From positions 62,001 to 126,000 of the forward strand of contig CANRYS010000010.1 of assembly GCA_947644305.1 (NCBI GenBank): DNA of 64,000 bases, written 5' to 3'. Every line of letters starts with the position of its first letter. Position 1 is the stretch's first letter. The stretch comes from an uncultured Roseburia sp. (GTDB taxonomy: Bacteria > Bacillota > Clostridia > Lachnospirales > Lachnospiraceae). A model generated the notes under the pieces. It did not search any database. It saw only the letters and a list, made by a program, of their open reading frames with translations, and was not told the origin of the DNA. Both the position numbers and the translations under genes were made by a program. Below are positions 1 through 64,000 of this stretch, one piece after another.

Positions 1-4
1 ATGT

Positions 5-430
5 CTATTCTCCCCTGGGCAAATCCTCTAATAATTCAACAAGCCCCATATGACTGTGATACATGTAAACTTCTCTCCGATTCTCCATAAATTGAGAAAT
101 GGAGATCTTTTCAATCTGGATATAACTCTTTGACTGCAAGTATGCAATCGCTTCTTCCAGATTTATAACCCGATACGCTAAGTGATACATTACATAGCCC
201 ATATTCAATGCGTTAAATTTGTCCACCGGAGATTTTTTATCTGGATACAATGGTGCCAAAAGCTCTATTTTATTTTCACCCTTCTGCATAAAACTGACCT
301 GGACATCCCTTTTTAGATCATCCAATATCCCATCATGCAGTTTGCGATATCCCAGATCTTTATAATCCTTTTCCGCTGTCACAATGTCAGAAACAGCAAT
401 ACCTGTATGTTCGATATCCAGTATCACCAA
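5..430 (-). CDS. VOC-superfamily protein (glyoxalase/epimerase-like)
   Basis: About 141 residues, the usual size of a single vicinal-oxygen-chelate protein. It opens with the first-strand pattern DIEHTGIAVSDI, as in methylmalonyl-CoA epimerase-type members, with a second metal-ligand region around YHLAYRV and a C-terminal GLVELLE strand. The start is TTG at 428-430 or GTG at 425-427, both behind a GGGGG stretch. It is the last gene seen in the left operon, about 20 bases after the sulfotransferase, so it probably serves the same sugar or acyl pathway. The VOC fold is fairly clear; the substrate is unknown and could be an acyl thioester. Confidence 0.7.
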   Translation of the reverse strand: MVILDIEHTGIAVSDIVTAEKDYKDLGYRKLHDGILDDLKRDVQVSFMQKGENKIELLAPLYPDKKSPVDKFNALNMGYVMYHLAYRVINLEEAIAYLQSKSYIQIEKISISQFMENRREVYMYHSHMGLVELLEDLPRGE

Positions 431-450
431 TCAATTCCCCCTTTTTATTA

Positions 451-1398
451 TTACCACCACAATGTTCCCAAATCCCTTCCCAGCAGGTCCTCCATTGCCT
501 TTTTTTCCTCTTCATAATAGGAATTCAAAATCTCCCTTGCGTAAGAACCCATCTTGTACTTAACAGCAGGAATCTTAACCGTCTTTTCCACATCCTTCTC
601 ATATTGCAGTCTAAGTCTCAAATCTCTCTCATAATCTGCTGTATTATATCCTAAAATACCCGTCTCATATATCTCTGCGATTCGATCGTACTCTAACATG
701 GATTCTATACTGATCGGTACACGGTTCCCATCCATTGCCTTCTGATAATAATCGATATGGGATTCCTCCTGGATTCCCAAAAAGGAGAATAAATCCTGAT
801 ATATGATCATAGGATCTTTTATATATTCCTCAAATATTATTATTTTAATTTGATCTTTTGGAAAATATTTTAGATACTCATTAATATAGCAACTGTACTT
901 CCCTGATTCGATCATACGCTCCCGTGTTCGCTCCTGGTTCGCTACGTAACGACCGTCCTCCTTGACAAAATTCGATCTCACAAAATAATCAAACATATCA
1001 TTTTGTTTTTCTTCTAGATTCAGTTCCTTTTCCTCTTCTGGAAAAGCACGCCCATATAAAGCCCGCATTTTAAACAGAGAATACAGGCTTTCCACTGGAT
1101 TCCGAACAGAGAAGATCAGTTTCACATCCTTGCCGGCATTTTCATATATTTTCTTAGGTACCGTTTTATCTAACATTGACAGACGCGGATTTACCTCACC
1201 TTTTAACTTCTCCCTAGGACAATCTCCATAATAACGTTTTACATACCAATCATATCCCTTCGCATACTCTCTCTCGTCTGCAAAAAAGTCAACTTCTTTT
1301 ACCGCTGGAATATAGATCTGGCTGTGCTGACTTAACACTTTATAAATCGAGGTAGTTCCACACTTTCGAAATCCTGCAACCATAAAATCAAGCTTCAT
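451..1398 (-). CDS. PAPS-dependent sulfotransferase
   Basis: About 315 residues. The 5'-phosphosulfate loop is visible near the N terminus (GFRKCGTTSIYK), and a 3'-phosphate-binding region lies in LIFSVRNPVESLYS. Together these mark the cytosolic-type sulfotransferase fold that moves sulfate from PAPS to a hydroxyl or amine. I chose the ATG at 1398 because GGAGGGGGAGAA directly precedes it; an upstream in-frame ATG at 1413 lies before that site. It overlaps the 3' end of the methyltransferase by 11 bases, so the two are translationally coupled. In this setting it probably sulfates a surface sugar or the acyl product of the cluster (inference). Confidence 0.85.
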   Translation of the reverse strand: MKLDFMVAGFRKCGTTSIYKVLSQHSQIYIPAVKEVDFFADEREYAKGYDWYVKRYYGDCPREKLKGEVNPRLSMLDKTVPKKIYENAGKDVKLIFSVRNPVESLYSLFKMRALYGRAFPEEEKELNLEEKQNDMFDYFVRSNFVKEDGRYVANQERTRERMIESGKYSCYINEYLKYFPKDQIKIIIFEEYIKDPMIIYQDLFSFLGIQEESHIDYYQKAMDGNRVPISIESMLEYDRIAEIYETGILGYNTADYERDLRLRLQYEKDVEKTVKIPAVKYKMGSYAREILNSYYEEEKKAMEDLLGRDLGTLWW

Positions 1399-2365
1399 TT
1401 CTCCCCCTCCCATTCAAAAAACAATCAACTGACTCATATTTACTGCATAAAACAGCATTGTCCGGGTTCAATACTGGAATATTATGAAAGACCGGATAAA
1501 GACTAAAACACTCTGGACAGTAATAAGCTTCTCTATGCCGTTTCAAGCCCTTTTTACACTTAGGACACGCATACACCGAATCTCCTGTGGTCTGTGTCTC
1601 AATCTTCCCTCTTTCTTTTTCAATTATAGTAATCGCCGTGTTATTATCACGGCTTGATATCGGAAACAACTCATTTCTTATTACGTTTAGATTTAGTTCT
1701 TGGAGGGTTTGCTGCAAATTCGTTATATAATCTAATTCTTTTATTCGCCTTCTTGTTTCCTCATTTCCCAATTCATAACTTGGTTCTAACAAAATAATAT
1801 ATTTCCTGGCAACTCTTAATAATTCCTTCAGAGCCTCTTTCTCCTTCCCTGTATTTGATTCAAGACAATGATTCAAAAAAATTACGTCAAAAGAATTATC
1901 TTTATAAGGAAGAGAAAACATATTTCCACATACAAAGTCGATATTAACCTTTTTCAGATCTGCAAATTTCTGAGCATATAGTAGTCTTGACAAAGCCAAC
2001 TCCAAACCGCTGAATTGTATTTCTTTATCACACCTCAATACAATATCACAGAGATTTGTACCCTCACCTGTTCCTACCTCCAGTATTGTTTTTGCATGTA
2101 GGTTTTTTAACTCCTCTGCAATATACTGACTTCGCAATTCTACAACCTGTCTTCTAGTCATATCAACTTTCCTGCCATTCAAAATCCATTTGTCTTTCAT
2201 CACCTCTTCATCAAAATACTCTCTTGTATAACTACCTGCCTGAAAATCATAGGAATATAAAATACTATCTATATCATTTTCTTTTGTCCCTTTGATTTCT
2301 TTAAAATATTTCTGGATATTTATTCCCTTCTCATATAATTCTTTTATATTCACGTCCATTTCCAC
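1388..2365 (-). CDS. Class I SAM-dependent methyltransferase with C-terminal zinc ribbon
   Basis: About 325 residues. The Rossmann motif I is ILEVGTGEGTN, followed by an acidic strand end (GLEL) and the post-motif region SFDVIFLNHCLE. The last 60 residues hold CPKC and CPEC, a Trm112-like zinc ribbon fused to the methyltransferase. The start is GTG at 2365, six bases after GGGAGG, or ATG at 2359. It sits between pseB and the sulfotransferase in one operon, which points to methylation of a sugar or acyl group rather than of tRNA. The substrate cannot be read from the sequence. Confidence 0.8.
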   Translation of the reverse strand: MEMDVNIKELYEKGINIQKYFKEIKGTKENDIDSILYSYDFQAGSYTREYFDEEVMKDKWILNGRKVDMTRRQVVELRSQYIAEELKNLHAKTILEVGTGEGTNLCDIVLRCDKEIQFSGLELALSRLLYAQKFADLKKVNIDFVCGNMFSLPYKDNSFDVIFLNHCLESNTGKEKEALKELLRVARKYIILLEPSYELGNEETRRRIKELDYITNLQQTLQELNLNVIRNELFPISSRDNNTAITIIEKERGKIETQTTGDSVYACPKCKKGLKRHREAYYCPECFSLYPVFHNIPVLNPDNAVLCSKYESVDCFLNGRGRNEA

Positions 2366-2390
2366 TTTTTTCCTCCCGCCAACTTCCAAA

Positions 2391-3371
2391 TTACATTGCT
2401 AATTTTTCGCGTAATTCTTTAACCCCCAGCCAATCTGTGTTTTTCCCAGAATTATATTCAAAGCCCGTTTCCACCAGCTTTCCCCCCGGAAGAACCTCTC
2501 TATTCCACCAATCATAATGTGGATATATGATATAATGTTTATCGTACTCATAGGTAGTCATAGAATCTTCCCGGGTGACCATAACCTCATGTAGTTTCTC
2601 TCCTTCACGGATTCCCACTTCTGGTTTTTCACATCCTGGCAGCATTGCCTCTGCCAGATCCGTTATCTTAAAGGACGGAATTTTCGATATAAATGTTTCT
2701 CCCCCTCTGGCGTCACTAAGAGCTTTTATGACAAGTTCTACTCCTTCTTCCAAGTCGATCCAGAATCGTGTCATTCGAAAATCCGTTATTGGCAGTTCTT
2801 TTCCGCCATTCTCAATGATTTTCTGGAAAAATGGAATTACGGATCCTCTGCTACCCGCTACATTTCCATATCTAACAACAGAAAAATTCAGATCCCGGAA
2901 TCCCACATAAGCATTGGCTGCAATAAATAACTTATCAGAGACCAGCTTTGTTCCTCCATATAAATTAATGGGGTTTACTGACTTGTCCGTCGATAACGCT
3001 ACAACCCTTTTCACAGATTCCGAATCCAAAACAGCATCCACTACATTCATAGCTCCATCAATATTTGTCTTAACAGCCTCAATCGGATTATATTCACAGG
3101 TAGGCACCTGTTTCATAGCCGCCGCATGTATCACATAGTCCACGCCATTTAATGCCCTTTTCAAACGGTCTTTATCTCTGACGTCTCCAATAAAAAACCG
3201 CAACTGTTCCTTGAAATCCTGGAACTTGTTAGCCATAATAAATTGCTTATACTCATCCCTGGAATAAATGATAATTTTCTTTGGAGAGTAATTCTTAAAA
3301 ACATACTCCACAAAATGGTTACCAAAAGAACCCGTCCCACCTGTGACTAAAATCGATTTTCCATTTAACAT
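2391..3371 (-). CDS. pseB: UDP-GlcNAc 4,6-dehydratase (inverting), PseB type
   Basis: 326 residues, the normal PseB length. The NADP site is TGGTGSFG, followed by the family signature SRDEYKQ. The catalytic region STDKSVNPINLYGGTK gives the Asp-Lys pair and YxxxK, and VRYGNVAGSRGSV and ITDFRMTRFW match PseB proteins throughout. The family removes water from UDP-GlcNAc with C5 inversion, the first step to pseudaminic acid, which typically decorates flagellin. The start follows GGAGGAAGAAAT. No other pse genes are in the window; they may lie to the left. This gene is the main reason to link the locus to surface glycosylation. Confidence 0.9.
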   Translation of the reverse strand: MLNGKSILVTGGTGSFGNHFVEYVFKNYSPKKIIIYSRDEYKQFIMANKFQDFKEQLRFFIGDVRDKDRLKRALNGVDYVIHAAAMKQVPTCEYNPIEAVKTNIDGAMNVVDAVLDSESVKRVVALSTDKSVNPINLYGGTKLVSDKLFIAANAYVGFRDLNFSVVRYGNVAGSRGSVIPFFQKIIENGGKELPITDFRMTRFWIDLEEGVELVIKALSDARGGETFISKIPSFKITDLAEAMLPGCEKPEVGIREGEKLHEVMVTREDSMTTYEYDKHYIIYPHYDWWNREVLPGGKLVETGFEYNSGKNTDWLGVKELREKLAM

Positions 3372-3392
3372 ATTTCTTCCTCCAGTTTCTGT

Positions 3393-5363
3393 TTATAATT
3401 CCCCTAACCGCTTCCGCTGCTCTTCTATCAAATATACACTCGGAACATTCTCCGCCACGATTTGAACGACTTCATCTATTCCCTCTGCTTTTATTAATTC
3501 TCCAAAACTATTAAACTTCCACGGTGAATCGAAAGAACTTACAATTGTAAAGTCTGTTTTCAATCGTCTGTTCATCGTATAATAAAAATACCGCAGCGCC
3601 TCCTCATATGCCTGCTGTTTATTTCCTGCCAGAAACTCACCACAGGTAATACACTTTTCTAGTTTTTCAAAATACTCTTCTCTCGTATAGGCCCGGCATG
3701 CAAAAATAGCATTTTTGTAATATACATTTGTATGAACCAGTACGTTTTTTCCCATTATGCCAGCTTCCATACCAACCGTTGAAGCCCAGGGAATAAGGAC
3801 TTTGCAATGTTCAATGTACTGATATAGATTTATCTGCTCCTCTGATTTTACATAACGTAACAATTTATTTCCTTCATACTGTTTTAATATTTCAGGATAG
3901 ACAGTACGTAATTCCGATTTTGCCATATAAGAGGGCAGAAGCATCATCGATGGATGTTCACGGATCAACACCGTAGCATTTAGTTTATGAATCACAAAGT
4001 CAAGCGTTTGTTGCAGCCATTGCTCCATATCATCAAATACGGTATCTACGCCTAATGCAGCACCGTCATTTACTAAATTCATCGGAATAATCACATCATA
4101 TGTCTGTTCAAGCTCCGTCTCTGGAGACTGAAAACTAATATTCTCATATCCCTTCTCTCTCCTTAGTTTTATATACTCACTAAACGACATATCACTTATT
4201 CGAGAAGACCCCCCTCTCCTTGTTTCCCACATCTGTTCTGCTCTGTCCATGATCGCATCTTTATTCGCAATTTCTCCCCACTGTTTTTCAAAGAATTTTG
4301 GAATATCTTCACCATATGATGCCGGGCCATTGGCACAAATAAGCGTGGATCCCTGCATCCCATCCTGGGATGAAACACGTATATTTCTCTTTCTTCCTGC
4401 ATAATAATATACTCCTGCTATTTTGTGCAGGGCAGTCATTGCATTAATCGTATCAAAGTGATTCTTTTCAAAGAATGAATTTATATAGGACAGATTTCTT
4501 TTAAATATCCCATCAAATTCATTCTGTAATAATCTCTCCGACCGAAAACGTGAATTCCAGTCATTATACCACTTACTCCATCCCACGCTATACTCAGCAA
4601 TCCGTTCACACTCCTTCTCATCTTCCAAGGATAATTCTGTACCTCCCACAGGGTCGATATACAAGATATCATCTTCCGGAACAAGGTTCTGGAGTTTGCC
4701 GATTACTACATCCCTCAAATAATCACAAACAGCACAATGTCCCTCATATAATTCGATATCCCCATCCCAATGAAGCCGGTCTACAATAAGTTTTACGTTA
4801 TATCCCCGCCACTTCAAAATCAAAAACAATGAAATTTCATATGGCATATAGGTTGTCCCAAAATTGAGCCCTTCTGCATTTAACACAATTCCAATCCGCT
4901 CACGATCTTCTCTGACTGGAACGTTCTTCATTTCTGGAGGCACTGTCTTTAAAAATCGTAAAAATTTATTGATTGGACCATATGACATTTCTCTATATAT
5001 ATGTATATATTGATAAATATCAAAATAATTTACATTCTTTTCCCATCCCATTTTCTCTAGAATCCCGCTTATCTCCTCAACCGCACCGGCAAGCACAACA
5101 ACGGAATATTCACTTTTATCCATATCACTTAATACTTCTGGTGATCTAATCTCCAATCCAAAATATTCATCCCCCCATCTGCTGTTATCCCCATCAACAA
5201 AAAATTCCACCAGATCATCGATGGCAACGATCCGATTTATATCGGTCCACAGCGAAGACGCCCCATAACAAATCAGTTTCTTGTTACCAAATTTTCCTAA
5301 TAAAAAAGTCTCTAAACTATTAATAAGTTCATTGAGACGAACTCTTTCCGTTTGAAAGCCCAT
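3393..5363 (-). CDS. Large capsule-synthesis-like protein with N-terminal Rossmann-like domain
   Basis: 656 residues with no signal peptide or membrane segment. Residues 30-110 look like a Rossmann-type nucleotide- or sugar-binding domain (ICYGASSLWTDI, FVDGDNSRWG), as at the N terminus of some surface-glycan enzymes. The C-terminal half (IREHPS, then VKSEEQINLYQYIEHC, then ASTVGMEAGIMGKNVLVH) resembles KpsC/KpsS-type capsule glycosyltransferases, in which a late Ser/Thr-x-GxE loop binds the nucleotide sugar. It lies between pseB and a GNAT gene in the left operon. A glycosyltransferase or flagellin-modifying role is likely, but the family call rests on motifs only. Confidence 0.6.
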   Translation of the reverse strand: MGFQTERVRLNELINSLETFLLGKFGNKKLICYGASSLWTDINRIVAIDDLVEFFVDGDNSRWGDEYFGLEIRSPEVLSDMDKSEYSVVVLAGAVEEISGILEKMGWEKNVNYFDIYQYIHIYREMSYGPINKFLRFLKTVPPEMKNVPVREDRERIGIVLNAEGLNFGTTYMPYEISLFLILKWRGYNVKLIVDRLHWDGDIELYEGHCAVCDYLRDVVIGKLQNLVPEDDILYIDPVGGTELSLEDEKECERIAEYSVGWSKWYNDWNSRFRSERLLQNEFDGIFKRNLSYINSFFEKNHFDTINAMTALHKIAGVYYYAGRKRNIRVSSQDGMQGSTLICANGPASYGEDIPKFFEKQWGEIANKDAIMDRAEQMWETRRGGSSRISDMSFSEYIKLRREKGYENISFQSPETELEQTYDVIIPMNLVNDGAALGVDTVFDDMEQWLQQTLDFVIHKLNATVLIREHPSMMLLPSYMAKSELRTVYPEILKQYEGNKLLRYVKSEEQINLYQYIEHCKVLIPWASTVGMEAGIMGKNVLVHTNVYYKNAIFACRAYTREEYFEKLEKCITCGEFLAGNKQQAYEEALRYFYYTMNRRLKTDFTIVSSFDSPWKFNSFGELIKAEGIDEVVQIVAENVPSVYLIEEQRKRLGEL

Positions 5364-5387
5364 ATTCTTTTAATTTCCCCTTTCCTT

Positions 5388-6194
5388 CTATCCGCGGTAC
5401 ATATAAGTATACTCTCTTAAACCATCATCTTTATAACCAAGTCTCTCATAGAGACGTATTGCTTTCTCGTTTGTACTCTCCACCCACAGGTAAAACAACT
5501 TAGTATTTTCCCGATTCCTTAAAAAATATCCTTGCAGCAGGGAAAGACCAATTTTTTTCCCTACAAAATTCTCAGATACACAAATCGAACGAAGATAGGA
5601 TTTTTTACCAAATGCCTCAAATAAAAGCACTCCAGCAAGTTCTCCACCCATACATACCTTAAGCACCTGAGACATTTCAAGAAAATTGCGTAATTCCCCC
5701 TCTGAAACCAAATGATCTGTCATAATATCAAAGGTTCCATACAATAATTCGTATATATCATTTAAATCACTGACATCTGCAGTCTCTGTCGTATGCTCAG
5801 GTTCACACCATTCTTCCGTTCCCGCGATCATCTGTTTTCTTATATATTCTTTATATGGATGAAATTGTAATCTTTCCAAAACATCCACATTCCTATTTGG
5901 CATTCTGGCTACCACGGTTCCTTCCAGATTCTGATAATGATCCAAATCCATTCGGATCTTCGTGACAAGATCCGGGATTAAACAATCCCAGTCTTCCAGA
6001 AAATAGTACATTTTATTAATATTATCCACAGGATGGATTAGAATCACAATTCCCTCATAACATAAACAATGAATGTCATGCAGTGCAATTTTATCCATCA
6101 CCTCATGACAGGAGAGATAACAGTTGGTCAAAAGTGGATTTCCAATCGTATTCAGAATCATAACCTTTCCTTTTTCCGTCAAAATATCTTTCAC
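5388..6194 (-). CDS. GNAT-family acyltransferase (left copy)
   Basis: About 268 residues from the GTG at 6194. That start matches the beginning of the paralogue at 25902-26729 and follows AGAAGGAAG; a TTG at 6233 would add 13 unmatched residues. The C-terminal third is a GNAT fold: SICVSENFVGKKIGLSLL is the CoA pyrophosphate-binding region and ESTNEKAIRLYERLGY the final helix. The N-terminal half is a conserved partner domain of unknown role (NPLLTNCYLSC, YQNLEGTVV). It follows the AMP ligase by a few bases. It may move an acyl or aminoacyl group, possibly from a carrier protein, to a sugar amine (inference). Confidence 0.75.
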   Translation of the reverse strand: MKDILTEKGKVMILNTIGNPLLTNCYLSCHEVMDKIALHDIHCLCYEGIVILIHPVDNINKMYYFLEDWDCLIPDLVTKIRMDLDHYQNLEGTVVARMPNRNVDVLERLQFHPYKEYIRKQMIAGTEEWCEPEHTTETADVSDLNDIYELLYGTFDIMTDHLVSEGELRNFLEMSQVLKVCMGGELAGVLLFEAFGKKSYLRSICVSENFVGKKIGLSLLQGYFLRNRENTKLFYLWVESTNEKAIRLYERLGYKDDGLREYTYMYRG

Positions 6195-6237
6195 TTTTCT
6201 TCCTTCTCTCTCCGATAGAATGATTTTCGCCAAAATT

Positions 6238-7764
6238 TTATTTTAAATACTTTTCTTCCAACTGTTTTCTGTCGATCTTTCCATTATCATTATAAGGAAA
6301 ACGCCTCAGCGGAATATAAATGGTCGGAACCATGTATTTCGGGATAATCGTCAGCAAATAATCTTTCAGCTCTTCCTCACTGGTCTCTCCCTGATAGAAC
6401 AGGACAATCTGCTTTTTCTCTTTATGATATGCAGCACACACGCCGGATACTTCTTCTTTTCCCATGGCTGCTGACTCGATCTCTCCCAGCTCGATCCGGT
6501 AACCGGAATGTTTGATCTGGAAATCTTTGCGTCCCGCAAATACCAGTTCTCCCCGCTCATTATAATAAACCAGATCTCCGGTAAGATACATCTTTTCCCG
6601 ATAAAACTTATTTACTGGATTATCGATATATTTTTCTTCTGTCTTCTCTGTATCATCCCAGTAACCAGCCGACAGGGAACTTCCATAGACACACAATTCA
6701 CCAAGTTTATTGACCTGCTCTTTACTGATCACCTGATTCTCGTCATCTAAAACCAACAATCCTGTATTCTCGCATGCTTTTCCAAGGGGAAGCACTTCAG
6801 AATCTGCAAATTCTCTGTCCACAATATAATAAGTACAATTCACCGTCGCTTCTGTAGGACCATATACATTGGCAATGGTTTTCAGTTTGGGAAGATACTT
6901 TTTCCAATAATTCAACTGTTTTACCGGCATAACCTCTCCACCAAACATAATCAGTTCCACATTTTCCAGAGGAATTGATTTCAATAGATCAAAATTTGCA
7001 ATGTTGACAAAAGCAGAGGGTACCCAGTAAAGGAAATTGATATTTCTCTCATTGATGAAACGCAGCGCCTCCGCCGGAAAAGCAAAATACTTTGGCGGTA
7101 TAATACCAAGAGTTGCACCCGATTTCAAAGTAGCATAGATATCCTGCGTAGAAATGTCAAAATAAAATGGAGATTGGTTTCCCATCACGGTTGTTTCATC
7201 TATCTTGAATGTGTCCACTGCCCAATCTGTATAATCGATCACATTGTGATTGTTGATAATCACTCCCTTGGGTGTCCCCGTAGAACCAGATGTAAAAAAT
7301 GTATAAACCGGATCAACATCCAAAATCTCACCAGCCAGCCGTTCTCCTTCTTCATACCGGTTGCTGCATTTCACCTCGTCCAGATTAATAAGGGAAATAT
7401 CACCAAGTCCCTCAAATTTACCCAGCTTTTCTTTTGTCTTACTATCCACAATGATGGCAGAGGGGTTCAATGTAGAGATGACACTTTTTACCTTTTCCTC
7501 CGGAAAACGGATATCGGTAGGTGTATAAAAATTTCCACTATACAAAATTCCCATAAATGCCACAATATTTTCCACTGATTTGGGCAGGTATGTTAAAATC
7601 GGATTGCGTCTACCAGACAGCGTAGACTGAATGGCAAAAGCAAGATCAATTGCCCGTTTCCGCAGTCCCATAAATGTAATTTCAGATTCCAGATCAAAAA
7701 AGGCAACCTTATCTGGAAGCCGCTTTGCCGTCTCCTCCAGATAACATAGAACGGAATTCATCAT
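6238..7764 (-). CDS. DltA-like AMP-forming carboxylic/amino acid ligase (left copy)
   Basis: 508 residues, a stand-alone adenylation enzyme. Core motifs are in order: TSGSTGTPKG (about 158-167), FDISTQDIY with Asp near 203, NVYGPTEATVN, YLTGDL, GRKDFQIKHSGYRIELGEIE, and NGKIDRKQ carrying the catalytic lysine. The Asp after the aromatic residue is where DltA and NRPS A-domains hold the substrate amine, so an amino acid substrate is plausible. It should load a phosphopantetheine arm of one of the nearby carrier proteins. It starts 25 bases downstream of the KAS III gene, with the paralogue at 18238-19758 in the right set. Confidence 0.85.
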   Translation of the reverse strand: MMNSVLCYLEETAKRLPDKVAFFDLESEITFMGLRKRAIDLAFAIQSTLSGRRNPILTYLPKSVENIVAFMGILYSGNFYTPTDIRFPEEKVKSVISTLNPSAIIVDSKTKEKLGKFEGLGDISLINLDEVKCSNRYEEGERLAGEILDVDPVYTFFTSGSTGTPKGVIINNHNVIDYTDWAVDTFKIDETTVMGNQSPFYFDISTQDIYATLKSGATLGIIPPKYFAFPAEALRFINERNINFLYWVPSAFVNIANFDLLKSIPLENVELIMFGGEVMPVKQLNYWKKYLPKLKTIANVYGPTEATVNCTYYIVDREFADSEVLPLGKACENTGLLVLDDENQVISKEQVNKLGELCVYGSSLSAGYWDDTEKTEEKYIDNPVNKFYREKMYLTGDLVYYNERGELVFAGRKDFQIKHSGYRIELGEIESAAMGKEEVSGVCAAYHKEKKQIVLFYQGETSEEELKDYLLTIIPKYMVPTIYIPLRRFPYNDNGKIDRKQLEEKYLK

Positions 7765-7789
7765 GTCACATTTCTCCTCTCTTTTCTTC

Positions 7790-8848
7790 TTATAAATTGG
7801 AAATTATATTCTCACAAAAATCCAAATTTCCAACATCCATAACGATGGATGCCCAAGTGAGTCCACCACCAAAACCGGACAGACAGCAATGGTTATTCTT
7901 TGAAAGCAGGTCTTCCGCTGCATCTGTCGTCATAACAGCAGGAATTGTTCCAGAATCCGAATTCCCCAGCTTCTCTGTGATGTCCATCGGCAGCTTGGCA
8001 TAAGGGATCTCCATCTTTTCCGCCAATTTCTGTAGCATAAATTTATTCGGCTGATGGAATAAGAAATAATCAATATCATCCTTTGTCATTCCAGCCTTTT
8101 CCAATAATTCAAATACCGCGGGGGGAACCTCTTTTTGTACAAAATTAAATACGCCCGTTCCGTCCATGGATACTCCCATACACGGAATATTATTTGTCTG
8201 CGCAGCAATTTTTTCTGGTGTCATCGGATTTTTGAAACCGCCATCATGTATGATAAGTGCTTCTCTTTGTGCTCCGTCATTATAGATACTGGCATAGATC
8301 TGTTTCCCATCCTCCGAATTCTCCACGATGGAAATATTCGCAATATCGCCGCCAAATGAAGGATTCTCAAATTTAGGCTCATTGTCATCGGATTTTCTAT
8401 TGAATATCTCACCGGTACACACAAGTACCTTCTTATCACCAAGATGTTCCAATAACATGAATGCCTGAATCAATCCGACCACATATCCTGCACATGCCTG
8501 CATGATATCCACACAATATACATCATTTCCCAGTCCCATTTCTCCCTGGAGAATATTACTGATCTGAGGCAGAAGATAATCCGGCGAGAGAGTTGATACA
8601 ACAATCGCCCCAATCTCCTCTTTTTTTATTTTATTTTCTTCCAATAGATGGTTTACACCATATAGCAACATATCTGATAGTGTTGTTGTTCCCTTGACCC
8701 GACGACGGGCCCCAAACCCAATAATTCTTTTTAATCTGCGGTTTTTAATGTCTCCCGGATCCGCGGCCTCATCCTCAAAAATGTATTCATTTTCTGGCAA
8801 TATGGACAATACGCCTGATATTTTCTTACCCTTAAAATCAAGTATCAT
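7790..8848 (-). CDS. KAS III-like 3-oxoacyl-ACP synthase, subtype A (left copy)
   Basis: 352 residues. The thiolase-fold triad is complete: Cys near 119 (IMQACAGY), His near 265 (LFHQPNKF) and Asn near 296 (GNSDSGTIP). Such enzymes condense an acyl-CoA or acyl-thioester with malonyl-ACP, or move acyl groups between thiol carriers. Its ATG overlaps the stop of the upstream carrier protein (ATGA), so the pair is translationally coupled. It is much closer to the right-set protein at 20005-21069 than to the KAS III at 10217-11227, so two subtypes coexist in each set. Confidence 0.9.
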   Translation of the reverse strand: MILDFKGKKISGVLSILPENEYIFEDEAADPGDIKNRRLKRIIGFGARRRVKGTTTLSDMLLYGVNHLLEENKIKKEEIGAIVVSTLSPDYLLPQISNILQGEMGLGNDVYCVDIMQACAGYVVGLIQAFMLLEHLGDKKVLVCTGEIFNRKSDDNEPKFENPSFGGDIANISIVENSEDGKQIYASIYNDGAQREALIIHDGGFKNPMTPEKIAAQTNNIPCMGVSMDGTGVFNFVQKEVPPAVFELLEKAGMTKDDIDYFLFHQPNKFMLQKLAEKMEIPYAKLPMDITEKLGNSDSGTIPAVMTTDAAEDLLSKNNHCCLSGFGGGLTWASIVMDVGNLDFCENIISNL

Positions 8849-9087
8849 TTTTCCTCCCTGCTTTTGTTCACCATATTACAAATATCCTGAACCGTTTCAA
8901 AATTTTCCGGCAGAACATCTAAACCATCAATGACCACATCAAATGCTGTTTCCAGTTCAGAAACCAATGTGACAATGTCAAAAGAGTCCAAGTATCCATC
9001 TTCTACAAAATTATCACTTTCTTCAAAATCAAATTCTGGTCGTATTTCCTTTAATATACTTAAAACTTTTTCCTCCATTGATTCCAA
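8845..9087 (-). CDS. Acyl/peptidyl carrier protein, subtype A (left)
   Basis: 80 residues, the usual carrier size. The phosphopantetheine serine is near residue 35 in GYLDSFDIVTLV. It is coupled by a 4-base overlap to the KAS III gene downstream, and the same gene pair recurs in the right set (19778-20008 with 20005-21069). This suggests a dedicated carrier-synthase pair rather than the housekeeping fatty-acid AcpP. Confidence 0.9.
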   Translation of the reverse strand: MESMEEKVLSILKEIRPEFDFEESDNFVEDGYLDSFDIVTLVSELETAFDVVIDGLDVLPENFETVQDICNMVNKSREEK

Positions 9088-9102
9088 TCCTTTCTATTGC
9101 TC

Positions 9103-9915
9103 TTATTTTTTAATATAGATGAAATTATAAAGCAGCTCACGCGACTTAATACATGTTATCGCATTTTTGTTTTCCCGGCACATTGCTTTATCATTTTTTT
9201 CATTAAACCATGCATAATAAACCCGAATCCCCCTGTCCCACATCTCTTCAAATATGCGTCTTTCCATATTGTATAAGATATTCGCATTACCTGTATTAAC
9301 AGAAATATTGTTGTAAAGTTTACGCCCTTCCAGGCAGAAACAGTAATATGCCATGATTTTTCCATTCTCTCTGTATACTAAAATCTCTTTCTTGTCTATT
9401 TTTTCTTTCCACTCATCAATTGTATACATATCGTCGCAAAGAGGATCAAATACCTGGCGGTGCAACGCATCCAATTCTTCTGCCGCTTCCGGGGTCGGAT
9501 ACTCCCCACAATTTGGATCGTACATTTCTGATAACAATGCACGCCTTCCTGTTTCTGGTATCTGATATGGGTTTTCTACATAGCACTCTGTTTTCCTTAT
9601 ATAAGTTGCATACGCATTCATATTCCCCCTATCCAATACCTCTTCAAGAGGATTTGTAGGTTCTCTCGAGACAAATTCCAATATGGTATTCGCCGGGACT
9701 TTTAATAAAAGGGAAACGAATGCTTCTTCATCCGCATAAGCAAAAAAGCATCTTTTGCGAAATCTTTCTTGAAGAATGAACACAATCGCCTGTTCATTTT
9801 CCATATATTCTACCTCTTGATTGTTATCGGCCAGGCCAGGATAGAAATTAGTAATATACCTTTTTGTATTTTTTTTTAAGGTATTTATTTTTTTCTTTAC
9901 CTCTGAAATAATCAT
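9103..9915 (-). CDS. GNAT-like acyltransferase (left copy)
   Basis: 270 residues. The C-terminal half has a GNAT-like layout: ILVYRENGKIMAYYCFCLEG, then an Asn-rich YNNISVNTGNANILYNMERR, then YYAWFNEKNDKAMC. The N-terminal part carries SIVF-like strands seen also in the paralogue at 21081-21869. It lies between two carrier protein genes in both sets, so transfer of a carrier-bound acyl group is a reasonable inference. No diagnostic CoA loop is obvious, so the exact family is uncertain. Confidence 0.6.
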   Translation of the reverse strand: MIISEVKKKINTLKKNTKRYITNFYPGLADNNQEVEYMENEQAIVFILQERFRKRCFFAYADEEAFVSLLLKVPANTILEFVSREPTNPLEEVLDRGNMNAYATYIRKTECYVENPYQIPETGRRALLSEMYDPNCGEYPTPEAAEELDALHRQVFDPLCDDMYTIDEWKEKIDKKEILVYRENGKIMAYYCFCLEGRKLYNNISVNTGNANILYNMERRIFEEMWDRGIRVYYAWFNEKNDKAMCRENKNAITCIKSRELLYNFIYIKK

Positions 9916-9966
9916 GTATTTCCCCTCGCTTCAAATCCAGATTGATACCTCTGTACTTCAATCCAA

Positions 9967-10185
9967 TTATTCAAACGCATTCATCAAATCCTGAACGGTT
10001 TTATATGCTCTAATTTCTTCCGCCTTTGGATAACGATCGAATTTTTCATTTATGATAGAAATGACAGACAAAACGGCCACCGAATCCCAAGTCTCTAATT
10101 CTTCAAGAATGGTATCCTCTTTAACATTCTCGTCATCCATTTCCAAAATATCTGCAATTATTTCTATTTTCTCTTCTCTTGTCAT
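9967..10185 (-). CDS. Acyl carrier protein, subtype B (left)
   Basis: 72 residues with the attachment serine near residue 35 in ETWDSVAVLSVI. It lies 30 bases downstream of the subtype-B KAS III gene, in the reverse order to the subtype-A pair. The closest relative in the window is 16341-16562, which shares TREEKIEIIADILE-like and TWDSVAVLSVI segments. Confidence 0.9.
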   Translation of the reverse strand: MTREEKIEIIADILEMDDENVKEDTILEELETWDSVAVLSVISIINEKFDRYPKAEEIRAYKTVQDLMNAFE

Positions 10186-10216
10186 TGCTCTCTCTCCTTT
10201 ATTTTAATTCTATTTG

Positions 10217-11227
10217 TTACATCTGGAACATGTCTCTATCGTCAAATACATAATCACTTGAAATCAATGGCAATATATTCCTGGTATCCATTTCACAATA
10301 TACAATGCCCCAGGATAATCCGATGCCAAAACCACACATAAAGATCTTTTTCTTACCAGTTTCTTTTTCATGGTTCAAATGAAGACACGCGGTAAGCGGT
10401 ATAGATGCCGACGAGGTATTGCCATAATCGCCACTTGACAATAATACCTTTTCACCTGGAAGCTCTGCACTCTGTGCCACTCCTTCCACAATCATTTTCT
10501 GAGCCTGATGAAAAATATAATAATCTACATCTGAAACACTCAAATGATGGTCTGCATGAAACTGCTTTACACTGTCTACCACCTCATTCAATCCAAATAA
10601 GAGCACGGCATTTCCATCCATAACACCAGGTTTATCAAAGGGTTTATAGATATAATTTGCACGAGTGCCGTCACTATAATGCCGAAACAGCATAGATGTC
10701 TGACTTCCATACTCCAACGCTGTGGCGCTGGCAGCATCCCCTTCCAGCAGGGAAGATGTACTTAAGTCGCCACTTGCTAAGGCATTGCTTTCCCCTACAA
10801 GCAGAAGACCTCTTCCCTTTGTGGCGGAAAGAATCGCCGCAATGGTCTCAATCCCCCCTATATAACCAGAACACCCCAGATTGATATCATAGACCAAACA
10901 ATCTTTTCCGATGCCCAATCTTTGTTGAATGATAAATGCGGTGGATGGTCTTGATAACTCCGGCGATTGTGTAACAAAAATAAGTACATCGATTTCATTG
11001 CGATTCCATTCAAGTAAATTCAGTAGTTTATCTGCCGCGATAGTTGCCAGATCGGAAGCTTTTTGTCCATTTATACATACTCGCCTGTTCTCAATACCTG
11101 TAAGTATTACCTGTTTTTTTATTCTGCGGCTCTCTATCTTTTCAATGTAATCTAAATTACAGACTTCATTCTCAGGTACCGCAGAAACAATGCCCTTTAT
11201 TTCTATATTGCTGTATTCACCCTTCAC
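10217..11227 (-). CDS. KAS III-like 3-oxoacyl-ACP synthase, subtype B (left)
   Basis: 336 residues with a full triad: Cys near 119 (NLGCSGYIGG), His near 240 (IFHQAQKM) and Asn near 270 (DYGNTSSASIP). The N terminus GEYSNIEIKGIVSAVPEN is shared with the right-set proteins at 15333-16331 and 24242-25885. Subtype B typically ends in a GFGIGLSWG glycine-rich strand. With an adjacent carrier protein and reductases it could make a beta-hydroxyacyl chain from an acyl starter and malonyl units. Confidence 0.9.
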   Translation of the reverse strand: MKGEYSNIEIKGIVSAVPENEVCNLDYIEKIESRRIKKQVILTGIENRRVCINGQKASDLATIAADKLLNLLEWNRNEIDVLIFVTQSPELSRPSTAFIIQQRLGIGKDCLVYDINLGCSGYIGGIETIAAILSATKGRGLLLVGESNALASGDLSTSSLLEGDAASATALEYGSQTSMLFRHYSDGTRANYIYKPFDKPGVMDGNAVLLFGLNEVVDSVKQFHADHHLSVSDVDYYIFHQAQKMIVEGVAQSAELPGEKVLLSSGDYGNTSSASIPLTACLHLNHEKETGKKKIFMCGFGIGLSWGIVYCEMDTRNILPLISSDYVFDDRDMFQM

Positions 11228-11254
11228 ATCTTTTCTCCTTTTTAACTGGGATAC

Positions 11255-12010
11255 TTAATATACCCTGCCAGCACCAATCGTAATTAGTTCACCTGTGGTG
11301 TAATAGGATTGGTCAGACAACAAAAACTCCACATAAGCTGCAATAATGTCACTTGGAATCAATCCTAACTGTTGTACATGATCCGCTGCAGAAGAAAACC
11401 GTTTTCCGGTACTTGATACACTGGTTAACAAATTCTCTTTTTCTTTGGCCATCGGTGTACAAACAGCGCCAGGCAAAATAGCGTTTACCCGAATTTTTCT
11501 TCGTATAAACTCCTTTGCCATTGTCTTTACATACGAATTCAGAGCTGCTTTTGAGGCAGAATAACTTGACATTCCCACGTCTGGCATCAGACTTGCCGTT
11601 GATGATATCGCTATGATGGAGGATGCTTCTTTAGAAATTCTTGTGCTATAAAACTTTCTCGCTGTCTCAACAAAGGCAAAACAATTCACTGTCATCATCT
11701 GCACCATATGTTTTGTATTATTCACTTTTATCGGCCAGGTGCCATCCAGGCCGGCCGAGTACACCATACCATCTAGTTTTATTTTGTTTTCAGTACATTC
11801 GTTGAAAATAGTTTCTATATGATCTAAGTCCGTCAAATCATAACAAATGGGAATAATCGTCGCTTTTCCGGCATATTTTTGCTCTATGGCTTCTAATCTA
11901 TCCTTATTTCTTCCTACCAGAAGCAGATGATCAGAATCCGTCGCAAGCCTATGTACACACGTCTCACCAATTCCGGATGTAGCGCCTATAATCAAATAAT
12001 TTTTTCCCAT
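11255..12010 (-). CDS. Short-chain dehydrogenase/reductase, FabG-like (left 1)
   Basis: About 251 residues from the ATG at 12010, chosen because GGAGGAGTGAC precedes it inside the end of the carrier gene. The cofactor motif is GATSGIG (residues 9-15) and the catalytic tetrad is visible as ISS near 137, Tyr near 150 and Lys near 154 (SSYSASKAAL). The usual NNAG is YSAG here. Likely a 3-oxoacyl-ACP reductase acting on the product of the KAS III enzymes. Confidence 0.88.
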   Translation of the reverse strand: MGKNYLIIGATSGIGETCVHRLATDSDHLLLVGRNKDRLEAIEQKYAGKATIIPICYDLTDLDHIETIFNECTENKIKLDGMVYSAGLDGTWPIKVNNTKHMVQMMTVNCFAFVETARKFYSTRISKEASSIIAISSTASLMPDVGMSSYSASKAALNSYVKTMAKEFIRRKIRVNAILPGAVCTPMAKEKENLLTSVSSTGKRFSSAADHVQQLGLIPSDIIAAYVEFLLSDQSYYTTGELITIGAGRVY

Positions 12011-12011
12011 G

Positions 12012-12242
12012 TCACTCCTCCAGATCGGAAATGAACTGGCATATGTCACTCACAGTTTTAAAACTTTTGATCATGTCTGTGGTCAGGTTGTGCTCATATC
12101 TTTTTTTGATTTCCACCGTAAGGGCTAATGTGGCCAGGGAATCCCATTCATCTATTTCTTCTAAAACAGTATCCTCAGAAAGAGCACCCTCGTCCAAATC
12201 CATAACCTCTTCTAAAAAATTCAACTTTTCCTGTAATGTCAT
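12012..12242 (-). CDS. Acyl carrier protein, subtype C (left)
   Basis: 76 residues with the attachment serine near residue 35 in EIDEWDSLATLALTV. The next gene starts one base after its stop. The right-set relative is 23993-24214, with the same MTLQEKI/L start and EWDSL box. It lies between two SDR genes. Confidence 0.9.
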   Translation of the reverse strand: MTLQEKLNFLEEVMDLDEGALSEDTVLEEIDEWDSLATLALTVEIKKRYEHNLTTDMIKSFKTVSDICQFISDLEE

Positions 12243-12264
12243 TATTTTTTTCTCCTTTAAATTA

Positions 12265-12984
12265 TTATAGATTACCTGCTGAGACAGGTATAACTGCTCC
12301 TGTAATATATTTTGCCTTGGCAGATAAAAGAAATTCAGCTAAATATGAAACATATGCCGTTTCAATTAGTCCCAAAGGTTGTACATGACATAATTCTTCT
12401 TTCTTTATAAATGGAGCACGATCAATCATTTCTGTGTCCACGCAGGCCGGAGCAATTGCATTCACTCGGATCCCGCGTTTTGTAACTTCTTTTGCAAGTA
12501 CTTTTACCGCGGCTTCTAACGCTGCCTTCGAAGAGGTATAAGTACTCATACCCGCTGATATTCGATTTGTCGCATGAGATGAAATGGCCACGATACTTCC
12601 GCCATCCGCAGAATACTTTTTTTTAATAAAATATTTACTGAGTTCAACAAATGCCATATAATTTACCGTTAAGGTCTCACACATCAGCCCGATATCGTTG
12701 TTTCGGATTGGTATATCATGATTCACACCAGCGCAATATACCATACCATTTAGTTTTATACCGGATTCTATACAAAAATCAAATATTGTTTGTATGTGTT
12801 CCAAATCATTTAAATCATAAGGAATAATATAGGATTTTCCAGAAATATTTGTTTGTATATTCTTTAGCTTATCCGCATTTCTTGCCACCAGTACCACAGT
12901 CGCTCCCTGGGCCGATAAATACTCGGCGGTCTTGGCACCAATCCCTTGAGAGGCTCCCGTGATCAATATATTTTTCTCTTTCAT
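12265..12984 (-). CDS. Short-chain dehydrogenase/reductase, FabG-like (left 2)
   Basis: 239 residues with GASQGIG at 10-16 and the Ser-Tyr-Lys set in AISSHATN, then Tyr near 149 and Lys near 153 (STYTSSKAAL). RVNAIAPACVDTEM follows as in FabG-type enzymes. It is a second ketoreductase in the left set, 20 bases downstream of the first GNAT gene. The matching right-set gene is 23209-23934. Confidence 0.88.
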   Translation of the reverse strand: MKEKNILITGASQGIGAKTAEYLSAQGATVVLVARNADKLKNIQTNISGKSYIIPYDLNDLEHIQTIFDFCIESGIKLNGMVYCAGVNHDIPIRNNDIGLMCETLTVNYMAFVELSKYFIKKKYSADGGSIVAISSHATNRISAGMSTYTSSKAALEAAVKVLAKEVTKRGIRVNAIAPACVDTEMIDRAPFIKKEELCHVQPLGLIETAYVSYLAEFLLSAKAKYITGAVIPVSAGNL

Positions 12985-13002
12985 CTTCTCTCCTTTTCTG
13001 GC

Positions 13003-13995
13003 TTAACATGGCCTATCCTGATCCCCATCTCCCAGAAACAACCGGAATCCCTCTATTCTGGGATCCATCAAACGTAAAGTCACATTTCTTTGCTCAAATG
13101 GATGAAAATAATTAGGAATAATATTCTCACTGTCCATGTCACAGCGGATAAACCCTGCCTGCTCATATAGTTGTACTGGTATACCAAAAGAATATACATC
13201 CATATATTCGTACTGCTTCTCTTTTATTAAATGGTCAAGGGAACATGTTATTTTTCCCAAATCATGTAAGTCCCCATAAAAATCAATGATTTTTCCAACT
13301 TTTCTATCTTCTGCCCGTTCTTCCCTTGTTATTAAAATAGAATTCGACGTTCCATCCTGATTTACAATTTTCCATATATCATATTGATATACCGGATGAT
13401 CAAAATATCTTTTTTGTATATAAGCATAATCCTTACTCATAATACAATTCGCAAGTACCTCTTCCGAAATGATTTCTTTCATTTCCTCAACCGTATGTAT
13501 AGATTTCAGACCATATCCGGTATCTTCTGCTTTGGGTATCATTTTGTTTTTGATCTTCGCAATCTTATAATTCGTTATGTCGGCCAGACGATAATAGTGA
13601 TCCATCACAGTAGGAGACATTCCCAACATCTTATAGATACGGTTTGCTTTGTTACTGAGCCCTGCGGAACAACTGTATCTGACTTGAAGCTGGTCAAACA
13701 TATATTTTTCCAGTTCCATCCCAAGTACAGGATTGGGACTCTTAATCGTTTTCCATATACTTCCCGAAATATCCGGATTGGGACGTTTACTATATAGAAT
13801 GACACCCTGCATTCCATAAATCTTACCAGCAGTATCATCTACAGCTAAAAAAACATTAATCTGACCGTCATCTACAAACTGCCATTCAAAAAACTCTCTG
13901 TCTCTGGCAAGAATATGCCCTTTTTTCCAATGCGCATCAATAAACTTCATGATTTGGGGAATATCTTCGTATACGGCCTGCCGAATCGATATCAT
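13003..13995 (-). CDS. GNAT/FemAB-like acyltransferase, promoter-proximal gene of the left set
   Basis: About 330 residues from the ATG at 13995, preceded by GGTGGAGAAGAATT. A longer frame reaches 14106, but the paralogue at 22194-23183 starts exactly where this ATG does (MISIRQAVYEDIP against MISMRRAVYEDIP). The N-terminal half is GNAT-like (AVYEDIPQIMKFID, KIYGMQGVILYS); the C-terminal half is a second acyltransferase-like lobe ending in NIIPNYFHPFEQ. It is the first gene read leftward from the invertible element, 123 bases from its edge, so its expression is the one most exposed to the switch. Confidence 0.7.
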   Translation of the reverse strand: MISIRQAVYEDIPQIMKFIDAHWKKGHILARDREFFEWQFVDDGQINVFLAVDDTAGKIYGMQGVILYSKRPNPDISGSIWKTIKSPNPVLGMELEKYMFDQLQVRYSCSAGLSNKANRIYKMLGMSPTVMDHYYRLADITNYKIAKIKNKMIPKAEDTGYGLKSIHTVEEMKEIISEEVLANCIMSKDYAYIQKRYFDHPVYQYDIWKIVNQDGTSNSILITREERAEDRKVGKIIDFYGDLHDLGKITCSLDHLIKEKQYEYMDVYSFGIPVQLYEQAGFIRCDMDSENIIPNYFHPFEQRNVTLRLMDPRIEGFRLFLGDGDQDRPC

Positions 13996-14118
13996 AATTC
14001 TTCTCCACCAATCTCCATTCTTAATAAAAAAACTGCCCCAGATACTGGACACAGTTATGGTTTTTATATTCTGTGCCTCCATGCAGCAATTTTCATGCAA
14101 ATCCATACATGGACATAC
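13996..14118 (-). promoter_or_regulatory. Left untranslated leader between invertible element and left gene set
   Basis: This 123-base stretch holds no credible gene. Read leftward it has a TATAAA-like hexamer but only a poor -35 (TTGCTG at 15-base spacing), so I cannot place a promoter here. If the left operon promoter lies inside the invertible element, this is its 5' leader. Confidence 0.35.
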
Positions 14119-14142
14119 CCTTAAGATGGAAACTTAAGGATA
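14119..14142 (+). repeat. Left inverted repeat / recombinase crossover site
   Basis: Arms CCTTAAG (14119-14125) and CTTAAGG (14133-14139) flank the 7-base spacer ATGGAAA. The outer bases continue the arm symmetry to about 10 bases per arm with one mismatch. This is a pair of recombinase half-sites around an asymmetric strand-exchange region. Confidence 0.9.
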
Positions 14143-14179
14143 TCAACTTAGTCCGTGGGCATCATTGAGCTGGAATGAA

Positions 14180-14188
14180 TGTTATAAT
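14180..14188 (+). promoter_or_regulatory. Extended -10 promoter of the recombinase gene
   Basis: TGTTATAAT is a perfect extended -10 element (TGn plus TATAAT). No good -35 lies at normal spacing, as is allowed for extended -10 promoters. It points into the recombinase gene and lies inside the invertible segment, so it turns with it. Confidence 0.6.
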
Positions 14189-14212
14189 CTTTAAAAAATG
14201 GAGGAAAAAGTA

Positions 14213-15193
14213 ATGAAAGCACAAAAACAAAAAGACATAACGGTAGAAACATGGGTCAGGGGCTGGCAAAGAGAGTACAAAAGTTATATCAAGGAATCCA
14301 CATTTGCCACCTATTCTGTAGCGATTGAAAACCACATACTCCCGTATTTTGGGATGAAAAAACTAAAGAGTATCGGTCATGATGACAATCAGAACTTTAT
14401 CCTGTTCTTATCGCAAAAAAGAAAGAAAAATGGCTCTGGAACCCTGTCTCATAAATCAGTAAAAGATATTGTGGCTTTGTGGCTGGGAATTTTAGAAAAA
14501 GCGGAGAAGAAAGGTTACATCTGTCTTGGAAAAATGCAGTATCAGTATCCTATATCTGGTACTGTCAGGATGTCCGCAATCAATGAAAACTGCTTGACTT
14601 TACAGGAGGAGTATGAGATAATGAAGTGCCTGCAAAAGCAACGATCTTTGAAGAGTTTGGGGATTGCGCTGGCGCTGGCAACAGGGATGCGGATTGGTGA
14701 GGTTTGTGCCCTGCAATGGGGCTGTATTGACCTCTCTGAAGGACTGGTTCATGTGAAGCAGACGTTACAGCGTATATATACGAAAGAACATGGCAAAGGA
14801 AAAAGCAAGGTCATTGTAACTGCTCCAAAATCTATTAACTCCAACCGGTATATTCCTTTGCCGGAGAATTATCTTCCCATATTAAAAAAACATCAGGCAG
14901 GACCATCTGCCTATTTGCTGACCGGAAGTGAGGATAAATTTATAGAACCCCGCACTTTGCGGGAATACTATAACCGGCTTATGGAAAGCAATGGAACAAA
15001 ATATGTGACCTTTCATGGGTTGCGGCATACCTTTGCTACCCGTTTAGTGGAGGCTGGATGTGACTATAAAACCATCAGTGAGCTTTTGGGTCATGCGGAC
15101 ATCAATACGACGTTCCGAACCTATGTTCATAGTGACATGGAAAAAAAGAGACAGTTTATGGAAAAAGCTGGAAATCTTATTGGGATAGGTTAA
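14213..15193 (+). CDS. Tyrosine recombinase (DNA invertase)
   Basis: About 326 residues. The N-terminal SAM-like core-binding domain (residues 10-100) is followed by a catalytic domain with Arg near 160 (TGMRIGE), Lys in TAPKSINSNRY, the HGLRH box near 268-272, His near 294 (LGHAD) and the nucleophile Tyr near 304 (FRTYVHS). All are present, so it should be active. I chose the ATG at 14213 because GGAGG lies eight bases before it and itself overlaps an upstream ATG at 14198. There are no phage or conjugation genes nearby. Its location between inverted repeats argues for a dedicated invertase rather than a phage integrase. Confidence 0.88.
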   Translation: MKAQKQKDITVETWVRGWQREYKSYIKESTFATYSVAIENHILPYFGMKKLKSIGHDDNQNFILFLSQKRKKNGSGTLSHKSVKDIVALWLGILEKAEKKGYICLGKMQYQYPISGTVRMSAINENCLTLQEEYEIMKCLQKQRSLKSLGIALALATGMRIGEVCALQWGCIDLSEGLVHVKQTLQRIYTKEHGKGKSKVIVTAPKSINSNRYIPLPENYLPILKKHQAGPSAYLLTGSEDKFIEPRTLREYYNRLMESNGTKYVTFHGLRHTFATRLVEAGCDYKTISELLGHADINTTFRTYVHSDMEKKRQFMEKAGNLIGIG

Positions 15194-15228
15194 GAAAAGA
15201 CAAGTTCTGTCCGATATAAAAAAGGATG

Positions 15229-15252
15229 TATCCTTAAGTTTCCATCTTAAGG
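15229..15252 (-). repeat. Right inverted repeat / recombinase crossover site
   Basis: Exact reverse complement of the left repeat, with CCTTAAG and CTTAAGG arms around the spacer TTTCCAT. Here the dyad extends perfectly to 10 bases per arm (15229-15238 and 15246-15255). Confidence 0.9.
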
Positions 15253-15260
15253 ATATTTTT
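15229..15260 (+). terminator. Possible intrinsic terminator made from the right repeat
   Basis: Read rightward, the repeat forms a 10-bp perfect stem with a 7-base loop followed by TTTTT at 15256-15260. The stem is AT-rich, so strength is doubtful. The left repeat lacks the T run on its outer side, so a transcript leaving the element leftward would not be stopped in the same way. Confidence 0.4.
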
Positions 15261-15332
15261 CTACAATATATAGACTAGCATTGGCAGACGAAAAATATTC
15301 ATTCCTTTGCTGGTAGAAAGGTTACAAGACTT

Positions 15333-16331
15333 ATGTATGGAAAATATGAGAACATAAAAATCAGAGGAATTGCCTCTGCTGTTCCCACAAAAGTTATTGA
15401 CAATGAACAATGTGCGGAAAAATTAGGAAGCCGCCGGGCTAAAAAGCAAGTGCTTCTTACAGGAATCCGTCATCGTCACTGTGTAAAAAAAGGACAGTCT
15501 GCATCGGATTTGAGTTGTGTAAGTGCAGAAAAGCTGCTACAGAAATTGCAATGGGACAGAAACGATATTCGGGTTATTGTGAACGTGACGCAGTCTCCAG
15601 ATGTACATACGCCATCTACAGCAATGATTATTCAAAAGCGGCTCGGCATCGGGGAAGATTGTCTGGCATTTGATGTAAACCTTGGATGCACAGGGTATGT
15701 CAGCGGTTTGCAGATTATCGCTGCCCTGATGCAAAATACTGGAGGCAAAGGACTTTTATTCGTCGGTGATGGAATGTATTCCGAGATGCCGGAGATACCG
15801 ACGACAGATTCCCTGTTATTCGGAGATGGAGCCAGCGCGACAGCGATAGAATTAGAAGACAATAATCCCATGTTTTACGCACAGAAAACAGACGGAACAA
15901 GGCATAATCTGCTTAGTGTTGCATTAGATGGAACTCTGACAATGGATGGCAATTCCGTTCTTTTATTCTCATTGAACGAAGTTTCTCAAAGTATTAAAGA
16001 GTGTAAGAAACATTTTTCTATTGAAGAAGAAAGTATTGATTATTACATATTACACCAGGCACAGAAACTAATATTAGAAGGTATTTCCAAAGAATGTGAT
16101 ATTGCTTCCGAAAAAGTACTGACCTCTTTTGAAGAATATGGAAACACATCTACTGCCACTTTACCAATTACCATATGTAACAACATACAAGAAATACAAA
16201 AGAAAAAACATGTTAGGTTGTATTTGTGCGGATTCGGTGTTGGTCTGGCCTGGTCCAGCGTAGTAGTAGAATTGGATACCGATTGCATTTTACCGATTGA
16301 GGTAACGGATTATAGTTATAACGATTTATAG
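15333..16331 (+). CDS. KAS III-like 3-oxoacyl-ACP synthase, subtype B (right, first gene)
   Basis: 332 residues with Cys near 119 (NLGCTGYVSG), His near 241 (LHQAQKL) and Asn near 271 (EYGNTSTATLP). It is a close relative of 10217-11227, sharing KYENIKIRGIASAVPT and SRRAKKQVLLTGI. It starts 80 bases outside the right edge of the invertible element and is followed by its carrier protein after nine bases. A possible promoter outside the element, TTTCCA (15239-15244) with TACAAT (15262-15267) at 17-base spacing, overlaps the right repeat. Confidence 0.9.
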   Translation: MYGKYENIKIRGIASAVPTKVIDNEQCAEKLGSRRAKKQVLLTGIRHRHCVKKGQSASDLSCVSAEKLLQKLQWDRNDIRVIVNVTQSPDVHTPSTAMIIQKRLGIGEDCLAFDVNLGCTGYVSGLQIIAALMQNTGGKGLLFVGDGMYSEMPEIPTTDSLLFGDGASATAIELEDNNPMFYAQKTDGTRHNLLSVALDGTLTMDGNSVLLFSLNEVSQSIKECKKHFSIEEESIDYYILHQAQKLILEGISKECDIASEKVLTSFEEYGNTSTATLPITICNNIQEIQKKKHVRLYLCGFGVGLAWSSVVVELDTDCILPIEVTDYSYNDL

Positions 16332-16340
16332 GAGGAATGA

Positions 16341-16562
16341 ATGATGAATAGAGAAGAAAAATTAGAAATTATTGCAGACATTTTGGAAGTAGAAGCTGAT
16401 GAACTGCAGGAAGATATGGTTCTGGATGATTTTGAAACATGGGATTCTGTAGCTGTTTTGTCTGTGATCGCCATGATGGACGAAAAATTTGGAAAATACC
16501 CACATGCTTCTGAAATCCGCCAGTATATTCGGGTTATTGATCTTATGAACAGCATGGAATAA
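16341..16562 (+). CDS. Acyl carrier protein, subtype B (right)
   Basis: 73 residues, serine near residue 36 in ETWDSVAVLSVI. GGAGG at 16331-16335 overlaps the end of the KAS III gene and serves either of two adjacent ATGs (16341 or 16344). It pairs with the subtype-B synthase as in the left set. Confidence 0.9.
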   Translation: MMNREEKLEIIADILEVEADELQEDMVLDDFETWDSVAVLSVIAMMDEKFGKYPHASEIRQYIRVIDLMNSME

Positions 16563-16619
16563 AGAATTTTTGTTCTTTGATGCGCAAAAAACGTGCGCAA
16601 ATGGATAACATGGAGGATT

Positions 16620-17366
16620 ATGATGAAAAATCCAATGGATGTATCGGGCAGAAGGATTCTAGTGACAGGAGCTTCTTCCGGGATCGGACGGGCAACTTCT
16701 GTCTTACTGAGTGAATTAGGTGCCCAACTTGTTTTAATGGGAAGAGACGAACGACGTCTGGATGAGACCCAGCAGATGCTGACTGGCAGCGGACATACTG
16801 CTATCTCCTTGGAACTTACTGATTTTGAAAAATACTCAGAGGTTTTTAAAGAGATACGCAATACGGGGAATAAACTTTCCGGCCTGGTGCACTGTGCCGG
16901 AATTGCAAAAGTAATTCCTCTTAAAGTCGTTTCAGCTGTAAATATCCACGAGATGTTTGATGTGAATTTCGTTTCTTTTATGGAACTCACCAAACACTAC
17001 AGCAAAAAAACCAACTCTCTGGGTGGGAGCATAGTCTGTTTGTCTGCTATAAATGCACATTATCCACAGAAATGTATGAGTGTTTATGCCGCTACGAAAG
17101 GGGCACTGGAAATGGCAGTCTCATCTCTCGCTGTGGAACTATTTGATAAAGATATTCGTGTCAACGCGATTGTACCTGGGCCAATCGCCACTCCGATGGC
17201 AGATTCCTTTGGCGAAGTTTCTGGTGGAGAAAGTAATATTACAGGAAGACAGCTGATGCCGATGGGAGCGCCAGAAGATATCGCAAATATGGCGGCATAC
17301 CTGCTCAGTGATGCAGCAAAATTTATAACAGGAAGAAAATTTTATGTAGATGGAGGACGGCTGTGA
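16620..17366 (+). CDS. Short-chain dehydrogenase/reductase, FabG-like (right 1)
   Basis: About 248 residues from the ATG at 16620, which follows GGAGGATT; a GTG at 16593 lies before that site and is less likely. GASSGIG is near 17-23, and the Ser-Tyr-Lys set is at about 142, 156 and 160 (MSVYAATKGAL). RVNAIVPGPIATPM and a YVDGG end make it the most typical FabG-like enzyme in the window. Its stop overlaps the next gene start. Confidence 0.88.
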   Translation: MMKNPMDVSGRRILVTGASSGIGRATSVLLSELGAQLVLMGRDERRLDETQQMLTGSGHTAISLELTDFEKYSEVFKEIRNTGNKLSGLVHCAGIAKVIPLKVVSAVNIHEMFDVNFVSFMELTKHYSKKTNSLGGSIVCLSAINAHYPQKCMSVYAATKGALEMAVSSLAVELFDKDIRVNAIVPGPIATPMADSFGEVSGGESNITGRQLMPMGAPEDIANMAAYLLSDAAKFITGRKFYVDGGRL

Positions 17367-18226
17367 TGAAAAGAGAACGCGATCTGAAATTATTTCAAAC
17401 CAGGGATAAATCCTGGGTGACATACGGAGATCTTGTACATGCCCTGCGTGATGTGAAAGCGGACGACTGTGAAGTGCTTCTGGTACATACGGACCTTTCT
17501 TTTGGTCTTCCGAACCGAGAGTTCAAGCGGAAAGAACTGGTAGAGATTTTATATGATCTCATCTGTGAACTGGGCGTTAATACACTGGTATTTCCAACAT
17601 TTACTTTCAGCTATGGCAACCGGGAAGACTTTGATGTACGAAATACCAAATCCAAGATGGGGATGATCAACGAATACGCCAGACAGAGACCGGAAGCCCT
17701 CCGCTCGGAAGATCCTCTGATGTCTGTTTGTGTCATCGGAGATCATAAAGAACTGGCAGAAGTGAGCGGAAATAAATCTCTGGGACCAGGGAGCTTTTTT
17801 GACCGCCTGCACAATACCCCGAATGTCAGGATTCTTTTCTTCGGGGCCCAGCTGCCACAATGCCACACACAGATGCATTATGTAGAAGAAAAATTGCGGG
17901 TTCCTTACCGATATGATAAAGAATTTGAGGGACATATCATAGACCGGGAAGGGAATAAACGAGAGGATAAACATATTTTGTATGTAAAGTACAGGGATGT
18001 GCTACCCTGTGTTCCTCCTGCCTTTGAACAGGAACTGATGGATCAGGGGCTCTTTTTAAAGCAAAAAGTCGGTGACTCTTCTGTCTCCTGCTTTACAGAA
18101 AAAACCGCATATGATAAAGCTGTGGAATGGCTGACAAAAGATGTGAACTGCTTTCTGGCAGAACCCTATGATACGAAACCCCTGGTAAAAGAATATTCAT
18201 ATGGCAATGTTACAACCGTGCAATAG
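17366..18226 (+). CDS. AAC(3)-family acyltransferase (surface-sugar N-acyltransferase candidate)
   Basis: About 286 residues; ATG at 17366 or GTG at 17363, both behind GGAGG. Family features are VLLVHTDLSFG, LVFPTFTFSYG, SEDPLMSV, a GPGSFFDRL loop and HYVEEKLRVPYRY. Founding members acetylate the 3-amino group of aminoglycosides, but many homologues lie in glycan loci and acylate amino sugars. The neighbours here are a reductase and an AMP ligase, so use of a pathway-made acyl donor on an amino sugar is more likely than drug resistance (inference). The left set has no counterpart, a clear difference between the two programs. Confidence 0.8.
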   Translation: MKRERDLKLFQTRDKSWVTYGDLVHALRDVKADDCEVLLVHTDLSFGLPNREFKRKELVEILYDLICELGVNTLVFPTFTFSYGNREDFDVRNTKSKMGMINEYARQRPEALRSEDPLMSVCVIGDHKELAEVSGNKSLGPGSFFDRLHNTPNVRILFFGAQLPQCHTQMHYVEEKLRVPYRYDKEFEGHIIDREGNKREDKHILYVKYRDVLPCVPPAFEQELMDQGLFLKQKVGDSSVSCFTEKTAYDKAVEWLTKDVNCFLAEPYDTKPLVKEYSYGNVTTVQ

Positions 18227-18237
18227 GAGGCTCTGAT

Positions 18238-19758
18238 ATGTATAAGTCAATATTGGACTATTTTGAAAAAACGGTGGCTGCCAATCCAGATAAAGCTGCA
18301 TTATTACATAGAGAAGACTCATGTTCATTTACCGAACTGATGCAAAGAGGACAGAAACTTGGGTCACTACTCTCCTGTTTACTAAAACAGAGTATGTTCT
18401 CTCCCATTGTTGTTCTCCTTCCCAAATCAATTGATTCGGTAACAGCAGATATCGGCATCCTCTACAGCTCTAATGTATTTAATAACCTGGATATAAAAAC
18501 ACCCGTTCAGCGATTGGAAAATATCATTAAGCAGCTAAAGCCAGCTGCTGTTATTACAGAAGAAAAATATTCGGATCTGATCGACTGGAAAAAATACCAG
18601 ATGGAAGTTGTGGAGATCGACAAGCTGGACTTTGACCAGATGTCAATAAATCATGAGTTATTGCAGGAAAACCGGGAAAAATTAATTGACACAGATCCAT
18701 TTTGTATAATAAATACTTCTGGTTCGACGGGAACACCGAAAGGTGTTGTATTAAACTACAAGAGTTTTTTCGATTTTATGGCATGGGCGACAGAAACTTT
18801 CAGCCTTTCTGGAGACGAGATTATAGGAGCCCTATCTCCTATCGTATTTGACATTTATGATTTTGAAATATGTCTGATGATGATGAAGGGAGCTTCTATC
18901 GTCCTTCTGGACAGCTCTCTGGCTGTCTTTCCGGCTAAATTACTGGCTGAATTGCAGGAAAAGAAAGTAAACTTCTTGTTCTGGGTTCCGACAATTATGG
19001 TAAACATAGCCAACATGAATTTATTAGAAAAGCTACCATTACCAGACATAAAAACCATCTGGTTTGCAGGGGAAGTATTCCCAACCAAACAGTTTAATTA
19101 TTGGAAAAAGCAGTTGCCACAGGCAGTTTTTGCGAATCTCTATGGTCCGATCGAGATTACCCTGGACTGTATTTACTACATTGTTGAAAGGGACTTTGAT
19201 GACGATGAACCGCTTCCCATCGGTCTTCCTTGTAATAATACGGATATTCTGCTTCTTAATGAAGACGACCAGCTCTGCCGTGATGGCGAGGAAGGTGAAA
19301 TCTGTGTACGCGGTACTTCCCTTGCCATGGGATATTATAACAATCCGGAGAAGACAAAAGCAGCTTTCGTTCAAAATCCCCTGAACTATTCCTATCCGGA
19401 ACTGATTTACCGGACCGGTGACATTGCTGCATACGGAAAAGACGGTCTGATCCATTTCAAAGGACGAAAAGACAGCCTTGTGAAACATCAGGGATACCGG
19501 ATCGAACTCGGTGAGATAGAGCATGAGATCGTAAACAACTTAAAGCTGGTTCCCAACTGCTGTGTTGTTTATGATAACAAAAATAAATGTATCGTTCTCT
19601 TCTATGAGGAGAACGGCGTGACAGAGGTGCAGATACGGAAGGCGCTGGGAGAATCATTCCCGCGGTATATGGTTCCAACTATATATCATGTTATGGAAGA
19701 GCTCCCCAGAAATACCAATGGCAAGATTGACCGCTTAAAACTGTCACAAATGATATAA
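18238..19758 (+). CDS. DltA-like AMP-forming ligase (right copy)
   Basis: 506 residues, paralogue of 6238-7764. It has NTSGSTGTPKG, SPIVFDIYDFEI, NLYGPIEITLD, YRTGDI, GRKDSLVKHQGYRIELGEIE and NGKIDR. The A4 region differs (FDIYDFEI against FDISTQDI) and A5 reads GPIE where GPTE is usual, so the two ligases may select different acids. GGAGGCTCTGAT precedes the ATG. Confidence 0.85.
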   Translation: MYKSILDYFEKTVAANPDKAALLHREDSCSFTELMQRGQKLGSLLSCLLKQSMFSPIVVLLPKSIDSVTADIGILYSSNVFNNLDIKTPVQRLENIIKQLKPAAVITEEKYSDLIDWKKYQMEVVEIDKLDFDQMSINHELLQENREKLIDTDPFCIINTSGSTGTPKGVVLNYKSFFDFMAWATETFSLSGDEIIGALSPIVFDIYDFEICLMMMKGASIVLLDSSLAVFPAKLLAELQEKKVNFLFWVPTIMVNIANMNLLEKLPLPDIKTIWFAGEVFPTKQFNYWKKQLPQAVFANLYGPIEITLDCIYYIVERDFDDDEPLPIGLPCNNTDILLLNEDDQLCRDGEEGEICVRGTSLAMGYYNNPEKTKAAFVQNPLNYSYPELIYRTGDIAAYGKDGLIHFKGRKDSLVKHQGYRIELGEIEHEIVNNLKLVPNCCVVYDNKNKCIVLFYEENGVTEVQIRKALGESFPRYMVPTIYHVMEELPRNTNGKIDRLKLSQMI

Positions 19759-19777
19759 AAAATAAGGAGGCAGGAAG

Positions 19778-20008
19778 ATGGAAAAAATAATGGAGATTTT
19801 ACAGGGAATCCGACCTGAATTTGATTTTAATTCCAGTGAGGATTTCATTGAAGACGGCTATTTGGATTCTTTTGATCTTGTATCTTTAGTGTCTGAACTG
19901 GACGATACATTCGATATTTCCATTGACGGACTGGATATCATACCAGAGAATTTTAAGTCTTTGGACACGATTACCAATGTTGTGAAAAAAAACGGAGGCA
20001 ATGTATGA
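19778..20008 (+). CDS. Acyl/peptidyl carrier protein, subtype A (right)
   Basis: 76 residues, serine near 31 in GYLDSFDLVSLV. AAGGAGGCAGGAAG precedes the ATG. Its end overlaps the start of the subtype-A KAS III gene by four bases, exactly as in the left set. Confidence 0.9.
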   Translation: MEKIMEILQGIRPEFDFNSSEDFIEDGYLDSFDLVSLVSELDDTFDISIDGLDIIPENFKSLDTITNVVKKNGGNV

Positions 20009-21069
20009 TTACTACCTTGAAAGGAAAAAGAATCGCAGGGATGCTGACTGTATTGCCAGAAAATGAGTATGATTATGACGAGGAAACCAAACCCTTTGCC
20101 ACACTTCAGACCAAACGGTTAAAACGTATTATGGGGTTTGGGAAAAGGCGGGCCGCCAAATCAGATTCAACCACATCTGATTTCTGTATTTATGGTCTGA
20201 ATTATATGCTGGAAAAAGGTTACATAAAAAAAGAAGAAATTGGCGCCATTGTGGTTACCGGACTGACTCCAGATTACTTTATACCGCACGTGAGCAATAT
20301 TATCCACGGTGAATGTGACCTGCCTTCCGATGTGATATGTATGGATATTCCACAGGGATGCGTCGGATTTATGTTAGGAGCGCTTCAGGCCTTTTTATTA
20401 CTGGATGTGGTTGGAGACAAGAAAGTTGTTGTCTTTAATAGTGATGTTCTCTGCCGGAAAAATAAGGAAGATCAGCTCACTGCTGCTTCTTTTGGTGGGG
20501 ATGCGACAGCGATAACCGTATTCGAACACGATGACAAAGCTTCTGATATTTATATAAATTTATATAATGACGGAAAAGAAAGGGAGACGCTGATCATGCA
20601 TGCAGGCGGTTTTCGCATGCCAAGAACTCCGGAAACAGCGATTCCGCGGGATATTGGTGACGGGACAATGAAAAGCTACGATGACCTGTGGATGGACGGC
20701 TCCAAAGTGTTTAACTTTGTCCAGAAGGAAGTGCCGCCTATGATTGACGAGATCGTAAACTACGCCAATTTGTCCAAAGAGGATATCCAATGGTACCTCT
20801 TCCACCAGCCCAACAAATTTATGCTGCAGAAACTCGCGGATAAACTGCAGGTACCATGGGACAAAGTTCCTATGAATGTAGTTGAGAATTTCGGCAATTC
20901 CAGCGGTTCAACGATACCTGTTGCCATTACAGACAATTTAGCAGACGAAATGCTTACGGGGCAATACAAGTGCTGTCTTGCCGGGTTTGGCGCTGGACTG
21001 TCATGGTCTTCTATGATTGTGGATCTTGGGAATATGAGTTTTTGTGAAATGATCACATCTGTTTATTGA
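20005..21069 (+). CDS. KAS III-like 3-oxoacyl-ACP synthase, subtype A (right)
   Basis: 354 residues with Cys near 119 (IPQGCVGFM), His near 267 (LFHQPNKF) and Asn near 298 (GNSSGSTIP). Close paralogue of 7790-8848: both share LPENEY near residue 20 and the FNFVQKEVPP segment. Translationally coupled to its carrier gene. Confidence 0.9.
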   Translation: MITTLKGKRIAGMLTVLPENEYDYDEETKPFATLQTKRLKRIMGFGKRRAAKSDSTTSDFCIYGLNYMLEKGYIKKEEIGAIVVTGLTPDYFIPHVSNIIHGECDLPSDVICMDIPQGCVGFMLGALQAFLLLDVVGDKKVVVFNSDVLCRKNKEDQLTAASFGGDATAITVFEHDDKASDIYINLYNDGKERETLIMHAGGFRMPRTPETAIPRDIGDGTMKSYDDLWMDGSKVFNFVQKEVPPMIDEIVNYANLSKEDIQWYLFHQPNKFMLQKLADKLQVPWDKVPMNVVENFGNSSGSTIPVAITDNLADEMLTGQYKCCLAGFGAGLSWSSMIVDLGNMSFCEMITSVY

Positions 21070-21080
21070 TGGAGGGAAAA

Positions 21081-21869
21081 ATGAGAATTCAGGAAATAAT
21101 GCAGTTTATCTCATCTTTGCGTAAGACCAAAAAGAGACTGATAACAAATTATTATCTGACTCTACAGGGTTCAGAAGAAGATTTTGAGAGCTGGACATCA
21201 GAAAACAGCATTGTTTTTTGTGCACAGGAAAATAAAGTGTACCGGTGTTATTTTGCAACCACGGATATAAATGAGTTGAATACTCTTCTGCTAAAAATGC
21301 CATCGGGAACGGTGCTGGATTATATTACGAAAGAGAAAACCAGGGACTTCCGTTGGGCAGATGCCGGATTCAATTTATATCGTACCTTAATTCGGTATAC
21401 AAATCCAAACTGGTCAGATGAAGATCGTCCGAAATCAAAGCGGGCTTTATTTTTAGAGCAGTTCTATGATGAAACGATTGGAGAATTTGCCATGCCTGCA
21501 GATGCAGAAGAACTTTATGAATTACTATATAAAATTTTTGATTATCGTGTAAGCAGGCTGCCTTCTATGGAACAGTTGATTGAGATGATAGAAAAAAAGT
21601 GGGTCCTTCTATATCGTGAACAGGGCAAAATTACAGCTTTTTTAATGTATCAGATCGAAGGCAGAAAATATTATGGTTATCAAATTTATAACGAAGGGAC
21701 AGCAGATATTACATACAACCTAGAGCGAAAAGCAACAAATTATGCGCAATCCGCCTACCAGGTAAAAAGTTCCTACGGGTGGGTAGAGATTGACAATTTG
21801 GGTGCCAATGACCGATGTGAAAGCGGCGACTTTGATGGAACATACGACTATATATTTGTAAAGTCCTGA
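21081..21869 (+). CDS. GNAT-like acyltransferase (right copy)
   Basis: About 262 residues from the ATG at 21081, which GGAGGG precedes by four bases; an in-frame TTG/ATG at 21066/21069 overlaps that site and is unlikely. It aligns with 9103-9915 from the first residues (ITNYYLTL against ITNFYPGL) to the YDYIFVK end. As in the left set it lies just beyond the subtype-A carrier/synthase pair. Confidence 0.6.
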   Translation: MRIQEIMQFISSLRKTKKRLITNYYLTLQGSEEDFESWTSENSIVFCAQENKVYRCYFATTDINELNTLLLKMPSGTVLDYITKEKTRDFRWADAGFNLYRTLIRYTNPNWSDEDRPKSKRALFLEQFYDETIGEFAMPADAEELYELLYKIFDYRVSRLPSMEQLIEMIEKKWVLLYREQGKITAFLMYQIEGRKYYGYQIYNEGTADITYNLERKATNYAQSAYQVKSSYGWVEIDNLGANDRCESGDFDGTYDYIFVKS

Positions 21870-21924
21870 AAATATTTCCCTAATAAAACAGGTGAATTAT
21901 ATCAAAATAATGGAGGAAATCAAA

Positions 21925-22143
21925 ATGACCTATCAAGAAAAATTAGATCTGTTAGAAGATATGATGGAATTAGAGGAAAACACCTTATCTGGTAAAGAAA
22001 ACCTGGAAGATATAGATGAATGGGACTCTATGAGTAAACTTTATCTTGTTTCCTGGGTAAAAAAGAATATGAAGAAGAAATTAACAACAGAAGAAATAGT
22101 CCAATTTCGTACCGTAAATGATATTTGTGAGTATATTCAATAA
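21925..22143 (+). CDS. Acyl carrier protein (right, fourth type)
   Basis: 72 residues from the ATG at 21925 behind GGAGGAAATCAAA. Serine near 35 in DIDEWDSMSKLYLV. It belongs with the subtype-C carriers but is more diverged and has no clear left-set equivalent. Confidence 0.88.
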   Translation: MTYQEKLDLLEDMMELEENTLSGKENLEDIDEWDSMSKLYLVSWVKKNMKKKLTTEEIVQFRTVNDICEYIQ

Positions 22144-22193
22144 TTGATTTTTGGGATTGATACGGATATCCAGTCAGGAGATGCAGAAAAAAT

Positions 22194-23183
22194 ATGATTT
22201 CAATGAGAAGGGCTGTCTATGAAGACATTCCATCTATTATGAATTTCATAGACCAATACTGGAAAAAAGATCATATTCTCGCCAGAGACAGGTCTTTTTT
22301 CGAGTGGCAGTTTGTAGATGGAAAACAGGTAAACATGTTTCTTGCAATAGATGAAGATGGCAAGATCTATGGAATACAAGGAGTCATTTTATACAGTCAA
22401 AGTGATACTCCAGACATTTCAGGAAGTATATGGAAGACAATCAAAAGCAACAATCCGATGCTTGGTATTGAGTTGGGAGACTTTATGTACCAGCAATTAA
22501 GGGCAAGATATACTTGTTCCCCCGGAATGAGTAAGAAAGCAACTAAAATATATAAAATGATGGGGCTTGTTTCTGCTTCATTGGATCATTTCTATCGATT
22601 GAGCGAAAGAAATGATTATAAAATTGCAAAGATACGAAACAAAATAATTCCGCCGGCAAAAAATACCGGCTATCGAATGGAACCAATACATTCCATCGAC
22701 GAGATGAAAGAGATCATTTCCGGGCAGGAGTTAGCACAAGGTATTATGAGCAAGGATTATTCATATATCCAAAAACGTTACTTTGCACATCCGGTCTATC
22801 AATATGATATTTGGAAAATAATAAATTTGCAGGGAAACGCAAATTCAGTCATTATTACGAGGCCAGAACAAGCACAGGGACGCAAGTGCTGTAAAATTAT
22901 CGATTTTTATGGTAAAGAGTCTGACCTGGGGCAGATAGCAGCTACATTGGATCAATTCATGAAAGAATATGATTATGAGTTTGTGGACATTTATTCTTTT
23001 GGTATTCCTGCAGACATCTATGAACAAGGGGGATTCGTCCGATGCGATGTAGAGGATGAGAATATTATACCGAATTATTTTCATCCTTTTGAACAAAAAA
23101 ATGTTTCTTTGGATATGATCGATCCGCTTATACCGGGAATGAAGCTTTTTCGGGGTGACGGTGACCAGGATCGCCCGTCCTAA
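22194..23183 (+). CDS. GNAT/FemAB-like acyltransferase (right copy)
   Basis: 329 residues, close paralogue of 13003-13995 over the full length (AVYEDIPSIMNFID, SGSIWKTIKS, IMSKDYSYIQKRYF, NIIPNYFHPFEQ, FRGDGDQDRP). In the left set it is the first gene; here it is the eighth, so gene order has been shuffled between the two sets. Confidence 0.7.
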   Translation: MISMRRAVYEDIPSIMNFIDQYWKKDHILARDRSFFEWQFVDGKQVNMFLAIDEDGKIYGIQGVILYSQSDTPDISGSIWKTIKSNNPMLGIELGDFMYQQLRARYTCSPGMSKKATKIYKMMGLVSASLDHFYRLSERNDYKIAKIRNKIIPPAKNTGYRMEPIHSIDEMKEIISGQELAQGIMSKDYSYIQKRYFAHPVYQYDIWKIINLQGNANSVIITRPEQAQGRKCCKIIDFYGKESDLGQIAATLDQFMKEYDYEFVDIYSFGIPADIYEQGGFVRCDVEDENIIPNYFHPFEQKNVSLDMIDPLIPGMKLFRGDGDQDRPS

Positions 23184-23208
23184 TATAATTTTTATAAGGA
23201 GAAATAAA

Positions 23209-23934
23209 GTGAAATATTATTTGATTACAGGCGCATCTTCTGGTATTGGCAGGGAGATGGCAAAAAGTCTTTCTGATTCGGACACAATGATCATTCTTGT
23301 AGCACGCAGACAAGAAAAACTATTGGAGGTTCAGAAAGAATTAAAAGGAAAAAGCATGGTAGTACCATGTGATCTGAGGAAATCAGATGAGATCGAATCC
23401 GTTTTTCATACTTTGCAGGAAGAAGGCATAAGACTGGATGGTCTCATTTATTGTGCTGGCATTGCATTTATTAAAACGTTGAAGTTAATGGAACAAGATG
23501 ATCTGGAAAACATGTTTCGCGTTAATGTGTTTGGTTTTTACGAAATGTGCCGCCATTTCCAAAATGTAAAAGCCTCGAATAAGGGAGCGGCTATTGTCGG
23601 AATCTCTTCCTATGCGGCCACAATGAAGGAACCAGGTATGTCTGCCTATGCAATGACAAAAGAAGCGATGAATACCCAGGTTCAGATTCTGGCGAAAGAA
23701 TTTTTGAAACGCAGGATCCGTATCAACGCAGTCATGCCCGCCAATGTAATGTCCAAAATGTGTGATGACAATAACGATTGGACGGAAGAAGAAATCGCAG
23801 AGCTCACACGAAAGCAACCTCTAGGGGTTATTCCTATTGCCAATGTGATTCATACTGTTCAATTTCTGTTATCCGAAGATGCCAAGTACATAACTGGGGA
23901 GTGTATCGGAATCAGTGCAGGTTATCATGGATAA
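23209..23934 (+). CDS. Short-chain dehydrogenase/reductase, FabG-like (right 2)
   Basis: About 241 residues from a GTG at 23209, chosen because AAGGAG precedes it by seven bases and the encoded start (KYYLITGASSGIG) matches family N termini; the open frame runs upstream to 23155 without support. Tyr near 147 and Lys near 151 lie in SAYAMTKEAM. Matches 12265-12984 in position next to the GNAT gene. Confidence 0.87.
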   Translation: MKYYLITGASSGIGREMAKSLSDSDTMIILVARRQEKLLEVQKELKGKSMVVPCDLRKSDEIESVFHTLQEEGIRLDGLIYCAGIAFIKTLKLMEQDDLENMFRVNVFGFYEMCRHFQNVKASNKGAAIVGISSYAATMKEPGMSAYAMTKEAMNTQVQILAKEFLKRRIRINAVMPANVMSKMCDDNNDWTEEEIAELTRKQPLGVIPIANVIHTVQFLLSEDAKYITGECIGISAGYHG

Positions 23935-23992
23935 TGGTTTCTTTTTTATAGAGAAAACTAAGAATTAAATGAAGTAAGGAGAGAATATTCAA

Positions 23993-24214
23993 ATGACTTT
24001 ACAAGAAAAAATCGAATTTTTAGAAGATATTATGGATGTGGAGGAAGGAAGCCTGACCGAAAGTACTATATTAGAAGAAGTTGAAGAATGGGATTCTTTA
24101 AGTACTTTGACATTAACTGTAAAGATGAAACAGGAGTATGATATAAATCTTACTACAGAAACAATTAAAGATTTTGTGACAGTTGGTGATATTTGTAACT
24201 ATATACCAGATTAA
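23993..24214 (+). CDS. Acyl carrier protein, subtype C (right)
   Basis: 73 residues, serine near 35 in EVEEWDSLSTLTLTV. AAGGAGAG precedes the ATG. It is the closest relative of 12012-12242 and sits just upstream of the fused KAS III gene. Confidence 0.9.
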   Translation: MTLQEKIEFLEDIMDVEEGSLTESTILEEVEEWDSLSTLTLTVKMKQEYDINLTTETIKDFVTVGDICNYIPD

Positions 24215-24241
24215 TAATTGGTGGAAAGTGAGAATTCTCTT

Positions 24242-25885
24242 ATGAATGGTAAATATTCCAATATAAAAGTAACAGGTGTTGCCTCGGCAGTTCCTTCTTA
24301 TGTTATGGATAATATGGACTATGTGGATGTTTTTGGTAAGCGCCGGGTAACAAAACAAGCAAAGCTGACAGGTGTTTACAGACATCATTTATCCTATAGG
24401 TATCAGAAAGTTTCAGATCTTTGTATGAGTGCAGCAGAAAATCTGTTGAATCATTTACAGTGGAACAGGGAAGATGTGAAAATTCTTGTTTTATGTACTC
24501 AACTTGCAGATTATGAAATTCCATCTACGGCAATCGATCTAACGAACCGTCTTGGCTTGGGAAAAGACTGTATGGCATATGATATCAATCTGGGCTGCTC
24601 CTCATTTGATTTGGGAATTCAGACAATAGCCGGTTTATTGCAAAGTCAACCAGATGGAACAAAGGCTCTTTTATTGACAGGTGACATTATGAATATACCA
24701 GACGGCGTTATGATGAAAAACGAAGATATCATCAACATTATGATGTTTGGTTCTGGTGGTTCTGCTACTGCTTTAGAAAAACAGCCAGGAAATGAACTTT
24801 TGTTCCGAAATTTTTGCGATGGATCGGGATGGAATGCCATCGTCCGTTTCAAAAAAACAGAAACCATGATGCAGGGAAATAAAGTATTTGAGTTTGCCAT
24901 TAATGACGTAGTCGATAATATGACAGCTTTTTTTCAAGATTTTAATTTAAAAGATGATATTGACTATTATGCTTTTCATCAGGCACAAAAATTGATACTT
25001 GACACCATAGCAACTGGTTGTGAATTGCCAGAAGACCAGGTACTTACCTCCTATGAGGAATATGGAAACACCTCGGGAGCTTCCATTCCGATTACACTAT
25101 GCCACAATCTGGATAAGTTTAAAGATAAAGATAACCTTCAAATCTGCAGTTGCGGCTTTGGTGTTGGATTGTCTATGGGAATTTCTTATTTCCAGCTTCC
25201 CGTCCAAAATATTCTACCTGTGATCATAACGGATGAGCATTTTGACGAGCACAGGCTGCATAATGGAGAACTGTATTCCAGAACTGTATTATTAATGAAT
25301 CCCAAAACTTCTATCACTAAATTGGTTGCACGAGAATTGGATGATCAAGCATGTAATTTAGGTTTATATGGTTCAAAAGAAATACTAAAAGAAATGCATT
25401 CACAATTATTTTGGAAAGATTGTGAAATATTTGATGATGAATTAAATCTGGCAGCCCAAAATACTTCCAGAACATATGACTCTGTTATATTTGATATGGC
25501 TGTCTATGATATGGATAAAGTGGCTGAAGAGGCTGGATGCCTGAAACAACAAGGGGTGTTGTCAACCAATAGTTCCGTCATTCTCATAGCAGAGGACAAA
25601 GACGACGATGCCGCCCTTCATTCTTCCATGAAATTGTTATCTGATTCTTTAGAAGGTGAATGCAGAGTCAATGCCGTTGTATACAAAATGGAAAGTTTGG
25701 ATTTGTTTCCCAAGATACTCGATCGGCCAGAATGGTTGGAAAGAAAGATATCTATGAAAAATTCATCTGACATGGTAAGGCCATTTTTCATTTCTAAAAC
25801 CATTGAAAAACTGGTTTCCATGGACTTGCTTGCGGTGACTTCAACGATTGTACATATTTCAGATATAGTAAATGAGTTTATGTAA
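24242..25885 (+). CDS. KAS III-like synthase fused to a degenerate SDR-like domain
   Basis: About 547 residues from the ATG at 24242, which aligns with the other subtype-B starts (NGKYSNIKVTG); TTG at 24218 is possible but lacks a ribosome site. Residues 1-330 are a complete KAS III with Cys near 119 (NLGCSSFDLG), His near 246 (FHQAQKL) and Asn near 276 (EYGNTSGASIP). Residues about 343-547 look like a decayed SDR: SSVILIAEDKDDD, a long helix, then RVNAVVYKM align with the SxVxISS / RVNAIxP part of the neighbours. The glycine-rich cofactor loop and YxxxK are missing. The tail is probably structural or non-catalytic. Confidence 0.8.
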   Translation: MNGKYSNIKVTGVASAVPSYVMDNMDYVDVFGKRRVTKQAKLTGVYRHHLSYRYQKVSDLCMSAAENLLNHLQWNREDVKILVLCTQLADYEIPSTAIDLTNRLGLGKDCMAYDINLGCSSFDLGIQTIAGLLQSQPDGTKALLLTGDIMNIPDGVMMKNEDIINIMMFGSGGSATALEKQPGNELLFRNFCDGSGWNAIVRFKKTETMMQGNKVFEFAINDVVDNMTAFFQDFNLKDDIDYYAFHQAQKLILDTIATGCELPEDQVLTSYEEYGNTSGASIPITLCHNLDKFKDKDNLQICSCGFGVGLSMGISYFQLPVQNILPVIITDEHFDEHRLHNGELYSRTVLLMNPKTSITKLVARELDDQACNLGLYGSKEILKEMHSQLFWKDCEIFDDELNLAAQNTSRTYDSVIFDMAVYDMDKVAEEAGCLKQQGVLSTNSSVILIAEDKDDDAALHSSMKLLSDSLEGECRVNAVVYKMESLDLFPKILDRPEWLERKISMKNSSDMVRPFFISKTIEKLVSMDLLAVTSTIVHISDIVNEFM

Positions 25886-25901
25886 AGAGGGAAGGTAAAA
25901 A

Positions 25902-26729
25902 TTGAGAGATGTTTTGACAGAAAAAGGAAAAGCTATCATCTTGAATGCGATTGGAAATCCACTTTTAACGAACTGCTATCTCTCCTGCCGCGAGATAATG
26001 GATAAAATTGCAACACATAAAATCCATTGTTTTTGCTATGAGGAGGAGATTGTTATTTTAATACATCCGATGAATGGTCTCCATAAAATGTACTATTTTA
26101 TCCAAAGTCAAGATGTCCTGATTCCATGCCTTGTCGAAAAGATACAAAAAGACATAGAAAACTACCAAAACCTAGAAGGAACCGTTGTAACCAAAATACC
26201 AGATAAGAATGTGGATATTTTAAAGAAATTGGAATTTCACCCATATAAAAAATACATTCGAAAGCAGATGATTCCAGGTACGACAGAGCAGTATGAAGCA
26301 ATGTATAAAGCAGAAAATGCGGATATGGATGACTTAAATGATATCTTTCAACTTCTATATGAAACCTTTGATATCATGACAGATCATCTGGTGTCAAAAA
26401 CTGAACTTCGTACCTTTCTTGAAATGCGCCAGGTGCTTAAGATAGCTATTGATGGGGAACTAGCAGGCGTGCTGCTCTTCGAGACTTTTGGTAAGAAATC
26501 GTATCTTCGTTCCCTCTGTGTGTCAGAAAAATTTGCGGGAAAAAAAATTGGACTTTCTTTACTATATACCTATATTTTAAAAAATCTGGAAACCACAAAA
26601 TTGTTTTATCTCTGGGTCGAGAGCACAAACAAGCGGGCGATACAACTTTACGAGAATCTTGGATACAAAAACGATGGTATACAAGAGTGTATTTATTTAT
26701 ATACTAATAAATATGGCAGCGAGTCATAG
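25902..26729 (+). CDS. GNAT-family acyltransferase (right copy, last gene)
   Basis: 275 residues starting at a TTG behind GAGGGAAGG. Strong paralogue of 5388-6194: DVLTEKGKAIILN, NPLLTNCYLSC, SYLRSLCVSEKF and LFYLWVESTNKRAI are nearly the same in both. It closes the right operon; a weak GC-rich dyad at about 26736-26766 may end transcription. Confidence 0.75.
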   Translation: MRDVLTEKGKAIILNAIGNPLLTNCYLSCREIMDKIATHKIHCFCYEEEIVILIHPMNGLHKMYYFIQSQDVLIPCLVEKIQKDIENYQNLEGTVVTKIPDKNVDILKKLEFHPYKKYIRKQMIPGTTEQYEAMYKAENADMDDLNDIFQLLYETFDIMTDHLVSKTELRTFLEMRQVLKIAIDGELAGVLLFETFGKKSYLRSLCVSEKFAGKKIGLSLLYTYILKNLETTKLFYLWVESTNKRAIQLYENLGYKNDGIQECIYLYTNKYGSES

Positions 26730-26772
26730 ACGAGAAACGGGGAGCGCTAAGTTTTAGTCTACCGCCCCCCTC

Positions 26773-27537
26773 TCATCCGATCAGTACCTCTTTTCCCCTA
26801 AACGCAAAACCGTATTTGCGGATCCGTTCTTTTTCTATTCCCTGTGCTAAAAAAGTCTGCTCATACTTCTTTTCCCCAATCTGATCTAATGCTGCCTGCA
26901 CGGTTTCCTCCAAGGAAGATTCTTTTTTCGGATTATATATCTTAAATTCCATAATAATCCCAAAATCTTTCGGTTTCAAAGGTTTCAGCATCACATCATA
27001 CCGTCCAAATCCACTCTCCCGATTTGATGTCACCTCATATCTGCCGGCAAGATCAACGAGTAATCCCAGTACAAATCCATGGTAAAACCGCTCTGGTGTA
27101 TTCCTCTCTGATGGCTTTTGACCACCGTCAAAGAAGCTGAACATAGTTTCCGCGATGACACCCATATAATCATTCATAGATTCTATATCATCTTTTAAAA
27201 GAGCTTTGATGAAATCATTATAATCTCCTGACCTTTCATCAAACCAATCCCGTACCATGTCTTCAAAAGTCAGCTTTACTTCATAATTCGTCAGAAAAAG
27301 TTCATATTCTTTGTCATGGATCTCTATTATTTTCAGATACCCTGCCGCAAGAAGAAGGCTCCAGACCGCTCTCTCGCTTCCCCCCAACTGATTGAATGCC
27401 ATCTCTTCATGAATCCTGCTTCGAATCGTTTTATCAGCCAGCAAAAGTTCAAACTGCATCTTGATACCTCTGCTCCCTTCACGGATCAGTCTGTCAATCA
27501 GCCCGTTTGAACTTGTATTCGCCCAATAGGGTTTCAA
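26773..27537 (-). pseudogene. C-terminal remnant of an AAA-ATPase-like / PD-(D/E)XK nuclease protein
   Basis: About 254 residues that match only the C-terminal half of the widespread gut-Clostridia family made of an AAA-ATPase-like domain plus a PDDEXK_9 nuclease-like domain: YWANTSSNGLIDRLI, FYHGFVLGLL, then the nuclease-like SGFGRYDVMLKP and IIMEFKIY. Full proteins are about 550 residues. The frame is open upstream only for 11 more codons to a TGA and has no ATPase motifs, so the N-terminal half is gone. Convergent with the right acyl cluster. Confidence 0.75.
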
Positions 27538-27654
27538 CTGTTTTTTAATTTGATCTCCTGCCAGACTAGTTCAATTATACATAATCCGGCATAAACCGAC
27601 AAGAACAATCATTCGACATATATCAATAGGATTCGACATGCCAGTAATAAAATT

Positions 27655-29295
27655 CTACTCCTTTTCTCCTCCCCCTCTCCGTATCCCCCGAATCCGCTTT
27701 CTGATTTTCAGTACCATGGAGGGCGCCACCGACAGCTCGTCCACTCCCATCTCTACAAATCGCTCCGCCAGTTCCAGGTCAGCCCCCAGTTCCCCGCAGA
27801 TGCCCGCCCACTTTCCACGTTTATGGGCATTGTCCACCACGATCTGTATCATTTTCAGGACTGCCCTGTGATGAGGATTGTAGAAATCATCCAGTTTTTC
27901 ATTCTGGCGGTCAATAGCCAACGTATATTGTGTCAAATCGTTGGTTCCGATGCTGAAAAAATCCACCAGCCCGGCCAATTCATCACTGATCATTACCGCC
28001 GCCGGCGTCTCCACCATAACACCCTGCTCCGGGACTTTATAGGGGATCTGTACCTGATCCAGCTCCCCTTTCACTTCTTCCAGAATCTCATGAATCTTTT
28101 GTACTTCCTCTGTGGATGTAATCATCGGGTACATAATAGAAAGATTTCCAAATACCGCAGCCCGCAACAATGCCCGGAGCTGTGTCTTAAAGATCTCCGG
28201 CTGTTTCAGACAGATCCGAATCGCCCGGTAACCCAGGGCAGGATTCTCCTCTCTTCCAAGATTAAAATAATCCACCTGTTTATCTGCTCCGATATCCAGG
28301 GTCCGGATGATCACCTTCTTTCCCGCCATCATCTGCACCACATGCTTATACGCCTGAAACTGCTCTTCCTCCGTAGGGAAGGTAGTTCTTCCCAGGTACA
28401 AAAATTCACTCCGAAATAGTCCGATGCCTTCCGCATCGTTTTCCAGCACATATCCCACATCACCGACACTTCCGATATTGGCATACAGATGGATACGGTA
28501 CCCATCCAGAGTAACGGTATCCTTGCCTTTTAATGTCTGCATCAGTCGGTGCTTCTCCCGCTCTTCTTTCATCTTCCTTTTTGCCTCTTCGCATACCTCT
28601 TCTGTCGGCTCAAAAGTTATTTCACCCTGGAATCCATCCACAACGGCCCTTGTTCCCGTCTGGATTTCCTGCAAGTCCATGGGAACCCCGATCAATGCCG
28701 GTATGTTCATCATGCGGGCGAGAATCGCCGTATGGGAATTAGAAGAACCATGCACTGTCGCAAATGCCAGTATTTTATTCTTATCCATCTGGACGGTTTC
28801 ACTGGGGCTCAGGTCATCGGCCACAATGATGGACGGTTTCATGGTGGTGAGATCCACTTCCGCCTGCCCTTTCAGGTTCTTTACCAGGCGATTAGAGATG
28901 TCTTTGATATCCACTGCTCTAGCCTTCATATAATCGTCTTCCATATTCGCAAACATTTCAGAAAAATTATCGCCGGTTACTGCCACCGCATAATCGGCGT
29001 TGACCAGCTCCGTTCGGATCATATTCTGTATGGCATCCACATAATCTTCGTCTTCCAACATCATTTGATGCACCTCAAAAATAGCCGCATTGGTTTCTCC
29101 CACCTCCCGGAGCGCCTTATCATACAATATTTGAAGTTGTTTCTTTGCCAGCTCTGCTGCCTCCTCCAGTCTTGCGATCTCCATCTCCGGATCTTCGATC
29201 CGGCAGCGTTTCACCTGTGCCTCATTGTTTGCCAGCAGGACGACAGGGCCCAGAGCGATACCTTTATATACAGATTTTCCTTTATATGATCTCAT
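27655..29295 (-). CDS. ptsI: PTS enzyme I (phosphoenolpyruvate-protein phosphotransferase)
   Basis: 546 residues, slightly shorter than the usual 570. The phospho-acceptor His is near 188 in GSSNSHTAILAR, a variant of the common GGRTSHTAI. The PEP barrel has FLYLGRTTFPTEEEQ, IRTLDIGADK, GVMVETPAA, FFSIGTNDLTQY and the catalytic Cys near 500 (AGICGELGAD). It takes phosphate from PEP and passes it to HPr in the cytosol. No HPr gene adjoins. GGAGGAAATC lies before the start. Confidence 0.95.
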   Translation of the reverse strand: MRSYKGKSVYKGIALGPVVLLANNEAQVKRCRIEDPEMEIARLEEAAELAKKQLQILYDKALREVGETNAAIFEVHQMMLEDEDYVDAIQNMIRTELVNADYAVAVTGDNFSEMFANMEDDYMKARAVDIKDISNRLVKNLKGQAEVDLTTMKPSIIVADDLSPSETVQMDKNKILAFATVHGSSNSHTAILARMMNIPALIGVPMDLQEIQTGTRAVVDGFQGEITFEPTEEVCEEAKRKMKEEREKHRLMQTLKGKDTVTLDGYRIHLYANIGSVGDVGYVLENDAEGIGLFRSEFLYLGRTTFPTEEEQFQAYKHVVQMMAGKKVIIRTLDIGADKQVDYFNLGREENPALGYRAIRICLKQPEIFKTQLRALLRAAVFGNLSIMYPMITSTEEVQKIHEILEEVKGELDQVQIPYKVPEQGVMVETPAAVMISDELAGLVDFFSIGTNDLTQYTLAIDRQNEKLDDFYNPHHRAVLKMIQIVVDNAHKRGKWAGICGELGADLELAERFVEMGVDELSVAPSMVLKIRKRIRGIRRGGGEKE

Positions 29296-29375
29296 ATGAT
29301 TTCCTCCACTTTGTCAGCTCTGCACAACGCTGACTACTGCTATTATCATGATACATTTTCCTGGCATTTATACAG

Positions 29376-29416
29376 AAAAAGACCATGAGCCGATACCAGA
29401 TATCAGCTCATGGTCT
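29376..29416 (-). terminator. Intrinsic terminator between Cys-rich gene and ptsI
   Basis: AGACCATGAGC (29380-29390) and GCTCATGGTCT (29406-29416) form a perfect 11-bp stem. On the minus strand it is followed by TTTTTCTG, so it ends the upstream minus-strand unit ahead of ptsI. Confidence 0.85.
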
Positions 29417-29432
29417 ATCTTTCCCTTTCCTA

Positions 29433-29683
29433 TTATTGATCTTTTTTCAAAGCCTGAATGCGCATTTTAACATTTTCCGTAAATTCCTCGTCAGAAAACT
29501 TAGGATCTCTTACCTTCATCCAGATTTCACATGGAGCCTCGCTGCATTCATTGCAGCCAGAACACTCCCCATAACAATAACAATGTATTTGGCTAGTTCT
29601 GCATTTTTCGGCAGCACCTCTTTGTAAGCTTCATTTTTCCGAAAAGGAGCTGCCGCCATCGGCATATAAAATGTATCTTCCAT
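29433..29683 (-). pseudogene. Small Cys-rich protein with an apparent frameshift
   Basis: Two overlapping frames together read as one small protein of about 83 residues. The first starts at the ATG at 29683 (MEDTFYMPMAAAPFRKNEAY). The second has no start of its own and carries six cysteines in the pattern C-x-C-x3-C-x2-C-x2-C-x5-C, then WMKVRDPKFSDEEF and a charged tail to a stop at 29433. An A5 run on the coding strand (29604-29608) is where one added A would join them with an additional Cys. It lies 25 bases after the Fn3 protein gene and just before a terminator. It may be a metal-binding protein or a peptide precursor; the family is not recognised. Confidence 0.5.
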
Positions 29684-29707
29684 AAAATTCTTTTTCCCTT
29701 AGTACAT

Positions 29708-32425
29708 TTATTTCACAGATTTCACCTTTGACCACCCGGAATAGAACTTTTTCATCTTCCCATCGGTCTTTACCGTCTTATAAGTCCGTATCCTGACATA
29801 ATAACGTTTTCCTGCCTTCTTCCTGGAAAACTTTTTGGAAACAGTCTTATTGCTTTTAATCGTTACTGTCTTCGAGGTTTTTTTCTTAAATTTTTTGTTA
29901 GTGGCATACTGGATCTCATAACCAGTCGTCTGCACACCCTGTCTCTTCCACTTAGCTAAAAAATGCTTTGATTTTGAGACAAGCCGGAATTCATTTACAT
30001 TTTTAGGTACAATATCAAAATATTTCGTGATCTTTGTACTCGAATCCCCGTTAAAAATAACCGTGACCGAAGCCTGCCCTACTTTCACATTATTCTGATA
30101 CAACAACTGATAATTTTCGCTACTGATGACATTTCCCGCTGTGTCAGTAACAAGTACCGCTGGCTTTTGTGCTTTCCCTGTATAAACCATTGGCTTTGAA
30201 GAAACCTTGACAACTGCTGACTGATACCTATCAGCCTGAGCCGGTGTGGACTCCGGTATAACATCCGGCGCCAAAGTAGGCAATGGTGTCTGCGTTGAAG
30301 CTGAAGCCTCTTCCCCTGCCGGCGGAGTCAGTTCCGGATTCTGTGTCGGAGTTGGTGTAGGCTGAGCTGGATTCTCCGGCTCTGTCGTCGGTTCTGGTGC
30401 ACCTGTTGGAGTTACAGTTGGGGGGATTGTCGGAGTTGATGTCGGCTGAACTGGATTCTCCGGCTCTGCTGTCGGTTCTGGTGCACCTGTTGGAATCACG
30501 GTTGGAGGGATTGTCGGAGTTGATGTCGGTCTATCTGGGTTCTCCGGCTCTGTCGTCGGTTCTGGTGTACCTGTTGGAATCACGGTTGGGGGGATTGTCG
30601 GAGTTGATGTCGGTCTATCGGAGTTCTCCGGCTCCGGTGTTGGCTCTGGTTTCCCTGTCGGGATTATTGTCGGCTTCGCCGGCTCCGGATCTTTATCCAG
30701 AAAAGATACTTTACATTCTGCTATTATCAGATCTTTTAGTCCCTTTACATCTCTCACCGTATTCAGATCATCTAAGTAATACTCGGAGCAGAATAAAAAG
30801 GTATAATCACCGGTTTTAGCTCCGTCGTGGGCCTGCAGGAAATATTTTCCCGGATGCTCCGCTGATGACATCAGCGTTAAGGCATTATTCCAGTCTGTCT
30901 TTTCCTGAATATCCAAATCGTCACTCTCCCAGTATTCCGTTTTTATCTTAAAGATGTAATCTGCCTCATAAAGTGCCAGTTCTTCTGCCTCGTCGGTACT
31001 GATTACATTTCCATCCGTGTCTTTCCAAATGATCTCAAAATATACGTTTTCATCCGGTACTGTGCCATCCTGTGTCTCCCTGATCTTGCTTAAATTGACT
31101 TCCGATGGCGCTGATATAATGTCGATCTCCCCAATCTTCTTGGTCTCTACCTCACTTGCCAGTCCCACAGTCCAGTTACCCTTGTCATAATTCAGTTGGT
31201 AACCCATATCAATACTTTTTTGGGATAATACGAAATTGCGGATACTAGCATTCTCTGCATTTGCAGATATATACGGCCATCCCATATTAAATGGTCCTGG
31301 AAAAAGACGGTTTTTCGTCTGAAACTGGGTGGTACCGGTCACTTTGCCGCTAAGGGTTACGATACCTTCCTGTTTTACTACAAGGATTCCCCGTTCTTCC
31401 TGGGGATCGCTGACACCGGTAAAGTTCCCGGTAACAAGTACATTGTCTACACCGTTCACGTCCAGACAGCCACCCCGCTGAAGCGTGACATTTCCATAGG
31501 TATCTGTCGTCGATGTCAGGCACCCTTTATCTGCTATCACAATATTGCCCACACCTTCCACAGCAGCTCCATCTATCGTACTCTGGCTCAGCGTCAACGT
31601 CGTATTTTCATTTCCATAGTATTCCTTTGTCTTCGCATAATCATTTTCACCACCGGTGATATTTATTTCTGCCCGGCTGTTTTTGCTGGTATCCACTCTT
31701 CCCCGGACAATAACCCGCGTATCCAGATTCACTATGGCAGTTCCCAGATAGGGAACTTTGTTGTCTCTCTCTGCTTCGTGCCCCATATAGACCGCCTGAA
31801 ACATCGTCTCTGAATTGGAATTTCTCACAGTCAGGGATGCATTTTGCCCGACCTGGGTATTGGTATATCCGCCGGCATATACCGTGGGGAGCAGTTCTTT
31901 TTCTGAGCCGCCGAGACCGCCGAGACTTCCACCACTACCTTCCAGAAAAGACTTTACATTGTCAAAGGTCAGACCGTGCCCTGCGAGAAATATCTCCCGG
32001 TGGGGAACACTGCCCAGCGCATCCGACGATTCAAAGGTCAATTTGATGTCCTGAAAGATTACATCCCCCTCCAACTGGATCGGACAACGGCAGTTCAGAA
32101 TGCCGTTCTGCGTTCCGCGGATCACAGTATCCGCCGGAATCTTCACAGGAATCATTCGGCCATCCGTATCAGCTTCTTTACCAATAGTAATCAGTGAACT
32201 CACCGTGATCGGACTCTTATGCTGCTGCAAAGCAGCCATAAATTCATCCTGTGTACTGACCGTGACTCCATTTTCTTCTGAAAATGGAACACTCCCTGAC
32301 TGCTGTCTTTCCATCTCCTGCTGTACCGTATCCGGTTCCTTCGCAGCCACAGGACTATATATCCCACCTAGGATCAATGCCGCCACTGTTAAAAAGCACA
32401 AATTCTTTTTGATTCTAGTTCTCAT
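29708..32425 (-). CDS. Secreted beta-helix-like protein with Pro-rich repeats and Fn3-like end
   Basis: 905 residues. A Sec signal peptide is clear (RIKKNLCFLTVAALILGG, then PVAA). Residues 60-400 hold repeated short strands and asparagines (GTAIVNLDTRVIVRG, GNVTLQRGGCLDVNG), as in right-handed parallel beta-helix surface proteins. A Pro/Thr/Glu-rich linker of 28-residue repeats follows, then a C-terminal fibronectin III-like module with the AKWKR / GYEIQYA / YYVRIRTYK pattern. No LPxTG motif is seen, so it may be secreted or held non-covalently. A TATAAT -10 lies at 32467-32472 and GGAGGGAAATAAC before the ATG. Confidence 0.75.
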   Translation of the reverse strand: MRTRIKKNLCFLTVAALILGGIYSPVAAKEPDTVQQEMERQQSGSVPFSEENGVTVSTQDEFMAALQQHKSPITVSSLITIGKEADTDGRMIPVKIPADTVIRGTQNGILNCRCPIQLEGDVIFQDIKLTFESSDALGSVPHREIFLAGHGLTFDNVKSFLEGSGGSLGGLGGSEKELLPTVYAGGYTNTQVGQNASLTVRNSNSETMFQAVYMGHEAERDNKVPYLGTAIVNLDTRVIVRGRVDTSKNSRAEINITGGENDYAKTKEYYGNENTTLTLSQSTIDGAAVEGVGNIVIADKGCLTSTTDTYGNVTLQRGGCLDVNGVDNVLVTGNFTGVSDPQEERGILVVKQEGIVTLSGKVTGTTQFQTKNRLFPGPFNMGWPYISANAENASIRNFVLSQKSIDMGYQLNYDKGNWTVGLASEVETKKIGEIDIISAPSEVNLSKIRETQDGTVPDENVYFEIIWKDTDGNVISTDEAEELALYEADYIFKIKTEYWESDDLDIQEKTDWNNALTLMSSAEHPGKYFLQAHDGAKTGDYTFLFCSEYYLDDLNTVRDVKGLKDLIIAECKVSFLDKDPEPAKPTIIPTGKPEPTPEPENSDRPTSTPTIPPTVIPTGTPEPTTEPENPDRPTSTPTIPPTVIPTGAPEPTAEPENPVQPTSTPTIPPTVTPTGAPEPTTEPENPAQPTPTPTQNPELTPPAGEEASASTQTPLPTLAPDVIPESTPAQADRYQSAVVKVSSKPMVYTGKAQKPAVLVTDTAGNVISSENYQLLYQNNVKVGQASVTVIFNGDSSTKITKYFDIVPKNVNEFRLVSKSKHFLAKWKRQGVQTTGYEIQYATNKKFKKKTSKTVTIKSNKTVSKKFSRKKAGKRYYVRIRTYKTVKTDGKMKKFYSGWSKVKSVK
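30345..30675 (-). repeat. 84-bp tandem repeat coding for Pro-rich linker
   Basis: About three full and two partial copies of a 28-residue unit containing PTSTPTIPPTVIPTG and EPTTEPENP. Copies are nearly identical at the DNA level, so unit number may vary by slippage or recombination. Confidence 0.8.
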
Positions 32426-32546
32426 TTGTTATTTCCCTCCTTATTTGCTCAACTTTGCTTATTAGGATTATACTTGAAAATGACACTTTTGAACAGTAGA
32501 ATTTTATATTTTATAATTGTTTTATATATGGCGTCTCTTTCCCAGG

Positions 32547-34478
32547 TCAATGGCGTAGTTTATAGTCTCCCTCGTCCTGCAGTATACTGCGGATGACTTC
32601 CAAAAGAGGCAGCGATGTAACCGGCTTAGCCAGATAATCTTTTATTCCCATTTTAGCCGCTTTTTCTATGGTTTGGAAATTTTTGTCACCCATCAAAAAG
32701 ACGATTGGAATATCAGATGTCTTCCGTATCTCCTCGCATACCTCAAAACCATCCATGCCGGGCATCTGAATATCAAGAAGTATAAGATCCATAGGGGTTT
32801 CTTTCAATATATGCAATGCTTCTTCACCAGAAGTTGACTTATGTACAATGTAAACCGGCTCGTCCTGCAGCATAAGCGCGACCCGATCCAGATTCATCGG
32901 TTCGTCATCTACTATCAGGATATTCTTTGTCGTTTCACTTTTTTGCTTCATTTGATATCCGGTGTCCTCATCCATCATGCGCAGCATAATATCAGCGATT
33001 TGCGGGGCAAACTGCGTGCCTTTTCCCTTTTCTATCTCTGCCCGCACCTTTTCCTGAGGCATGATTTCCCGATAGCTCCTGTTGGATGTCATGGCATCAT
33101 AAGCATCCGCGACTCCTATAATCCGTGCAACTTCTGGGATCTCTTCCCCTGCAAGCCCGTTGGGATAACCTTTTCCATCATATCTTTCATGATGCCATTT
33201 TGAACCCTGGGCGATCAGATCCATTTCATCAATATCCTTCAGGATATAGTATCCCGATATGGGATGCAGCTTGATATGTTCAAATTCCTCTTCACTCAGT
33301 CGTGTGGGTTTATTGATGATGGCATCTGGAACATGTATTTTGCCAACGTCATGCAGTAGTGCCGCATAGTATATTTCTTTTTGTTCGGTTTCCGTCTTGT
33401 CCATTCGTTTTGCCAGCTCCAGCGCATATTTTGCAACCCGCTGGGAATGTCCGTTGGTATACCGGTCTCGCGCATCGATGGTCTTCGCGATCGTAGTAAC
33501 CATCTTTTCGTTCATTTTTTCCAGTTCCCACTGGCTTTCTTCCACTTTTCTCATATGTAAACGGATTTTCCGGAATGCAGCAGTGCAAAAGAATGCAATA
33601 AGGACAAATACAACAATACACAATATAATGTTATGTATCAGAATGTCCCGGATGCCATGATAAAGTTTGGAGTTGCTTATAATCATAGTAACATACCAGT
33701 CATCCATAACCGTATCAACGAAAACAGTACAGTCCTCCCCATTTATCTTTGTATGGAAATTTCCCCCTTTCTCCTTATATACCTTGGCTAGAAGCTTTTT
33801 CATTTCAGGATCATTTTCGTAATTCTTCCCTCGTTCCGCTTCATCGGTATGGGCGACTACAAGCCCTTCTCTGTCAATGATAAAACTATAGCCAATCCCT
33901 TCCATATTAATATCCTGGGTAATAATCTGTATCTGGTTCAAAGCGATATCAAAAGAAATAACACTGTCGTTATCATAAAGCATCTGGCTGACAGAAATCA
34001 TGATTGTATTCGTCTGGGCATCCAGGTATGGGGACACGATCGTCGGTCTTCCCTCTGCCTGCTTTGCGGCTGTGTACCATTCCCTTTCACGAGGGACATA
34101 GTCCTCATCCGGCACCCAGCCGATACCGTCTAAATAATCTCCGTTAAATAGGCCGTATATCCCTGTAAAATTGGCATCAATGTCAGCCATATAACGCTCG
34201 GATTCTTCCACAAGAAAGGCTTCTATCTCCTCGGAAGAAGCTCCGTTCTGCATCATGTATTCTACCGTGATAGCAGTTACCTGTAGCACATCCAATCCTT
34301 TTGTCAGGTATCCTTCCAAATATTCTTTTTCCTGTGCCAGGCTGCTTGCCCCCACTTCATCCATGTTAGACACCGCGTTTGAATAAAAGGAGGAAAAATT
34401 ATATATGACCATAACAGTCAGGGCAGTCAGGGTGAAAAGCAAGGTTATTATGTACGATATATTTTCTTTTTTACACAT
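32547..34478 (-). CDS. Membrane HD-GYP c-di-GMP phosphodiesterase with C-terminal receiver domain
   Basis: About 643 residues from the ATG at 34478, preceded by AAAGGAG; a frame extending to 34535 lacks a site. Order: membrane helix (residues 10-30), extracellular dCache-like sensor (to about 280), second helix, HD-GYP domain with HSQRVAKYA, LLHDVGKI, HHERYDGKGYP and DAYDAMTSNRSYR, then a CheY-like receiver (ILIVDDEPMN, LILLDIQMPG, LAKPV). Having the receiver after HD-GYP is the reverse of the common order. The receiver switch Thr/Ser is replaced by Met (VFLMGD). It probably hydrolyses c-di-GMP in response to an external ligand. Confidence 0.9.
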   Translation of the reverse strand: MCKKENISYIITLLFTLTALTVMVIYNFSSFYSNAVSNMDEVGASSLAQEKEYLEGYLTKGLDVLQVTAITVEYMMQNGASSEEIEAFLVEESERYMADIDANFTGIYGLFNGDYLDGIGWVPDEDYVPREREWYTAAKQAEGRPTIVSPYLDAQTNTIMISVSQMLYDNDSVISFDIALNQIQIITQDINMEGIGYSFIIDREGLVVAHTDEAERGKNYENDPEMKKLLAKVYKEKGGNFHTKINGEDCTVFVDTVMDDWYVTMIISNSKLYHGIRDILIHNIILCIVVFVLIAFFCTAAFRKIRLHMRKVEESQWELEKMNEKMVTTIAKTIDARDRYTNGHSQRVAKYALELAKRMDKTETEQKEIYYAALLHDVGKIHVPDAIINKPTRLSEEEFEHIKLHPISGYYILKDIDEMDLIAQGSKWHHERYDGKGYPNGLAGEEIPEVARIIGVADAYDAMTSNRSYREIMPQEKVRAEIEKGKGTQFAPQIADIMLRMMDEDTGYQMKQKSETTKNILIVDDEPMNLDRVALMLQDEPVYIVHKSTSGEEALHILKETPMDLILLDIQMPGMDGFEVCEEIRKTSDIPIVFLMGDKNFQTIEKAAKMGIKDYLAKPVTSLPLLEVIRSILQDEGDYKLRH

Positions 34479-34626
34479 TCTTTTACTCCTTTCAGAGTTA
34501 GATGAATACTCTATAGAAGCCTTCTTTTTTCCCAATGATTTGAAAAAAATACTTATTATTATAAATTATATCCTAATTATCCCAAAAAGTAAACCTCCTT
34601 CGCATAAGCCGATTGCAACAAAAAGT

Positions 34627-34703
34627 GGTACACATAAGGAGCCGAAATACAGTCTGTCCCACGGGCTCGGAAGCACCAATCCCTTTCAACCTTATTCGGT
34701 ACC
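34627..34703 (-). promoter_or_regulatory. Structured RNA leader upstream of the HD-GYP gene
   Basis: On the minus strand, GGTAC and GTACC (34699-34703 with 34627-34631) close a stem that continues with ATAAGG/CCTTAT. Inside is a GAGCC/GGCTC hairpin with a purine-rich GGGACAGAC loop. An extended -10 (TGGTATACT) lies just upstream. The region is GC-richer than its surroundings. It could be a riboswitch, perhaps for c-di-GMP given the gene, but I do not see the GEMM-I consensus. Confidence 0.4.
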
Positions 34704-34826
34704 TTAAGTATACCACTACATAGGTATAATCGATATGAAGTTTTCATTTATTGTGGTGAGATTTTCTCATGATTGTACAGTTACATCGGTTTTAGATTTT
34801 TAATTCGCTTCACGGCCTTATGATGA

Positions 34827-35147
34827 CTAACCGTCAATCAAATCCTGAATTTGATTATATGCTTCTAGCAACATTTGCTGGATACACAACAGGTTTTCTC
34901 GCGATAGAACATCATTTTTCAGTTGTGATTTTCTTTTTTCCAGCTCACCAAGCAAAATATAATCTGTTTCCACATTTAATGCTCTCGATAAATTTCCCAG
35001 GGTATAGGCAGAAAAACTTTTCTTTCCTGTTTCAATTTCATATAGAAAGGAAGCAGAAAGATCTGCTGCTTCTGCCAATGCTTCTCTTGTCATTTTCCGT
35101 TTCATACGCAATCCCTTGATCCGTTGGCCTATTATTTCATTGTCCAT
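34827..35147 (-). CDS. XRE-family HTH transcriptional regulator
   Basis: About 106 residues from the ATG at 35147 behind GGGGGAAGGTT. The helix-turn-helix is typical: IKGLRMKRKMTREALAE, LSASFLYEIETGKKS, SAYTLGNLSRALNV and YILLG. A short coiled-coil-like tail follows. No adjacent target operon is obvious; it lies at the left edge of the AT-rich island and could control it (inference). Confidence 0.88.
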   Translation of the reverse strand: MDNEIIGQRIKGLRMKRKMTREALAEAADLSASFLYEIETGKKSFSAYTLGNLSRALNVETDYILLGELEKRKSQLKNDVLSRENLLCIQQMLLEAYNQIQDLIDG

Positions 35148-35523
35148 AACCTTCCCCCTTATCCAGTATATCTTTTCCACAAAAAGTATACTAAATTTAC
35201 TTGTTCAAATTTGCCTATATCACTAAGCTGCGGCTTGTTTTAATCATACTTTTCTTGCATTTTATGTTTCTTGTATTTCGACACGAACCAAAGTGTCCAC
35301 CTGAATCGTAACAAAATTCAACAAATACTACAATTAACAATTGAACAGGTTCTATAGTGCAATTGTTGGAATTTTCTTAGTTGCTAACGCAATAGAAGCA
35401 CCCATTCGCTCTTTCCAAGCCAATGGAGTGCTTCTTCCTATCATTCTGTTTCGTTACATTACAATATGCAACGGTGAATAATGGTTGTCGTTAATCATCT
35501 TTTTTCTATGACATATCTGCAAA
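35148..35523. other. Intergenic stretch with one long hairpin
   Basis: No coding frame of note. A hairpin at 35395-35434 has arms GAAGCACCCATT and AATGGAGTGCTTC with one mismatch and no clear T run. It could be a weak terminator for the gene remnant to its right or the end of a lost insertion sequence. Confidence 0.4.
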
Positions 35524-36078
35524 CTATATAGTATCGTTTTCACACTTATTAAAAATTTTCCTCAGAACGCATATTTCATCATTTTGACTTGAAATACCTA
35601 ATTCATATATCTTTATACCCAAATCACGATTTAATGTTAAATTGTATTTAATACAAAGATTTAAAATTTTCATATAATTGTTAACATTAGTATCTAGTAT
35701 TTTTTTCCATTCACTATTTAATTTAACAAAACTATTGTGTTCTAAATAAACAATTCTTTCTAACATTATTTTTTTATGTTCAAAAAGTGTAAAAATAGAA
35801 GGCAAATGAATTGTTTAAGTATTTTCACATATATCATTCTTTATGAATTTCCAAAAACCCTGTACTCCCTGTATACCATATAAACTTTCAGACCCTTTAA
35901 CTGCACTTTCTGATCTTAGGTACATATTGATTCCATTGATAATTTTTATATAATTAATTTCTGGTCTATAACTTCTACTAGGGATAAAATTATTAAACCG
36001 TATAAACCCATCATCTACAACTAATGATTCTACAAATTCATCAAATTTTATAGTAAAATTACTCCAAGTTAAGGATAA
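35524..36078 (-). pseudogene. Truncated hypothetical gene with an in-frame stop
   Basis: A single minus-strand frame runs from the IS66 junction near 36078 to 35524 but is interrupted by TAA at 35815-35817. The upstream part encodes FDEFVESLVVDDGFIRF and ESLYGIQGVQGFWKFI; the downstream part encodes about 93 residues (LERIVYLEHNSF, KILNLCIKYNLTLNRDLG). The 5' end is missing, cut by the IS66 remnant. It is either one gene with a nonsense mutation or two adjacent genes, the second starting at TTG 35805 or ATG 35766. I do not recognise the family; very AT-rich. Confidence 0.45.
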
Positions 36079-36082
36079 TCAT

Positions 36083-37167
36083 TTCAAAAAGGCAGACCAT
36101 CCGGCATATCTTCTTCGAAACAGTTTGGTTTCACCATCTTTATTAGCGGGAATCATGAATGCGAAATATGTAAATGCCGTCCCTTTGTATCGTCAGGAGC
36201 AGGAATTTTCCCGTTATGGTCTTGAAATCAGCAGACGCGAAATGGCTCACTGGACAATCCTTTGCACAGAACGATACCTGTCATTACTATATGACTGTAT
36301 GCATAAAAAGCTATACGGCTATCATGTACTGCAGGCGGATGAGACACCTGTCCGCGTGACAAAAGAAAACCGGACAGAAGGCTCCAAACATTACATGTGG
36401 GTATACCGAACCGATAAAATGTACAAGGACAAACCGATTGTCCTGTACAAATACCAGCCATCACGAAACACCTCACATCCACGGAAGTTTCTAAAGGACT
36501 TCCATGGCATCTGCGTGACAGATGGATACCAGGTGTATCACACTCTGGAAGGTGAGCGTGATGACTTGACCATTGCAGGATGCTGGGCTCATGCAAGGCG
36601 CCGGTTTGATGAAGCGGTAAAAGCTTTACCAAAAGCAAAGCGCAGTGATTCCCTTGCCTATCTTGCATTAAAACAAATCCAGGCGGTTTATCGCGAGGAA
36701 AAGAAACTTGCAGATGAATCTGCGGAGAACGTCTGCAACATCGCCAGCTTATTATAAAGCCAATGGTTGATGCTTATTTTGCTTGGGTAAAAAAAAATAT
36801 AACAAAAGTTCCGGCAAAAGGAAAAACGTACCATGGTTTTTCTTACTCCATCAATCAGGAAAAATATCTTGGTGTCTTTCTGGATGATGGAGAAGTTCCA
36901 ATCGATAACAATGCAGCTGAACAGTCTATCCGCGGTTTCTGCATTGGCAAAAAGAACTGGGTAATGATTGATACCATTGCGGGAGCTGAGTCAAGTGCCA
37001 TTCTCTATAGCATTGCAGAAACAGCAAAAGCAAACAATCTCAAACCATATGATTATTTCGAATACTTATTAACCGAGATTCCAAATCACATGGATGAGAA
37101 AGATCTGAGTTTTTTGGAAAATCTGTTGCCTTGGTCGGAACAGTTACCAGCGCATTGTCGTAAGTAA
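36083..37167 (+). pseudogene. IS66-family transposase (TnpC) remnant
   Basis: Two consecutive frames give the middle and C-terminal parts of an IS66 transposase: LLRNSLVSPSLLAGIM, NAVPLYRQEQEF, LQADETPVRV, CWAHARRRF, then KPMVDAYFAWV, IDNNAAEQSIRGFCIGKKNW and SAILYSIAETAKAN. The N-terminal part is missing. A single lost base near 36728 (GAGAACGT where GAGGAACGT restores the frame) separates the halves, so it is inactive. No accessory tnpA or tnpB is left. Confidence 0.9.
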
Positions 37168-37337
37168 AACGCTCACTCCAAAAGGAGTGACGTTTTTAGT
37201 CAAGGTACTCACTATGGAGCGTTTACAAATAAATAACCATATTGCCATCCTTCATATGTAAAAAGCAGCACCGAACCAATGGGGTTCCTAGCGCCGCTTT
37301 TTTACAATCAAAAAAATATAATGGATATGTTTAACAT

Positions 37338-39041
37338 TTACTTCACTTTATCTTTCTGAGCAATTTGAGCATCATATAAGCGCTTAAAGTACTCACAATT
37401 CTCAAGCAAATATGCAAACTCTCCTTGAGCAACAACTTTTCCATTCTGAAAAACCACTATATGTTCAAATTCATTGACATAATTAAGGCGATGTACAACA
37501 CAAATTAGTGTCTTTTTCACTGCATATTTCATAACCTGTCCCATCACCAGTTTTTCATTAATATTGTCAATTGCAGAAGTTGCCTCATCAAGCATAATAA
37601 CATCAACATTGCTTAGCAAAATTCGTGCAATAGCTAATCGTTGCCTTTCTCCCCCTGACAAACTTATTCCTCGTTCACCAAGTTGTGTTTCTAATTTATC
37701 CGGCATAGTTGAAAGCATTTCATCTAAACCAACAAGTGATAGCACGCTATAAATTTCATCATCAGAGATCCGTCTGTTAAAAACAATGTTTTCCCGTAAT
37801 GACCCATCAAAAATTGGTGATTCTTGCGAAACATAACCAATTCTTTTATAAAAGGACTCTAAATTCACTTTTGAAATATCATAATCTGCAAATTCAATTT
37901 TTCCTTCATTTGAATGAATTAATCCCATGAGCATTTTCATAATAGTAGATTTCCCGGAGCCGCTTTCGCCAACAAAAGCAATCTTGCTCTTTCCTTTTAA
38001 CTTTAACGAAATATTGTCTACTACCTTTGCTTTATCATACACATAAGAAACATCACGTAAAATAATATCACCTTTTAGTGAACTCACTGAATCTCCCTTA
38101 CAAAGTAATTCTTCCTCTTTTTTATCCAGAAAGTCACTATATCTTTTATACGATATTTTATCCATCTTATACTGTACAAATATAACATTAAAAATAGCAA
38201 TTGGGGTATATGCATTATCCACTAACGTAATTAGCGCAATAATTTCTCCTATGGACACCGCTTTAGATAGATAGCCCCATACAATAATCGCAATTTTTAA
38301 AAAAGTAATTAGTAATGCAAAAATCGCAAAAAAAGCTTCATGTATCAACTGCATCTTTGTTTTCGAAGATACTATTTCTCGTTTTGACTTTTCTGCACAG
38401 GATATCTCTTCTCTAAACTTACGATTAACTCGAAAAACAGGCATCTCCATAAAACCACGCACTAAAATATGGTTTAATTTTTCTTCATTTAAAAGCACTT
38501 TTTCCTTAATATTATAGAGTACCTTTAATAAAAGATGAGTAACAAAGAAAACAACAACATACCCCGCAAGAATAACAACAGCAATTTGAGGATTTATGGA
38601 AAATATAAAAAAGAGACTAAAAAAAATAGCTGGCAATAATTCACGGATTATTCTAAGATAAAATCCAAAAACCATTTCTTTTCCAGCATTAGCTCCATTC
38701 TCAATTCGCTGAATAAGTTCACCTGTTCCAATTTTCTGATATTCAACATAATCAATGCGACTCACTTTCTTTAATGCCAATAGTTTTATATCTAAATATA
38801 AATTATTGGACAACTTTTGTGCTGGATACTCATCAACATAATTAAGTATGCATAATAATATCAACACTCCTGCATACAAGATAATGGTGTTCAAATCAAC
38901 TGTTCCATTTGAAAAGTGATCAATAAGTATTTCATAATAACTTGCACTATAAGCAGACAAAAAAGCAAGTATAACGCCAATTAATGTATAAACAAAAACC
39001 AACTTTCTGTTTCCATTTACAATTTCTTTTAACCCTAACAT
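37338..39041 (-). CDS. ABC exporter, fused permease-ATPase
   Basis: 567 residues. Six membrane helices span residues 15-300; the nucleotide-binding domain has GESGSGKST (Walker A), a Q-loop region, LSGGERQRLAIAR and VIMLDEATSAID. As a half-transporter it should work as a dimer and export a substrate across the membrane. It is the only transporter in the island, so it is the likely exporter or self-protection pump of the cluster product. GGAGTATAGTT precedes the ATG, and a leader peptide with competing helices lies upstream (39081-39181). Confidence 0.9.
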   Translation of the reverse strand: MLGLKEIVNGNRKLVFVYTLIGVILAFLSAYSASYYEILIDHFSNGTVDLNTIILYAGVLILLCILNYVDEYPAQKLSNNLYLDIKLLALKKVSRIDYVEYQKIGTGELIQRIENGANAGKEMVFGFYLRIIRELLPAIFFSLFFIFSINPQIAVVILAGYVVVFFVTHLLLKVLYNIKEKVLLNEEKLNHILVRGFMEMPVFRVNRKFREEISCAEKSKREIVSSKTKMQLIHEAFFAIFALLITFLKIAIIVWGYLSKAVSIGEIIALITLVDNAYTPIAIFNVIFVQYKMDKISYKRYSDFLDKKEEELLCKGDSVSSLKGDIILRDVSYVYDKAKVVDNISLKLKGKSKIAFVGESGSGKSTIMKMLMGLIHSNEGKIEFADYDISKVNLESFYKRIGYVSQESPIFDGSLRENIVFNRRISDDEIYSVLSLVGLDEMLSTMPDKLETQLGERGISLSGGERQRLAIARILLSNVDVIMLDEATSAIDNINEKLVMGQVMKYAVKKTLICVVHRLNYVNEFEHIVVFQNGKVVAQGEFAYLLENCEYFKRLYDAQIAQKDKVK

Positions 39042-39084
39042 AACTATACTCCTGTTCTAATTTAATATTTTACCTAGATTAGTT

Positions 39085-39156
39085 CAGTACAGTTACAACT
39101 GTTAACAACCATTACTCAGTACAATCTGTTAACAGATTATGACAACTGTACTGAGT
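39085..39156 (-). promoter_or_regulatory. Attenuator-like competing helices upstream of the ABC exporter
   Basis: Several helices share sequence. ACTCAGTACA (39114-39123) pairs with TGTACTGAGT (39147-39156) around the perfect palindrome ATCTGTTAACAGAT (39124-39137). CAGTACAGTT (39085-39094) pairs perfectly with AACTGTACTG (39144-39153). ACAGTT/AACTGT also forms a local hairpin at 39089-39102. The first two pairings use the same segment, so they exclude each other, and that segment lies in the coding part of the leader peptide. Confidence 0.6.
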
Positions 39157-39181
39157 AACTATCTCGAAAAACACCTAACAT
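39137..39181 (-). CDS. 14-codon leader peptide of the ABC exporter
   Basis: MLGVFRDSYSVQLS, with a very strong ribosome site (AGGAGGGG at 39187-39194) five bases before the ATG. Its last codons overlap the switch segment of the downstream helices. Ribosome stalling here would free the alternative pairing, as in erm-type or msr-type regulation. Too short to show codon bias. Confidence 0.5.
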   Translation of the reverse strand: MLGVFRDSYSVQLS

Positions 39182-39699
39182 TCCTGCCCCTCCTTTTAAA
39201 CAACACTTCCATCATTTTCTATTAAGACTATATTAATAGAAGTAATCTTTTGATTGTCAGTCCTACGAATATACAAACTTATTCTTCATTTGTTCTTCAT
39301 AACACCTTTGTGAACCATTTCAATACTCATCATCCAAATCAGCTTGAAACAATAAATGTAAACTATACATAATTATATTATCAGTTTCCCATTATATTGT
39401 CAACAAAAACGAGACATCCGTTTAAACAAATGCGGCATCAAACATACAACTTCCCTATGTCATATATTTTATCTTATTCTGCCCCATAGAATCGTCAAAT
39501 CTAAATACTTCACTGTCGATTCATTAATAGATCGTTATTTAGTCGTTTAAAACTACATTGCTCAGTAGCCTATGAAGCAAAGATAGCTCTTCATTAGTCA
39601 CATTCATATTCGCGTCTCCATTGCTAGAATAGATATAAAAGCGAATACATAAGTATATAATTCTAAGTGTTAGAAGCCACAACAAACAACGTAATCTAC
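39182..39699. other. AT-rich gap between FemAB-like gene and exporter leader
   Basis: No sizeable gene. One short minus-strand frame at 39539-39607 encodes 22 residues (MNVTNEELSLLHRLLSNV and on) behind GGAGACG; it may be a small peptide or gene debris. The promoter for the exporter unit should lie here but I cannot place a good -35/-10 pair. Confidence 0.35.
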
Positions 39700-40644
39700 T
39701 CATTTCAACATTTCTATCATATAGTTCTTTTTATTTTTCCTCAACGTATAGTTATTGAATTTGACAACAGAACCACCATAACTTCTTTTATAATAATTAA
39801 TATTCGCTTCTTTCTCTCCTTCTTTAGCATTTACATCATAACCAGCAAAATCATAATATCGAATTCCATCTTCTATCAATTTAGCAAGAATATTACAATC
39901 TAAAAAAGTTCCTGCATTAAGATGCATGTATTTTTTACTGTTAGTGTTATATCTTGATTCAAAAACTTCTCCAAACACAAATGCCATAATCCCACTAATC
40001 ACTTGTCCTCTAAACTTACATACATATAATTCAACAAATTGTTGTTTACTCATCGCAACAATTTCCGGGATCAATTTTTTGTTATCTAATAAGGAATTAT
40101 TATTGCTTATCATACATTGTAAAAACAAGTCCAAATTGTGCTTTCCTTGTTCAAACACAAATTCATTATCCTTACGCAATACCTTCCTTACAATTCTTCG
40201 CCGATTCTGATTCATCATTGCCATTTGTTTTTCAAAACTACTTTCAATCTTTAGCATCATAGTATGGTATGCGCTATTCTGAACGCATAATTCATTTAAT
40301 TGTCTACCACCTTTTAATTCCAAAATGTTGCTTGAAAAAAAAATATTTAAATCATACCGCTCAAGTACCTCTACAAAAAAATAATTTAACGCTCCAATAC
40401 CATTTTCGTAACATATAGGTCCTCGATGAATGTAAATACCAAAAGAGTGAATAATTACTACTGCTCTTAATAATACATTCCCTTTCTCATCTTCAACCAA
40501 AGCATATTTTGTTTTATAACCACAAAGTTTCTTGCCTTCTGCAAATGCAGTACTTTGATAAAAGGAAGGATTCTTCCCCAACAAAACACCTTCATCCCAT
40601 TTTTTGCAATCAGCTATATTCTCACATTCTGAATATTTGTACAT
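39700..40644 (-). CDS. FemAB/GNAT-like aminoacyl- or acyltransferase
   Basis: 314 residues with a FemAB-type double-GNAT outline: PSFYQSTAF near the start, NRRRIVRKVLRKDNEFVFEQG in the middle, then YNTNSKKYMHLNAGTFLDCNIL and YYDFAGYDVNAKEGE near the end, the region where FemX-type proteins show DFxG. Such enzymes add aminoacyl groups from aminoacyl-tRNA, or acyl groups, to amines. GGAGGAGAT precedes the start. In this cluster it could add an amino acid to a diaminopropionate-derived amine (inference). Confidence 0.65.
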   Translation of the reverse strand: MYKYSECENIADCKKWDEGVLLGKNPSFYQSTAFAEGKKLCGYKTKYALVEDEKGNVLLRAVVIIHSFGIYIHRGPICYENGIGALNYFFVEVLERYDLNIFFSSNILELKGGRQLNELCVQNSAYHTMMLKIESSFEKQMAMMNQNRRRIVRKVLRKDNEFVFEQGKHNLDLFLQCMISNNNSLLDNKKLIPEIVAMSKQQFVELYVCKFRGQVISGIMAFVFGEVFESRYNTNSKKYMHLNAGTFLDCNILAKLIEDGIRYYDFAGYDVNAKEGEKEANINYYKRSYGGSVVKFNNYTLRKNKKNYMIEMLK

Positions 40645-40654
40645 ATCTCCTCCA

Positions 40655-41242
40655 TCACAAAATACCTATTATTTTATGCAACTGCATACTTAAACGATAT
40701 TCAGGATTATCACTTATTAACTCTAACGCAGTTTGAATATTTTGAATTTCATTACTTTTAGGTTGTAAATAGACATACCTGCTAGAAACATTCTCCTTAA
40801 TACTTTCTATATACTGCAACATCTTATCTTTGTCCTTATCAACAACAAACTTGAGTTCATCTACCTGTTGTTGCTCCAAATTATCCGTCTTGGGACTACA
40901 TGTTACCCAATCAAATTCGCAATCCGGCTTCAACAACCCATTTGTTTCTAATGCAACAGTATATCCATTCTTTTGTAATTTTTTTACTAACTTATTTAGC
41001 TTTTGAATTGTAGGCTCCCCTCCTGTAATAACAATAAAATTTGACGGTGATAATCGCTTTACCTTTTTGTAAATTTCTTCCTCCGTCATAATTATATACT
41101 CATCAAAGTGTTCATCACAAAAAGAACAACGTGGCATCATATTGCAGCCTGCCAGGCGGATGAATATTGCATTTCTACCCACATTGTACCCTTCTCCCTG
41201 TATAGATTTAAATATTCCATTTTTTACAACTCTATATTGCAT
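40655..41242 (-). CDS. queE: 7-carboxy-7-deazaguanine synthase (radical SAM)
   Basis: 195 residues. SIQGEG is the QueE signature, followed by cluster cysteines at about 33, 39 and 42 (C-x5-C-x2-C, wider than the common C-x3-C-x2-C) and ITGGEPT for SAM binding, with ALETNG and SPKT downstream. QueE turns 6-carboxytetrahydropterin into 7-carboxy-7-deazaguanine. It follows the carbamoyltransferase gene with no gap, the start being preceded by AAAGGAG. It is the third of four preQ0 enzymes in this island. Confidence 0.9.
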   Translation of the reverse strand: MQYRVVKNGIFKSIQGEGYNVGRNAIFIRLAGCNMMPRCSFCDEHFDEYIIMTEEEIYKKVKRLSPSNFIVITGGEPTIQKLNKLVKKLQKNGYTVALETNGLLKPDCEFDWVTCSPKTDNLEQQQVDELKFVVDKDKDKMLQYIESIKENVSSRYVYLQPKSNEIQNIQTALELISDNPEYRLSMQLHKIIGIL

Positions 41243-42976
41243 CTAATTATTCTCCTTTTCAATAATAATTTCATTGTTAAATACTACCCAGTCAATTCTT
41301 TTTGACTTAAAATAACTTAGTACTTGTTCTAATGAATAAACAATAGGGGTTGCTAAGTTAAATGACGTATTAATTACAATAGAATTTCCTATTTGCTTCT
41401 TCAACTCTCTTAATTGGTGATAAAATGATATATTACTCGACTCTGTAACATATTGTGGTCTAAACGATTTATCAATATGTATGACAGCTCCAAATCTATC
41501 TTCAATAGAATTATCTAGCTGATAAGCAATATTCATATATCTTCCAAACTGCTTATTCTTATCATTTAATATTCTGTAATCTGTTTCTAGAAGACTAGGA
41601 CCTAACGGTCTTCCTAACTCTCTTTGCTTTACCTCCATATTAATGAAATCCAACTTCTCCTTATTAGGCAGACTTATTATCGAACGGTTTCCTAATGCTC
41701 TAGGTCCCCATTCGTTTCTTCCTTGAAAAATACCAACAACCTTACCCTGACACAACGCTTTTGCAATATCGTATGATGCATCACTTTTAATTCTGAATTT
41801 CAAATGATATTTCTCACAAAATTTTACTATTTCATCGCTTGTATATTCAATTCCTAAATAAGGCGAGAATTCTTTATCCATTTTACTAACTGCACCCATT
41901 CTATATGCTTGTTCTAGAGCTGCTCCTAATGCTACTCCCGAATCTCCTGCTGCCGGTTGAACAAATATCTTTTCAACTTCAGGCATTTCCAATATTTTTC
42001 CATTCAAAGTACAGTTAAGTGCCACACCTCCCGAAAGACAAACATTAACTAGATTTTCTTTAATCATCCATTTTCTTATCTCATTAGTTACTTTATGCTC
42101 TAAAACATATTGTACTGATGCGGCCAAATCCTTATACTTTTTATCAATATTATAGTAAGAATCTATCTTTTTTTTGTTTCGTTTAATTCCAAGTTTATTC
42201 AAAAAAATGGATAACCACGTTTTAATAAGACTATCTTGGACAACCCTTGCCTCATTTGATATTATAAACCTAGAAACTTTTCTATACTCATCTACAAACT
42301 CATTTGTCATCTCTATCGAATTTTCACCATACATTTTCATAATTTCATTAGCATAGATTGGTTTTCCATAAGCAGCTAACCCCATCGTTTTCCCTGATTC
42401 ATAATTTTGAAAACCAACGACAATATTAGTTGCCTCAAACAAAAAACCAAACGATGATTCCATTGGCGCACTATATAACGGAATTAGTTCACCATTTTTG
42501 GATTTCCAAATACTAAAAGATTCCGTTTCTCCATTTCCATCAATAACAACACTCAATGCTTCATTGAAACCTGAAACTCTATAACTTGAAGCCGCATGAG
42601 CCAAATGGTGATTAATACATATCGTGTCAATATGCGAAATATCAGATGTATTAAATAAATTACATACGATATCTCTTAGTTCAACTTTTTCACCTTTTTT
42701 CTCTCCCAACAAAACATAATCCCAACCGAACACAACATAATCAATATCCTGCACTGTTAAACTATTACTATTCAACAAATCATTAATAGCCAATTTAGGA
42801 AAACTATCATATGCGCACTTATTTCCACTACTTTTCTCTTCTTCTATGCAACCAACAATGTTATAACGATTTTCGAACACTTCAACAAGGGAAACAGCAG
42901 CATCGTGACTATCTTGATTCCACCCGTTAATCCCTAAAATATATTTTCCTTTTTTATTATATTTTGCTATCTTCAT
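41243..42976 (-). CDS. Carbamoyltransferase, NodU/CmcH/TobZ family
   Basis: 577 residues, the usual two-domain length. The N-terminal Kae1-like domain has GINGWNQDSHDAAVS, HHLAHAASSY (metal-binding histidines) and GNGETESFS; the C-terminal part has CLSGGVALNC, FQGRNEWGPRALGNRSI and VINTSFNLATP. Family members use carbamoyl phosphate and ATP to carbamoylate a hydroxyl of a sugar or antibiotic. The start overlaps the glycosyltransferase end by 20 bases behind GAGGAGAT, indicating coupling. Confidence 0.92.
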   Translation of the reverse strand: MKIAKYNKKGKYILGINGWNQDSHDAAVSLVEVFENRYNIVGCIEEEKSSGNKCAYDSFPKLAINDLLNSNSLTVQDIDYVVFGWDYVLLGEKKGEKVELRDIVCNLFNTSDISHIDTICINHHLAHAASSYRVSGFNEALSVVIDGNGETESFSIWKSKNGELIPLYSAPMESSFGFLFEATNIVVGFQNYESGKTMGLAAYGKPIYANEIMKMYGENSIEMTNEFVDEYRKVSRFIISNEARVVQDSLIKTWLSIFLNKLGIKRNKKKIDSYYNIDKKYKDLAASVQYVLEHKVTNEIRKWMIKENLVNVCLSGGVALNCTLNGKILEMPEVEKIFVQPAAGDSGVALGAALEQAYRMGAVSKMDKEFSPYLGIEYTSDEIVKFCEKYHLKFRIKSDASYDIAKALCQGKVVGIFQGRNEWGPRALGNRSIISLPNKEKLDFINMEVKQRELGRPLGPSLLETDYRILNDKNKQFGRYMNIAYQLDNSIEDRFGAVIHIDKSFRPQYVTESSNISFYHQLRELKKQIGNSIVINTSFNLATPIVYSLEQVLSYFKSKRIDWVVFNNEIIIEKENN

Positions 42977-43847
42977 ATTTTATCTCCTCTATCTTCATTG
43001 ATTTTTCAAACGGAAGCGTCTCCTTAAATAAAATTGGCAAATGGACTTGTATTCCACATGCAATCTGTTGTAAAATTATCCAAAGATCTGAATATAAACG
43101 CCAGACCAATTTAATTTTTTCGCGTTTTGCCCGATTGTGATTTTGCAAAATTTCTCTACAAGGTCTCCACTCCTCTTGTGTTCTTTTAATTCTTATTCCT
43201 TTACCACAACCATACAATAAAGCATCTTTCAAATCCTTTATGACACCAATATTATCATGATAAAAAAATGCATCCTCATATACAATTTTGGCATCCGAAT
43301 TCAAAACTCTATATGCAAACTCCGCATCCGAACACCATACTGTATCAACCGCAAACACATAATCCCCACTTATTTTCTTAAATATTTTTTTTGAAAAAAG
43401 AATAACTGGTATGTATGGTTCTTTTGTAAATGAGGTATTGATTCGTCTTGCTTCCACTACGAAACTACTCTTAGCCTTATATACTAATCTTGCTTTGACC
43501 AAATCTGCATTATTATCTATCATGCTTTCTATCATTCTTTTTATTGATCCTTTTTCACAAATAACATCAGAATCTATAAAAAGCAAATTATCATAAGTTG
43601 CTTCTTTCACACCACAATTGTATAAGTATCCCAAATTGCAAATTTTTTCATTTATTATCTTCACGCTAAACTTTTGGGAATAATTATCAAGGATGTATTG
43701 ACTTTGCTTAAGCACCTCCTTTGTTGGTCTATTGAGTATAATTAAAAGTTCAATTTTTAAGTTTTCACTATTGCAACAATCAATGCTTTCAATCATGTTT
43801 ATCATTCGCAAATCACTATGATTAGGCACTAAAATAGATATATTCAT
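42957..43847 (-). CDS. Family 2 glycosyltransferase
   Basis: 296 residues with the GT-A layout: ISILVPNHSD at the N terminus, LLFIDSDVICEKGS carrying the metal-binding acidic motif, and VDTVWCSDAEFAYRVL late in the domain. No membrane helix is evident. GGAGGAAAAAG precedes the ATG. With the carbamoyltransferase and QueE it forms a three-gene overlapping run, so it probably adds a sugar to the pathway product. Donor and acceptor are unknown. Confidence 0.85.
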   Translation of the reverse strand: MNISILVPNHSDLRMINMIESIDCCNSENLKIELLIILNRPTKEVLKQSQYILDNYSQKFSVKIINEKICNLGYLYNCGVKEATYDNLLFIDSDVICEKGSIKRMIESMIDNNADLVKARLVYKAKSSFVVEARRINTSFTKEPYIPVILFSKKIFKKISGDYVFAVDTVWCSDAEFAYRVLNSDAKIVYEDAFFYHDNIGVIKDLKDALLYGCGKGIRIKRTQEEWRPCREILQNHNRAKREKIKLVWRLYSDLWIILQQIACGIQVHLPILFKETLPFEKSMKIEEIKYEDSKI

Positions 43848-44048
43848 CTTTTTCCTCCTATACTTCTACGTTTTTTATAGGTATTTGTTAAATTCTTTAA
43901 CCTTTAATTCACTGAAATATATATTACACTAAATATACTAGAAATATTTCTAATAATCACCTATTTTTCTTTCCTAATATAGCCGTATCGCAAAGAAAGA
44001 AATGTATTTAACGGTTACCTATAACTTTTAGTTATATCTTAATTTGGA
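43848..44048 (-). promoter_or_regulatory. Intergenic region with 14-bp palindrome, likely promoter of the glycosyltransferase unit
   Basis: TAGAAATATTTCTA (43939-43952) is a perfect palindrome, followed on the minus strand by an extended -10-like TGTAATAT. No strong -35 is seen. A short ATAACT/AGTTAT hairpin near the radical SAM gene end has no T run. Confidence 0.4.
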
Positions 44049-44762
44049 TTACCATCCACTTGGAATTCTAATCCATGGTTCATCACACTGTTTACATATT
44101 TCTGGACAATTATTGGTATCCAAAATTCGTTTTCTTACATTGTTTATTATATCTTTATATTCTTTTCCGGCTATAATATCAGAAAATCCGGTTTCCAAAA
44201 TATTCCCTAGTTTACAACTATTGTTCCAGTCCCGGCAACAAAGATGTATATTCCCATAGTAATCAATTGGAATTTCAAAACATACTCTTTTGCACCCAAA
44301 CTTATTTTCTTCTTGACGATTATATATTTGAGCACGATCATCTAACTCCCATTGCTCTATCTCAATCTGCCGATATTCTTTTTGTAATTTTTTATAAAAA
44401 GGTAATTTTTCCTTTTTATAACACGAAATCACAACTTTAGCAAACAAGTCTAGAATTTCATCATTTTCTTTTAATAACTCCCCATTTGTCCATAAAAGAT
44501 ACCTTTCGTGCGGTTTTTTTGAAATCACCTGCATAATCCTTTCCCTATACAGCAATGGCTCATTATAAAAGTGGAATGCATAATAGCCTTCAAAATTCAG
44601 TTTTTGGCATTCCGAAATCACATTGGCAATTACACTTGGTGTAATAGTCCCAAATTGAGTCACTAGATATTTTCGGTGATTTATGGGGCATTTATGATGT
44701 TCCATTCTTAAATTACATTCATTTCCTATTTCGAATGAAATAATCTTAATTTTTTTTAGCAT
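44049..44762 (-). CDS. Radical SAM/SPASM-like protein with atypical cluster motif
   Basis: 237 residues. FEIGNECNLRMEHHKCPINH near the N terminus gives only two cysteines (about 16 and 25) instead of C-x3-C-x2-C, while AFHFYNEPLL matches the SAM-binding strand of the canonical neighbour at 54312-55202 (IAFHQYNEPLL). A SPASM-like region has CKRVCFEIPIDYYGNIHLCCRD and ends with CPEICKQC. It is either a divergent radical SAM enzyme or one that keeps only auxiliary clusters. It is six bases downstream of the carrier protein gene. Confidence 0.7.
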   Translation of the reverse strand: MLKKIKIISFEIGNECNLRMEHHKCPINHRKYLVTQFGTITPSVIANVISECQKLNFEGYYAFHFYNEPLLYRERIMQVISKKPHERYLLWTNGELLKENDEILDLFAKVVISCYKKEKLPFYKKLQKEYRQIEIEQWELDDRAQIYNRQEENKFGCKRVCFEIPIDYYGNIHLCCRDWNNSCKLGNILETGFSDIIAGKEYKDIINNVRKRILDTNNCPEICKQCDEPWIRIPSGW

Positions 44763-44767
44763 AAATT

Positions 44768-44998
44768 TTATTTTCCTTTCAATAATAAAGCTACATATGT
44801 AACAAGTTCATCAATCGATTGAAAACTATCATTTCCAATGTATTCATCCTCAAACTCTATTTCAAAGATTTCCTCTATATGAACAATTAAGTTCATATAG
44901 TCAAAAGAGTCCATTTCCAATTGATTCTCGTCCACTAATTCAATTTCGATTTCTTTAAATACTCTTTTTATCTGTCTGCGTATTTCTTCATTGTTCAT
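44768..44998 (-). CDS. Acyl/peptidyl carrier protein of the island
   Basis: 76 residues with the serine near 31 in EMDSFDYMNLIVHIEEIF. AAGGAGGTTAGTT precedes the ATG. It differs from all carriers of the left region and is probably loaded by the adenylation enzyme at 47232-48785, so that an amino acid is held as a thioester. Confidence 0.88.
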   Translation of the reverse strand: MNNEEIRRQIKRVFKEIEIELVDENQLEMDSFDYMNLIVHIEEIFEIEFEDEYIGNDSFQSIDELVTYVALLLKGK

Positions 44999-45094
44999 AA
45001 CTAACCTCCTTCAACTAAACAATTATATTATTTAAGCAACCACACTTAAATTGTTATTGATAACATTGCCTATTAATATATATTAATAGCACCT

Positions 45095-46117
45095 TTAATA
45101 TTGTGACCATTCTGTATTTACTGTTAATACACGTTTATTTTTAAGTAAACTTCCATGCAATTCTTGCAACGCAGCTGCATATGAAGAGCACCCCGTAAAT
45201 CCAGTATGTATCTTATTGCTTTCTAGACGCTTGTATGCTAGTGCAATTTCACTATCTTTCACAGTACAACAACCATATATCCCAGTTAGCAACATTGGTA
45301 AGGCTATCAAAGAAAGCTTTATACACTTCAAGCCATTAGCAATTGTCTCGCCGCCTTGTGCCTGCATTTCTCTATTGGCTTGTATAGATAAGTATAAAGA
45401 ATTGTAACCACATGGCTCAACCGAAATCACTTTAGTTTTGTGCCAAAAAATTTTGCAAAACATTATACATGACAATGCTAATCCACCTACACCAACTGGA
45501 AGAAAAATATAGTCAAAATGCTCATTCCTTAATTCATAAAACATTGTACTATATCCCATAGAAACATCATGAGACATCCTTCTGTCATTTTTGTCTACTG
45601 CAACATCTAAAAGCACAATGTATTTATCGCAATTTTGAAATTTTTTAGCAGCCAAGACACACTCATCATAATTCCCATCATATAAGATTACTTTTGAATT
45701 ATTTCTTTTTGCACTATTACAGTAAAAAGAAGGTGTATCTTTAGGAAAAATGACTGAGCATTGGATTTCTAGATCTTTACACAATTTTGCAACGGCCACA
45801 CCATAATTTCCATCTGAAGCTGTAATAATCTCTATTTCCGAATTTTTCAAATATCTTTTCAAGGAAATATAATCTTTTACATTAGATGAAATTCGTTGAA
45901 AATATTTAAAAAGTGAATAACTCGCTCCTAATATTTTAAACGAATTACATTTTAATCGTTCAGACTCATCCTTGATAAATATGTTATCTGATTCTCTTAA
46001 TATAGTTTCTTTATAATTAGGATAACTACAATGAAACCTATATACATCTTCGAAATCATTCACTGCAATTTTATGTAGCATTTCGCTTGTCCATTTTTTG
46101 TTTTTTATAAAATCCAA
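45095..46117 (-). CDS. PLP enzyme, diaminopropionate ammonia-lyase-like
   Basis: 340 residues starting at a TTG behind AAAGGAAATATAA. The PLP lysine is near 61 in IKDESERLKCNSFKILGASY, closely like DpaL; TASDGNYGVAVA binds the substrate carboxylate and PVGVGGLALS the phosphate. DpaL splits 2,3-diaminopropionate to pyruvate and ammonia. Next to SbnA and SbnB it may eliminate a Dap-derived amine, make a dehydro product, or keep the Dap pool low. It is shorter than the usual 400 residues. Confidence 0.8.
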   Translation of the reverse strand: MDFIKNKKWTSEMLHKIAVNDFEDVYRFHCSYPNYKETILRESDNIFIKDESERLKCNSFKILGASYSLFKYFQRISSNVKDYISLKRYLKNSEIEIITASDGNYGVAVAKLCKDLEIQCSVIFPKDTPSFYCNSAKRNNSKVILYDGNYDECVLAAKKFQNCDKYIVLLDVAVDKNDRRMSHDVSMGYSTMFYELRNEHFDYIFLPVGVGGLALSCIMFCKIFWHKTKVISVEPCGYNSLYLSIQANREMQAQGGETIANGLKCIKLSLIALPMLLTGIYGCCTVKDSEIALAYKRLESNKIHTGFTGCSSYAAALQELHGSLLKNKRVLTVNTEWSQY

Positions 46118-46132
46118 ATTATATTTCCTTTC

Positions 46133-47269
46133 TCAAATATTTCTTGGTATTATCTTATACGATACAGGATCTTCTAAACCAAGTTCTTTGAAGGCAGCAT
46201 ACCTTGCCCTGCAGTCAACACACTCACCACATTGAATACGTCTTTGCGAATCTTGTGATTCTTTATGACATGTCCATGTGTTTTCAAAATCAACTCCCAA
46301 AGCATCTCCCAACTGAATTGTTTCTTTCTTCCCTCCGATTTTTTTCAAAATCGGATTTAGATATATTTCTTTAGTTCCATACTGCATACTTATTAACTCA
46401 TTCAAGGCATCATAATATAATGAAGAATTATCTGGTGAAATTGCATCATCATTTTGACTTCCTGTCACTATCATATTTATATTGTCAGCTTGGCACATGC
46501 ACAAAGCTATACTAATAAATATTGTATTTCTAAAGGGAACATACTCTAGTTCCTTATTTTCAACTGTCAAATTAATCTCTCGAGACAACAAACCACATTT
46601 ATTTGATATTGTTTCAAAAAATGAATATAAATTTATTTTAATAAAATGTAAATTTTTTCTTTTTTCTTCTCGTAATATTCTTTTACATGAAGATTCTTCC
46701 TCCACAACATTACGCTGTCCATAATCAAAAAACAATAATGATATGTCCTTCGCAAATAAAGTTGACAATTTATACGCAACACTACAATCAAGTCCACCAG
46801 AATATAACACCAAAACCTTATTTGAACCAGTTCTTAAATCAGGTGAATTCGTGAAATCTTTTACTCGTTTTTCTGCCAACATATTCATGTATTGAAAACA
46901 TATTCTAGATTTAGTCCCATAAAAAATCACTTTAGCAATTTTTTTAATATAGTCATCAACAACTTTTGTATCACAAAAAAACTTCCTAGAGTCACATACC
47001 AATAATAACATTTCCGATTGGTAATACTCTGCGATAGCACACGCAAAAGAAACTCGCAAAAAAATATTCTTCTTATACTGCTGAATATCATAAGGAATAT
47101 CAATACATAAAAAACTTACTGCTTTACTCCTTATATACTCTTCCACTTTTGCATTGTCCGAAAAAAACAAATATAATACATCTTCAAAATCATTAACAAC
47201 TAAATCGATTTGCTGTTTTGTATATTCTGAGTCAATTAATATGCATTTCTCGTATTTCTGCTTTAACAT
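46133..47269 (-). CDS. queC: 7-cyano-7-deazaguanine synthase with N-terminal extension
   Basis: 378 residues; typical QueC is about 230. Residues 150-378 are QueC: PP-loop LYSGGLDCSVA (about 157-162), FDYGQRN, PFRNTIFISIA, TGSQNDD and the zinc site TCHKE...QCGECVDCRARYAAF. It converts 7-carboxy-7-deazaguanine to preQ0 with ATP and ammonia. Residues 1-145 are an extra domain with alternating strands and helices that I do not recognise. It overlaps the adenylation gene by 38 bases. Confidence 0.92.
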   Translation of the reverse strand: MLKQKYEKCILIDSEYTKQQIDLVVNDFEDVLYLFFSDNAKVEEYIRSKAVSFLCIDIPYDIQQYKKNIFLRVSFACAIAEYYQSEMLLLVCDSRKFFCDTKVVDDYIKKIAKVIFYGTKSRICFQYMNMLAEKRVKDFTNSPDLRTGSNKVLVLYSGGLDCSVAYKLSTLFAKDISLLFFDYGQRNVVEEESSCKRILREEKRKNLHFIKINLYSFFETISNKCGLLSREINLTVENKELEYVPFRNTIFISIALCMCQADNINMIVTGSQNDDAISPDNSSLYYDALNELISMQYGTKEIYLNPILKKIGGKKETIQLGDALGVDFENTWTCHKESQDSQRRIQCGECVDCRARYAAFKELGLEDPVSYKIIPRNI

Positions 47270-48785
47270 ATCTTTCTCTAAGTTCCTTTCTATCTATTTT
47301 TCCATTATGGTTTCGTCCAAAAGTATCAATATAAATATATTCTTTGGGACATTTATACTTAACAAGTTTCTTTTTACATAATGTTGCTAGTTCTACTTCT
47401 ATTTTTTCTTTAGTATAAGTATTGTAAAAACATACAAGTCTGTCTTTTATTAGCAAAATACAGCATTCTTTAACCATTCTATTTTGCTCTACAACATTTT
47501 GTATTTCGCCAAGTTCTACACGATATCCTTTTATCTTTACCTGATCATCTTTCCTTCCAACAAAAAAGATATTATTCATTTCATCCTTTTTGGCAAGATC
47601 ACCCGTATAATAAACCATCTCATTGCCAGTATTCAAAAAAGGATGTTTTCTTAATTGATTAGATGTTTTTTCCTCATCATTCCAATAACCAGGGAAAACA
47701 GTATCCCCTCTAATAACCAATTCACCAACCTCGCCATTTTTTGCAAGTTTACCCTCACGATTAACAACAAAAATTTCAACATTATTAATTGGAGTACCAA
47801 TTGCTATTCCATCCTCATTGTCCAAATCCTCCGCACTAATAAAATGAAATGTCGAAGCAGCAAATGTTTCTGTTGTTCCATAACCATTAATAAAATTTAT
47901 ATGAGGATATTCCTCCATAAGAAATTTTATAACACTTACCGGACATTTTTCATATCCAATGTATATATCATGTAAAGCGGACAAATCATATTTTTTCACT
48001 ACATTAATATTTGATTTAAGCAGTAAAAGCAGTGCCGGACCACATCCAAAATTCGTTATTCTTTTTTCTTCTAAAAACTTCAAAAAACTCTTTAATCCTA
48101 CATTTCGATTTTGAATATATACTTGGCCTCCACTAATAACACTTGGAAGAACTTCTGTCAAAAATGGATCAAACGCAATCGGTGTACGACATAAACTTCT
48201 AACAAGTTTACCATGATAATGATTACAAACAACATGCTCCAAAAAAGTAATAATCGCCTTATGATTTACCATAACGCCTTTGGGATGTCCCGTTGTACCC
48301 GATGTAAAGATAATATATACAATATCTTTAGATATTATTTTTCTTTTTTCAAAAACACCGTCTAAATCCTTATAACTTTCAAAAGTATAATGTTCTTCCT
48401 GTTTCGTTCCATACACAACCTTGTGTCCTTTATACATTTCGAAATTATGTTCATATTTCTTATCGTAAATGCAAACAGAAGGGCTAACTAGTTGTAATAC
48501 ATAATCAACATTTTCTTTTTGCATATTTTCATCAAGAGGAACATAAATTGCACCAGTTTTTATAATTCCAAATATAGCAACAATAGTTTCAATATTTAGT
48601 TCCAACATAATAATAACTCTTTCACCCTTTTTTACACCTAATCTTATTAAAAATTCTGCAAATTTATTAGACTCCCTTTCTAGCTCTGAATGATTCATGA
48701 TTTCATTTTCGTAATTAAGAAGATTATTACACGAATTTCTTGTTTCATATCTTCTTAATAACGTATCCAACGTACTATTGCTCAT
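47232..48785 (-). CDS. Stand-alone amino acid adenylation enzyme (NRPS A-domain)
   Basis: 517 residues with all core motifs: FTSGTTGHPKG, TPIAFDPFLTEV, NGYGTTETFA, YYTGDL, GRKDDQVKIKGYRVELGEI and NGKIDRKEL with the catalytic lysine. The Asp in AFDPF is the A4 residue that holds an alpha-amino group, so an amino acid substrate, possibly L-Dap, is likely. No condensation or thioesterase domain is attached. It should load the carrier at 44768-44998. GAGGTGCAAAG precedes the ATG, inside the end of queD. Confidence 0.9.
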   Translation of the reverse strand: MSNSTLDTLLRRYETRNSCNNLLNYENEIMNHSELERESNKFAEFLIRLGVKKGERVIIMLELNIETIVAIFGIIKTGAIYVPLDENMQKENVDYVLQLVSPSVCIYDKKYEHNFEMYKGHKVVYGTKQEEHYTFESYKDLDGVFEKRKIISKDIVYIIFTSGTTGHPKGVMVNHKAIITFLEHVVCNHYHGKLVRSLCRTPIAFDPFLTEVLPSVISGGQVYIQNRNVGLKSFLKFLEEKRITNFGCGPALLLLLKSNINVVKKYDLSALHDIYIGYEKCPVSVIKFLMEEYPHINFINGYGTTETFAASTFHFISAEDLDNEDGIAIGTPINNVEIFVVNREGKLAKNGEVGELVIRGDTVFPGYWNDEEKTSNQLRKHPFLNTGNEMVYYTGDLAKKDEMNNIFFVGRKDDQVKIKGYRVELGEIQNVVEQNRMVKECCILLIKDRLVCFYNTYTKEKIEVELATLCKKKLVKYKCPKEYIYIDTFGRNHNGKIDRKELRERYVKAEIREMHIN

Positions 48786-49179
48786 CTTTGCACCTCACTT
48801 TACAATATGATGTATCTGTCTCATATAACTTAATTTCTTCCAAATTGATATCTTCCGTAGAAAAAGCCTTCTGTAGTTTATTCACAATTTCTATGCACAT
48901 ATTTTCAGCTGTTGGTACCTTGTCCATCAATTCATTGATAAATTGATGATCGTAATAATTTGTGACATTCTTATTGATTATCTCTTTTAATCTTTTGAAA
49001 TTAATAACCATTCCGTCATTTTTAATATCTCCCGAAACAGATACTTCTAATTTGTAGTTATGTCCATGTAAATTGGAACATTTGCCAAATAGCTTTTCAT
49101 TTTCTTCATCGCCCTTTTCCGGCAAACACAAACAATGCGCAGCCTCAAATTTTGTACTAATTGTCGTATAAATTTTCAT
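48775..49179 (-). CDS. queD: 6-carboxytetrahydropterin synthase
   Basis: About 134 residues from the ATG at 49179, which AAAGGAA precedes by nine bases; an ATG at 49188 is too close to the site. Zinc histidines are near 15 (FEAAHCL), 38 and 40 (NLHGHNY), with the catalytic Cys near 34 as in QueD (C-x3-HGH). YYDHQFIN and PTAENMC follow. It makes 6-carboxytetrahydropterin from dihydroneopterin triphosphate. Confidence 0.92.
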   Translation of the reverse strand: MKIYTTISTKFEAAHCLCLPEKGDEENEKLFGKCSNLHGHNYKLEVSVSGDIKNDGMVINFKRLKEIINKNVTNYYDHQFINELMDKVPTAENMCIEIVNKLQKAFSTEDINLEEIKLYETDTSYCKVRCKDEQ

Positions 49180-49184
49180 CTTCT

Positions 49185-50111
49185 TCATTTCCTTTCATCA
49201 ATTAATTTAAGCCAATCTTTGTTATATAAAGTATCTATGTAACGATCTCCTCTATCTGCGAAAATCATTACTACTTTTTTCCCTAATAATTTGGGGTTAT
49301 TTTTTCTTAAATATTGCTTGTAACCCTCATAAACCATTCCAGATGAGCCACCCACAAAGAAAAATTTTTCTTTTAATTCTTCGCAAGCATTTACAACATT
49401 CTTTTCTTTAGTTACTATTATGTCGTCTATAAATGCGTTCTCTACATTTGGAGGATGAATACTTGACCCCGCTCCTGGAATGTGTCTTTCAACTTCTTTT
49501 GTTCCAAAAATTTGTGATCCTTCTATATCCACCGCTACAATTAGGGGATTTCTATTACTTTTAGCAAAATATTGCGACACTCCAGCTATACAACCACATG
49601 AACTCACTGGAATAAATATAGCATCAACATTATCTGTCTGTTGTTCAATTTCTTCCGCCAATCCACTATATGCTCGAACCACTTCTGGATTATTATATTG
49701 ATTTACCCAATATAAATTGTTTTCGTCAGCCATCTTTTTTACGATTTTTAACCTTGTTTTTAAATATCCTCCTGTATCATCTTTTTCGTTTACCATTACT
49801 ATATAAGCATCTAGTTTCTCTAGCAGTCGCAAGTTAACAGGTAAAATATTGGGATCAGTAACACAAATAAATTTTGTATGATTCACTTTACATGCACTAG
49901 CCAATGCAATTGCCATATTTCCAGATGACGACTCAATAACTCCATTATATTCACTAATGCTGCCATCAATATTCATTCTTTCAAGGAGCAGATTCGCTGG
50001 TCTATCTTTCATGCTTCCTGTAATATTGTTTCCCTCTAATTTTGCATACAAATTAACATGATTACCATCATTAATTTGAATCAATGGAGTTTTTACTAAA
50101 CGTTCTTTCAT
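49185..50111 (-). CDS. sbnA: N-(2-amino-2-carboxyethyl)-L-glutamate synthase, SbnA type
   Basis: 308 residues, a cysteine-synthase-fold PLP enzyme. The PLP lysine is near 35 in GSMKDRPANLLL, the substrate loop is ESSSGNMAIALA and the phosphate loop PVSSCGCIAGVS. Together with the SbnB homologue directly upstream it matches the staphyloferrin B pair in which SbnA joins O-phospho-L-serine and glutamate. It overlaps sbnB by 41 bases and starts behind GAGGAAATTG. Confidence 0.9.
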   Translation of the reverse strand: MKERLVKTPLIQINDGNHVNLYAKLEGNNITGSMKDRPANLLLERMNIDGSISEYNGVIESSSGNMAIALASACKVNHTKFICVTDPNILPVNLRLLEKLDAYIVMVNEKDDTGGYLKTRLKIVKKMADENNLYWVNQYNNPEVVRAYSGLAEEIEQQTDNVDAIFIPVSSCGCIAGVSQYFAKSNRNPLIVAVDIEGSQIFGTKEVERHIPGAGSSIHPPNVENAFIDDIIVTKEKNVVNACEELKEKFFFVGGSSGMVYEGYKQYLRKNNPKLLGKKVVMIFADRGDRYIDTLYNKDWLKLIDERK

Positions 50112-51036
50112 TTTTCAATTTCCTCATATATATATCATAAGCTAAATTTCCTATACAAATATCAAAAAGCGCCATTCCCATTGTGTTTACAAAATAAGCT
50201 CTATTCTCTCCTTTAGGCACCTTCATATCAAGAAACTCTTCAATATTTATAGTATCCTCTCTTATAAGTTTGTTTTTGCGTGACAAATGATATATATTGG
50301 TTTCTTCGCGATTAACTTCATCCCAATCATCAACAACAGTAACTGTATTCGTCAAATCAAATGACTCAACACAAAAATCTCGAAGAGATACATTCAACGT
50401 CAGACAATTCAATCTGGGTGCCTCAGTTAAATATGGTATCACTGTATTTGTTGCCAAAACTAAAATATCTGCTTGATTATATACTTCTTTCCAACTAGTT
50501 TCAACAATAACATCACTCTGTTCTTTCATTATATTTTTGTCATATATATGAATCTCTGAAATCTGATCTTTTAATAAATGGCAAAAATATTCCTTATGCA
50601 TTTTTCCTATAGGACCATACCCAATTATGCCGAGCACATACTTCTTTCTATCTGTTAATTGAATATATTTATCTAATAGCACAGTGGAAAGTGCTGCTGT
50701 TCTAATAATGCTAATGCACGATGCGTTAAATATACAAAACGGTATTCCTGTAGAAACACTATTAAGAATTGTCAAGCAATGTGCTCGAGGAATATTCTTC
50801 TCCAAATTATCAGGAAAACTGGAAATCCATTTAATACCACAAACATTCTTACTTCCTCCTACATATGCAGGCATTGCAATAATTCGATTTCTTTTATCCG
50901 GAAATTTCAAATATGGTTTTATGGGTTGATTATATTCTCCTCGTTTTTTTATGCTAATGGCATCTCGAATAGCCGATAAACACTCGTCCTTATCTGACAA
51001 CAATTCTTTACATTGTTCATTTTCAATATATATCAC
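50071..51036 (-). CDS. sbnB: N-(2-amino-2-carboxyethyl)-L-glutamate dehydrogenase, SbnB type
   Basis: 321 residues starting at GTG behind AGGAGGAATATT. It has the ornithine-cyclodeaminase fold: substrate residues in the QPIKPYLKFP and NVCGIKWISSFP region, and the NAD site GIIGYGPIGKMH. SbnB oxidatively splits the SbnA product to L-2,3-diaminopropionate and 2-oxoglutarate. The gene order folE-sbnB-sbnA-queD interleaves the two precursor pathways, so they are made together. Confidence 0.9.
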   Translation of the reverse strand: MIYIENEQCKELLSDKDECLSAIRDAISIKKRGEYNQPIKPYLKFPDKRNRIIAMPAYVGGSKNVCGIKWISSFPDNLEKNIPRAHCLTILNSVSTGIPFCIFNASCISIIRTAALSTVLLDKYIQLTDRKKYVLGIIGYGPIGKMHKEYFCHLLKDQISEIHIYDKNIMKEQSDVIVETSWKEVYNQADILVLATNTVIPYLTEAPRLNCLTLNVSLRDFCVESFDLTNTVTVVDDWDEVNREETNIYHLSRKNKLIREDTINIEEFLDMKVPKGENRAYFVNTMGMALFDICIGNLAYDIYMRKLKNERTFSKNSIDSN

Positions 51037-51049
51037 AATATTCCTCCTC

Positions 51050-51583
51050 TTACTGAACCATTTTCAAAAATTTATCCACATCTTCACTTTTCATATTTCC
51101 ACAAATTGAGGTAGTGATCGTTGTGGAATTTTGTTTTTCAACACCTCGCATCATCATACATAAATGCTTCGCTTCCATTTTAACTATCACAGAATCAGCA
51201 CCCAATATTTCTTTTATCTCTATAGCAATTTCTTCCGTTAGTCTTTCTTGGATTTGTAATCGTCGTGCAAACATATCAACAACTCTAGGTATTTTACTTA
51301 ATCCAATTATTTTCCCATTTGGAATATAGCCAACTGAACATGTCCCATAAAAAGGAAGCATATGATGTTCACATAAACTATAGAATTCAACATTTTTCAC
51401 AATAACCATATCTTTTTTTTGTGTAGAAAAAATTGCCGAATTCACAACTTTATTTATGTCCATTGTATAACCTTTTGTCAAAAATTCCATTGCTACACTT
51501 GCACGTTTTGGTGTTTTTATTAACCCTTCGCGTTTTGGATTTTCTCCTATTTTTTCTAATATCTCTTTATATAATTTCTCCAT
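51050..51583 (-). CDS. folE: GTP cyclohydrolase I
   Basis: 177 residues. Zinc ligands are Cys near 71 and His near 74 (YSLCEHHMLPF) and Cys near 143 (HLCMMMRGVEKQNS), with GKIIGLSKIPR between. It opens GTP to dihydroneopterin triphosphate, the entry to both folate and 7-deazaguanine. Being the first gene of a run with queD and queC, it probably serves preQ0. AAGGGAC precedes the ATG. Confidence 0.93.
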   Translation of the reverse strand: MEKLYKEILEKIGENPKREGLIKTPKRASVAMEFLTKGYTMDINKVVNSAIFSTQKKDMVIVKNVEFYSLCEHHMLPFYGTCSVGYIPNGKIIGLSKIPRVVDMFARRLQIQERLTEEIAIEIKEILGADSVIVKMEAKHLCMMMRGVEKQNSTTITTSICGNMKSEDVDKFLKMVQ

Positions 51584-52713
51584 TTTGTCCCTTACATGAT
51601 GTTAATAGAATCAAAAACAACATGTTTCCTTTCTTTTTTTGTGTATCGTGTTTTAATACATTCAGATATTGTAGACATATAATTTTATCCAGCGGTTTGA
51701 CACTCGATAAATATGTATTACTGTTACTTTTACCTGAATTATTATCACATGGATGTTGCCAGAAACATTCCTAAGTTCTTATATCTATATCTATCAAGTC
51801 CGCAATAATAATTGCTGATAGATAATACAATATCCGGCTAAAAAAACGTAAAACTTCTAAGCTGGATTGATATTATCAAACTTAGACTTTTCTTCTCGGA
51901 CACATCCTCAGATGATGCCCCTAAGATACCGTCAAATTCTCTAATGCTGCTGTTGTTTTTCAATTTTTTACCTTCAAACCCGAAGCTCATTGTCCTTAGA
52001 ACAACAATCTCATCATTAATCTCGAATTAACGGTACACTCCAGCGACAACCTTTTACGATACTTTGTTATTAGTTACATGTGTGTATCTAACCTATCAAG
52101 ACATCTTCATATGGAAAAAAAAATCTCAAAAAGGTTGAACATACACTATTGATAAAACATTTTCTCAAAAAAACCACAGAGTAATGAACACAACTAAAAC
52201 ACTACTTGACTTCCTATGTTGACCAGTTCTTTCTTGAACTACAGTATTTCATTATGTCCAGTCTGCATCAGAATTTTGTCTACCCCTTTTAAAAAGGACA
52301 CTTACGCCTCAAAACATTACTTCTTCCATTTATACTTCTCCTTTCAATCTCTTTACATGAGCATTTGCAAAAAAATATTAAGTTTTTTCACACGGAAGCC
52401 TGTTAGCGCTAACGACATTTCTTTATCTATTCAAATAACACTCTCCTTTGCACAGATTGAGTTATTGGATAGTTCATTAAATTGTTTTGCGGAGCAGATG
52501 ACAAAGATTGTAATTTAATAATTCTGTCATCTTTCCATTTTCAGTCTCAAATAAATTAAAGAAAAAATTGTTCTTGGCGAAATCAATCATACTCACCAAT
52601 TCTTTACCCACAGTAATTTACTTGCGTTTTCCAATTTAGGCCTTTCTATTTACCAGGCGAAAATTTTTGATTCATATGTCAAATCATAATCCTAACCAAC
52701 ATCTATAGTCGTT
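51584..52713. other. 1.1-kb gap without a confident gene
   Basis: Contains only short frames. A 50-codon minus-strand frame at 51838-51990 (beginning MSFGFEGKKLKNNSSIREFD) is composition-wise plausible but its AAGGA lies only two bases before the ATG. A minus-strand AAAGGAG followed by a six-codon frame lies near 52345. A perfect palindrome GTTAGCGCTAAC at 52402-52413 resembles a LacI/CcpA-type operator. The upstream end of the folE operon must have its promoter in the right part of 51584-51800. Confidence 0.4.
52402..52413. promoter_or_regulatory. Operator-like palindrome
   Basis: GTTAGCGCTAAC, perfect 12-bp dyad within TGTTAGCGCTAACGACA, similar to catabolite-response or LacI-family sites. 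No gene start is within 350 bases, so its target is unclear. Confidence 0.35.
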
Positions 52714-54216
52714 CTATTTTGTAAAAAACTCAATAATGTTCAAAAATAAACTTTCTTCCTCATTTCTGATTTTTACTAATTTTCCTTTTATTTTTTCTTT
52801 GTTTTCGCTCTTACTACTAAAAGCTTCTTTCATGCACAACTGCATTATTTTTTTTGATTCATTACAAATATACAACGCATTTGTTACAATAGAATCAAAT
52901 TTTTGACTTTTGATATTCTTCTTTTCTTTTAGATAGAGCAACCTTCTATACATAATCTCTTTATGTTCAAAGAAAAGATAACTCATTCTAATGTCTTCAA
53001 TAAAAGATTGTAATCCATCTTTTTTAAGAATAATATTGTATAGGTCCATTCCATAAACATATGAATCAGAATGTCGAATAATATCGGTTTTAACAACCGA
53101 TTCTCCTTGCCTATAGCTTTCTAGATTTCTCTTAAATATTTCTATCGAAAACTCATATGCGATATTTTCAGGCGTAAATGCTATTGACATTACATGACTA
53201 TCCTTCTTTTGTATCTGGGCAATAAAATCACCATATCCAATACTATCTATTATTAGTTTACCTTTCTCTATATAAATAACATTGAATTTTTCCTTTTCAC
53301 TGTCATACCCATATATCAAGCTTCTATGATAATAATGAGTTATACTATAGCATACAGAATTTGGTAAGAAAAAGTAATCTATTTCCATTTCGAGATAGAC
53401 ACCATTACTAATCTTTCCAGTTATATATGATATAATTGAAAGTCCCATCTTTTTAATTGTACTTACACTTTCGATAGAATAATCAAAAAAATAATCTGCA
53501 GTAAAATAATTATCATTTTTCATGATTCCTGAATCATAATCCAATGTTATTTCTTTTCCAATACAATCATATTTAAGTTGCAAATTATTTTGAAAGAGAA
53601 AGTCATAATAACAATTATCATATAGTTTCACAAAAATACCTATATATAACTCAGCTACATTTTCTTTTTCATACACTTTCTCTTCTATTTTATTACAATT
53701 TGCAAGATAACACTCTAACTTATTGCCCTCCTTATTTATCCGTAAACTATTTTTTTCTTCTGAGATGTCAGTTGTCACCTCATACTGTGTACCCAAATCC
53801 TTGATATATATTTTACCATTATTAAATTGTCCAAATTCAAGAACACTATTGTTTTTCCAATCTTCATCAATCATCCGATAAATTCCTATACCAATACACC
53901 CCCACGGATTAGTGTATTGTTGATATTCAATTTGCAAATCCATTGAATAATTTAATCCTACCTTACGAAATAACACCCCATTCATTCCATAATTGTAGTC
54001 ATTTTTTGAAAAAAAAGTTATTCTTTCATCTTCAATTCTAACATCTATATTTTCTCTTTTTTGACTCCACTTCCCCACACTTGTTTCATCTATTTTTAAA
54101 CCTGCCACTTTTTTTCCAGTAAAAAATGGACTCTTTAAAATCGCCTGCGGATACGAATAATAGGTAAATGAATACATATCAACATTGTCCGTTATTGGCA
54201 AAATTTTACTACTCAT
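52714..54216 (-). CDS. Unrecognised 500-residue protein of the island
   Basis: About 500 residues from the ATG at 54216, preceded by GAGGAGAAAAAAT (an upstream in-frame start at 54234 overlaps it). Residues 60-210 look like a beta-rich jelly-roll (WGCIGIGIYRM, ELYIGIFVKLYDN). The middle has FFLPNSVCYSITHYYHRSLIYGYDSEKEKFNVIYIEKG, cut here as FLPNSVCYSI and YGYDSEKEKFNV, a pattern seen in some peptide-natural-product biosynthesis proteins. The C-terminal third is helical (SFIEDIRMSYLFFEHKEIM). No signal peptide. Its place upstream of the folE run suggests a biosynthetic role, but I do not know the family. Confidence 0.6.
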   Translation of the reverse strand: MSSKILPITDNVDMYSFTYYSYPQAILKSPFFTGKKVAGLKIDETSVGKWSQKRENIDVRIEDERITFFSKNDYNYGMNGVLFRKVGLNYSMDLQIEYQQYTNPWGCIGIGIYRMIDEDWKNNSVLEFGQFNNGKIYIKDLGTQYEVTTDISEEKNSLRINKEGNKLECYLANCNKIEEKVYEKENVAELYIGIFVKLYDNCYYDFLFQNNLQLKYDCIGKEITLDYDSGIMKNDNYFTADYFFDYSIESVSTIKKMGLSIISYITGKISNGVYLEMEIDYFFLPNSVCYSITHYYHRSLIYGYDSEKEKFNVIYIEKGKLIIDSIGYGDFIAQIQKKDSHVMSIAFTPENIAYEFSIEIFKRNLESYRQGESVVKTDIIRHSDSYVYGMDLYNIILKKDGLQSFIEDIRMSYLFFEHKEIMYRRLLYLKEKKNIKSQKFDSIVTNALYICNESKKIMQLCMKEAFSSKSENKEKIKGKLVKIRNEEESLFLNIIEFFTK

Positions 54217-54311
54217 ATTTTTTCTCCTCATCAAAAAATATTCTTTTCAAACAAGCTCTGAACACTCCTTAGCATTAATGCTCTAACCTATTAATTACAC
54301 TTTATAATTTC

Positions 54312-55202
54312 TTAATTATTCCACACACAATTCTGGCAATTCTTCAATTCAACTCCTGTTTGTAATACTTTTCCAATTTCTTTGCACTTACTGAAAAACA
54401 ATTCAAACATGTCTGTTTCAACAATATTACCAAGCAAATACTCTTCAGACTCTTTTATGCCATCACAGCAATCCCAACAAAAATAAGCATTACCTCTATA
54501 AGAAATATGCATAGAATGTAGCATTGACTGACAAAAATACGAACATGGATTTTCATTACAGTTATAATATTTTGTTTCAACGCTTCCCATTCGATTGGAT
54601 CCACTTTTAGAAAAATCTGTTGATTCAATATATGTAATAGTAGGATACTTTTTCATATTCCAAAAATTATACTGTTTAATATTAAAACCTAATCTTCTTA
54701 ATTTGCTAGGTACAAGCGCAACTTTACTCTCTGATATAAACAATGATTTTCTTCCATGCAACCCAATTTTTCTTTTCATTGCCTTTATTTCCTTAATTGC
54801 GTCATCTTTGTTCCATTTCTCCATATGCCTTGATATATGAAACTCATCAATTCCATCTCTTTTCAAATCTTTATACAGCGATTTTGTCAACAAGTCACCA
54901 TTTGTATAAAGAACCATTTTAGCTTTAGGAAGATATTTTTTCACTAATTTCATACAAACCAGAAGATGATTTAACTCCAATAAAGGTTCATTATATTGAT
55001 GAAATGCAATACCTCCTTGAAAATTAATACTCTTCAATTCTATTAATATTTTTTTTACTATTGACAAAGATATCAATTCACCTTTACCATTTCGTTTTGA
55101 AGATGGGCAATAACTACAATGACGATTGCATTTAGATGAAATCTCTATCTCAACATAGTTAACAAAATTAAAAAAAAGCTTTCTTTTTACATATTCTTTC
55201 AT
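54312..55202 (-). CDS. Radical SAM/SPASM protein
   Basis: 296 residues with the canonical cluster motif at about 25-32 (CNRHCSYC), SAM-binding IAFHQYNEPLL, YTNGDLL and a SPASM-type Cys-rich end (HISYRGNAYFCWDCCDG, then CQNC). Such proteins often modify peptides or carrier-bound substrates. TTGGAGAGAATAA precedes the ATG. Two short peptides with a strong ribosome site lie directly upstream, so a peptide substrate should be considered. Confidence 0.88.
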   Translation of the reverse strand: MKEYVKRKLFFNFVNYVEIEISSKCNRHCSYCPSSKRNGKGELISLSIVKKILIELKSINFQGGIAFHQYNEPLLELNHLLVCMKLVKKYLPKAKMVLYTNGDLLTKSLYKDLKRDGIDEFHISRHMEKWNKDDAIKEIKAMKRKIGLHGRKSLFISESKVALVPSKLRRLGFNIKQYNFWNMKKYPTITYIESTDFSKSGSNRMGSVETKYYNCNENPCSYFCQSMLHSMHISYRGNAYFCWDCCDGIKESEEYLLGNIVETDMFELFFSKCKEIGKVLQTGVELKNCQNCVWNN

Positions 55203-55234
55203 TTATTCTCTCCAAACTATAAATTTTGTACATT

Positions 55235-55302
55235 TCAGTAAAAACTAGTTTCTAACCCAAATAATACTCCAAACCAACACACTCCACAACCTGCCATAGC
55301 AT
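55235..55302 (-). CDS. Overlapping short peptides upstream of the radical SAM gene
   Basis: GAGGAGG at 55310-55316 lies seven bases before an ATG at 55302 that encodes 16 residues (MLWQVVECVGLEYYLG, stop at 55252). A second ATG at 55297 in another frame encodes MAGCGVCWFGVLFGLETSFY (stop at 55235), with a CGVCW core. The radical SAM gene follows after about 30 bases. Either could be a leader or a modified-peptide precursor; both are too short to be sure. Confidence 0.4.
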
Positions 55303-55568
55303 GATTTTTCCTCCTCTTTTGCGTTGTTTTTTCTTTTAGCTCTCATAGCTTATTTCTATGTCAACAGAATGCCTTTCCTTTTGTCATTAAAAGCATATGT
55401 GATTCTTCTCCTCTATTAACAAATTAACCCCATTACTCTAAACCAACTTTTTCACATTGTAAATTTCTATTTCTTTCTTTTGTGTATATCTATTTTCAAA
55501 CATCCGTTGCAATGCCTATATTTTCATCCTCCCCTACGAGTTCTCCACCTGGATCTATACTATAAAAG
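55303..55568. other. Promoter region right of the radical SAM gene
   Basis: No gene. TTGACA on the minus strand at 55359-55364 is a perfect -35, but the -10 at 17-base spacing is poor (AGCTAA). The left end of the IS3-family element begins at about 55569. Confidence 0.4.
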
Positions 55569-55627
55569 TAGACACAGATATGAACCATATGTTATAATAA
55601 ACTACACACAAAAAAAGAAGGCTTTTC

Positions 55628-55915
55628 ATGGCTACAAACAACTACAACAAATATAATGAGGATTTCAAAAAGTCCCTCGTCTCCCTTCACCAGAACGGGA
55701 AAACCCAATCCCAGCTCTGCAAAGAATACGGCGTCTCCCAATCCGCCCTCGGCAAATGGGTAAAACAGTACTCCACTGTGGAAATTGATGACGGCGAAGT
55801 CCTTACTGCCAAACAGGTAAAAGAACTTCAAAAACGCAATGCACAGCTGGAAGAAGAAAATCTCATCTTAAAAAAAGCGATTGCCATATTCACGCCACAC
55901 TCAAACAACGACTAG
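55628..55915 (+). CDS. IS3-family OrfA (HTH transposase subunit)
   Basis: 95 residues: YNEDFKKSLVSLHQNGKTQSQ and EYGVSQSALGKWVKQY form the HTH, followed by a leucine-zipper segment (KELQKRNAQLEEENLILKKA). An A7G slippery run at about 55866-55873 allows a -1 frameshift into OrfB. Confidence 0.92.
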   Translation: MATNNYNKYNEDFKKSLVSLHQNGKTQSQLCKEYGVSQSALGKWVKQYSTVEIDDGEVLTAKQVKELQKRNAQLEEENLILKKAIAIFTPHSNND

Positions 55916-56772
55916 ATGCCGTCCATAAACTCCGGTTTCAGCATCCGCTCAAAACCCTTTGCCGGGTCTTGGAGGTTAACCGCAGCACCTATTACAAGCA
56001 CTTCCGTTCCAAACCCGCACCCCGCACCGAGGAAAACCAGCATATCGCATCCCTCATCCTCCGCATTTATTCAGATCACAACAAACGCCTTGGCGCTTAC
56101 AAGATCTGTTACCTTTTACAGCGTGATTATGGCATTGACATTAGCGTCGGCAGAGTGTACCGCCTAATGAAAAAACTACAGCTCCCTAAGATGTCCACGG
56201 ATAAGCCAAAATGCCAAGCAGCACACCCCGAAGACGACCCCTGCTGCAACCATCTGCAACAAAACTTTAACCCGAAGGCTCCCAATCTGGTCTGGGTCAG
56301 CGATATTACCTATCTCAAAGCAGGCGGCAAATGGTACGATCTATGCATCATCATGGACTTATTTTCCCGAAAAATCATTGCATGGCAACTATCCGGGAAA
56401 GCAGATGCAGACTTCGTGATCAAAACCTTCCAAAAAGCTTACCGGAAACGGAATGCTCCCTATGGACTTATGTTCCACTCTGACCGGGGATCCCAGTACA
56501 CAGCCTTTTCTTTCCGGCAGTTATTGGATTCCTTTCATGTGGTGCAATCCTTTTCCCAAAAAGGCTATCCCTTTGACAATGCAGTATGCGAATGCTTTTT
56601 CAAATACCTAAAGAAGGAAGAGACCAACCGGAGAAACTATCACACCCTTCAGGAACTGCATGCTTCTGTCTTTGAATACATGGAAGGCTATTATAACTCC
56701 AGAAGACCTCACAGTTCCCTTGGGCTTTTGACCCCAAATGAGAAAGAAAAGTTGTACTGGGAGCAGCACTAA
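55916..56772 (+). CDS. IS3-family OrfB (DDE transposase, made by -1 frameshift)
   Basis: The -1 frame is open from the slippery run through to 56772; an independent TTG start at 55969 also exists. HTH_21-like start (VNRSTYYKH), then the catalytic DDE: WVSDITYLK, FHSDRGSQY and DNAVCECFFKYLKKE with spacing of about 35 residues between the second Asp and Glu. GYYNSRRPHSSLG closes the domain. Complete. Confidence 0.92.
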
Positions 56773-56896
56773 ACTGCTGCTCTGAAAAATAAATTACGCA
56801 AAAATGTGTCCATTTTCTTGACTATAGTCCAACCACCTTTTTGATTGCATATAGCGATTACTCTACACATAATTCTGACCCTCCGTATTTTTTTGG

Positions 56897-57067
56897 TTAT
56901 TTTTCATTTCGATAAACATCTACATATAAGCGTTTATACTTCCCATTCGTTCTTTCTATGGAACTAAAATTTGAAATATTTCTCACCTGCCACCGGCAAT
57001 CCCGCTGTTTTTTCTTTAAAAACCAGCGAAGTTCCTTTTTGGTGTCAGATAATCTTACTTTTACCAT
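56897..57067 (-). CDS. Small basic protein, DUF3970-like
   Basis: 56 residues behind AAAGGCGGTGATGGAG. It begins MVKVRLSDTKKELRWFL and ends with RTNGKYKRLYVDVYRNEK, cut short here; this charge pattern resembles small DUF3970 proteins found on Gram-positive mobile elements. It lies between the IS3 element and lysS, so it may be a remnant of the element that brought the island in. Function unknown. Confidence 0.5.
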   Translation of the reverse strand: MVKVRLSDTKKELRWFLKKKQRDCRWQVRNISNFSSIERTNGKYKRLYVDVYRNEK

Positions 57068-57106
57068 CTCCATCACCGCCTTTCAAATAAATTTTCTCTA
57101 TAACAC

Positions 57107-57150
57107 AAAAAACCCTTTCCAAAATGATTTCTCATTCTGAAAAGGGTTTT
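57107..57150 (-). terminator. Intrinsic terminator downstream of lysS
   Basis: On the minus strand AAAACCCTTTTC and GGAAAGGGTTTT form a stem of about 10 bp followed by TTTTTTGTG. It lies 140 bases past the lysS stop and just before the small protein gene, marking the end of the core operon. Nearly symmetric, so it may act both ways. Confidence 0.75.
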
Positions 57151-57287
57151 AGTCAATTTGTAACTCTCTTTTCGCAGGTGCATAAATTATTATCATGTAC
57201 TGAAACGTATCAAAACTTGTATATTTGTAGCACTAAATGTAGCACCATGTAGTATCAGCACTGTTGAAATGCCTTATTTTCGGTACT

Positions 57288-58757
57288 TTACTTATCCAGA
57301 CTCTTCAATGTGGGGAATAACAGTACATCCCGGATCGCAGCGGAATCCGTTAGCAGCATCACAAGCCGGTCGATACCGAACCCAATGCCTCCTGTGGGCG
57401 GCATACCATATTCCAGGGCACAGATGAAATCTTCATCCAGATGATGGGCTTCCTCATCTCCTGCAGCGAACATCTCTTCCTGCTTCATAAAACGTTCCTT
57501 CTGGTCGATCGGATCGTTCAGCTCGGAGAAGGCGTTACACATTTCCCTCTTGGTGATAAAGAGCTCGAAACGCTCTGTATATTCTGGATTGTCTTTCTTT
57601 TTCTTCGCAAGGGGAGAGATCTCCACCGGATGGTCCATGATAAAGGTTGGCTGATCCAGCTTTTCCTCCACAAACTCTTCAAAGAATAAGTTCAGGATAT
57701 CACCCTTGCCATGTCTCTCCTCAAATTCGATGTGATGGTCTTTCGCCGCCTGTCTGGCTGCTTCCACGTCCTGAATAGCGTCAAAATCCACTCCCGCATA
57801 TTTTTTTACAGCCTCTACCATGGTAAGACGTTCAAATGGTTTTGCAAAATCGATTTCCACACCATCATAACTGATCTTTGTCGTGCCCAGTACATTCTGG
57901 CAGACCTGTCGGTACAGATTTTCAGCCAGATCCATCATGCCATAATAATCCGTAAATGCCTGATAACACTCCAGAAGGGTAAATTCTGGATTGTGGCGGA
58001 TCGACAAACCTTCGTTACGAAATACACGTCCGATCTCATACACTCTTTCAAGTCCGCCCACGATCAGCCGTTTCAGATACAGTTCCAAGGAAATACGAAG
58101 ATTCAGATCCTCGTCCAGCGTGTTGTGATGCGTCACAAAAGGTCTCGCTGCAGCTCCGCCAGCCATCGGTACAAGTACCGGGGTCTCCACCTCCAAAAAT
58201 CCCTGGTCGTCGAGAAAACGACGGATCTCACTGATGATCCGGGTACGCTTGATAAAGGTGTCACGAACCTCTGGATTTACGATAAGATCGACATATCTCT
58301 GACGATATCGGATATCGGTATCCTTCAAACCATGAAATTTTTCTGGGAGAATCTGAAGACTTTTGCTCAGAAGCTCAATTCCGGTTACATGGATGGAGAT
58401 TTCGCCCATCTTTGTGGTAAATACCTTTCCTTCCATTCGCACGATATCGCCTATATCAAACTTTTTAAACGCCTTATAGTTGTCCTCTCCAACCTCGTCT
58501 CTCGCCACATATCCCTGGATGGAGCCGTCCCTGTCCAGAACATTACAGAATGACGCCTTTCCCATAACTCTCTTGGACATAAGACGTCCTGCCACTGTAA
58601 CTTCTGTCCCCTCAAGCTCATCATACTGGTCTTTGATCTCCTGGGAATGATGGCTCACCTCACACTTTGTTATCTCAAATGGATTTTTTCCCTCTTCCTG
58701 TAATGTAGCCAGTTTTTCTCTCCTGACCTTCATCAACTGATTGATATCTTCTGCCAC
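57288..58757 (-). CDS. lysS: Lysyl-tRNA synthetase, class II
   Basis: 489 residues. The N-terminal OB fold ([20 protein letters not shown]) binds the anticodon; class II motifs follow: [23 protein letters not shown] (cut: FLEVETPVL, motif 1), [17 protein letters not shown] (motif 2) and [12 protein letters not shown] (motif 3). It attaches lysine to tRNA-Lys. It lies 60 bases downstream of greA, in the common Clostridia greA-lysS order. Confidence 0.97.
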
Positions 58758-58817
58758 TTTTCTCTCTCCTTCTTGTTTTCCTGTCTGTATCCATGTCGTA
58801 TATTATACACGCTGTGA

Positions 58818-59300
58818 TCAGCTCTTCGTGATCTCCAGAATCTTATATTTTAATACGCCTGATGGCGCTTCCACCTCGACTGTCTGCCCTTTTTTTGCTC
58901 CGATCAAGGCTTTACCCACAGGAGACTCATTGGAAATTTTTCCTTTCAAGCTGTTTGCTTCGGTAGAACCCACAATTTTATATTCCATTTCCTCATTGAA
59001 TTCTAGATCCTTGATCTTAACGGTACATCCGATGTTGATCACGCTGGAATCAATATCATCGTCTACAACCAGCTCAGCATTTTTTAATATTTTGTCAATC
59101 TCTTCGATCCGAAGTTCTATATCCCGCTGCTCTTCCTTGGCTGCATCATATTCTGCATTCTCCGATAAATCTCCCTGCTCTCTCGCTTCTTTGATCTTCT
59201 GTGCCACCTCTTTACGACGGTTTACTTTCAGATCCTGCAGTTCCTCTTCCAGAGCCTTTAACCCTTCCTCTGTCAAAATATTTTTCTTCACTTCAGCCAT
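58818..59300 (-). CDS. greA: Transcription elongation factor GreA
   Basis: About 160 residues from the ATG at 59300, the usual GreA length; the open frame reaches 59336 but those residues are not family-like. Coiled-coil with KEAREQGDLSENAEYDAAKEEQ, cut as EQGDLSENAEY, whose acidic tip stimulates RNA polymerase cleavage; C-terminal FKBP-like domain with NESPVGKALIG. A consensus promoter lies upstream at 59373-59401. Confidence 0.96.
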   Translation of the reverse strand: MAEVKKNILTEEGLKALEEELQDLKVNRRKEVAQKIKEAREQGDLSENAEYDAAKEEQRDIELRIEEIDKILKNAELVVDDDIDSSVINIGCTVKIKDLEFNEEMEYKIVGSTEANSLKGKISNESPVGKALIGAKKGQTVEVEAPSGVLKYKILEITKS

Positions 59301-59372
59301 GTTATCCATTTCCTCCATTCCTGTACAAAGCCTCAAAAGACATGCACATCGAAATTAATTCTACATCGTTTC

Positions 59373-59401
59373 ATTATAACGTAGGAATGTGGGATTGTCA
59401 A
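59373..59401 (-). promoter_or_regulatory. Consensus sigma-A promoter of greA-lysS
   Basis: TTGACA (59396-59401) and TATAAT (59373-59378) with exactly 17 bases between, a perfect match. Transcription would start about 65 bases before greA. A perfect 11-bp inverted repeat (AGGAATGTGGG at 59383-59393 with CCCACATTCCT at 59410-59420) straddles the -35. Confidence 0.9.
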
Positions 59402-59420
59402 TCGGCAACCCCACATTCCT
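59383..59420. repeat. 11-bp perfect inverted repeat over the greA promoter
   Basis: Could fold as a hairpin at the end of the beta-helix gene transcript (no T run follows) or act as an operator for the greA promoter. Sequence alone does not decide. Confidence 0.6.
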
Positions 59421-59435
59421 GTTAAATGATCCCAT

Positions 59436-61778
59436 TTATTCTCCGTCTGGTCCGTCCCCAGATTCAGATGAATCTCCATCCTCTGCTGAAGAGGAGTCTT
59501 TAAAATAGTCCCCGGTAGCTGAACCATCTGCATTGATGATTCGGTATTTCTTATGACATCCCTCAAGAACCGTGTTATTTTTCAGGTCCTCCAGGTTCTG
59601 AGGAGAAATCTCGCAAATCGTATCTGCATACCCGGCATTGACAGCCGCTTCCACCTCGGCAGAAGTCTGCATGCGGATCACCACCGCATAATATTTCTTC
59701 ACTCCGCCTTTACTAAATGTATTTCCAGTGATCGTTGGATTCACAGCGCCTCTTACAAGGATACAGGTATAGTTGTAGCCTTTGTTATCCTCCAGCCCCT
59801 GAACTCCCAGGAAGGAATTGTCCTTGATCACGGCATTTCTCCAGTTCCAGATACGGATCGCCGCATTGTAAGTCTGGTTGGTCTTACAATTCTGGATCGT
59901 CACATTTTCATGGTAGATCTGCTGGTTTGCCGTATTTACAGAGTATGTGTGGCTTCCCACTGCCACGCCCATATTGGTAAAGATACAATTGTTGATCTTC
60001 ACCGTGTCACATGCTGTGCGGTCATGGTTGGACCACTCATAATTAAATCCGTTGTTATTAGAATCCGTGGTGTCAATATTGATCGCCTCTTTGTGGCTCT
60101 TATTGTCATAGATCCGGAAATCCGTAAAGGAACAATTCTCAATATTGACATTCTGGGATGAATTCAGCTCGATAAAGTGTGAACCATACTCATTGGTAAA
60201 TGCAATGTTACGAATGTTTACATTGCGGGCATGTCCCATTACCACTGCCATAGCATTGACTACATTGTCACAGTCGATCACTGCTGACCCCGTCCCCTGG
60301 ATCGTCACGTTCTGAGAACCATTGTAACCGCCCACAGAATTCTTTACTCCCTCTTTGGAAGGAGGAACGATCTCAAACATCGTCTTGTTGGTAGCAAGGT
60401 TGGTATTTACCGCCTTTACCTTCTGCACCTTTACCCCGTCAGAAAGATTCACCGTCACATTGGAAGGGATACATACCGAATGGCTGAGGGTATAGGTACC
60501 AGCCGTCAGCGTGATGGTACCGCCGCCTGCGTATTCCAGCTGCTCCATATAAGAGCGAAGCATAAAATAGGTCTTTGTCTGACCACCATTTGCCGTGTAT
60601 GCCGCCTGGTCATCATAATGTTCCCGGTAAGGCTTGGAATTCGGAGATACCGTGAAGTTATTGTCCTCTTTTGTCTGGAAATAAAGCAATCTGGAAGTGG
60701 ATCCATTTTTGTACAAAACATAGTAATGTCCCAGATTGCTCACGGTATTATTTTTCATCTGCTCGATCTTTGACCCGGATACCACATTATTAATGCTGGA
60801 TGAGCGGTTAAAAGAGATCGGGTAACGACAGCTGCTAATTTTATTTCTCGTCACAGTCGGTTCCGACATGCTGTAGAGCTTAAATGCCGTCGCCGCAGAA
60901 ATGACATTATCTTTACGTTTTACCGTATTATCTGAAATGACTGGTGCATTCCACATCTTACCTTGAACAGCGGAACTTTCCATATCCGTAAAAGTATTTT
61001 TCTGGATAGATATTTTGGTAGAATACTTCGCCTTTTTATATTTTGTGGAAGCAATTCCATTTTCCAGTCCGGTAAAGGTATTGGACAAAATCTTTACATT
61101 TTCACAGGGAACTGCCCCGGCTGAATTAATCGTAATTGCAGTTTTGTATTTATCTCCGGATTTCTTTTCTCCTTCTGCAAAGGTACAATTCTCGACCCGG
61201 ACTCTCTTGCTTCCGGCAATATTCATGTATGTACCGCCCTTTTTTCCACGAAATTTGATACCAGAGACAGTGACATAATAATTATTGCTAAGATCGATTC
61301 CAATGGCATTTGGCACCTTCCCCATATCAATGGTAGCATTCTTACTACCAGTAATAGTAACCTTTTTGGTTCCTTTATAATTTTTTGCCTTGGAATTACT
61401 GAGCTTAAACAACGTTTTGGAAGGTTTCAGGGAGGAACTTCCCGTCACATAGGTTTTCTTGATCTTGGCTCCATTTTTCAACTGGATTGTTACGTTAGAT
61501 GGAACTACAAGCGTAGAACACACCTTGTAAGTTCCTTTTTTCAGAACCAGAGTACCTCCCCCCTTACTCTTAAGGCGCTCCAGGTATGATTTGATCGTAT
61601 AATAATGTTTCGTCTTGCTATTATAGCTTTTCAACCTTCGATATGAACTGTTATAAGGCTTCGTCGATTTAGAAATGGTATATTTCGCAGCAGCCTGTGA
61701 ATTCTCTGCATTGGCAGCCGTACCCAGCACGATCCCCAGCGCCGCCACAGCTCCCGCTATCAGTACTTTTCTTCTCAT
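59436..61778 (-). CDS. Secreted right-handed beta-helix protein with internal duplication
   Basis: 780 residues with a Sec signal (KVLIAGAVAALGIVLGTAANA). Two homologous halves each begin with a pectate-lyase-3-like entry: YTIKSYLERLKSKGGGTLVL near 60 and YFMLRSYMEQLEYAGGGTIT near 400, cut here to 20 residues, then PSNVTIQLKNG / PSNVTVNLSDG. Many N-rich turns follow (VENCTFAEG, IENCSFTDF). Likely binds or cleaves a polysaccharide outside the cell. The end is acidic (SAEDGDSSESGDG) with no anchor. Confidence 0.8.
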   Translation of the reverse strand: MRRKVLIAGAVAALGIVLGTAANAENSQAAAKYTISKSTKPYNSSYRRLKSYNSKTKHYYTIKSYLERLKSKGGGTLVLKKGTYKVCSTLVVPSNVTIQLKNGAKIKKTYVTGSSSLKPSKTLFKLSNSKAKNYKGTKKVTITGSKNATIDMGKVPNAIGIDLSNNYYVTVSGIKFRGKKGGTYMNIAGSKRVRVENCTFAEGEKKSGDKYKTAITINSAGAVPCENVKILSNTFTGLENGIASTKYKKAKYSTKISIQKNTFTDMESSAVQGKMWNAPVISDNTVKRKDNVISAATAFKLYSMSEPTVTRNKISSCRYPISFNRSSSINNVVSGSKIEQMKNNTVSNLGHYYVLYKNGSTSRLLYFQTKEDNNFTVSPNSKPYREHYDDQAAYTANGGQTKTYFMLRSYMEQLEYAGGGTITLTAGTYTLSHSVCIPSNVTVNLSDGVKVQKVKAVNTNLATNKTMFEIVPPSKEGVKNSVGGYNGSQNVTIQGTGSAVIDCDNVVNAMAVVMGHARNVNIRNIAFTNEYGSHFIELNSSQNVNIENCSFTDFRIYDNKSHKEAINIDTTDSNNNGFNYEWSNHDRTACDTVKINNCIFTNMGVAVGSHTYSVNTANQQIYHENVTIQNCKTNQTYNAAIRIWNWRNAVIKDNSFLGVQGLEDNKGYNYTCILVRGAVNPTITGNTFSKGGVKKYYAVVIRMQTSAEVEAAVNAGYADTICEISPQNLEDLKNNTVLEGCHKKYRIINADGSATGDYFKDSSSAEDGDSSESGDGPDGE

Positions 61779-61795
61779 CTTATACTCTCCTCGTG

Positions 61796-63796
61796 TTAAT
61801 TGATTTTAATCTTTTTTCCGGTATTATAGAGTTCACCTTTAAACTCCACTGCTATAGTATACTCTCCCTGAGACAAACTGTAAAGCGGAATCGAAAGAAA
61901 ATATTCCATCTCGGCAGCCAGATCCTGTTCCTGTTCTGGTTCCCGGAAATCTTTTACATAACTTTTTTTGTCCCCAAGCATAAATACCCGACTCACCAGA
62001 TGATCTCTCGACTTAATCCAGAGATTTCCATCCTCGATCTGGAGCCGTACCCGCTCTTCCTGGCACGCCAGCGGGGCTTCCTCCACCATTTTCTCTGGAA
62101 TCACCATCTCCTCTTCCAGCACTTCAAAGGGCTGGAGATAACCTACACAGGGCTCCTCATACAGATCCATCGCCGATGCCAGATCCGCCATATTCGGCTT
62201 CATTTCAAAAGCACGGAAAAAATAGTAGCGGAGCCGATATCGGTTCAACTCCTTTTCCGTATCATAATCAAACTCACTGATCCTGCCGCACCATCCCTCA
62301 TTTTCTTCTGGATAAGCCAGAAAGCCTCCCATGTAAAAGAGCCGCCTCTCTTCTGGTTTGAGAATACCATTGGAGGTAATCTTGGATTTGATCCCGCCAA
62401 ATCGTTTTTCGATCTTCGCTGTTTCCCTTCTCTCATCGATGGTATATATGGTGACATAAGACTTTTCGTCCTGATCATACGCTGGAATCTTTCGCCTCAG
62501 ATTCCAGTGGTTATCAAAGAGAATCAGATGGATGGTATCCGGGTTCCCGTCCAGATCTGCGTGGATCCGTTTCACCGAATGCTGCTGGAAATGCCAGGGC
62601 ATCCCCTTAGGCGTCTTGAGCAGCTTGTAAGCCCAGGGAGTCTTGTTCCAGAAATTTGTCTCCCCCAAAATCCACTGCAGTTTATCTGTCTTCCAGTCGA
62701 TACACAGGATACTGTGAAGGTTTCTCGCGGAAAATACAACATGTCCTGTCTTCGGATCATACTCCAGAGAGTTGATATGAATCCAGTTCGTCCTGTCGCG
62801 GTAAGCAGTCTTCAGCACTTCACGAAGATCCAAAAACTTTTCTATCCTTCCATTTTGGCGATTTACTTCCGCAATGCAGTCCTCCACATGTCCGCACTGA
62901 GAATTGCTCACCACCAGAAGATTCCCCCCCGGCGTCATCTCGCAGACATCATGGTGAATTCCATTGGGAACATAATAGGTCCGATACACTCTGCCCAGCC
63001 AGTCCATCTCATACATCTGTGTGGAATGAGGGATCATATAGGTGGGCACCAACGCCTGCCGCTCCATTACGATGAATCTTCCGTTCGCCAGCGGAAAATA
63101 ACCATAGCCCCTGGGACGGAACGTCATAATGTAACGCACATCACCGTACTCATCAAAAGCGAAAGGATACACTGTACTTTTTCCCGCCACAAAGATTAGT
63201 TTCATCGCCGATGTTTCGGTCCGTTTTTCCACCTGCACTGGACCCTGCATGGACTTTGGAAGTGGTTTTGTCTGGATGTAAATCCTATTCTTTCCCACCA
63301 CCTGATCATCTTTATTAATCAGCTCCAAAGACACAGTATTTTCCATGTCGGGATACAAACCATAAACAGGTACCCGGTGCCACTTACAGAGTCCCTTAGC
63401 ATGATCTGTGATGCAAGCCTCCTTGGTTTTTCCCTCTACACAAAAGCGAACGCTGCACTCTTCCTCTGTATAAAAAAATACATACGCGCAAAGAGGCGTA
63501 AGTCCGTATGGATTCAAAAAAACACCCGGTTCTTCAAAGGAAAACCGCTCCTTTTTAAATGTCTCGATCAGCTCCTGCTCTCTCTCCTGCGTTTGGACAG
63601 CCATTCCCTTTTCTTGTTTAATATCTGTCTCAATACGAAACTTACTTTTTTTCACAGACTGATAACGAATATAATCCTTTGATTTTATTTCATAGTCTTT
63701 GTCAAATTTGACATCGTAGCCCTTTGTAAATGGGATTCCTCGTCTTGCCATATACTCTACTCGAAGTGCAGGCGGCATAAATTTCATGATCCCCAT
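61796..63796 (-). CDS. Aryl-sulfate sulfotransferase (ASST), PAPS-independent
   Basis: 666 residues. The six-bladed propeller region has GIHHDVCEMTPGGNLLVV, WIHINSLEYDPKTGHVVFSAR and LQWILGE, with catalytic-type histidines in HHDV and HIN as in ASST. Such enzymes move sulfate directly between phenols. Unlike E. coli AssT no signal peptide is visible, so the location is unclear. It is followed by the beta-helix gene after 17 bases, suggesting one operon. TATAAT at 63858-63863 lies 60 bases before the start. Confidence 0.85.
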   Translation of the reverse strand: MGIMKFMPPALRVEYMARRGIPFTKGYDVKFDKDYEIKSKDYIRYQSVKKSKFRIETDIKQEKGMAVQTQEREQELIETFKKERFSFEEPGVFLNPYGLTPLCAYVFFYTEEECSVRFCVEGKTKEACITDHAKGLCKWHRVPVYGLYPDMENTVSLELINKDDQVVGKNRIYIQTKPLPKSMQGPVQVEKRTETSAMKLIFVAGKSTVYPFAFDEYGDVRYIMTFRPRGYGYFPLANGRFIVMERQALVPTYMIPHSTQMYEMDWLGRVYRTYYVPNGIHHDVCEMTPGGNLLVVSNSQCGHVEDCIAEVNRQNGRIEKFLDLREVLKTAYRDRTNWIHINSLEYDPKTGHVVFSARNLHSILCIDWKTDKLQWILGETNFWNKTPWAYKLLKTPKGMPWHFQQHSVKRIHADLDGNPDTIHLILFDNHWNLRRKIPAYDQDEKSYVTIYTIDERRETAKIEKRFGGIKSKITSNGILKPEERRLFYMGGFLAYPEENEGWCGRISEFDYDTEKELNRYRLRYYFFRAFEMKPNMADLASAMDLYEEPCVGYLQPFEVLEEEMVIPEKMVEEAPLACQEERVRLQIEDGNLWIKSRDHLVSRVFMLGDKKSYVKDFREPEQEQDLAAEMEYFLSIPLYSLSQGEYTIAVEFKGELYNTGKKIKIN

Positions 63797-64000
63797 ATCA
63801 ACCTCCGTTCTGATACGTCCATCGCTGAAACTGCGACACGAATCATTATTTTTCCATATTATACATCTTTTGGCCTGAATTTTGACCTCATATCATATGC
63901 AATATATAGTATACCCATATCTTGTCCATTTCATGGTAAAAAATGGGTAAAAATATGTCAAAATTTTTGTTTCTATATTCAACTTTGCCTAGTGGCGCCT
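63797..64000 (-). promoter_or_regulatory. Promoter region of the ASST operon
   Basis: Two candidates on the minus strand: TTGACA (63956-63961) with TACCAT (63933-63938) at 17 bases, and a TATAAT at 63858-63863 with a weak -35. GGAGGTTGAT precedes the ASST ATG. No gene is seen in these last 200 bases. Confidence 0.5.

Follow-up and report, generated by a model that had tools for sequence, protein, structure and literature searches.

Dedicated FolE, QueD and QueE genes are found in the natural-product clusters of actinomycetes that make toyocamycin, tubercidin and huimycin, with queC also present for toyocamycin and huimycin; the huimycin cluster further includes a glycosyltransferase and has a carbamoyltransferase gene just downstream of huiG, and genes for L-2,3-diaminopropionate (L-Dap) do not appear in the available text of these descriptions (PMC7439116). 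QueC domains have also been described in defence systems. Cap9 of type IV CBASS puts a protein amine in place of ammonia on 7-carboxy-7-deazaguanine (CDG) (PMC13279940, PMC11996544) and keeps the Tyr, Asp and Cys of the YxDC motif (PMC13329287, PMC13279940). QatC of qatABCD has an ATP loop and zinc cysteines; its N-terminus is extended and its base-recognition residues are altered (PMC13279940).

The locus described here spans positions 37338-55202 of the window (the whole 64,000-nucleotide stretch of DNA analysed) and comprises sixteen genes, minus strand throughout (open reading frame listing with Pfam and NCBIfam searches). All genes named in the original prediction are present there with Pfam or NCBIfam support, and the combination of que and Dap genes, which had been called undescribed, was not found in open-licence literature. 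Unlike the actinomycete clusters, the island combines its deazaguanine genes with L-Dap genes, an altered QueC-like enzyme, a free adenylation enzyme (A-domain) and carrier, and DpaL-like, FemAB-like and SPASM proteins. The features, with the mobile elements on either side, are as follows.

36125..37167, plus strand: IS66-type transposase, split into two ORFs, flanking the island (DDE_Tnp_IS66 in both ORFs)
37338..39041, minus strand: ABC exporter, permease-ATPase fusion (Pfam ABC_tran 109.3 bits, ABC_membrane 47.7 bits)
39700..40644, minus strand: FemAB/GNAT-like transferase (Acetyltransf_6 E = 3.4e-6, FemAB E = 8.2e-6; TIGR03019 E = 7.2e-8, far below cut-off)
40655..41242, minus strand: QueE-like radical SAM enzyme (alignment to 4njg; TIGR04508 126.3 against a cut-off of 240)
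41243..42976, minus strand: TobZ-like O-carbamoyltransferase (Carbam_trans_N and Carbam_trans_C; TobZ is the best solved match)
42957..43847, minus strand: family 2 glycosyltransferase, GT2 (Glycos_transf_2 E = 5.1e-10)
44049..44762, minus strand: SPASM protein with atypical N-terminal motif (SPASM E = 7.1e-9, without a Radical_SAM match)
44768..44998, minus strand: free acyl/peptidyl carrier protein (NCBIfam acyl carrier models, best E = 3.8e-8; DS motif)
45095..46117, minus strand: DpaL-like fold-type II PLP enzyme, 340 aa (PALP 136 bits; NF006058 136.9 against a cut-off of 276)
46133..47269, minus strand: QueC-like ATP-dependent enzyme, 378 aa (Pfam QueC at residues 151-363)
47232..48785, minus strand: stand-alone amino-acid adenylation enzyme (TIGR01733 321 bits, above the cut-off of 317.4)
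48775..49188, minus strand: QueD-like 6-carboxytetrahydropterin synthase (PTPS 116.4 bits; TIGR03367 88.3 against a cut-off of 89.25)
49185..50111, minus strand: SbnA-like, first L-Dap enzyme (TIGR03945 317.8 bits, below the cut-off of 349.95)
50071..51036, minus strand: SbnB-like, second L-Dap enzyme (TIGR03944 257.5 bits, below the cut-off of 326.9)
51050..51583, minus strand: FolE, GTP cyclohydrolase I (TIGR00063 225.9, above the cut-off of 181.6)
52714..54234, minus strand: 506-aa protein of a BtrH_N-related family (pathway membership uncertain, 1130-base gap)
54312..55202, minus strand: radical SAM/SPASM protein, usual CxxxCxxC motif (Radical_SAM E = 2.7e-10; pathway membership uncertain)
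55628..56772, plus strand: pair of IS3-type transposase ORFs at the other flank of the island (HTH_Tnp_1 and rve)

The FolE, QueD-, QueE- and QueC-like genes are interleaved, partly with overlap, with the SbnA- and SbnB-like genes. Spacing is operon-like from FolE through the DpaL-like gene (FolE-SbnB +13 bases, SbnB-SbnA −41, SbnA-QueD −4, QueD-A-domain −11, A-domain-QueC −38, QueC-DpaL +15), and a gap of 658 bases separates the ABC exporter from the FemAB-like gene. The island is uniformly AT-rich (G+C 30.7%, against a comparison value of 40.9%) and was probably acquired from elsewhere. The window gave no Rfam match at gathering scores, and its promoter-like sites showed no excess over shuffled sequence. 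None of the SbnA-, SbnB-, QueD-, QueE- and QueC-like proteins reaches the cut-off of its NCBIfam model (TIGR03945, TIGR03944, TIGR03367, TIGR04508 and TIGR00364, respectively). As in staphyloferrin B biosynthesis, the SbnA- and SbnB-like genes adjoin and have these two families as their best NCBIfam matches; in contrast to that system, the pair falls under the family cut-offs, and no siderophore synthetase family was among the island's Pfam matches. The QueE-like protein aligns over residues 9-194 to the 7-carboxy-7-deazaguanine synthase 4njg (E = 5.2e-23) and keeps 36 of the 46 columns that are near-invariant among 23 relatives.

Ahead of its QueC domain, the QueC-like protein carries about 145 additional residues at the N-terminus. 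It scores 116.7 bits with Pfam QueC (above cut-off) but only 83.8 bits with TIGR00364 (cut-off 150.3). Residues were compared across 36 of 37 homologue loci (one gave no match). The P-loop serine, present in 36 of 36 homologues, is replaced (S162C; SGGLDC instead of SGGxDS), as are five residues each found in 35 of 36: the His of YxQxHxxE (H187N; here YGQRNVVE), a glycine (G278S), the Tyr (missing, judging from the alignment rows) and Cys (Cys281N) of YPDC, which here reads SPDN, and the Tyr directly after the first zinc Cys (Y335H; TCH instead of CY). Retained are SGGxD, Y183, Q185, E190, R247, N248, D280 and C334, together with VPFRN (VPxRN) and the zinc cysteines C334/C347/C350/C353. In Escherichia coli QueC, Y131A (YPDC) and Y189A (zinc region) are reported to be inactive for queuosine, and the essential residues number four, Y35 and R99 among them (PMC13329287); the latter two are retained here as Y183 and R247. 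The first of the tyrosines, that of YPDC, is described as stacking on the base, with the Asp two residues on reading N1/N2 (PMC13279940). Because the QueC-like enzyme is without two tyrosines reported as essential and has an N-terminal extension, nitrile formation is the less likely outcome of the last step, and the reaction may instead be amide ligation on CDG. The four GTP-to-preQ0 enzymes of the original prediction are present as families, but the preQ0 step itself is doubtful.

These active-site changes weigh more heavily against preQ0 formation than in favour of amide ligation. Cap9, an amine-using ligase, keeps the residues in question, which speaks against taking their loss as the mark of a ligase, and the enzyme may act on a substrate other than CDG. 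The island enzyme shares its QueC domain, ATP loop and zinc cysteines with Cap9, which has a short QueC domain with YxDC and a CD-NTase nearby, whereas the protein here is 378 aa long with SPDN. Its pattern of residue loss resembles that of QatC more, although QatC is described as losing the base-reading Asp (PMC13279940), which is kept here. The QatC model NF041925 gave 30.9 bits over residues 327-373 (cut-off 280), and neither a QatA-type ATPase nor a TatD-like DNase was among the island's Pfam matches (QatB is stated to have no Pfam model; PMC13329287). Unlike both Cap9 and QatC, the QueC-like enzyme sits within a metabolite cluster. Counted over near-invariant columns (21, 10, 23 and 35 relatives for FolE, QueD, QueE and QueC, with distant row L028 and short matches left out), 15 of 39 are changed in the QueC-like enzyme, 38 of 87 in FolE, 10 of 46 in QueE and 1 of 5 in QueD; its overall rate of change is unexceptional beside FolE and above QueE and QueD. 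A tree set it, with unsure placement, on a long branch apart from the canonical rows, and single-sequence AlphaFold models had mean pLDDT values of 36.2 (QueC-like, unusable) and 36.0 (a second model).

Our preferred reading, at a probability of roughly 0.45, is that the island is an acquired cluster for an exported conjugate in which the altered QueC-like enzyme couples CDG to an amine instead of making preQ0; we infer the substrates, step order and product. Judging from their families, FolE, QueD and QueE would convert GTP to CDG, where the pathway would stop rather than proceed to preQ0, and SbnA and SbnB would supply L-Dap. The QueC-like enzyme would adenylate the CDG carboxylate with ATP, like QueC and Cap9, and an amine would capture the adenylate; gene neighbourhood suggests Dap, free or carrier-bound, as the likeliest candidate, which would give a 7-deazaguanine-7-carboxamide of the amino acid rather than preQ0. 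The A-domain may charge the free carrier with an amino acid, which the FemAB-like protein, the BtrH-related protein or both could move onto the conjugate. GT2 would then attach a sugar for O-carbamoylation by the TobZ-like enzyme, with the DpaL-like and radical SAM/SPASM proteins as putative tailoring enzymes and the ABC protein exporting the product. A bolder extension, which we hold tentatively and with more doubt, is that this QueC-family enzyme is a small-molecule amide ligase joining CDG and diaminopropionate and founds a class of glycosylated, carbamoylated aminoacyl-deazaguanines; Cap9, QatC and this enzyme would then have redeployed a common adenylating step in parallel. If so, nucleobase-amine conjugation, newly found in a defence protein, would extend to small molecules. 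The cluster would splice CDG synthesis to L-Dap synthesis, and a QueC-like protein without residues needed for the usual reaction is a concrete enzyme to examine. The 7-deazapurine natural products known to us all come from actinomycetes.

An unlikely alternative follows the logic of toyocamycin and huimycin: the QueC-like enzyme would still yield preQ0, and the A-domain and carrier would bring in Dap independently, so that a preQ0-derived product bears an aminoacyl side group. FolE, QueD- and QueE-like enzymes and a QueC-family protein are all in the island, the last with SGGxD, VPFRN and the zinc cysteines intact, and huimycin is described as preQ0 modified by a dedicated glycosyltransferase (PMC7439116). 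However, both tyrosines reported as essential (PMC13329287) and the YPDC Cys are gone, and the N-terminal extension and TIGR00364 score also set the protein apart from preQ0-forming QueC.

The genomes searched yielded no further copy of the cluster, so the case for que-sbn linkage comes from this single island. Searches with the QueC-like protein covered 145 related genomes (E ≤ 0.001) and 391 genomes from the class (E ≤ 1e-12), two sets that overlap; among the matches listed outside its own genome, none started before residue 122 of 378 or showed the N-terminal part, which was also unmatched in 38 same-genus genomes (several incomplete). A contig scan with the protein, whose reach is close relatives, returned 11 pattern stretches and no relative, and one with a degenerate pattern of a single spelling of the changed motif returned 15, none with QueC by tblastn. 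The SbnB family was searched in 397 and 398 genomes (overlapping), and all 20 matches of at least 180 bits outside the window's own genome were taken (4 end at contig ends). By tblastn (E ≤ 1e-4), SbnB was recovered in 18 of these 20 regions, SbnA in 1, and QueC, QueD, QueE and FolE in 0; the one other SbnA-SbnB pair (L127) is without que genes. Conversely, the flanks of 37 QueC loci, up to about 1.5 kb per side, showed no SbnA or SbnB. Plasmid matches (tblastn) to the QueC-like, DpaL-like and SbnB proteins were all below 60% identity, with no match to the 237-aa SPASM protein, the 506-aa protein or FemAB; the island DNA had no near match among plasmids and phages, and scans of viral contigs found no relative. 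With the SPASM protein as probe, 2 of 351 genomes matched besides the window's own, and these two neighbourhoods held no other island gene, just radical-SAM matches at the same place.

The single known island and the que-free pair at L127 are what might be expected if insertion had merged two unrelated pathways side by side, one for a Dap peptide or siderophore and one for a 7-deazaguanine. We regard this as quite improbable: a single gene run has que and sbn genes in alternation, with overlaps (FolE, SbnB, SbnA, QueD, A-domain, QueC-like), and the low G+C is uniform across the island.

Still less probable is modification of a macromolecule, possibly in defence, with a deazaguanine attached to protein, as by Cap9 and as proposed for QatC, or to DNA in the manner of dpd. 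Conjugation of CDG to a protein amine by Cap9 (PMC13279940, PMC11996544) offers a precedent, and QatC likewise has an N-terminal extension; the weak QatC matches of the island enzyme are confined to residues 327-373 or 330-373. Against this, no CD-NTase or TGT-family gene was seen in the Pfam matches of the sixteen island proteins. Unlike the dpd DNA-modification island, the locus has no DpdA TGT-family gene nearby, and the genome's only TGT match is the tgt on C6. PADLOC, run on 6 of the 16 proteins, returned QueC, QatC and viperin models alone, and an exporter, GT2 and carbamoyltransferase are out of keeping with such a role.

Supply of queuosine for tRNA, for which the genome's tgt and queA and its only full-length queC match (the island copy) might speak, is very unlikely because tgt, queA and a QueT-family transporter gene, which fits salvage, are located outside the island, a genome-wide search found no queF (the sole QueF-model match falls inside the folE on C11) and the island's folE is a second copy. 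The changed QueC-like active site and the N-terminal part, matched in 0 of 38 same-genus genomes, also count against it. A specialised-metabolite cluster joining 7-deazaguanine and Dap genes, as opposed to a queuosine locus, had been predicted, and this view is supported; the predicted absence of queF, tgt and queA was correct for the island and, for queF, genome-wide, but tgt and queA proved to be present elsewhere.

Several of the remaining proteins have characterised relatives. The carbamoyltransferase matches TobZ of nebramycin 5' biosynthesis, its nearest solved structure, over residues 12-564 (E = 5.4e-70), and the A-domain has linear gramicidin synthetase as its best solved match; the carrier protein had no Pfam match at E ≤ 0.001. 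The ToyE-ToyI genes form a salvage set, and no set of that type was recognised in the Pfam matches of the sixteen island proteins. The 506-aa protein, which was not named in the original prediction, itself has no Pfam match, including to BtrH_N, and a single-sequence search of the PDB returned nothing up to E = 10. Its family was aligned from 11 of 19 loci plus the window's (the others were short, overlapped, contained stops or were just not selected). BtrH_N (E ≤ 0.05) matches 4 of the 12 members (best E = 3.1e-5), a likeness to BtrH of butirosin biosynthesis, and the family profile gave one PDB match (E = 0.16); none of the invariant columns of the alignment is a Cys. Homologues adjoin an A-domain in L057 and L058, and the protein is a possible carrier-to-acceptor aminoacyl transferase. 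Unlike the TobZ and BtrH systems, the island has no aminocyclitol genes recognised in its Pfam matches. The DpaL-like protein (NF006058 E = 6.4e-40, below cut-off) is closest among solved structures to DpaL 5ygr, and the catalytic NxFK and DGN stretches align between the two. The SPASM protein at 44049..44762 carries C-x5-H-x2-C in place of CxxxCxxC near its N-terminus, and the same motif recurs in its homologue L144.

ORF calling and profile searches bore out the gene list of the original prediction, and 7-deazaguanine (que) and L-2,3-diaminopropionate (L-Dap; sbn) genes do lie together in one island of sixteen minus-strand genes, bounded by IS66-type and IS3-type transposases:

36125-37167, IS66-type transposase, split into two ORFs (island flank)
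37338-55202, minus strand, island
44049-44762, minus strand, SPASM protein
46133-47269, minus strand, QueC-like protein
55628-56772, IS3-type transposase pair (island flank)

Transcription runs from a radical SAM/SPASM gene and a 506-aa protein, across a gap of 1130 bases, to FolE, SbnB, SbnA and QueD, then through an A-domain, the QueC-like protein, a DpaL-like enzyme, a carrier and the SPASM protein to GT2, a carbamoyltransferase, QueE, a FemAB-like protein and, after a gap of 658 bases, an ABC exporter. Intergenic distances from FolE through the DpaL-like gene are -41 to +15, so que genes alternate with sbn genes and the reading frames partly overlap. The island has a G+C content of 30.7%, against 40.9% in the surrounding sequence (1-34500 plus 57288-64000); elsewhere in this genome nine loci, some of which overlap, were compared: seven had 42.5 to 47.3% and two, both at a remnant of the radical SAM and 506-aa pair on contig C13, about 36%. 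The natural reading of this contrast is that the island was acquired from elsewhere.

The predicted absence of queF, tgt and queA held for the window, and genome-wide for queF only: a search of the whole genome (99.99% complete by tool estimate) found one tgt (contig C6), one queA (C13), a QueT-family transporter (C15) and a second folE (C11). We count queF as not found genome-wide because the sole match to its model (30.3 bits, nominally above the Pfam cut-off) is a stretch of 58 positions inside the C11 folE. The only full-length PF06508 match was the island queC (118.8 bits); a second (23.6 bits, cut-off 22; model positions 1-40 of 210) lies in a 376-aa frame on C2, probably another enzyme sharing the ATP loop. 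Queuosine is therefore best explained here by salvage, and any preQ0 that the island made would lack a known path to preQ1. Genome-wide gene content thus disfavors queuosine as the island's product, and a natural product, as originally proposed, is the best of the readings considered.

The proposed preQ0 end point is probably wrong. Of the new points, the strongest is that an apparent small-molecule cluster contains an altered QueC-like enzyme. This 378-aa protein carries its QueC domain at residues 151-363 (Pfam), with ∼145 residues N-terminal to it. Compared with 36 homologues (out of 37 loci in related genomes), it retains SGGxD, Y183, Q185, E190, VPFRN, D280, C334 and the remaining zinc cysteines. 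It carries S162C (S in 36/36 homologues) as well as H187N, G278S, C281N (the YPDC Cys) and Y335H (each conserved in 35/36, the exception always being L028, a distant row); shortening of the loop has removed the YPDC Tyr. In Escherichia coli, QueC variants Y35A, R99A, Y131A (YPDC) and Y189A (zinc region) are described as failing to support queuosine (PMC13329287); counterparts of Y35 and R99 are present in the island protein, and those of Y131 and Y189 are lost. The YPDC Tyr is reported to stack on the base, while the Asp two residues further reads N1 and N2 (PMC13279940). With counterparts of essential tyrosines gone, and given these published residue roles, the protein has likely lost preQ0 synthesis. 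The retained adenylation site, zinc site and Asp, together with the neighboring genes, suggest that it may perform amide ligation instead. In Cap9, as described, the N-terminal amine of a partner replaces ammonia on 7-carboxy-7-deazaguanine (CDG) (PMC13279940). Counting against ligation, Cap9, for which it has been shown, reportedly retains Tyr, Asp and Cys, whereas these residues are changed in QatC, for which attachment of a deazaguanine to protein is a proposal. Near-invariant columns were changed at 15/39 positions in the QueC-like protein, compared with 10/46 in QueE, 38/87 in FolE and 1/5 in QueD (control); its overall rate of change is not special, and the position of the changes is what matters. 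A maximum-likelihood tree put it on a long branch outside the canonical rows, a placement the program warns is unsure.

No relative with the QueC-like N-terminal part was found in 145 related genomes, in an overlapping set of 391 or in two genome-contig scans of limited reach, and no plasmid record covered 80% of the query. The SbnB family is common (93/397 and 59/398 genomes at E ≤ 1e-30, own genome counted); beside its 20 strongest matches outside the window, SbnA occurred once and que genes never. Because the que and sbn pair was seen only once, free separation of the two sets, which the original prediction would have taken as contrary evidence, is neither established nor excluded. No paper joining deazaguanine with diaminopropionate was found among the open-licence papers searched, where those mentioning QueC with SbnA appear to concern iron at the host interface or staphylococci. 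Known 7-deazapurine clusters such as toyocamycin, tubercidin and huimycin provide the frame for comparison.

Among the other enzymes, QueE aligns along its length with a solved CDG synthase, the two L-Dap families are the top matches of SbnA and SbnB (scores under the family cut-offs), and the A-domain scores above the amino-acid adenylation model cut-off. For the DpaL-like enzyme, which aligns with the DpaL structure but has 340 aa and scores well below the cut-off of its family, Dap lyase activity is just one option. The nearest match of the carbamoyltransferase is TobZ, which carbamoylates an aminoglycoside. The SPASM protein has C-x5-H-x2-C-P in place of the usual CxxxCxxC, a pattern also present in its homologue at locus L144, from a different genome in the family; such proteins may therefore form a real, unusual subfamily.

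The 506-aa protein itself had no Pfam match; BtrH_N matches 4/12 members of its family, BtrH being described as an acyl carrier protein:aminoglycoside acyltransferase (PMC10318531). Homologues lie near an A-domain at two loci from the genomes searched (L057, L058) and near ABC genes at four (L056, L057, L059, L060). These relatives and neighbors suggest carrier-to-acceptor transfer as a candidate role. Given the 1130-base gap before FolE, the 506-aa gene and its upstream radical SAM neighbor are putative pathway members. On C13, behind two ABC exporter genes, a broken counterpart of the pair occurs unaccompanied by que or sbn genes (L054:11748-13446). In another genome (L058:1-12000), the 506-aa homologue accompanies an A-domain/carrier fusion and, by eye, phosphopantetheinyl transferase-like, BtrH-like and amino-shikimate/kanosamine-like ORFs.

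Elsewhere in the window, a large locus (451-26729) holds A-domain, KAS III, short-chain dehydrogenase-like, acyltransferase-like and sulfotransferase ORFs. Its A-domain/KAS III pair at 6238-8848 (Pfam) is apparently repeated on the opposite strand at 18238-21069 (by eye), with an integrase-like ORF between the two (14198-15193, by eye); the ORF at 17363-18226, also in this locus, matches Antibiotic_NAT, the aminoglycoside 3-N-acetyltransferase family (E = 5.9e-34).
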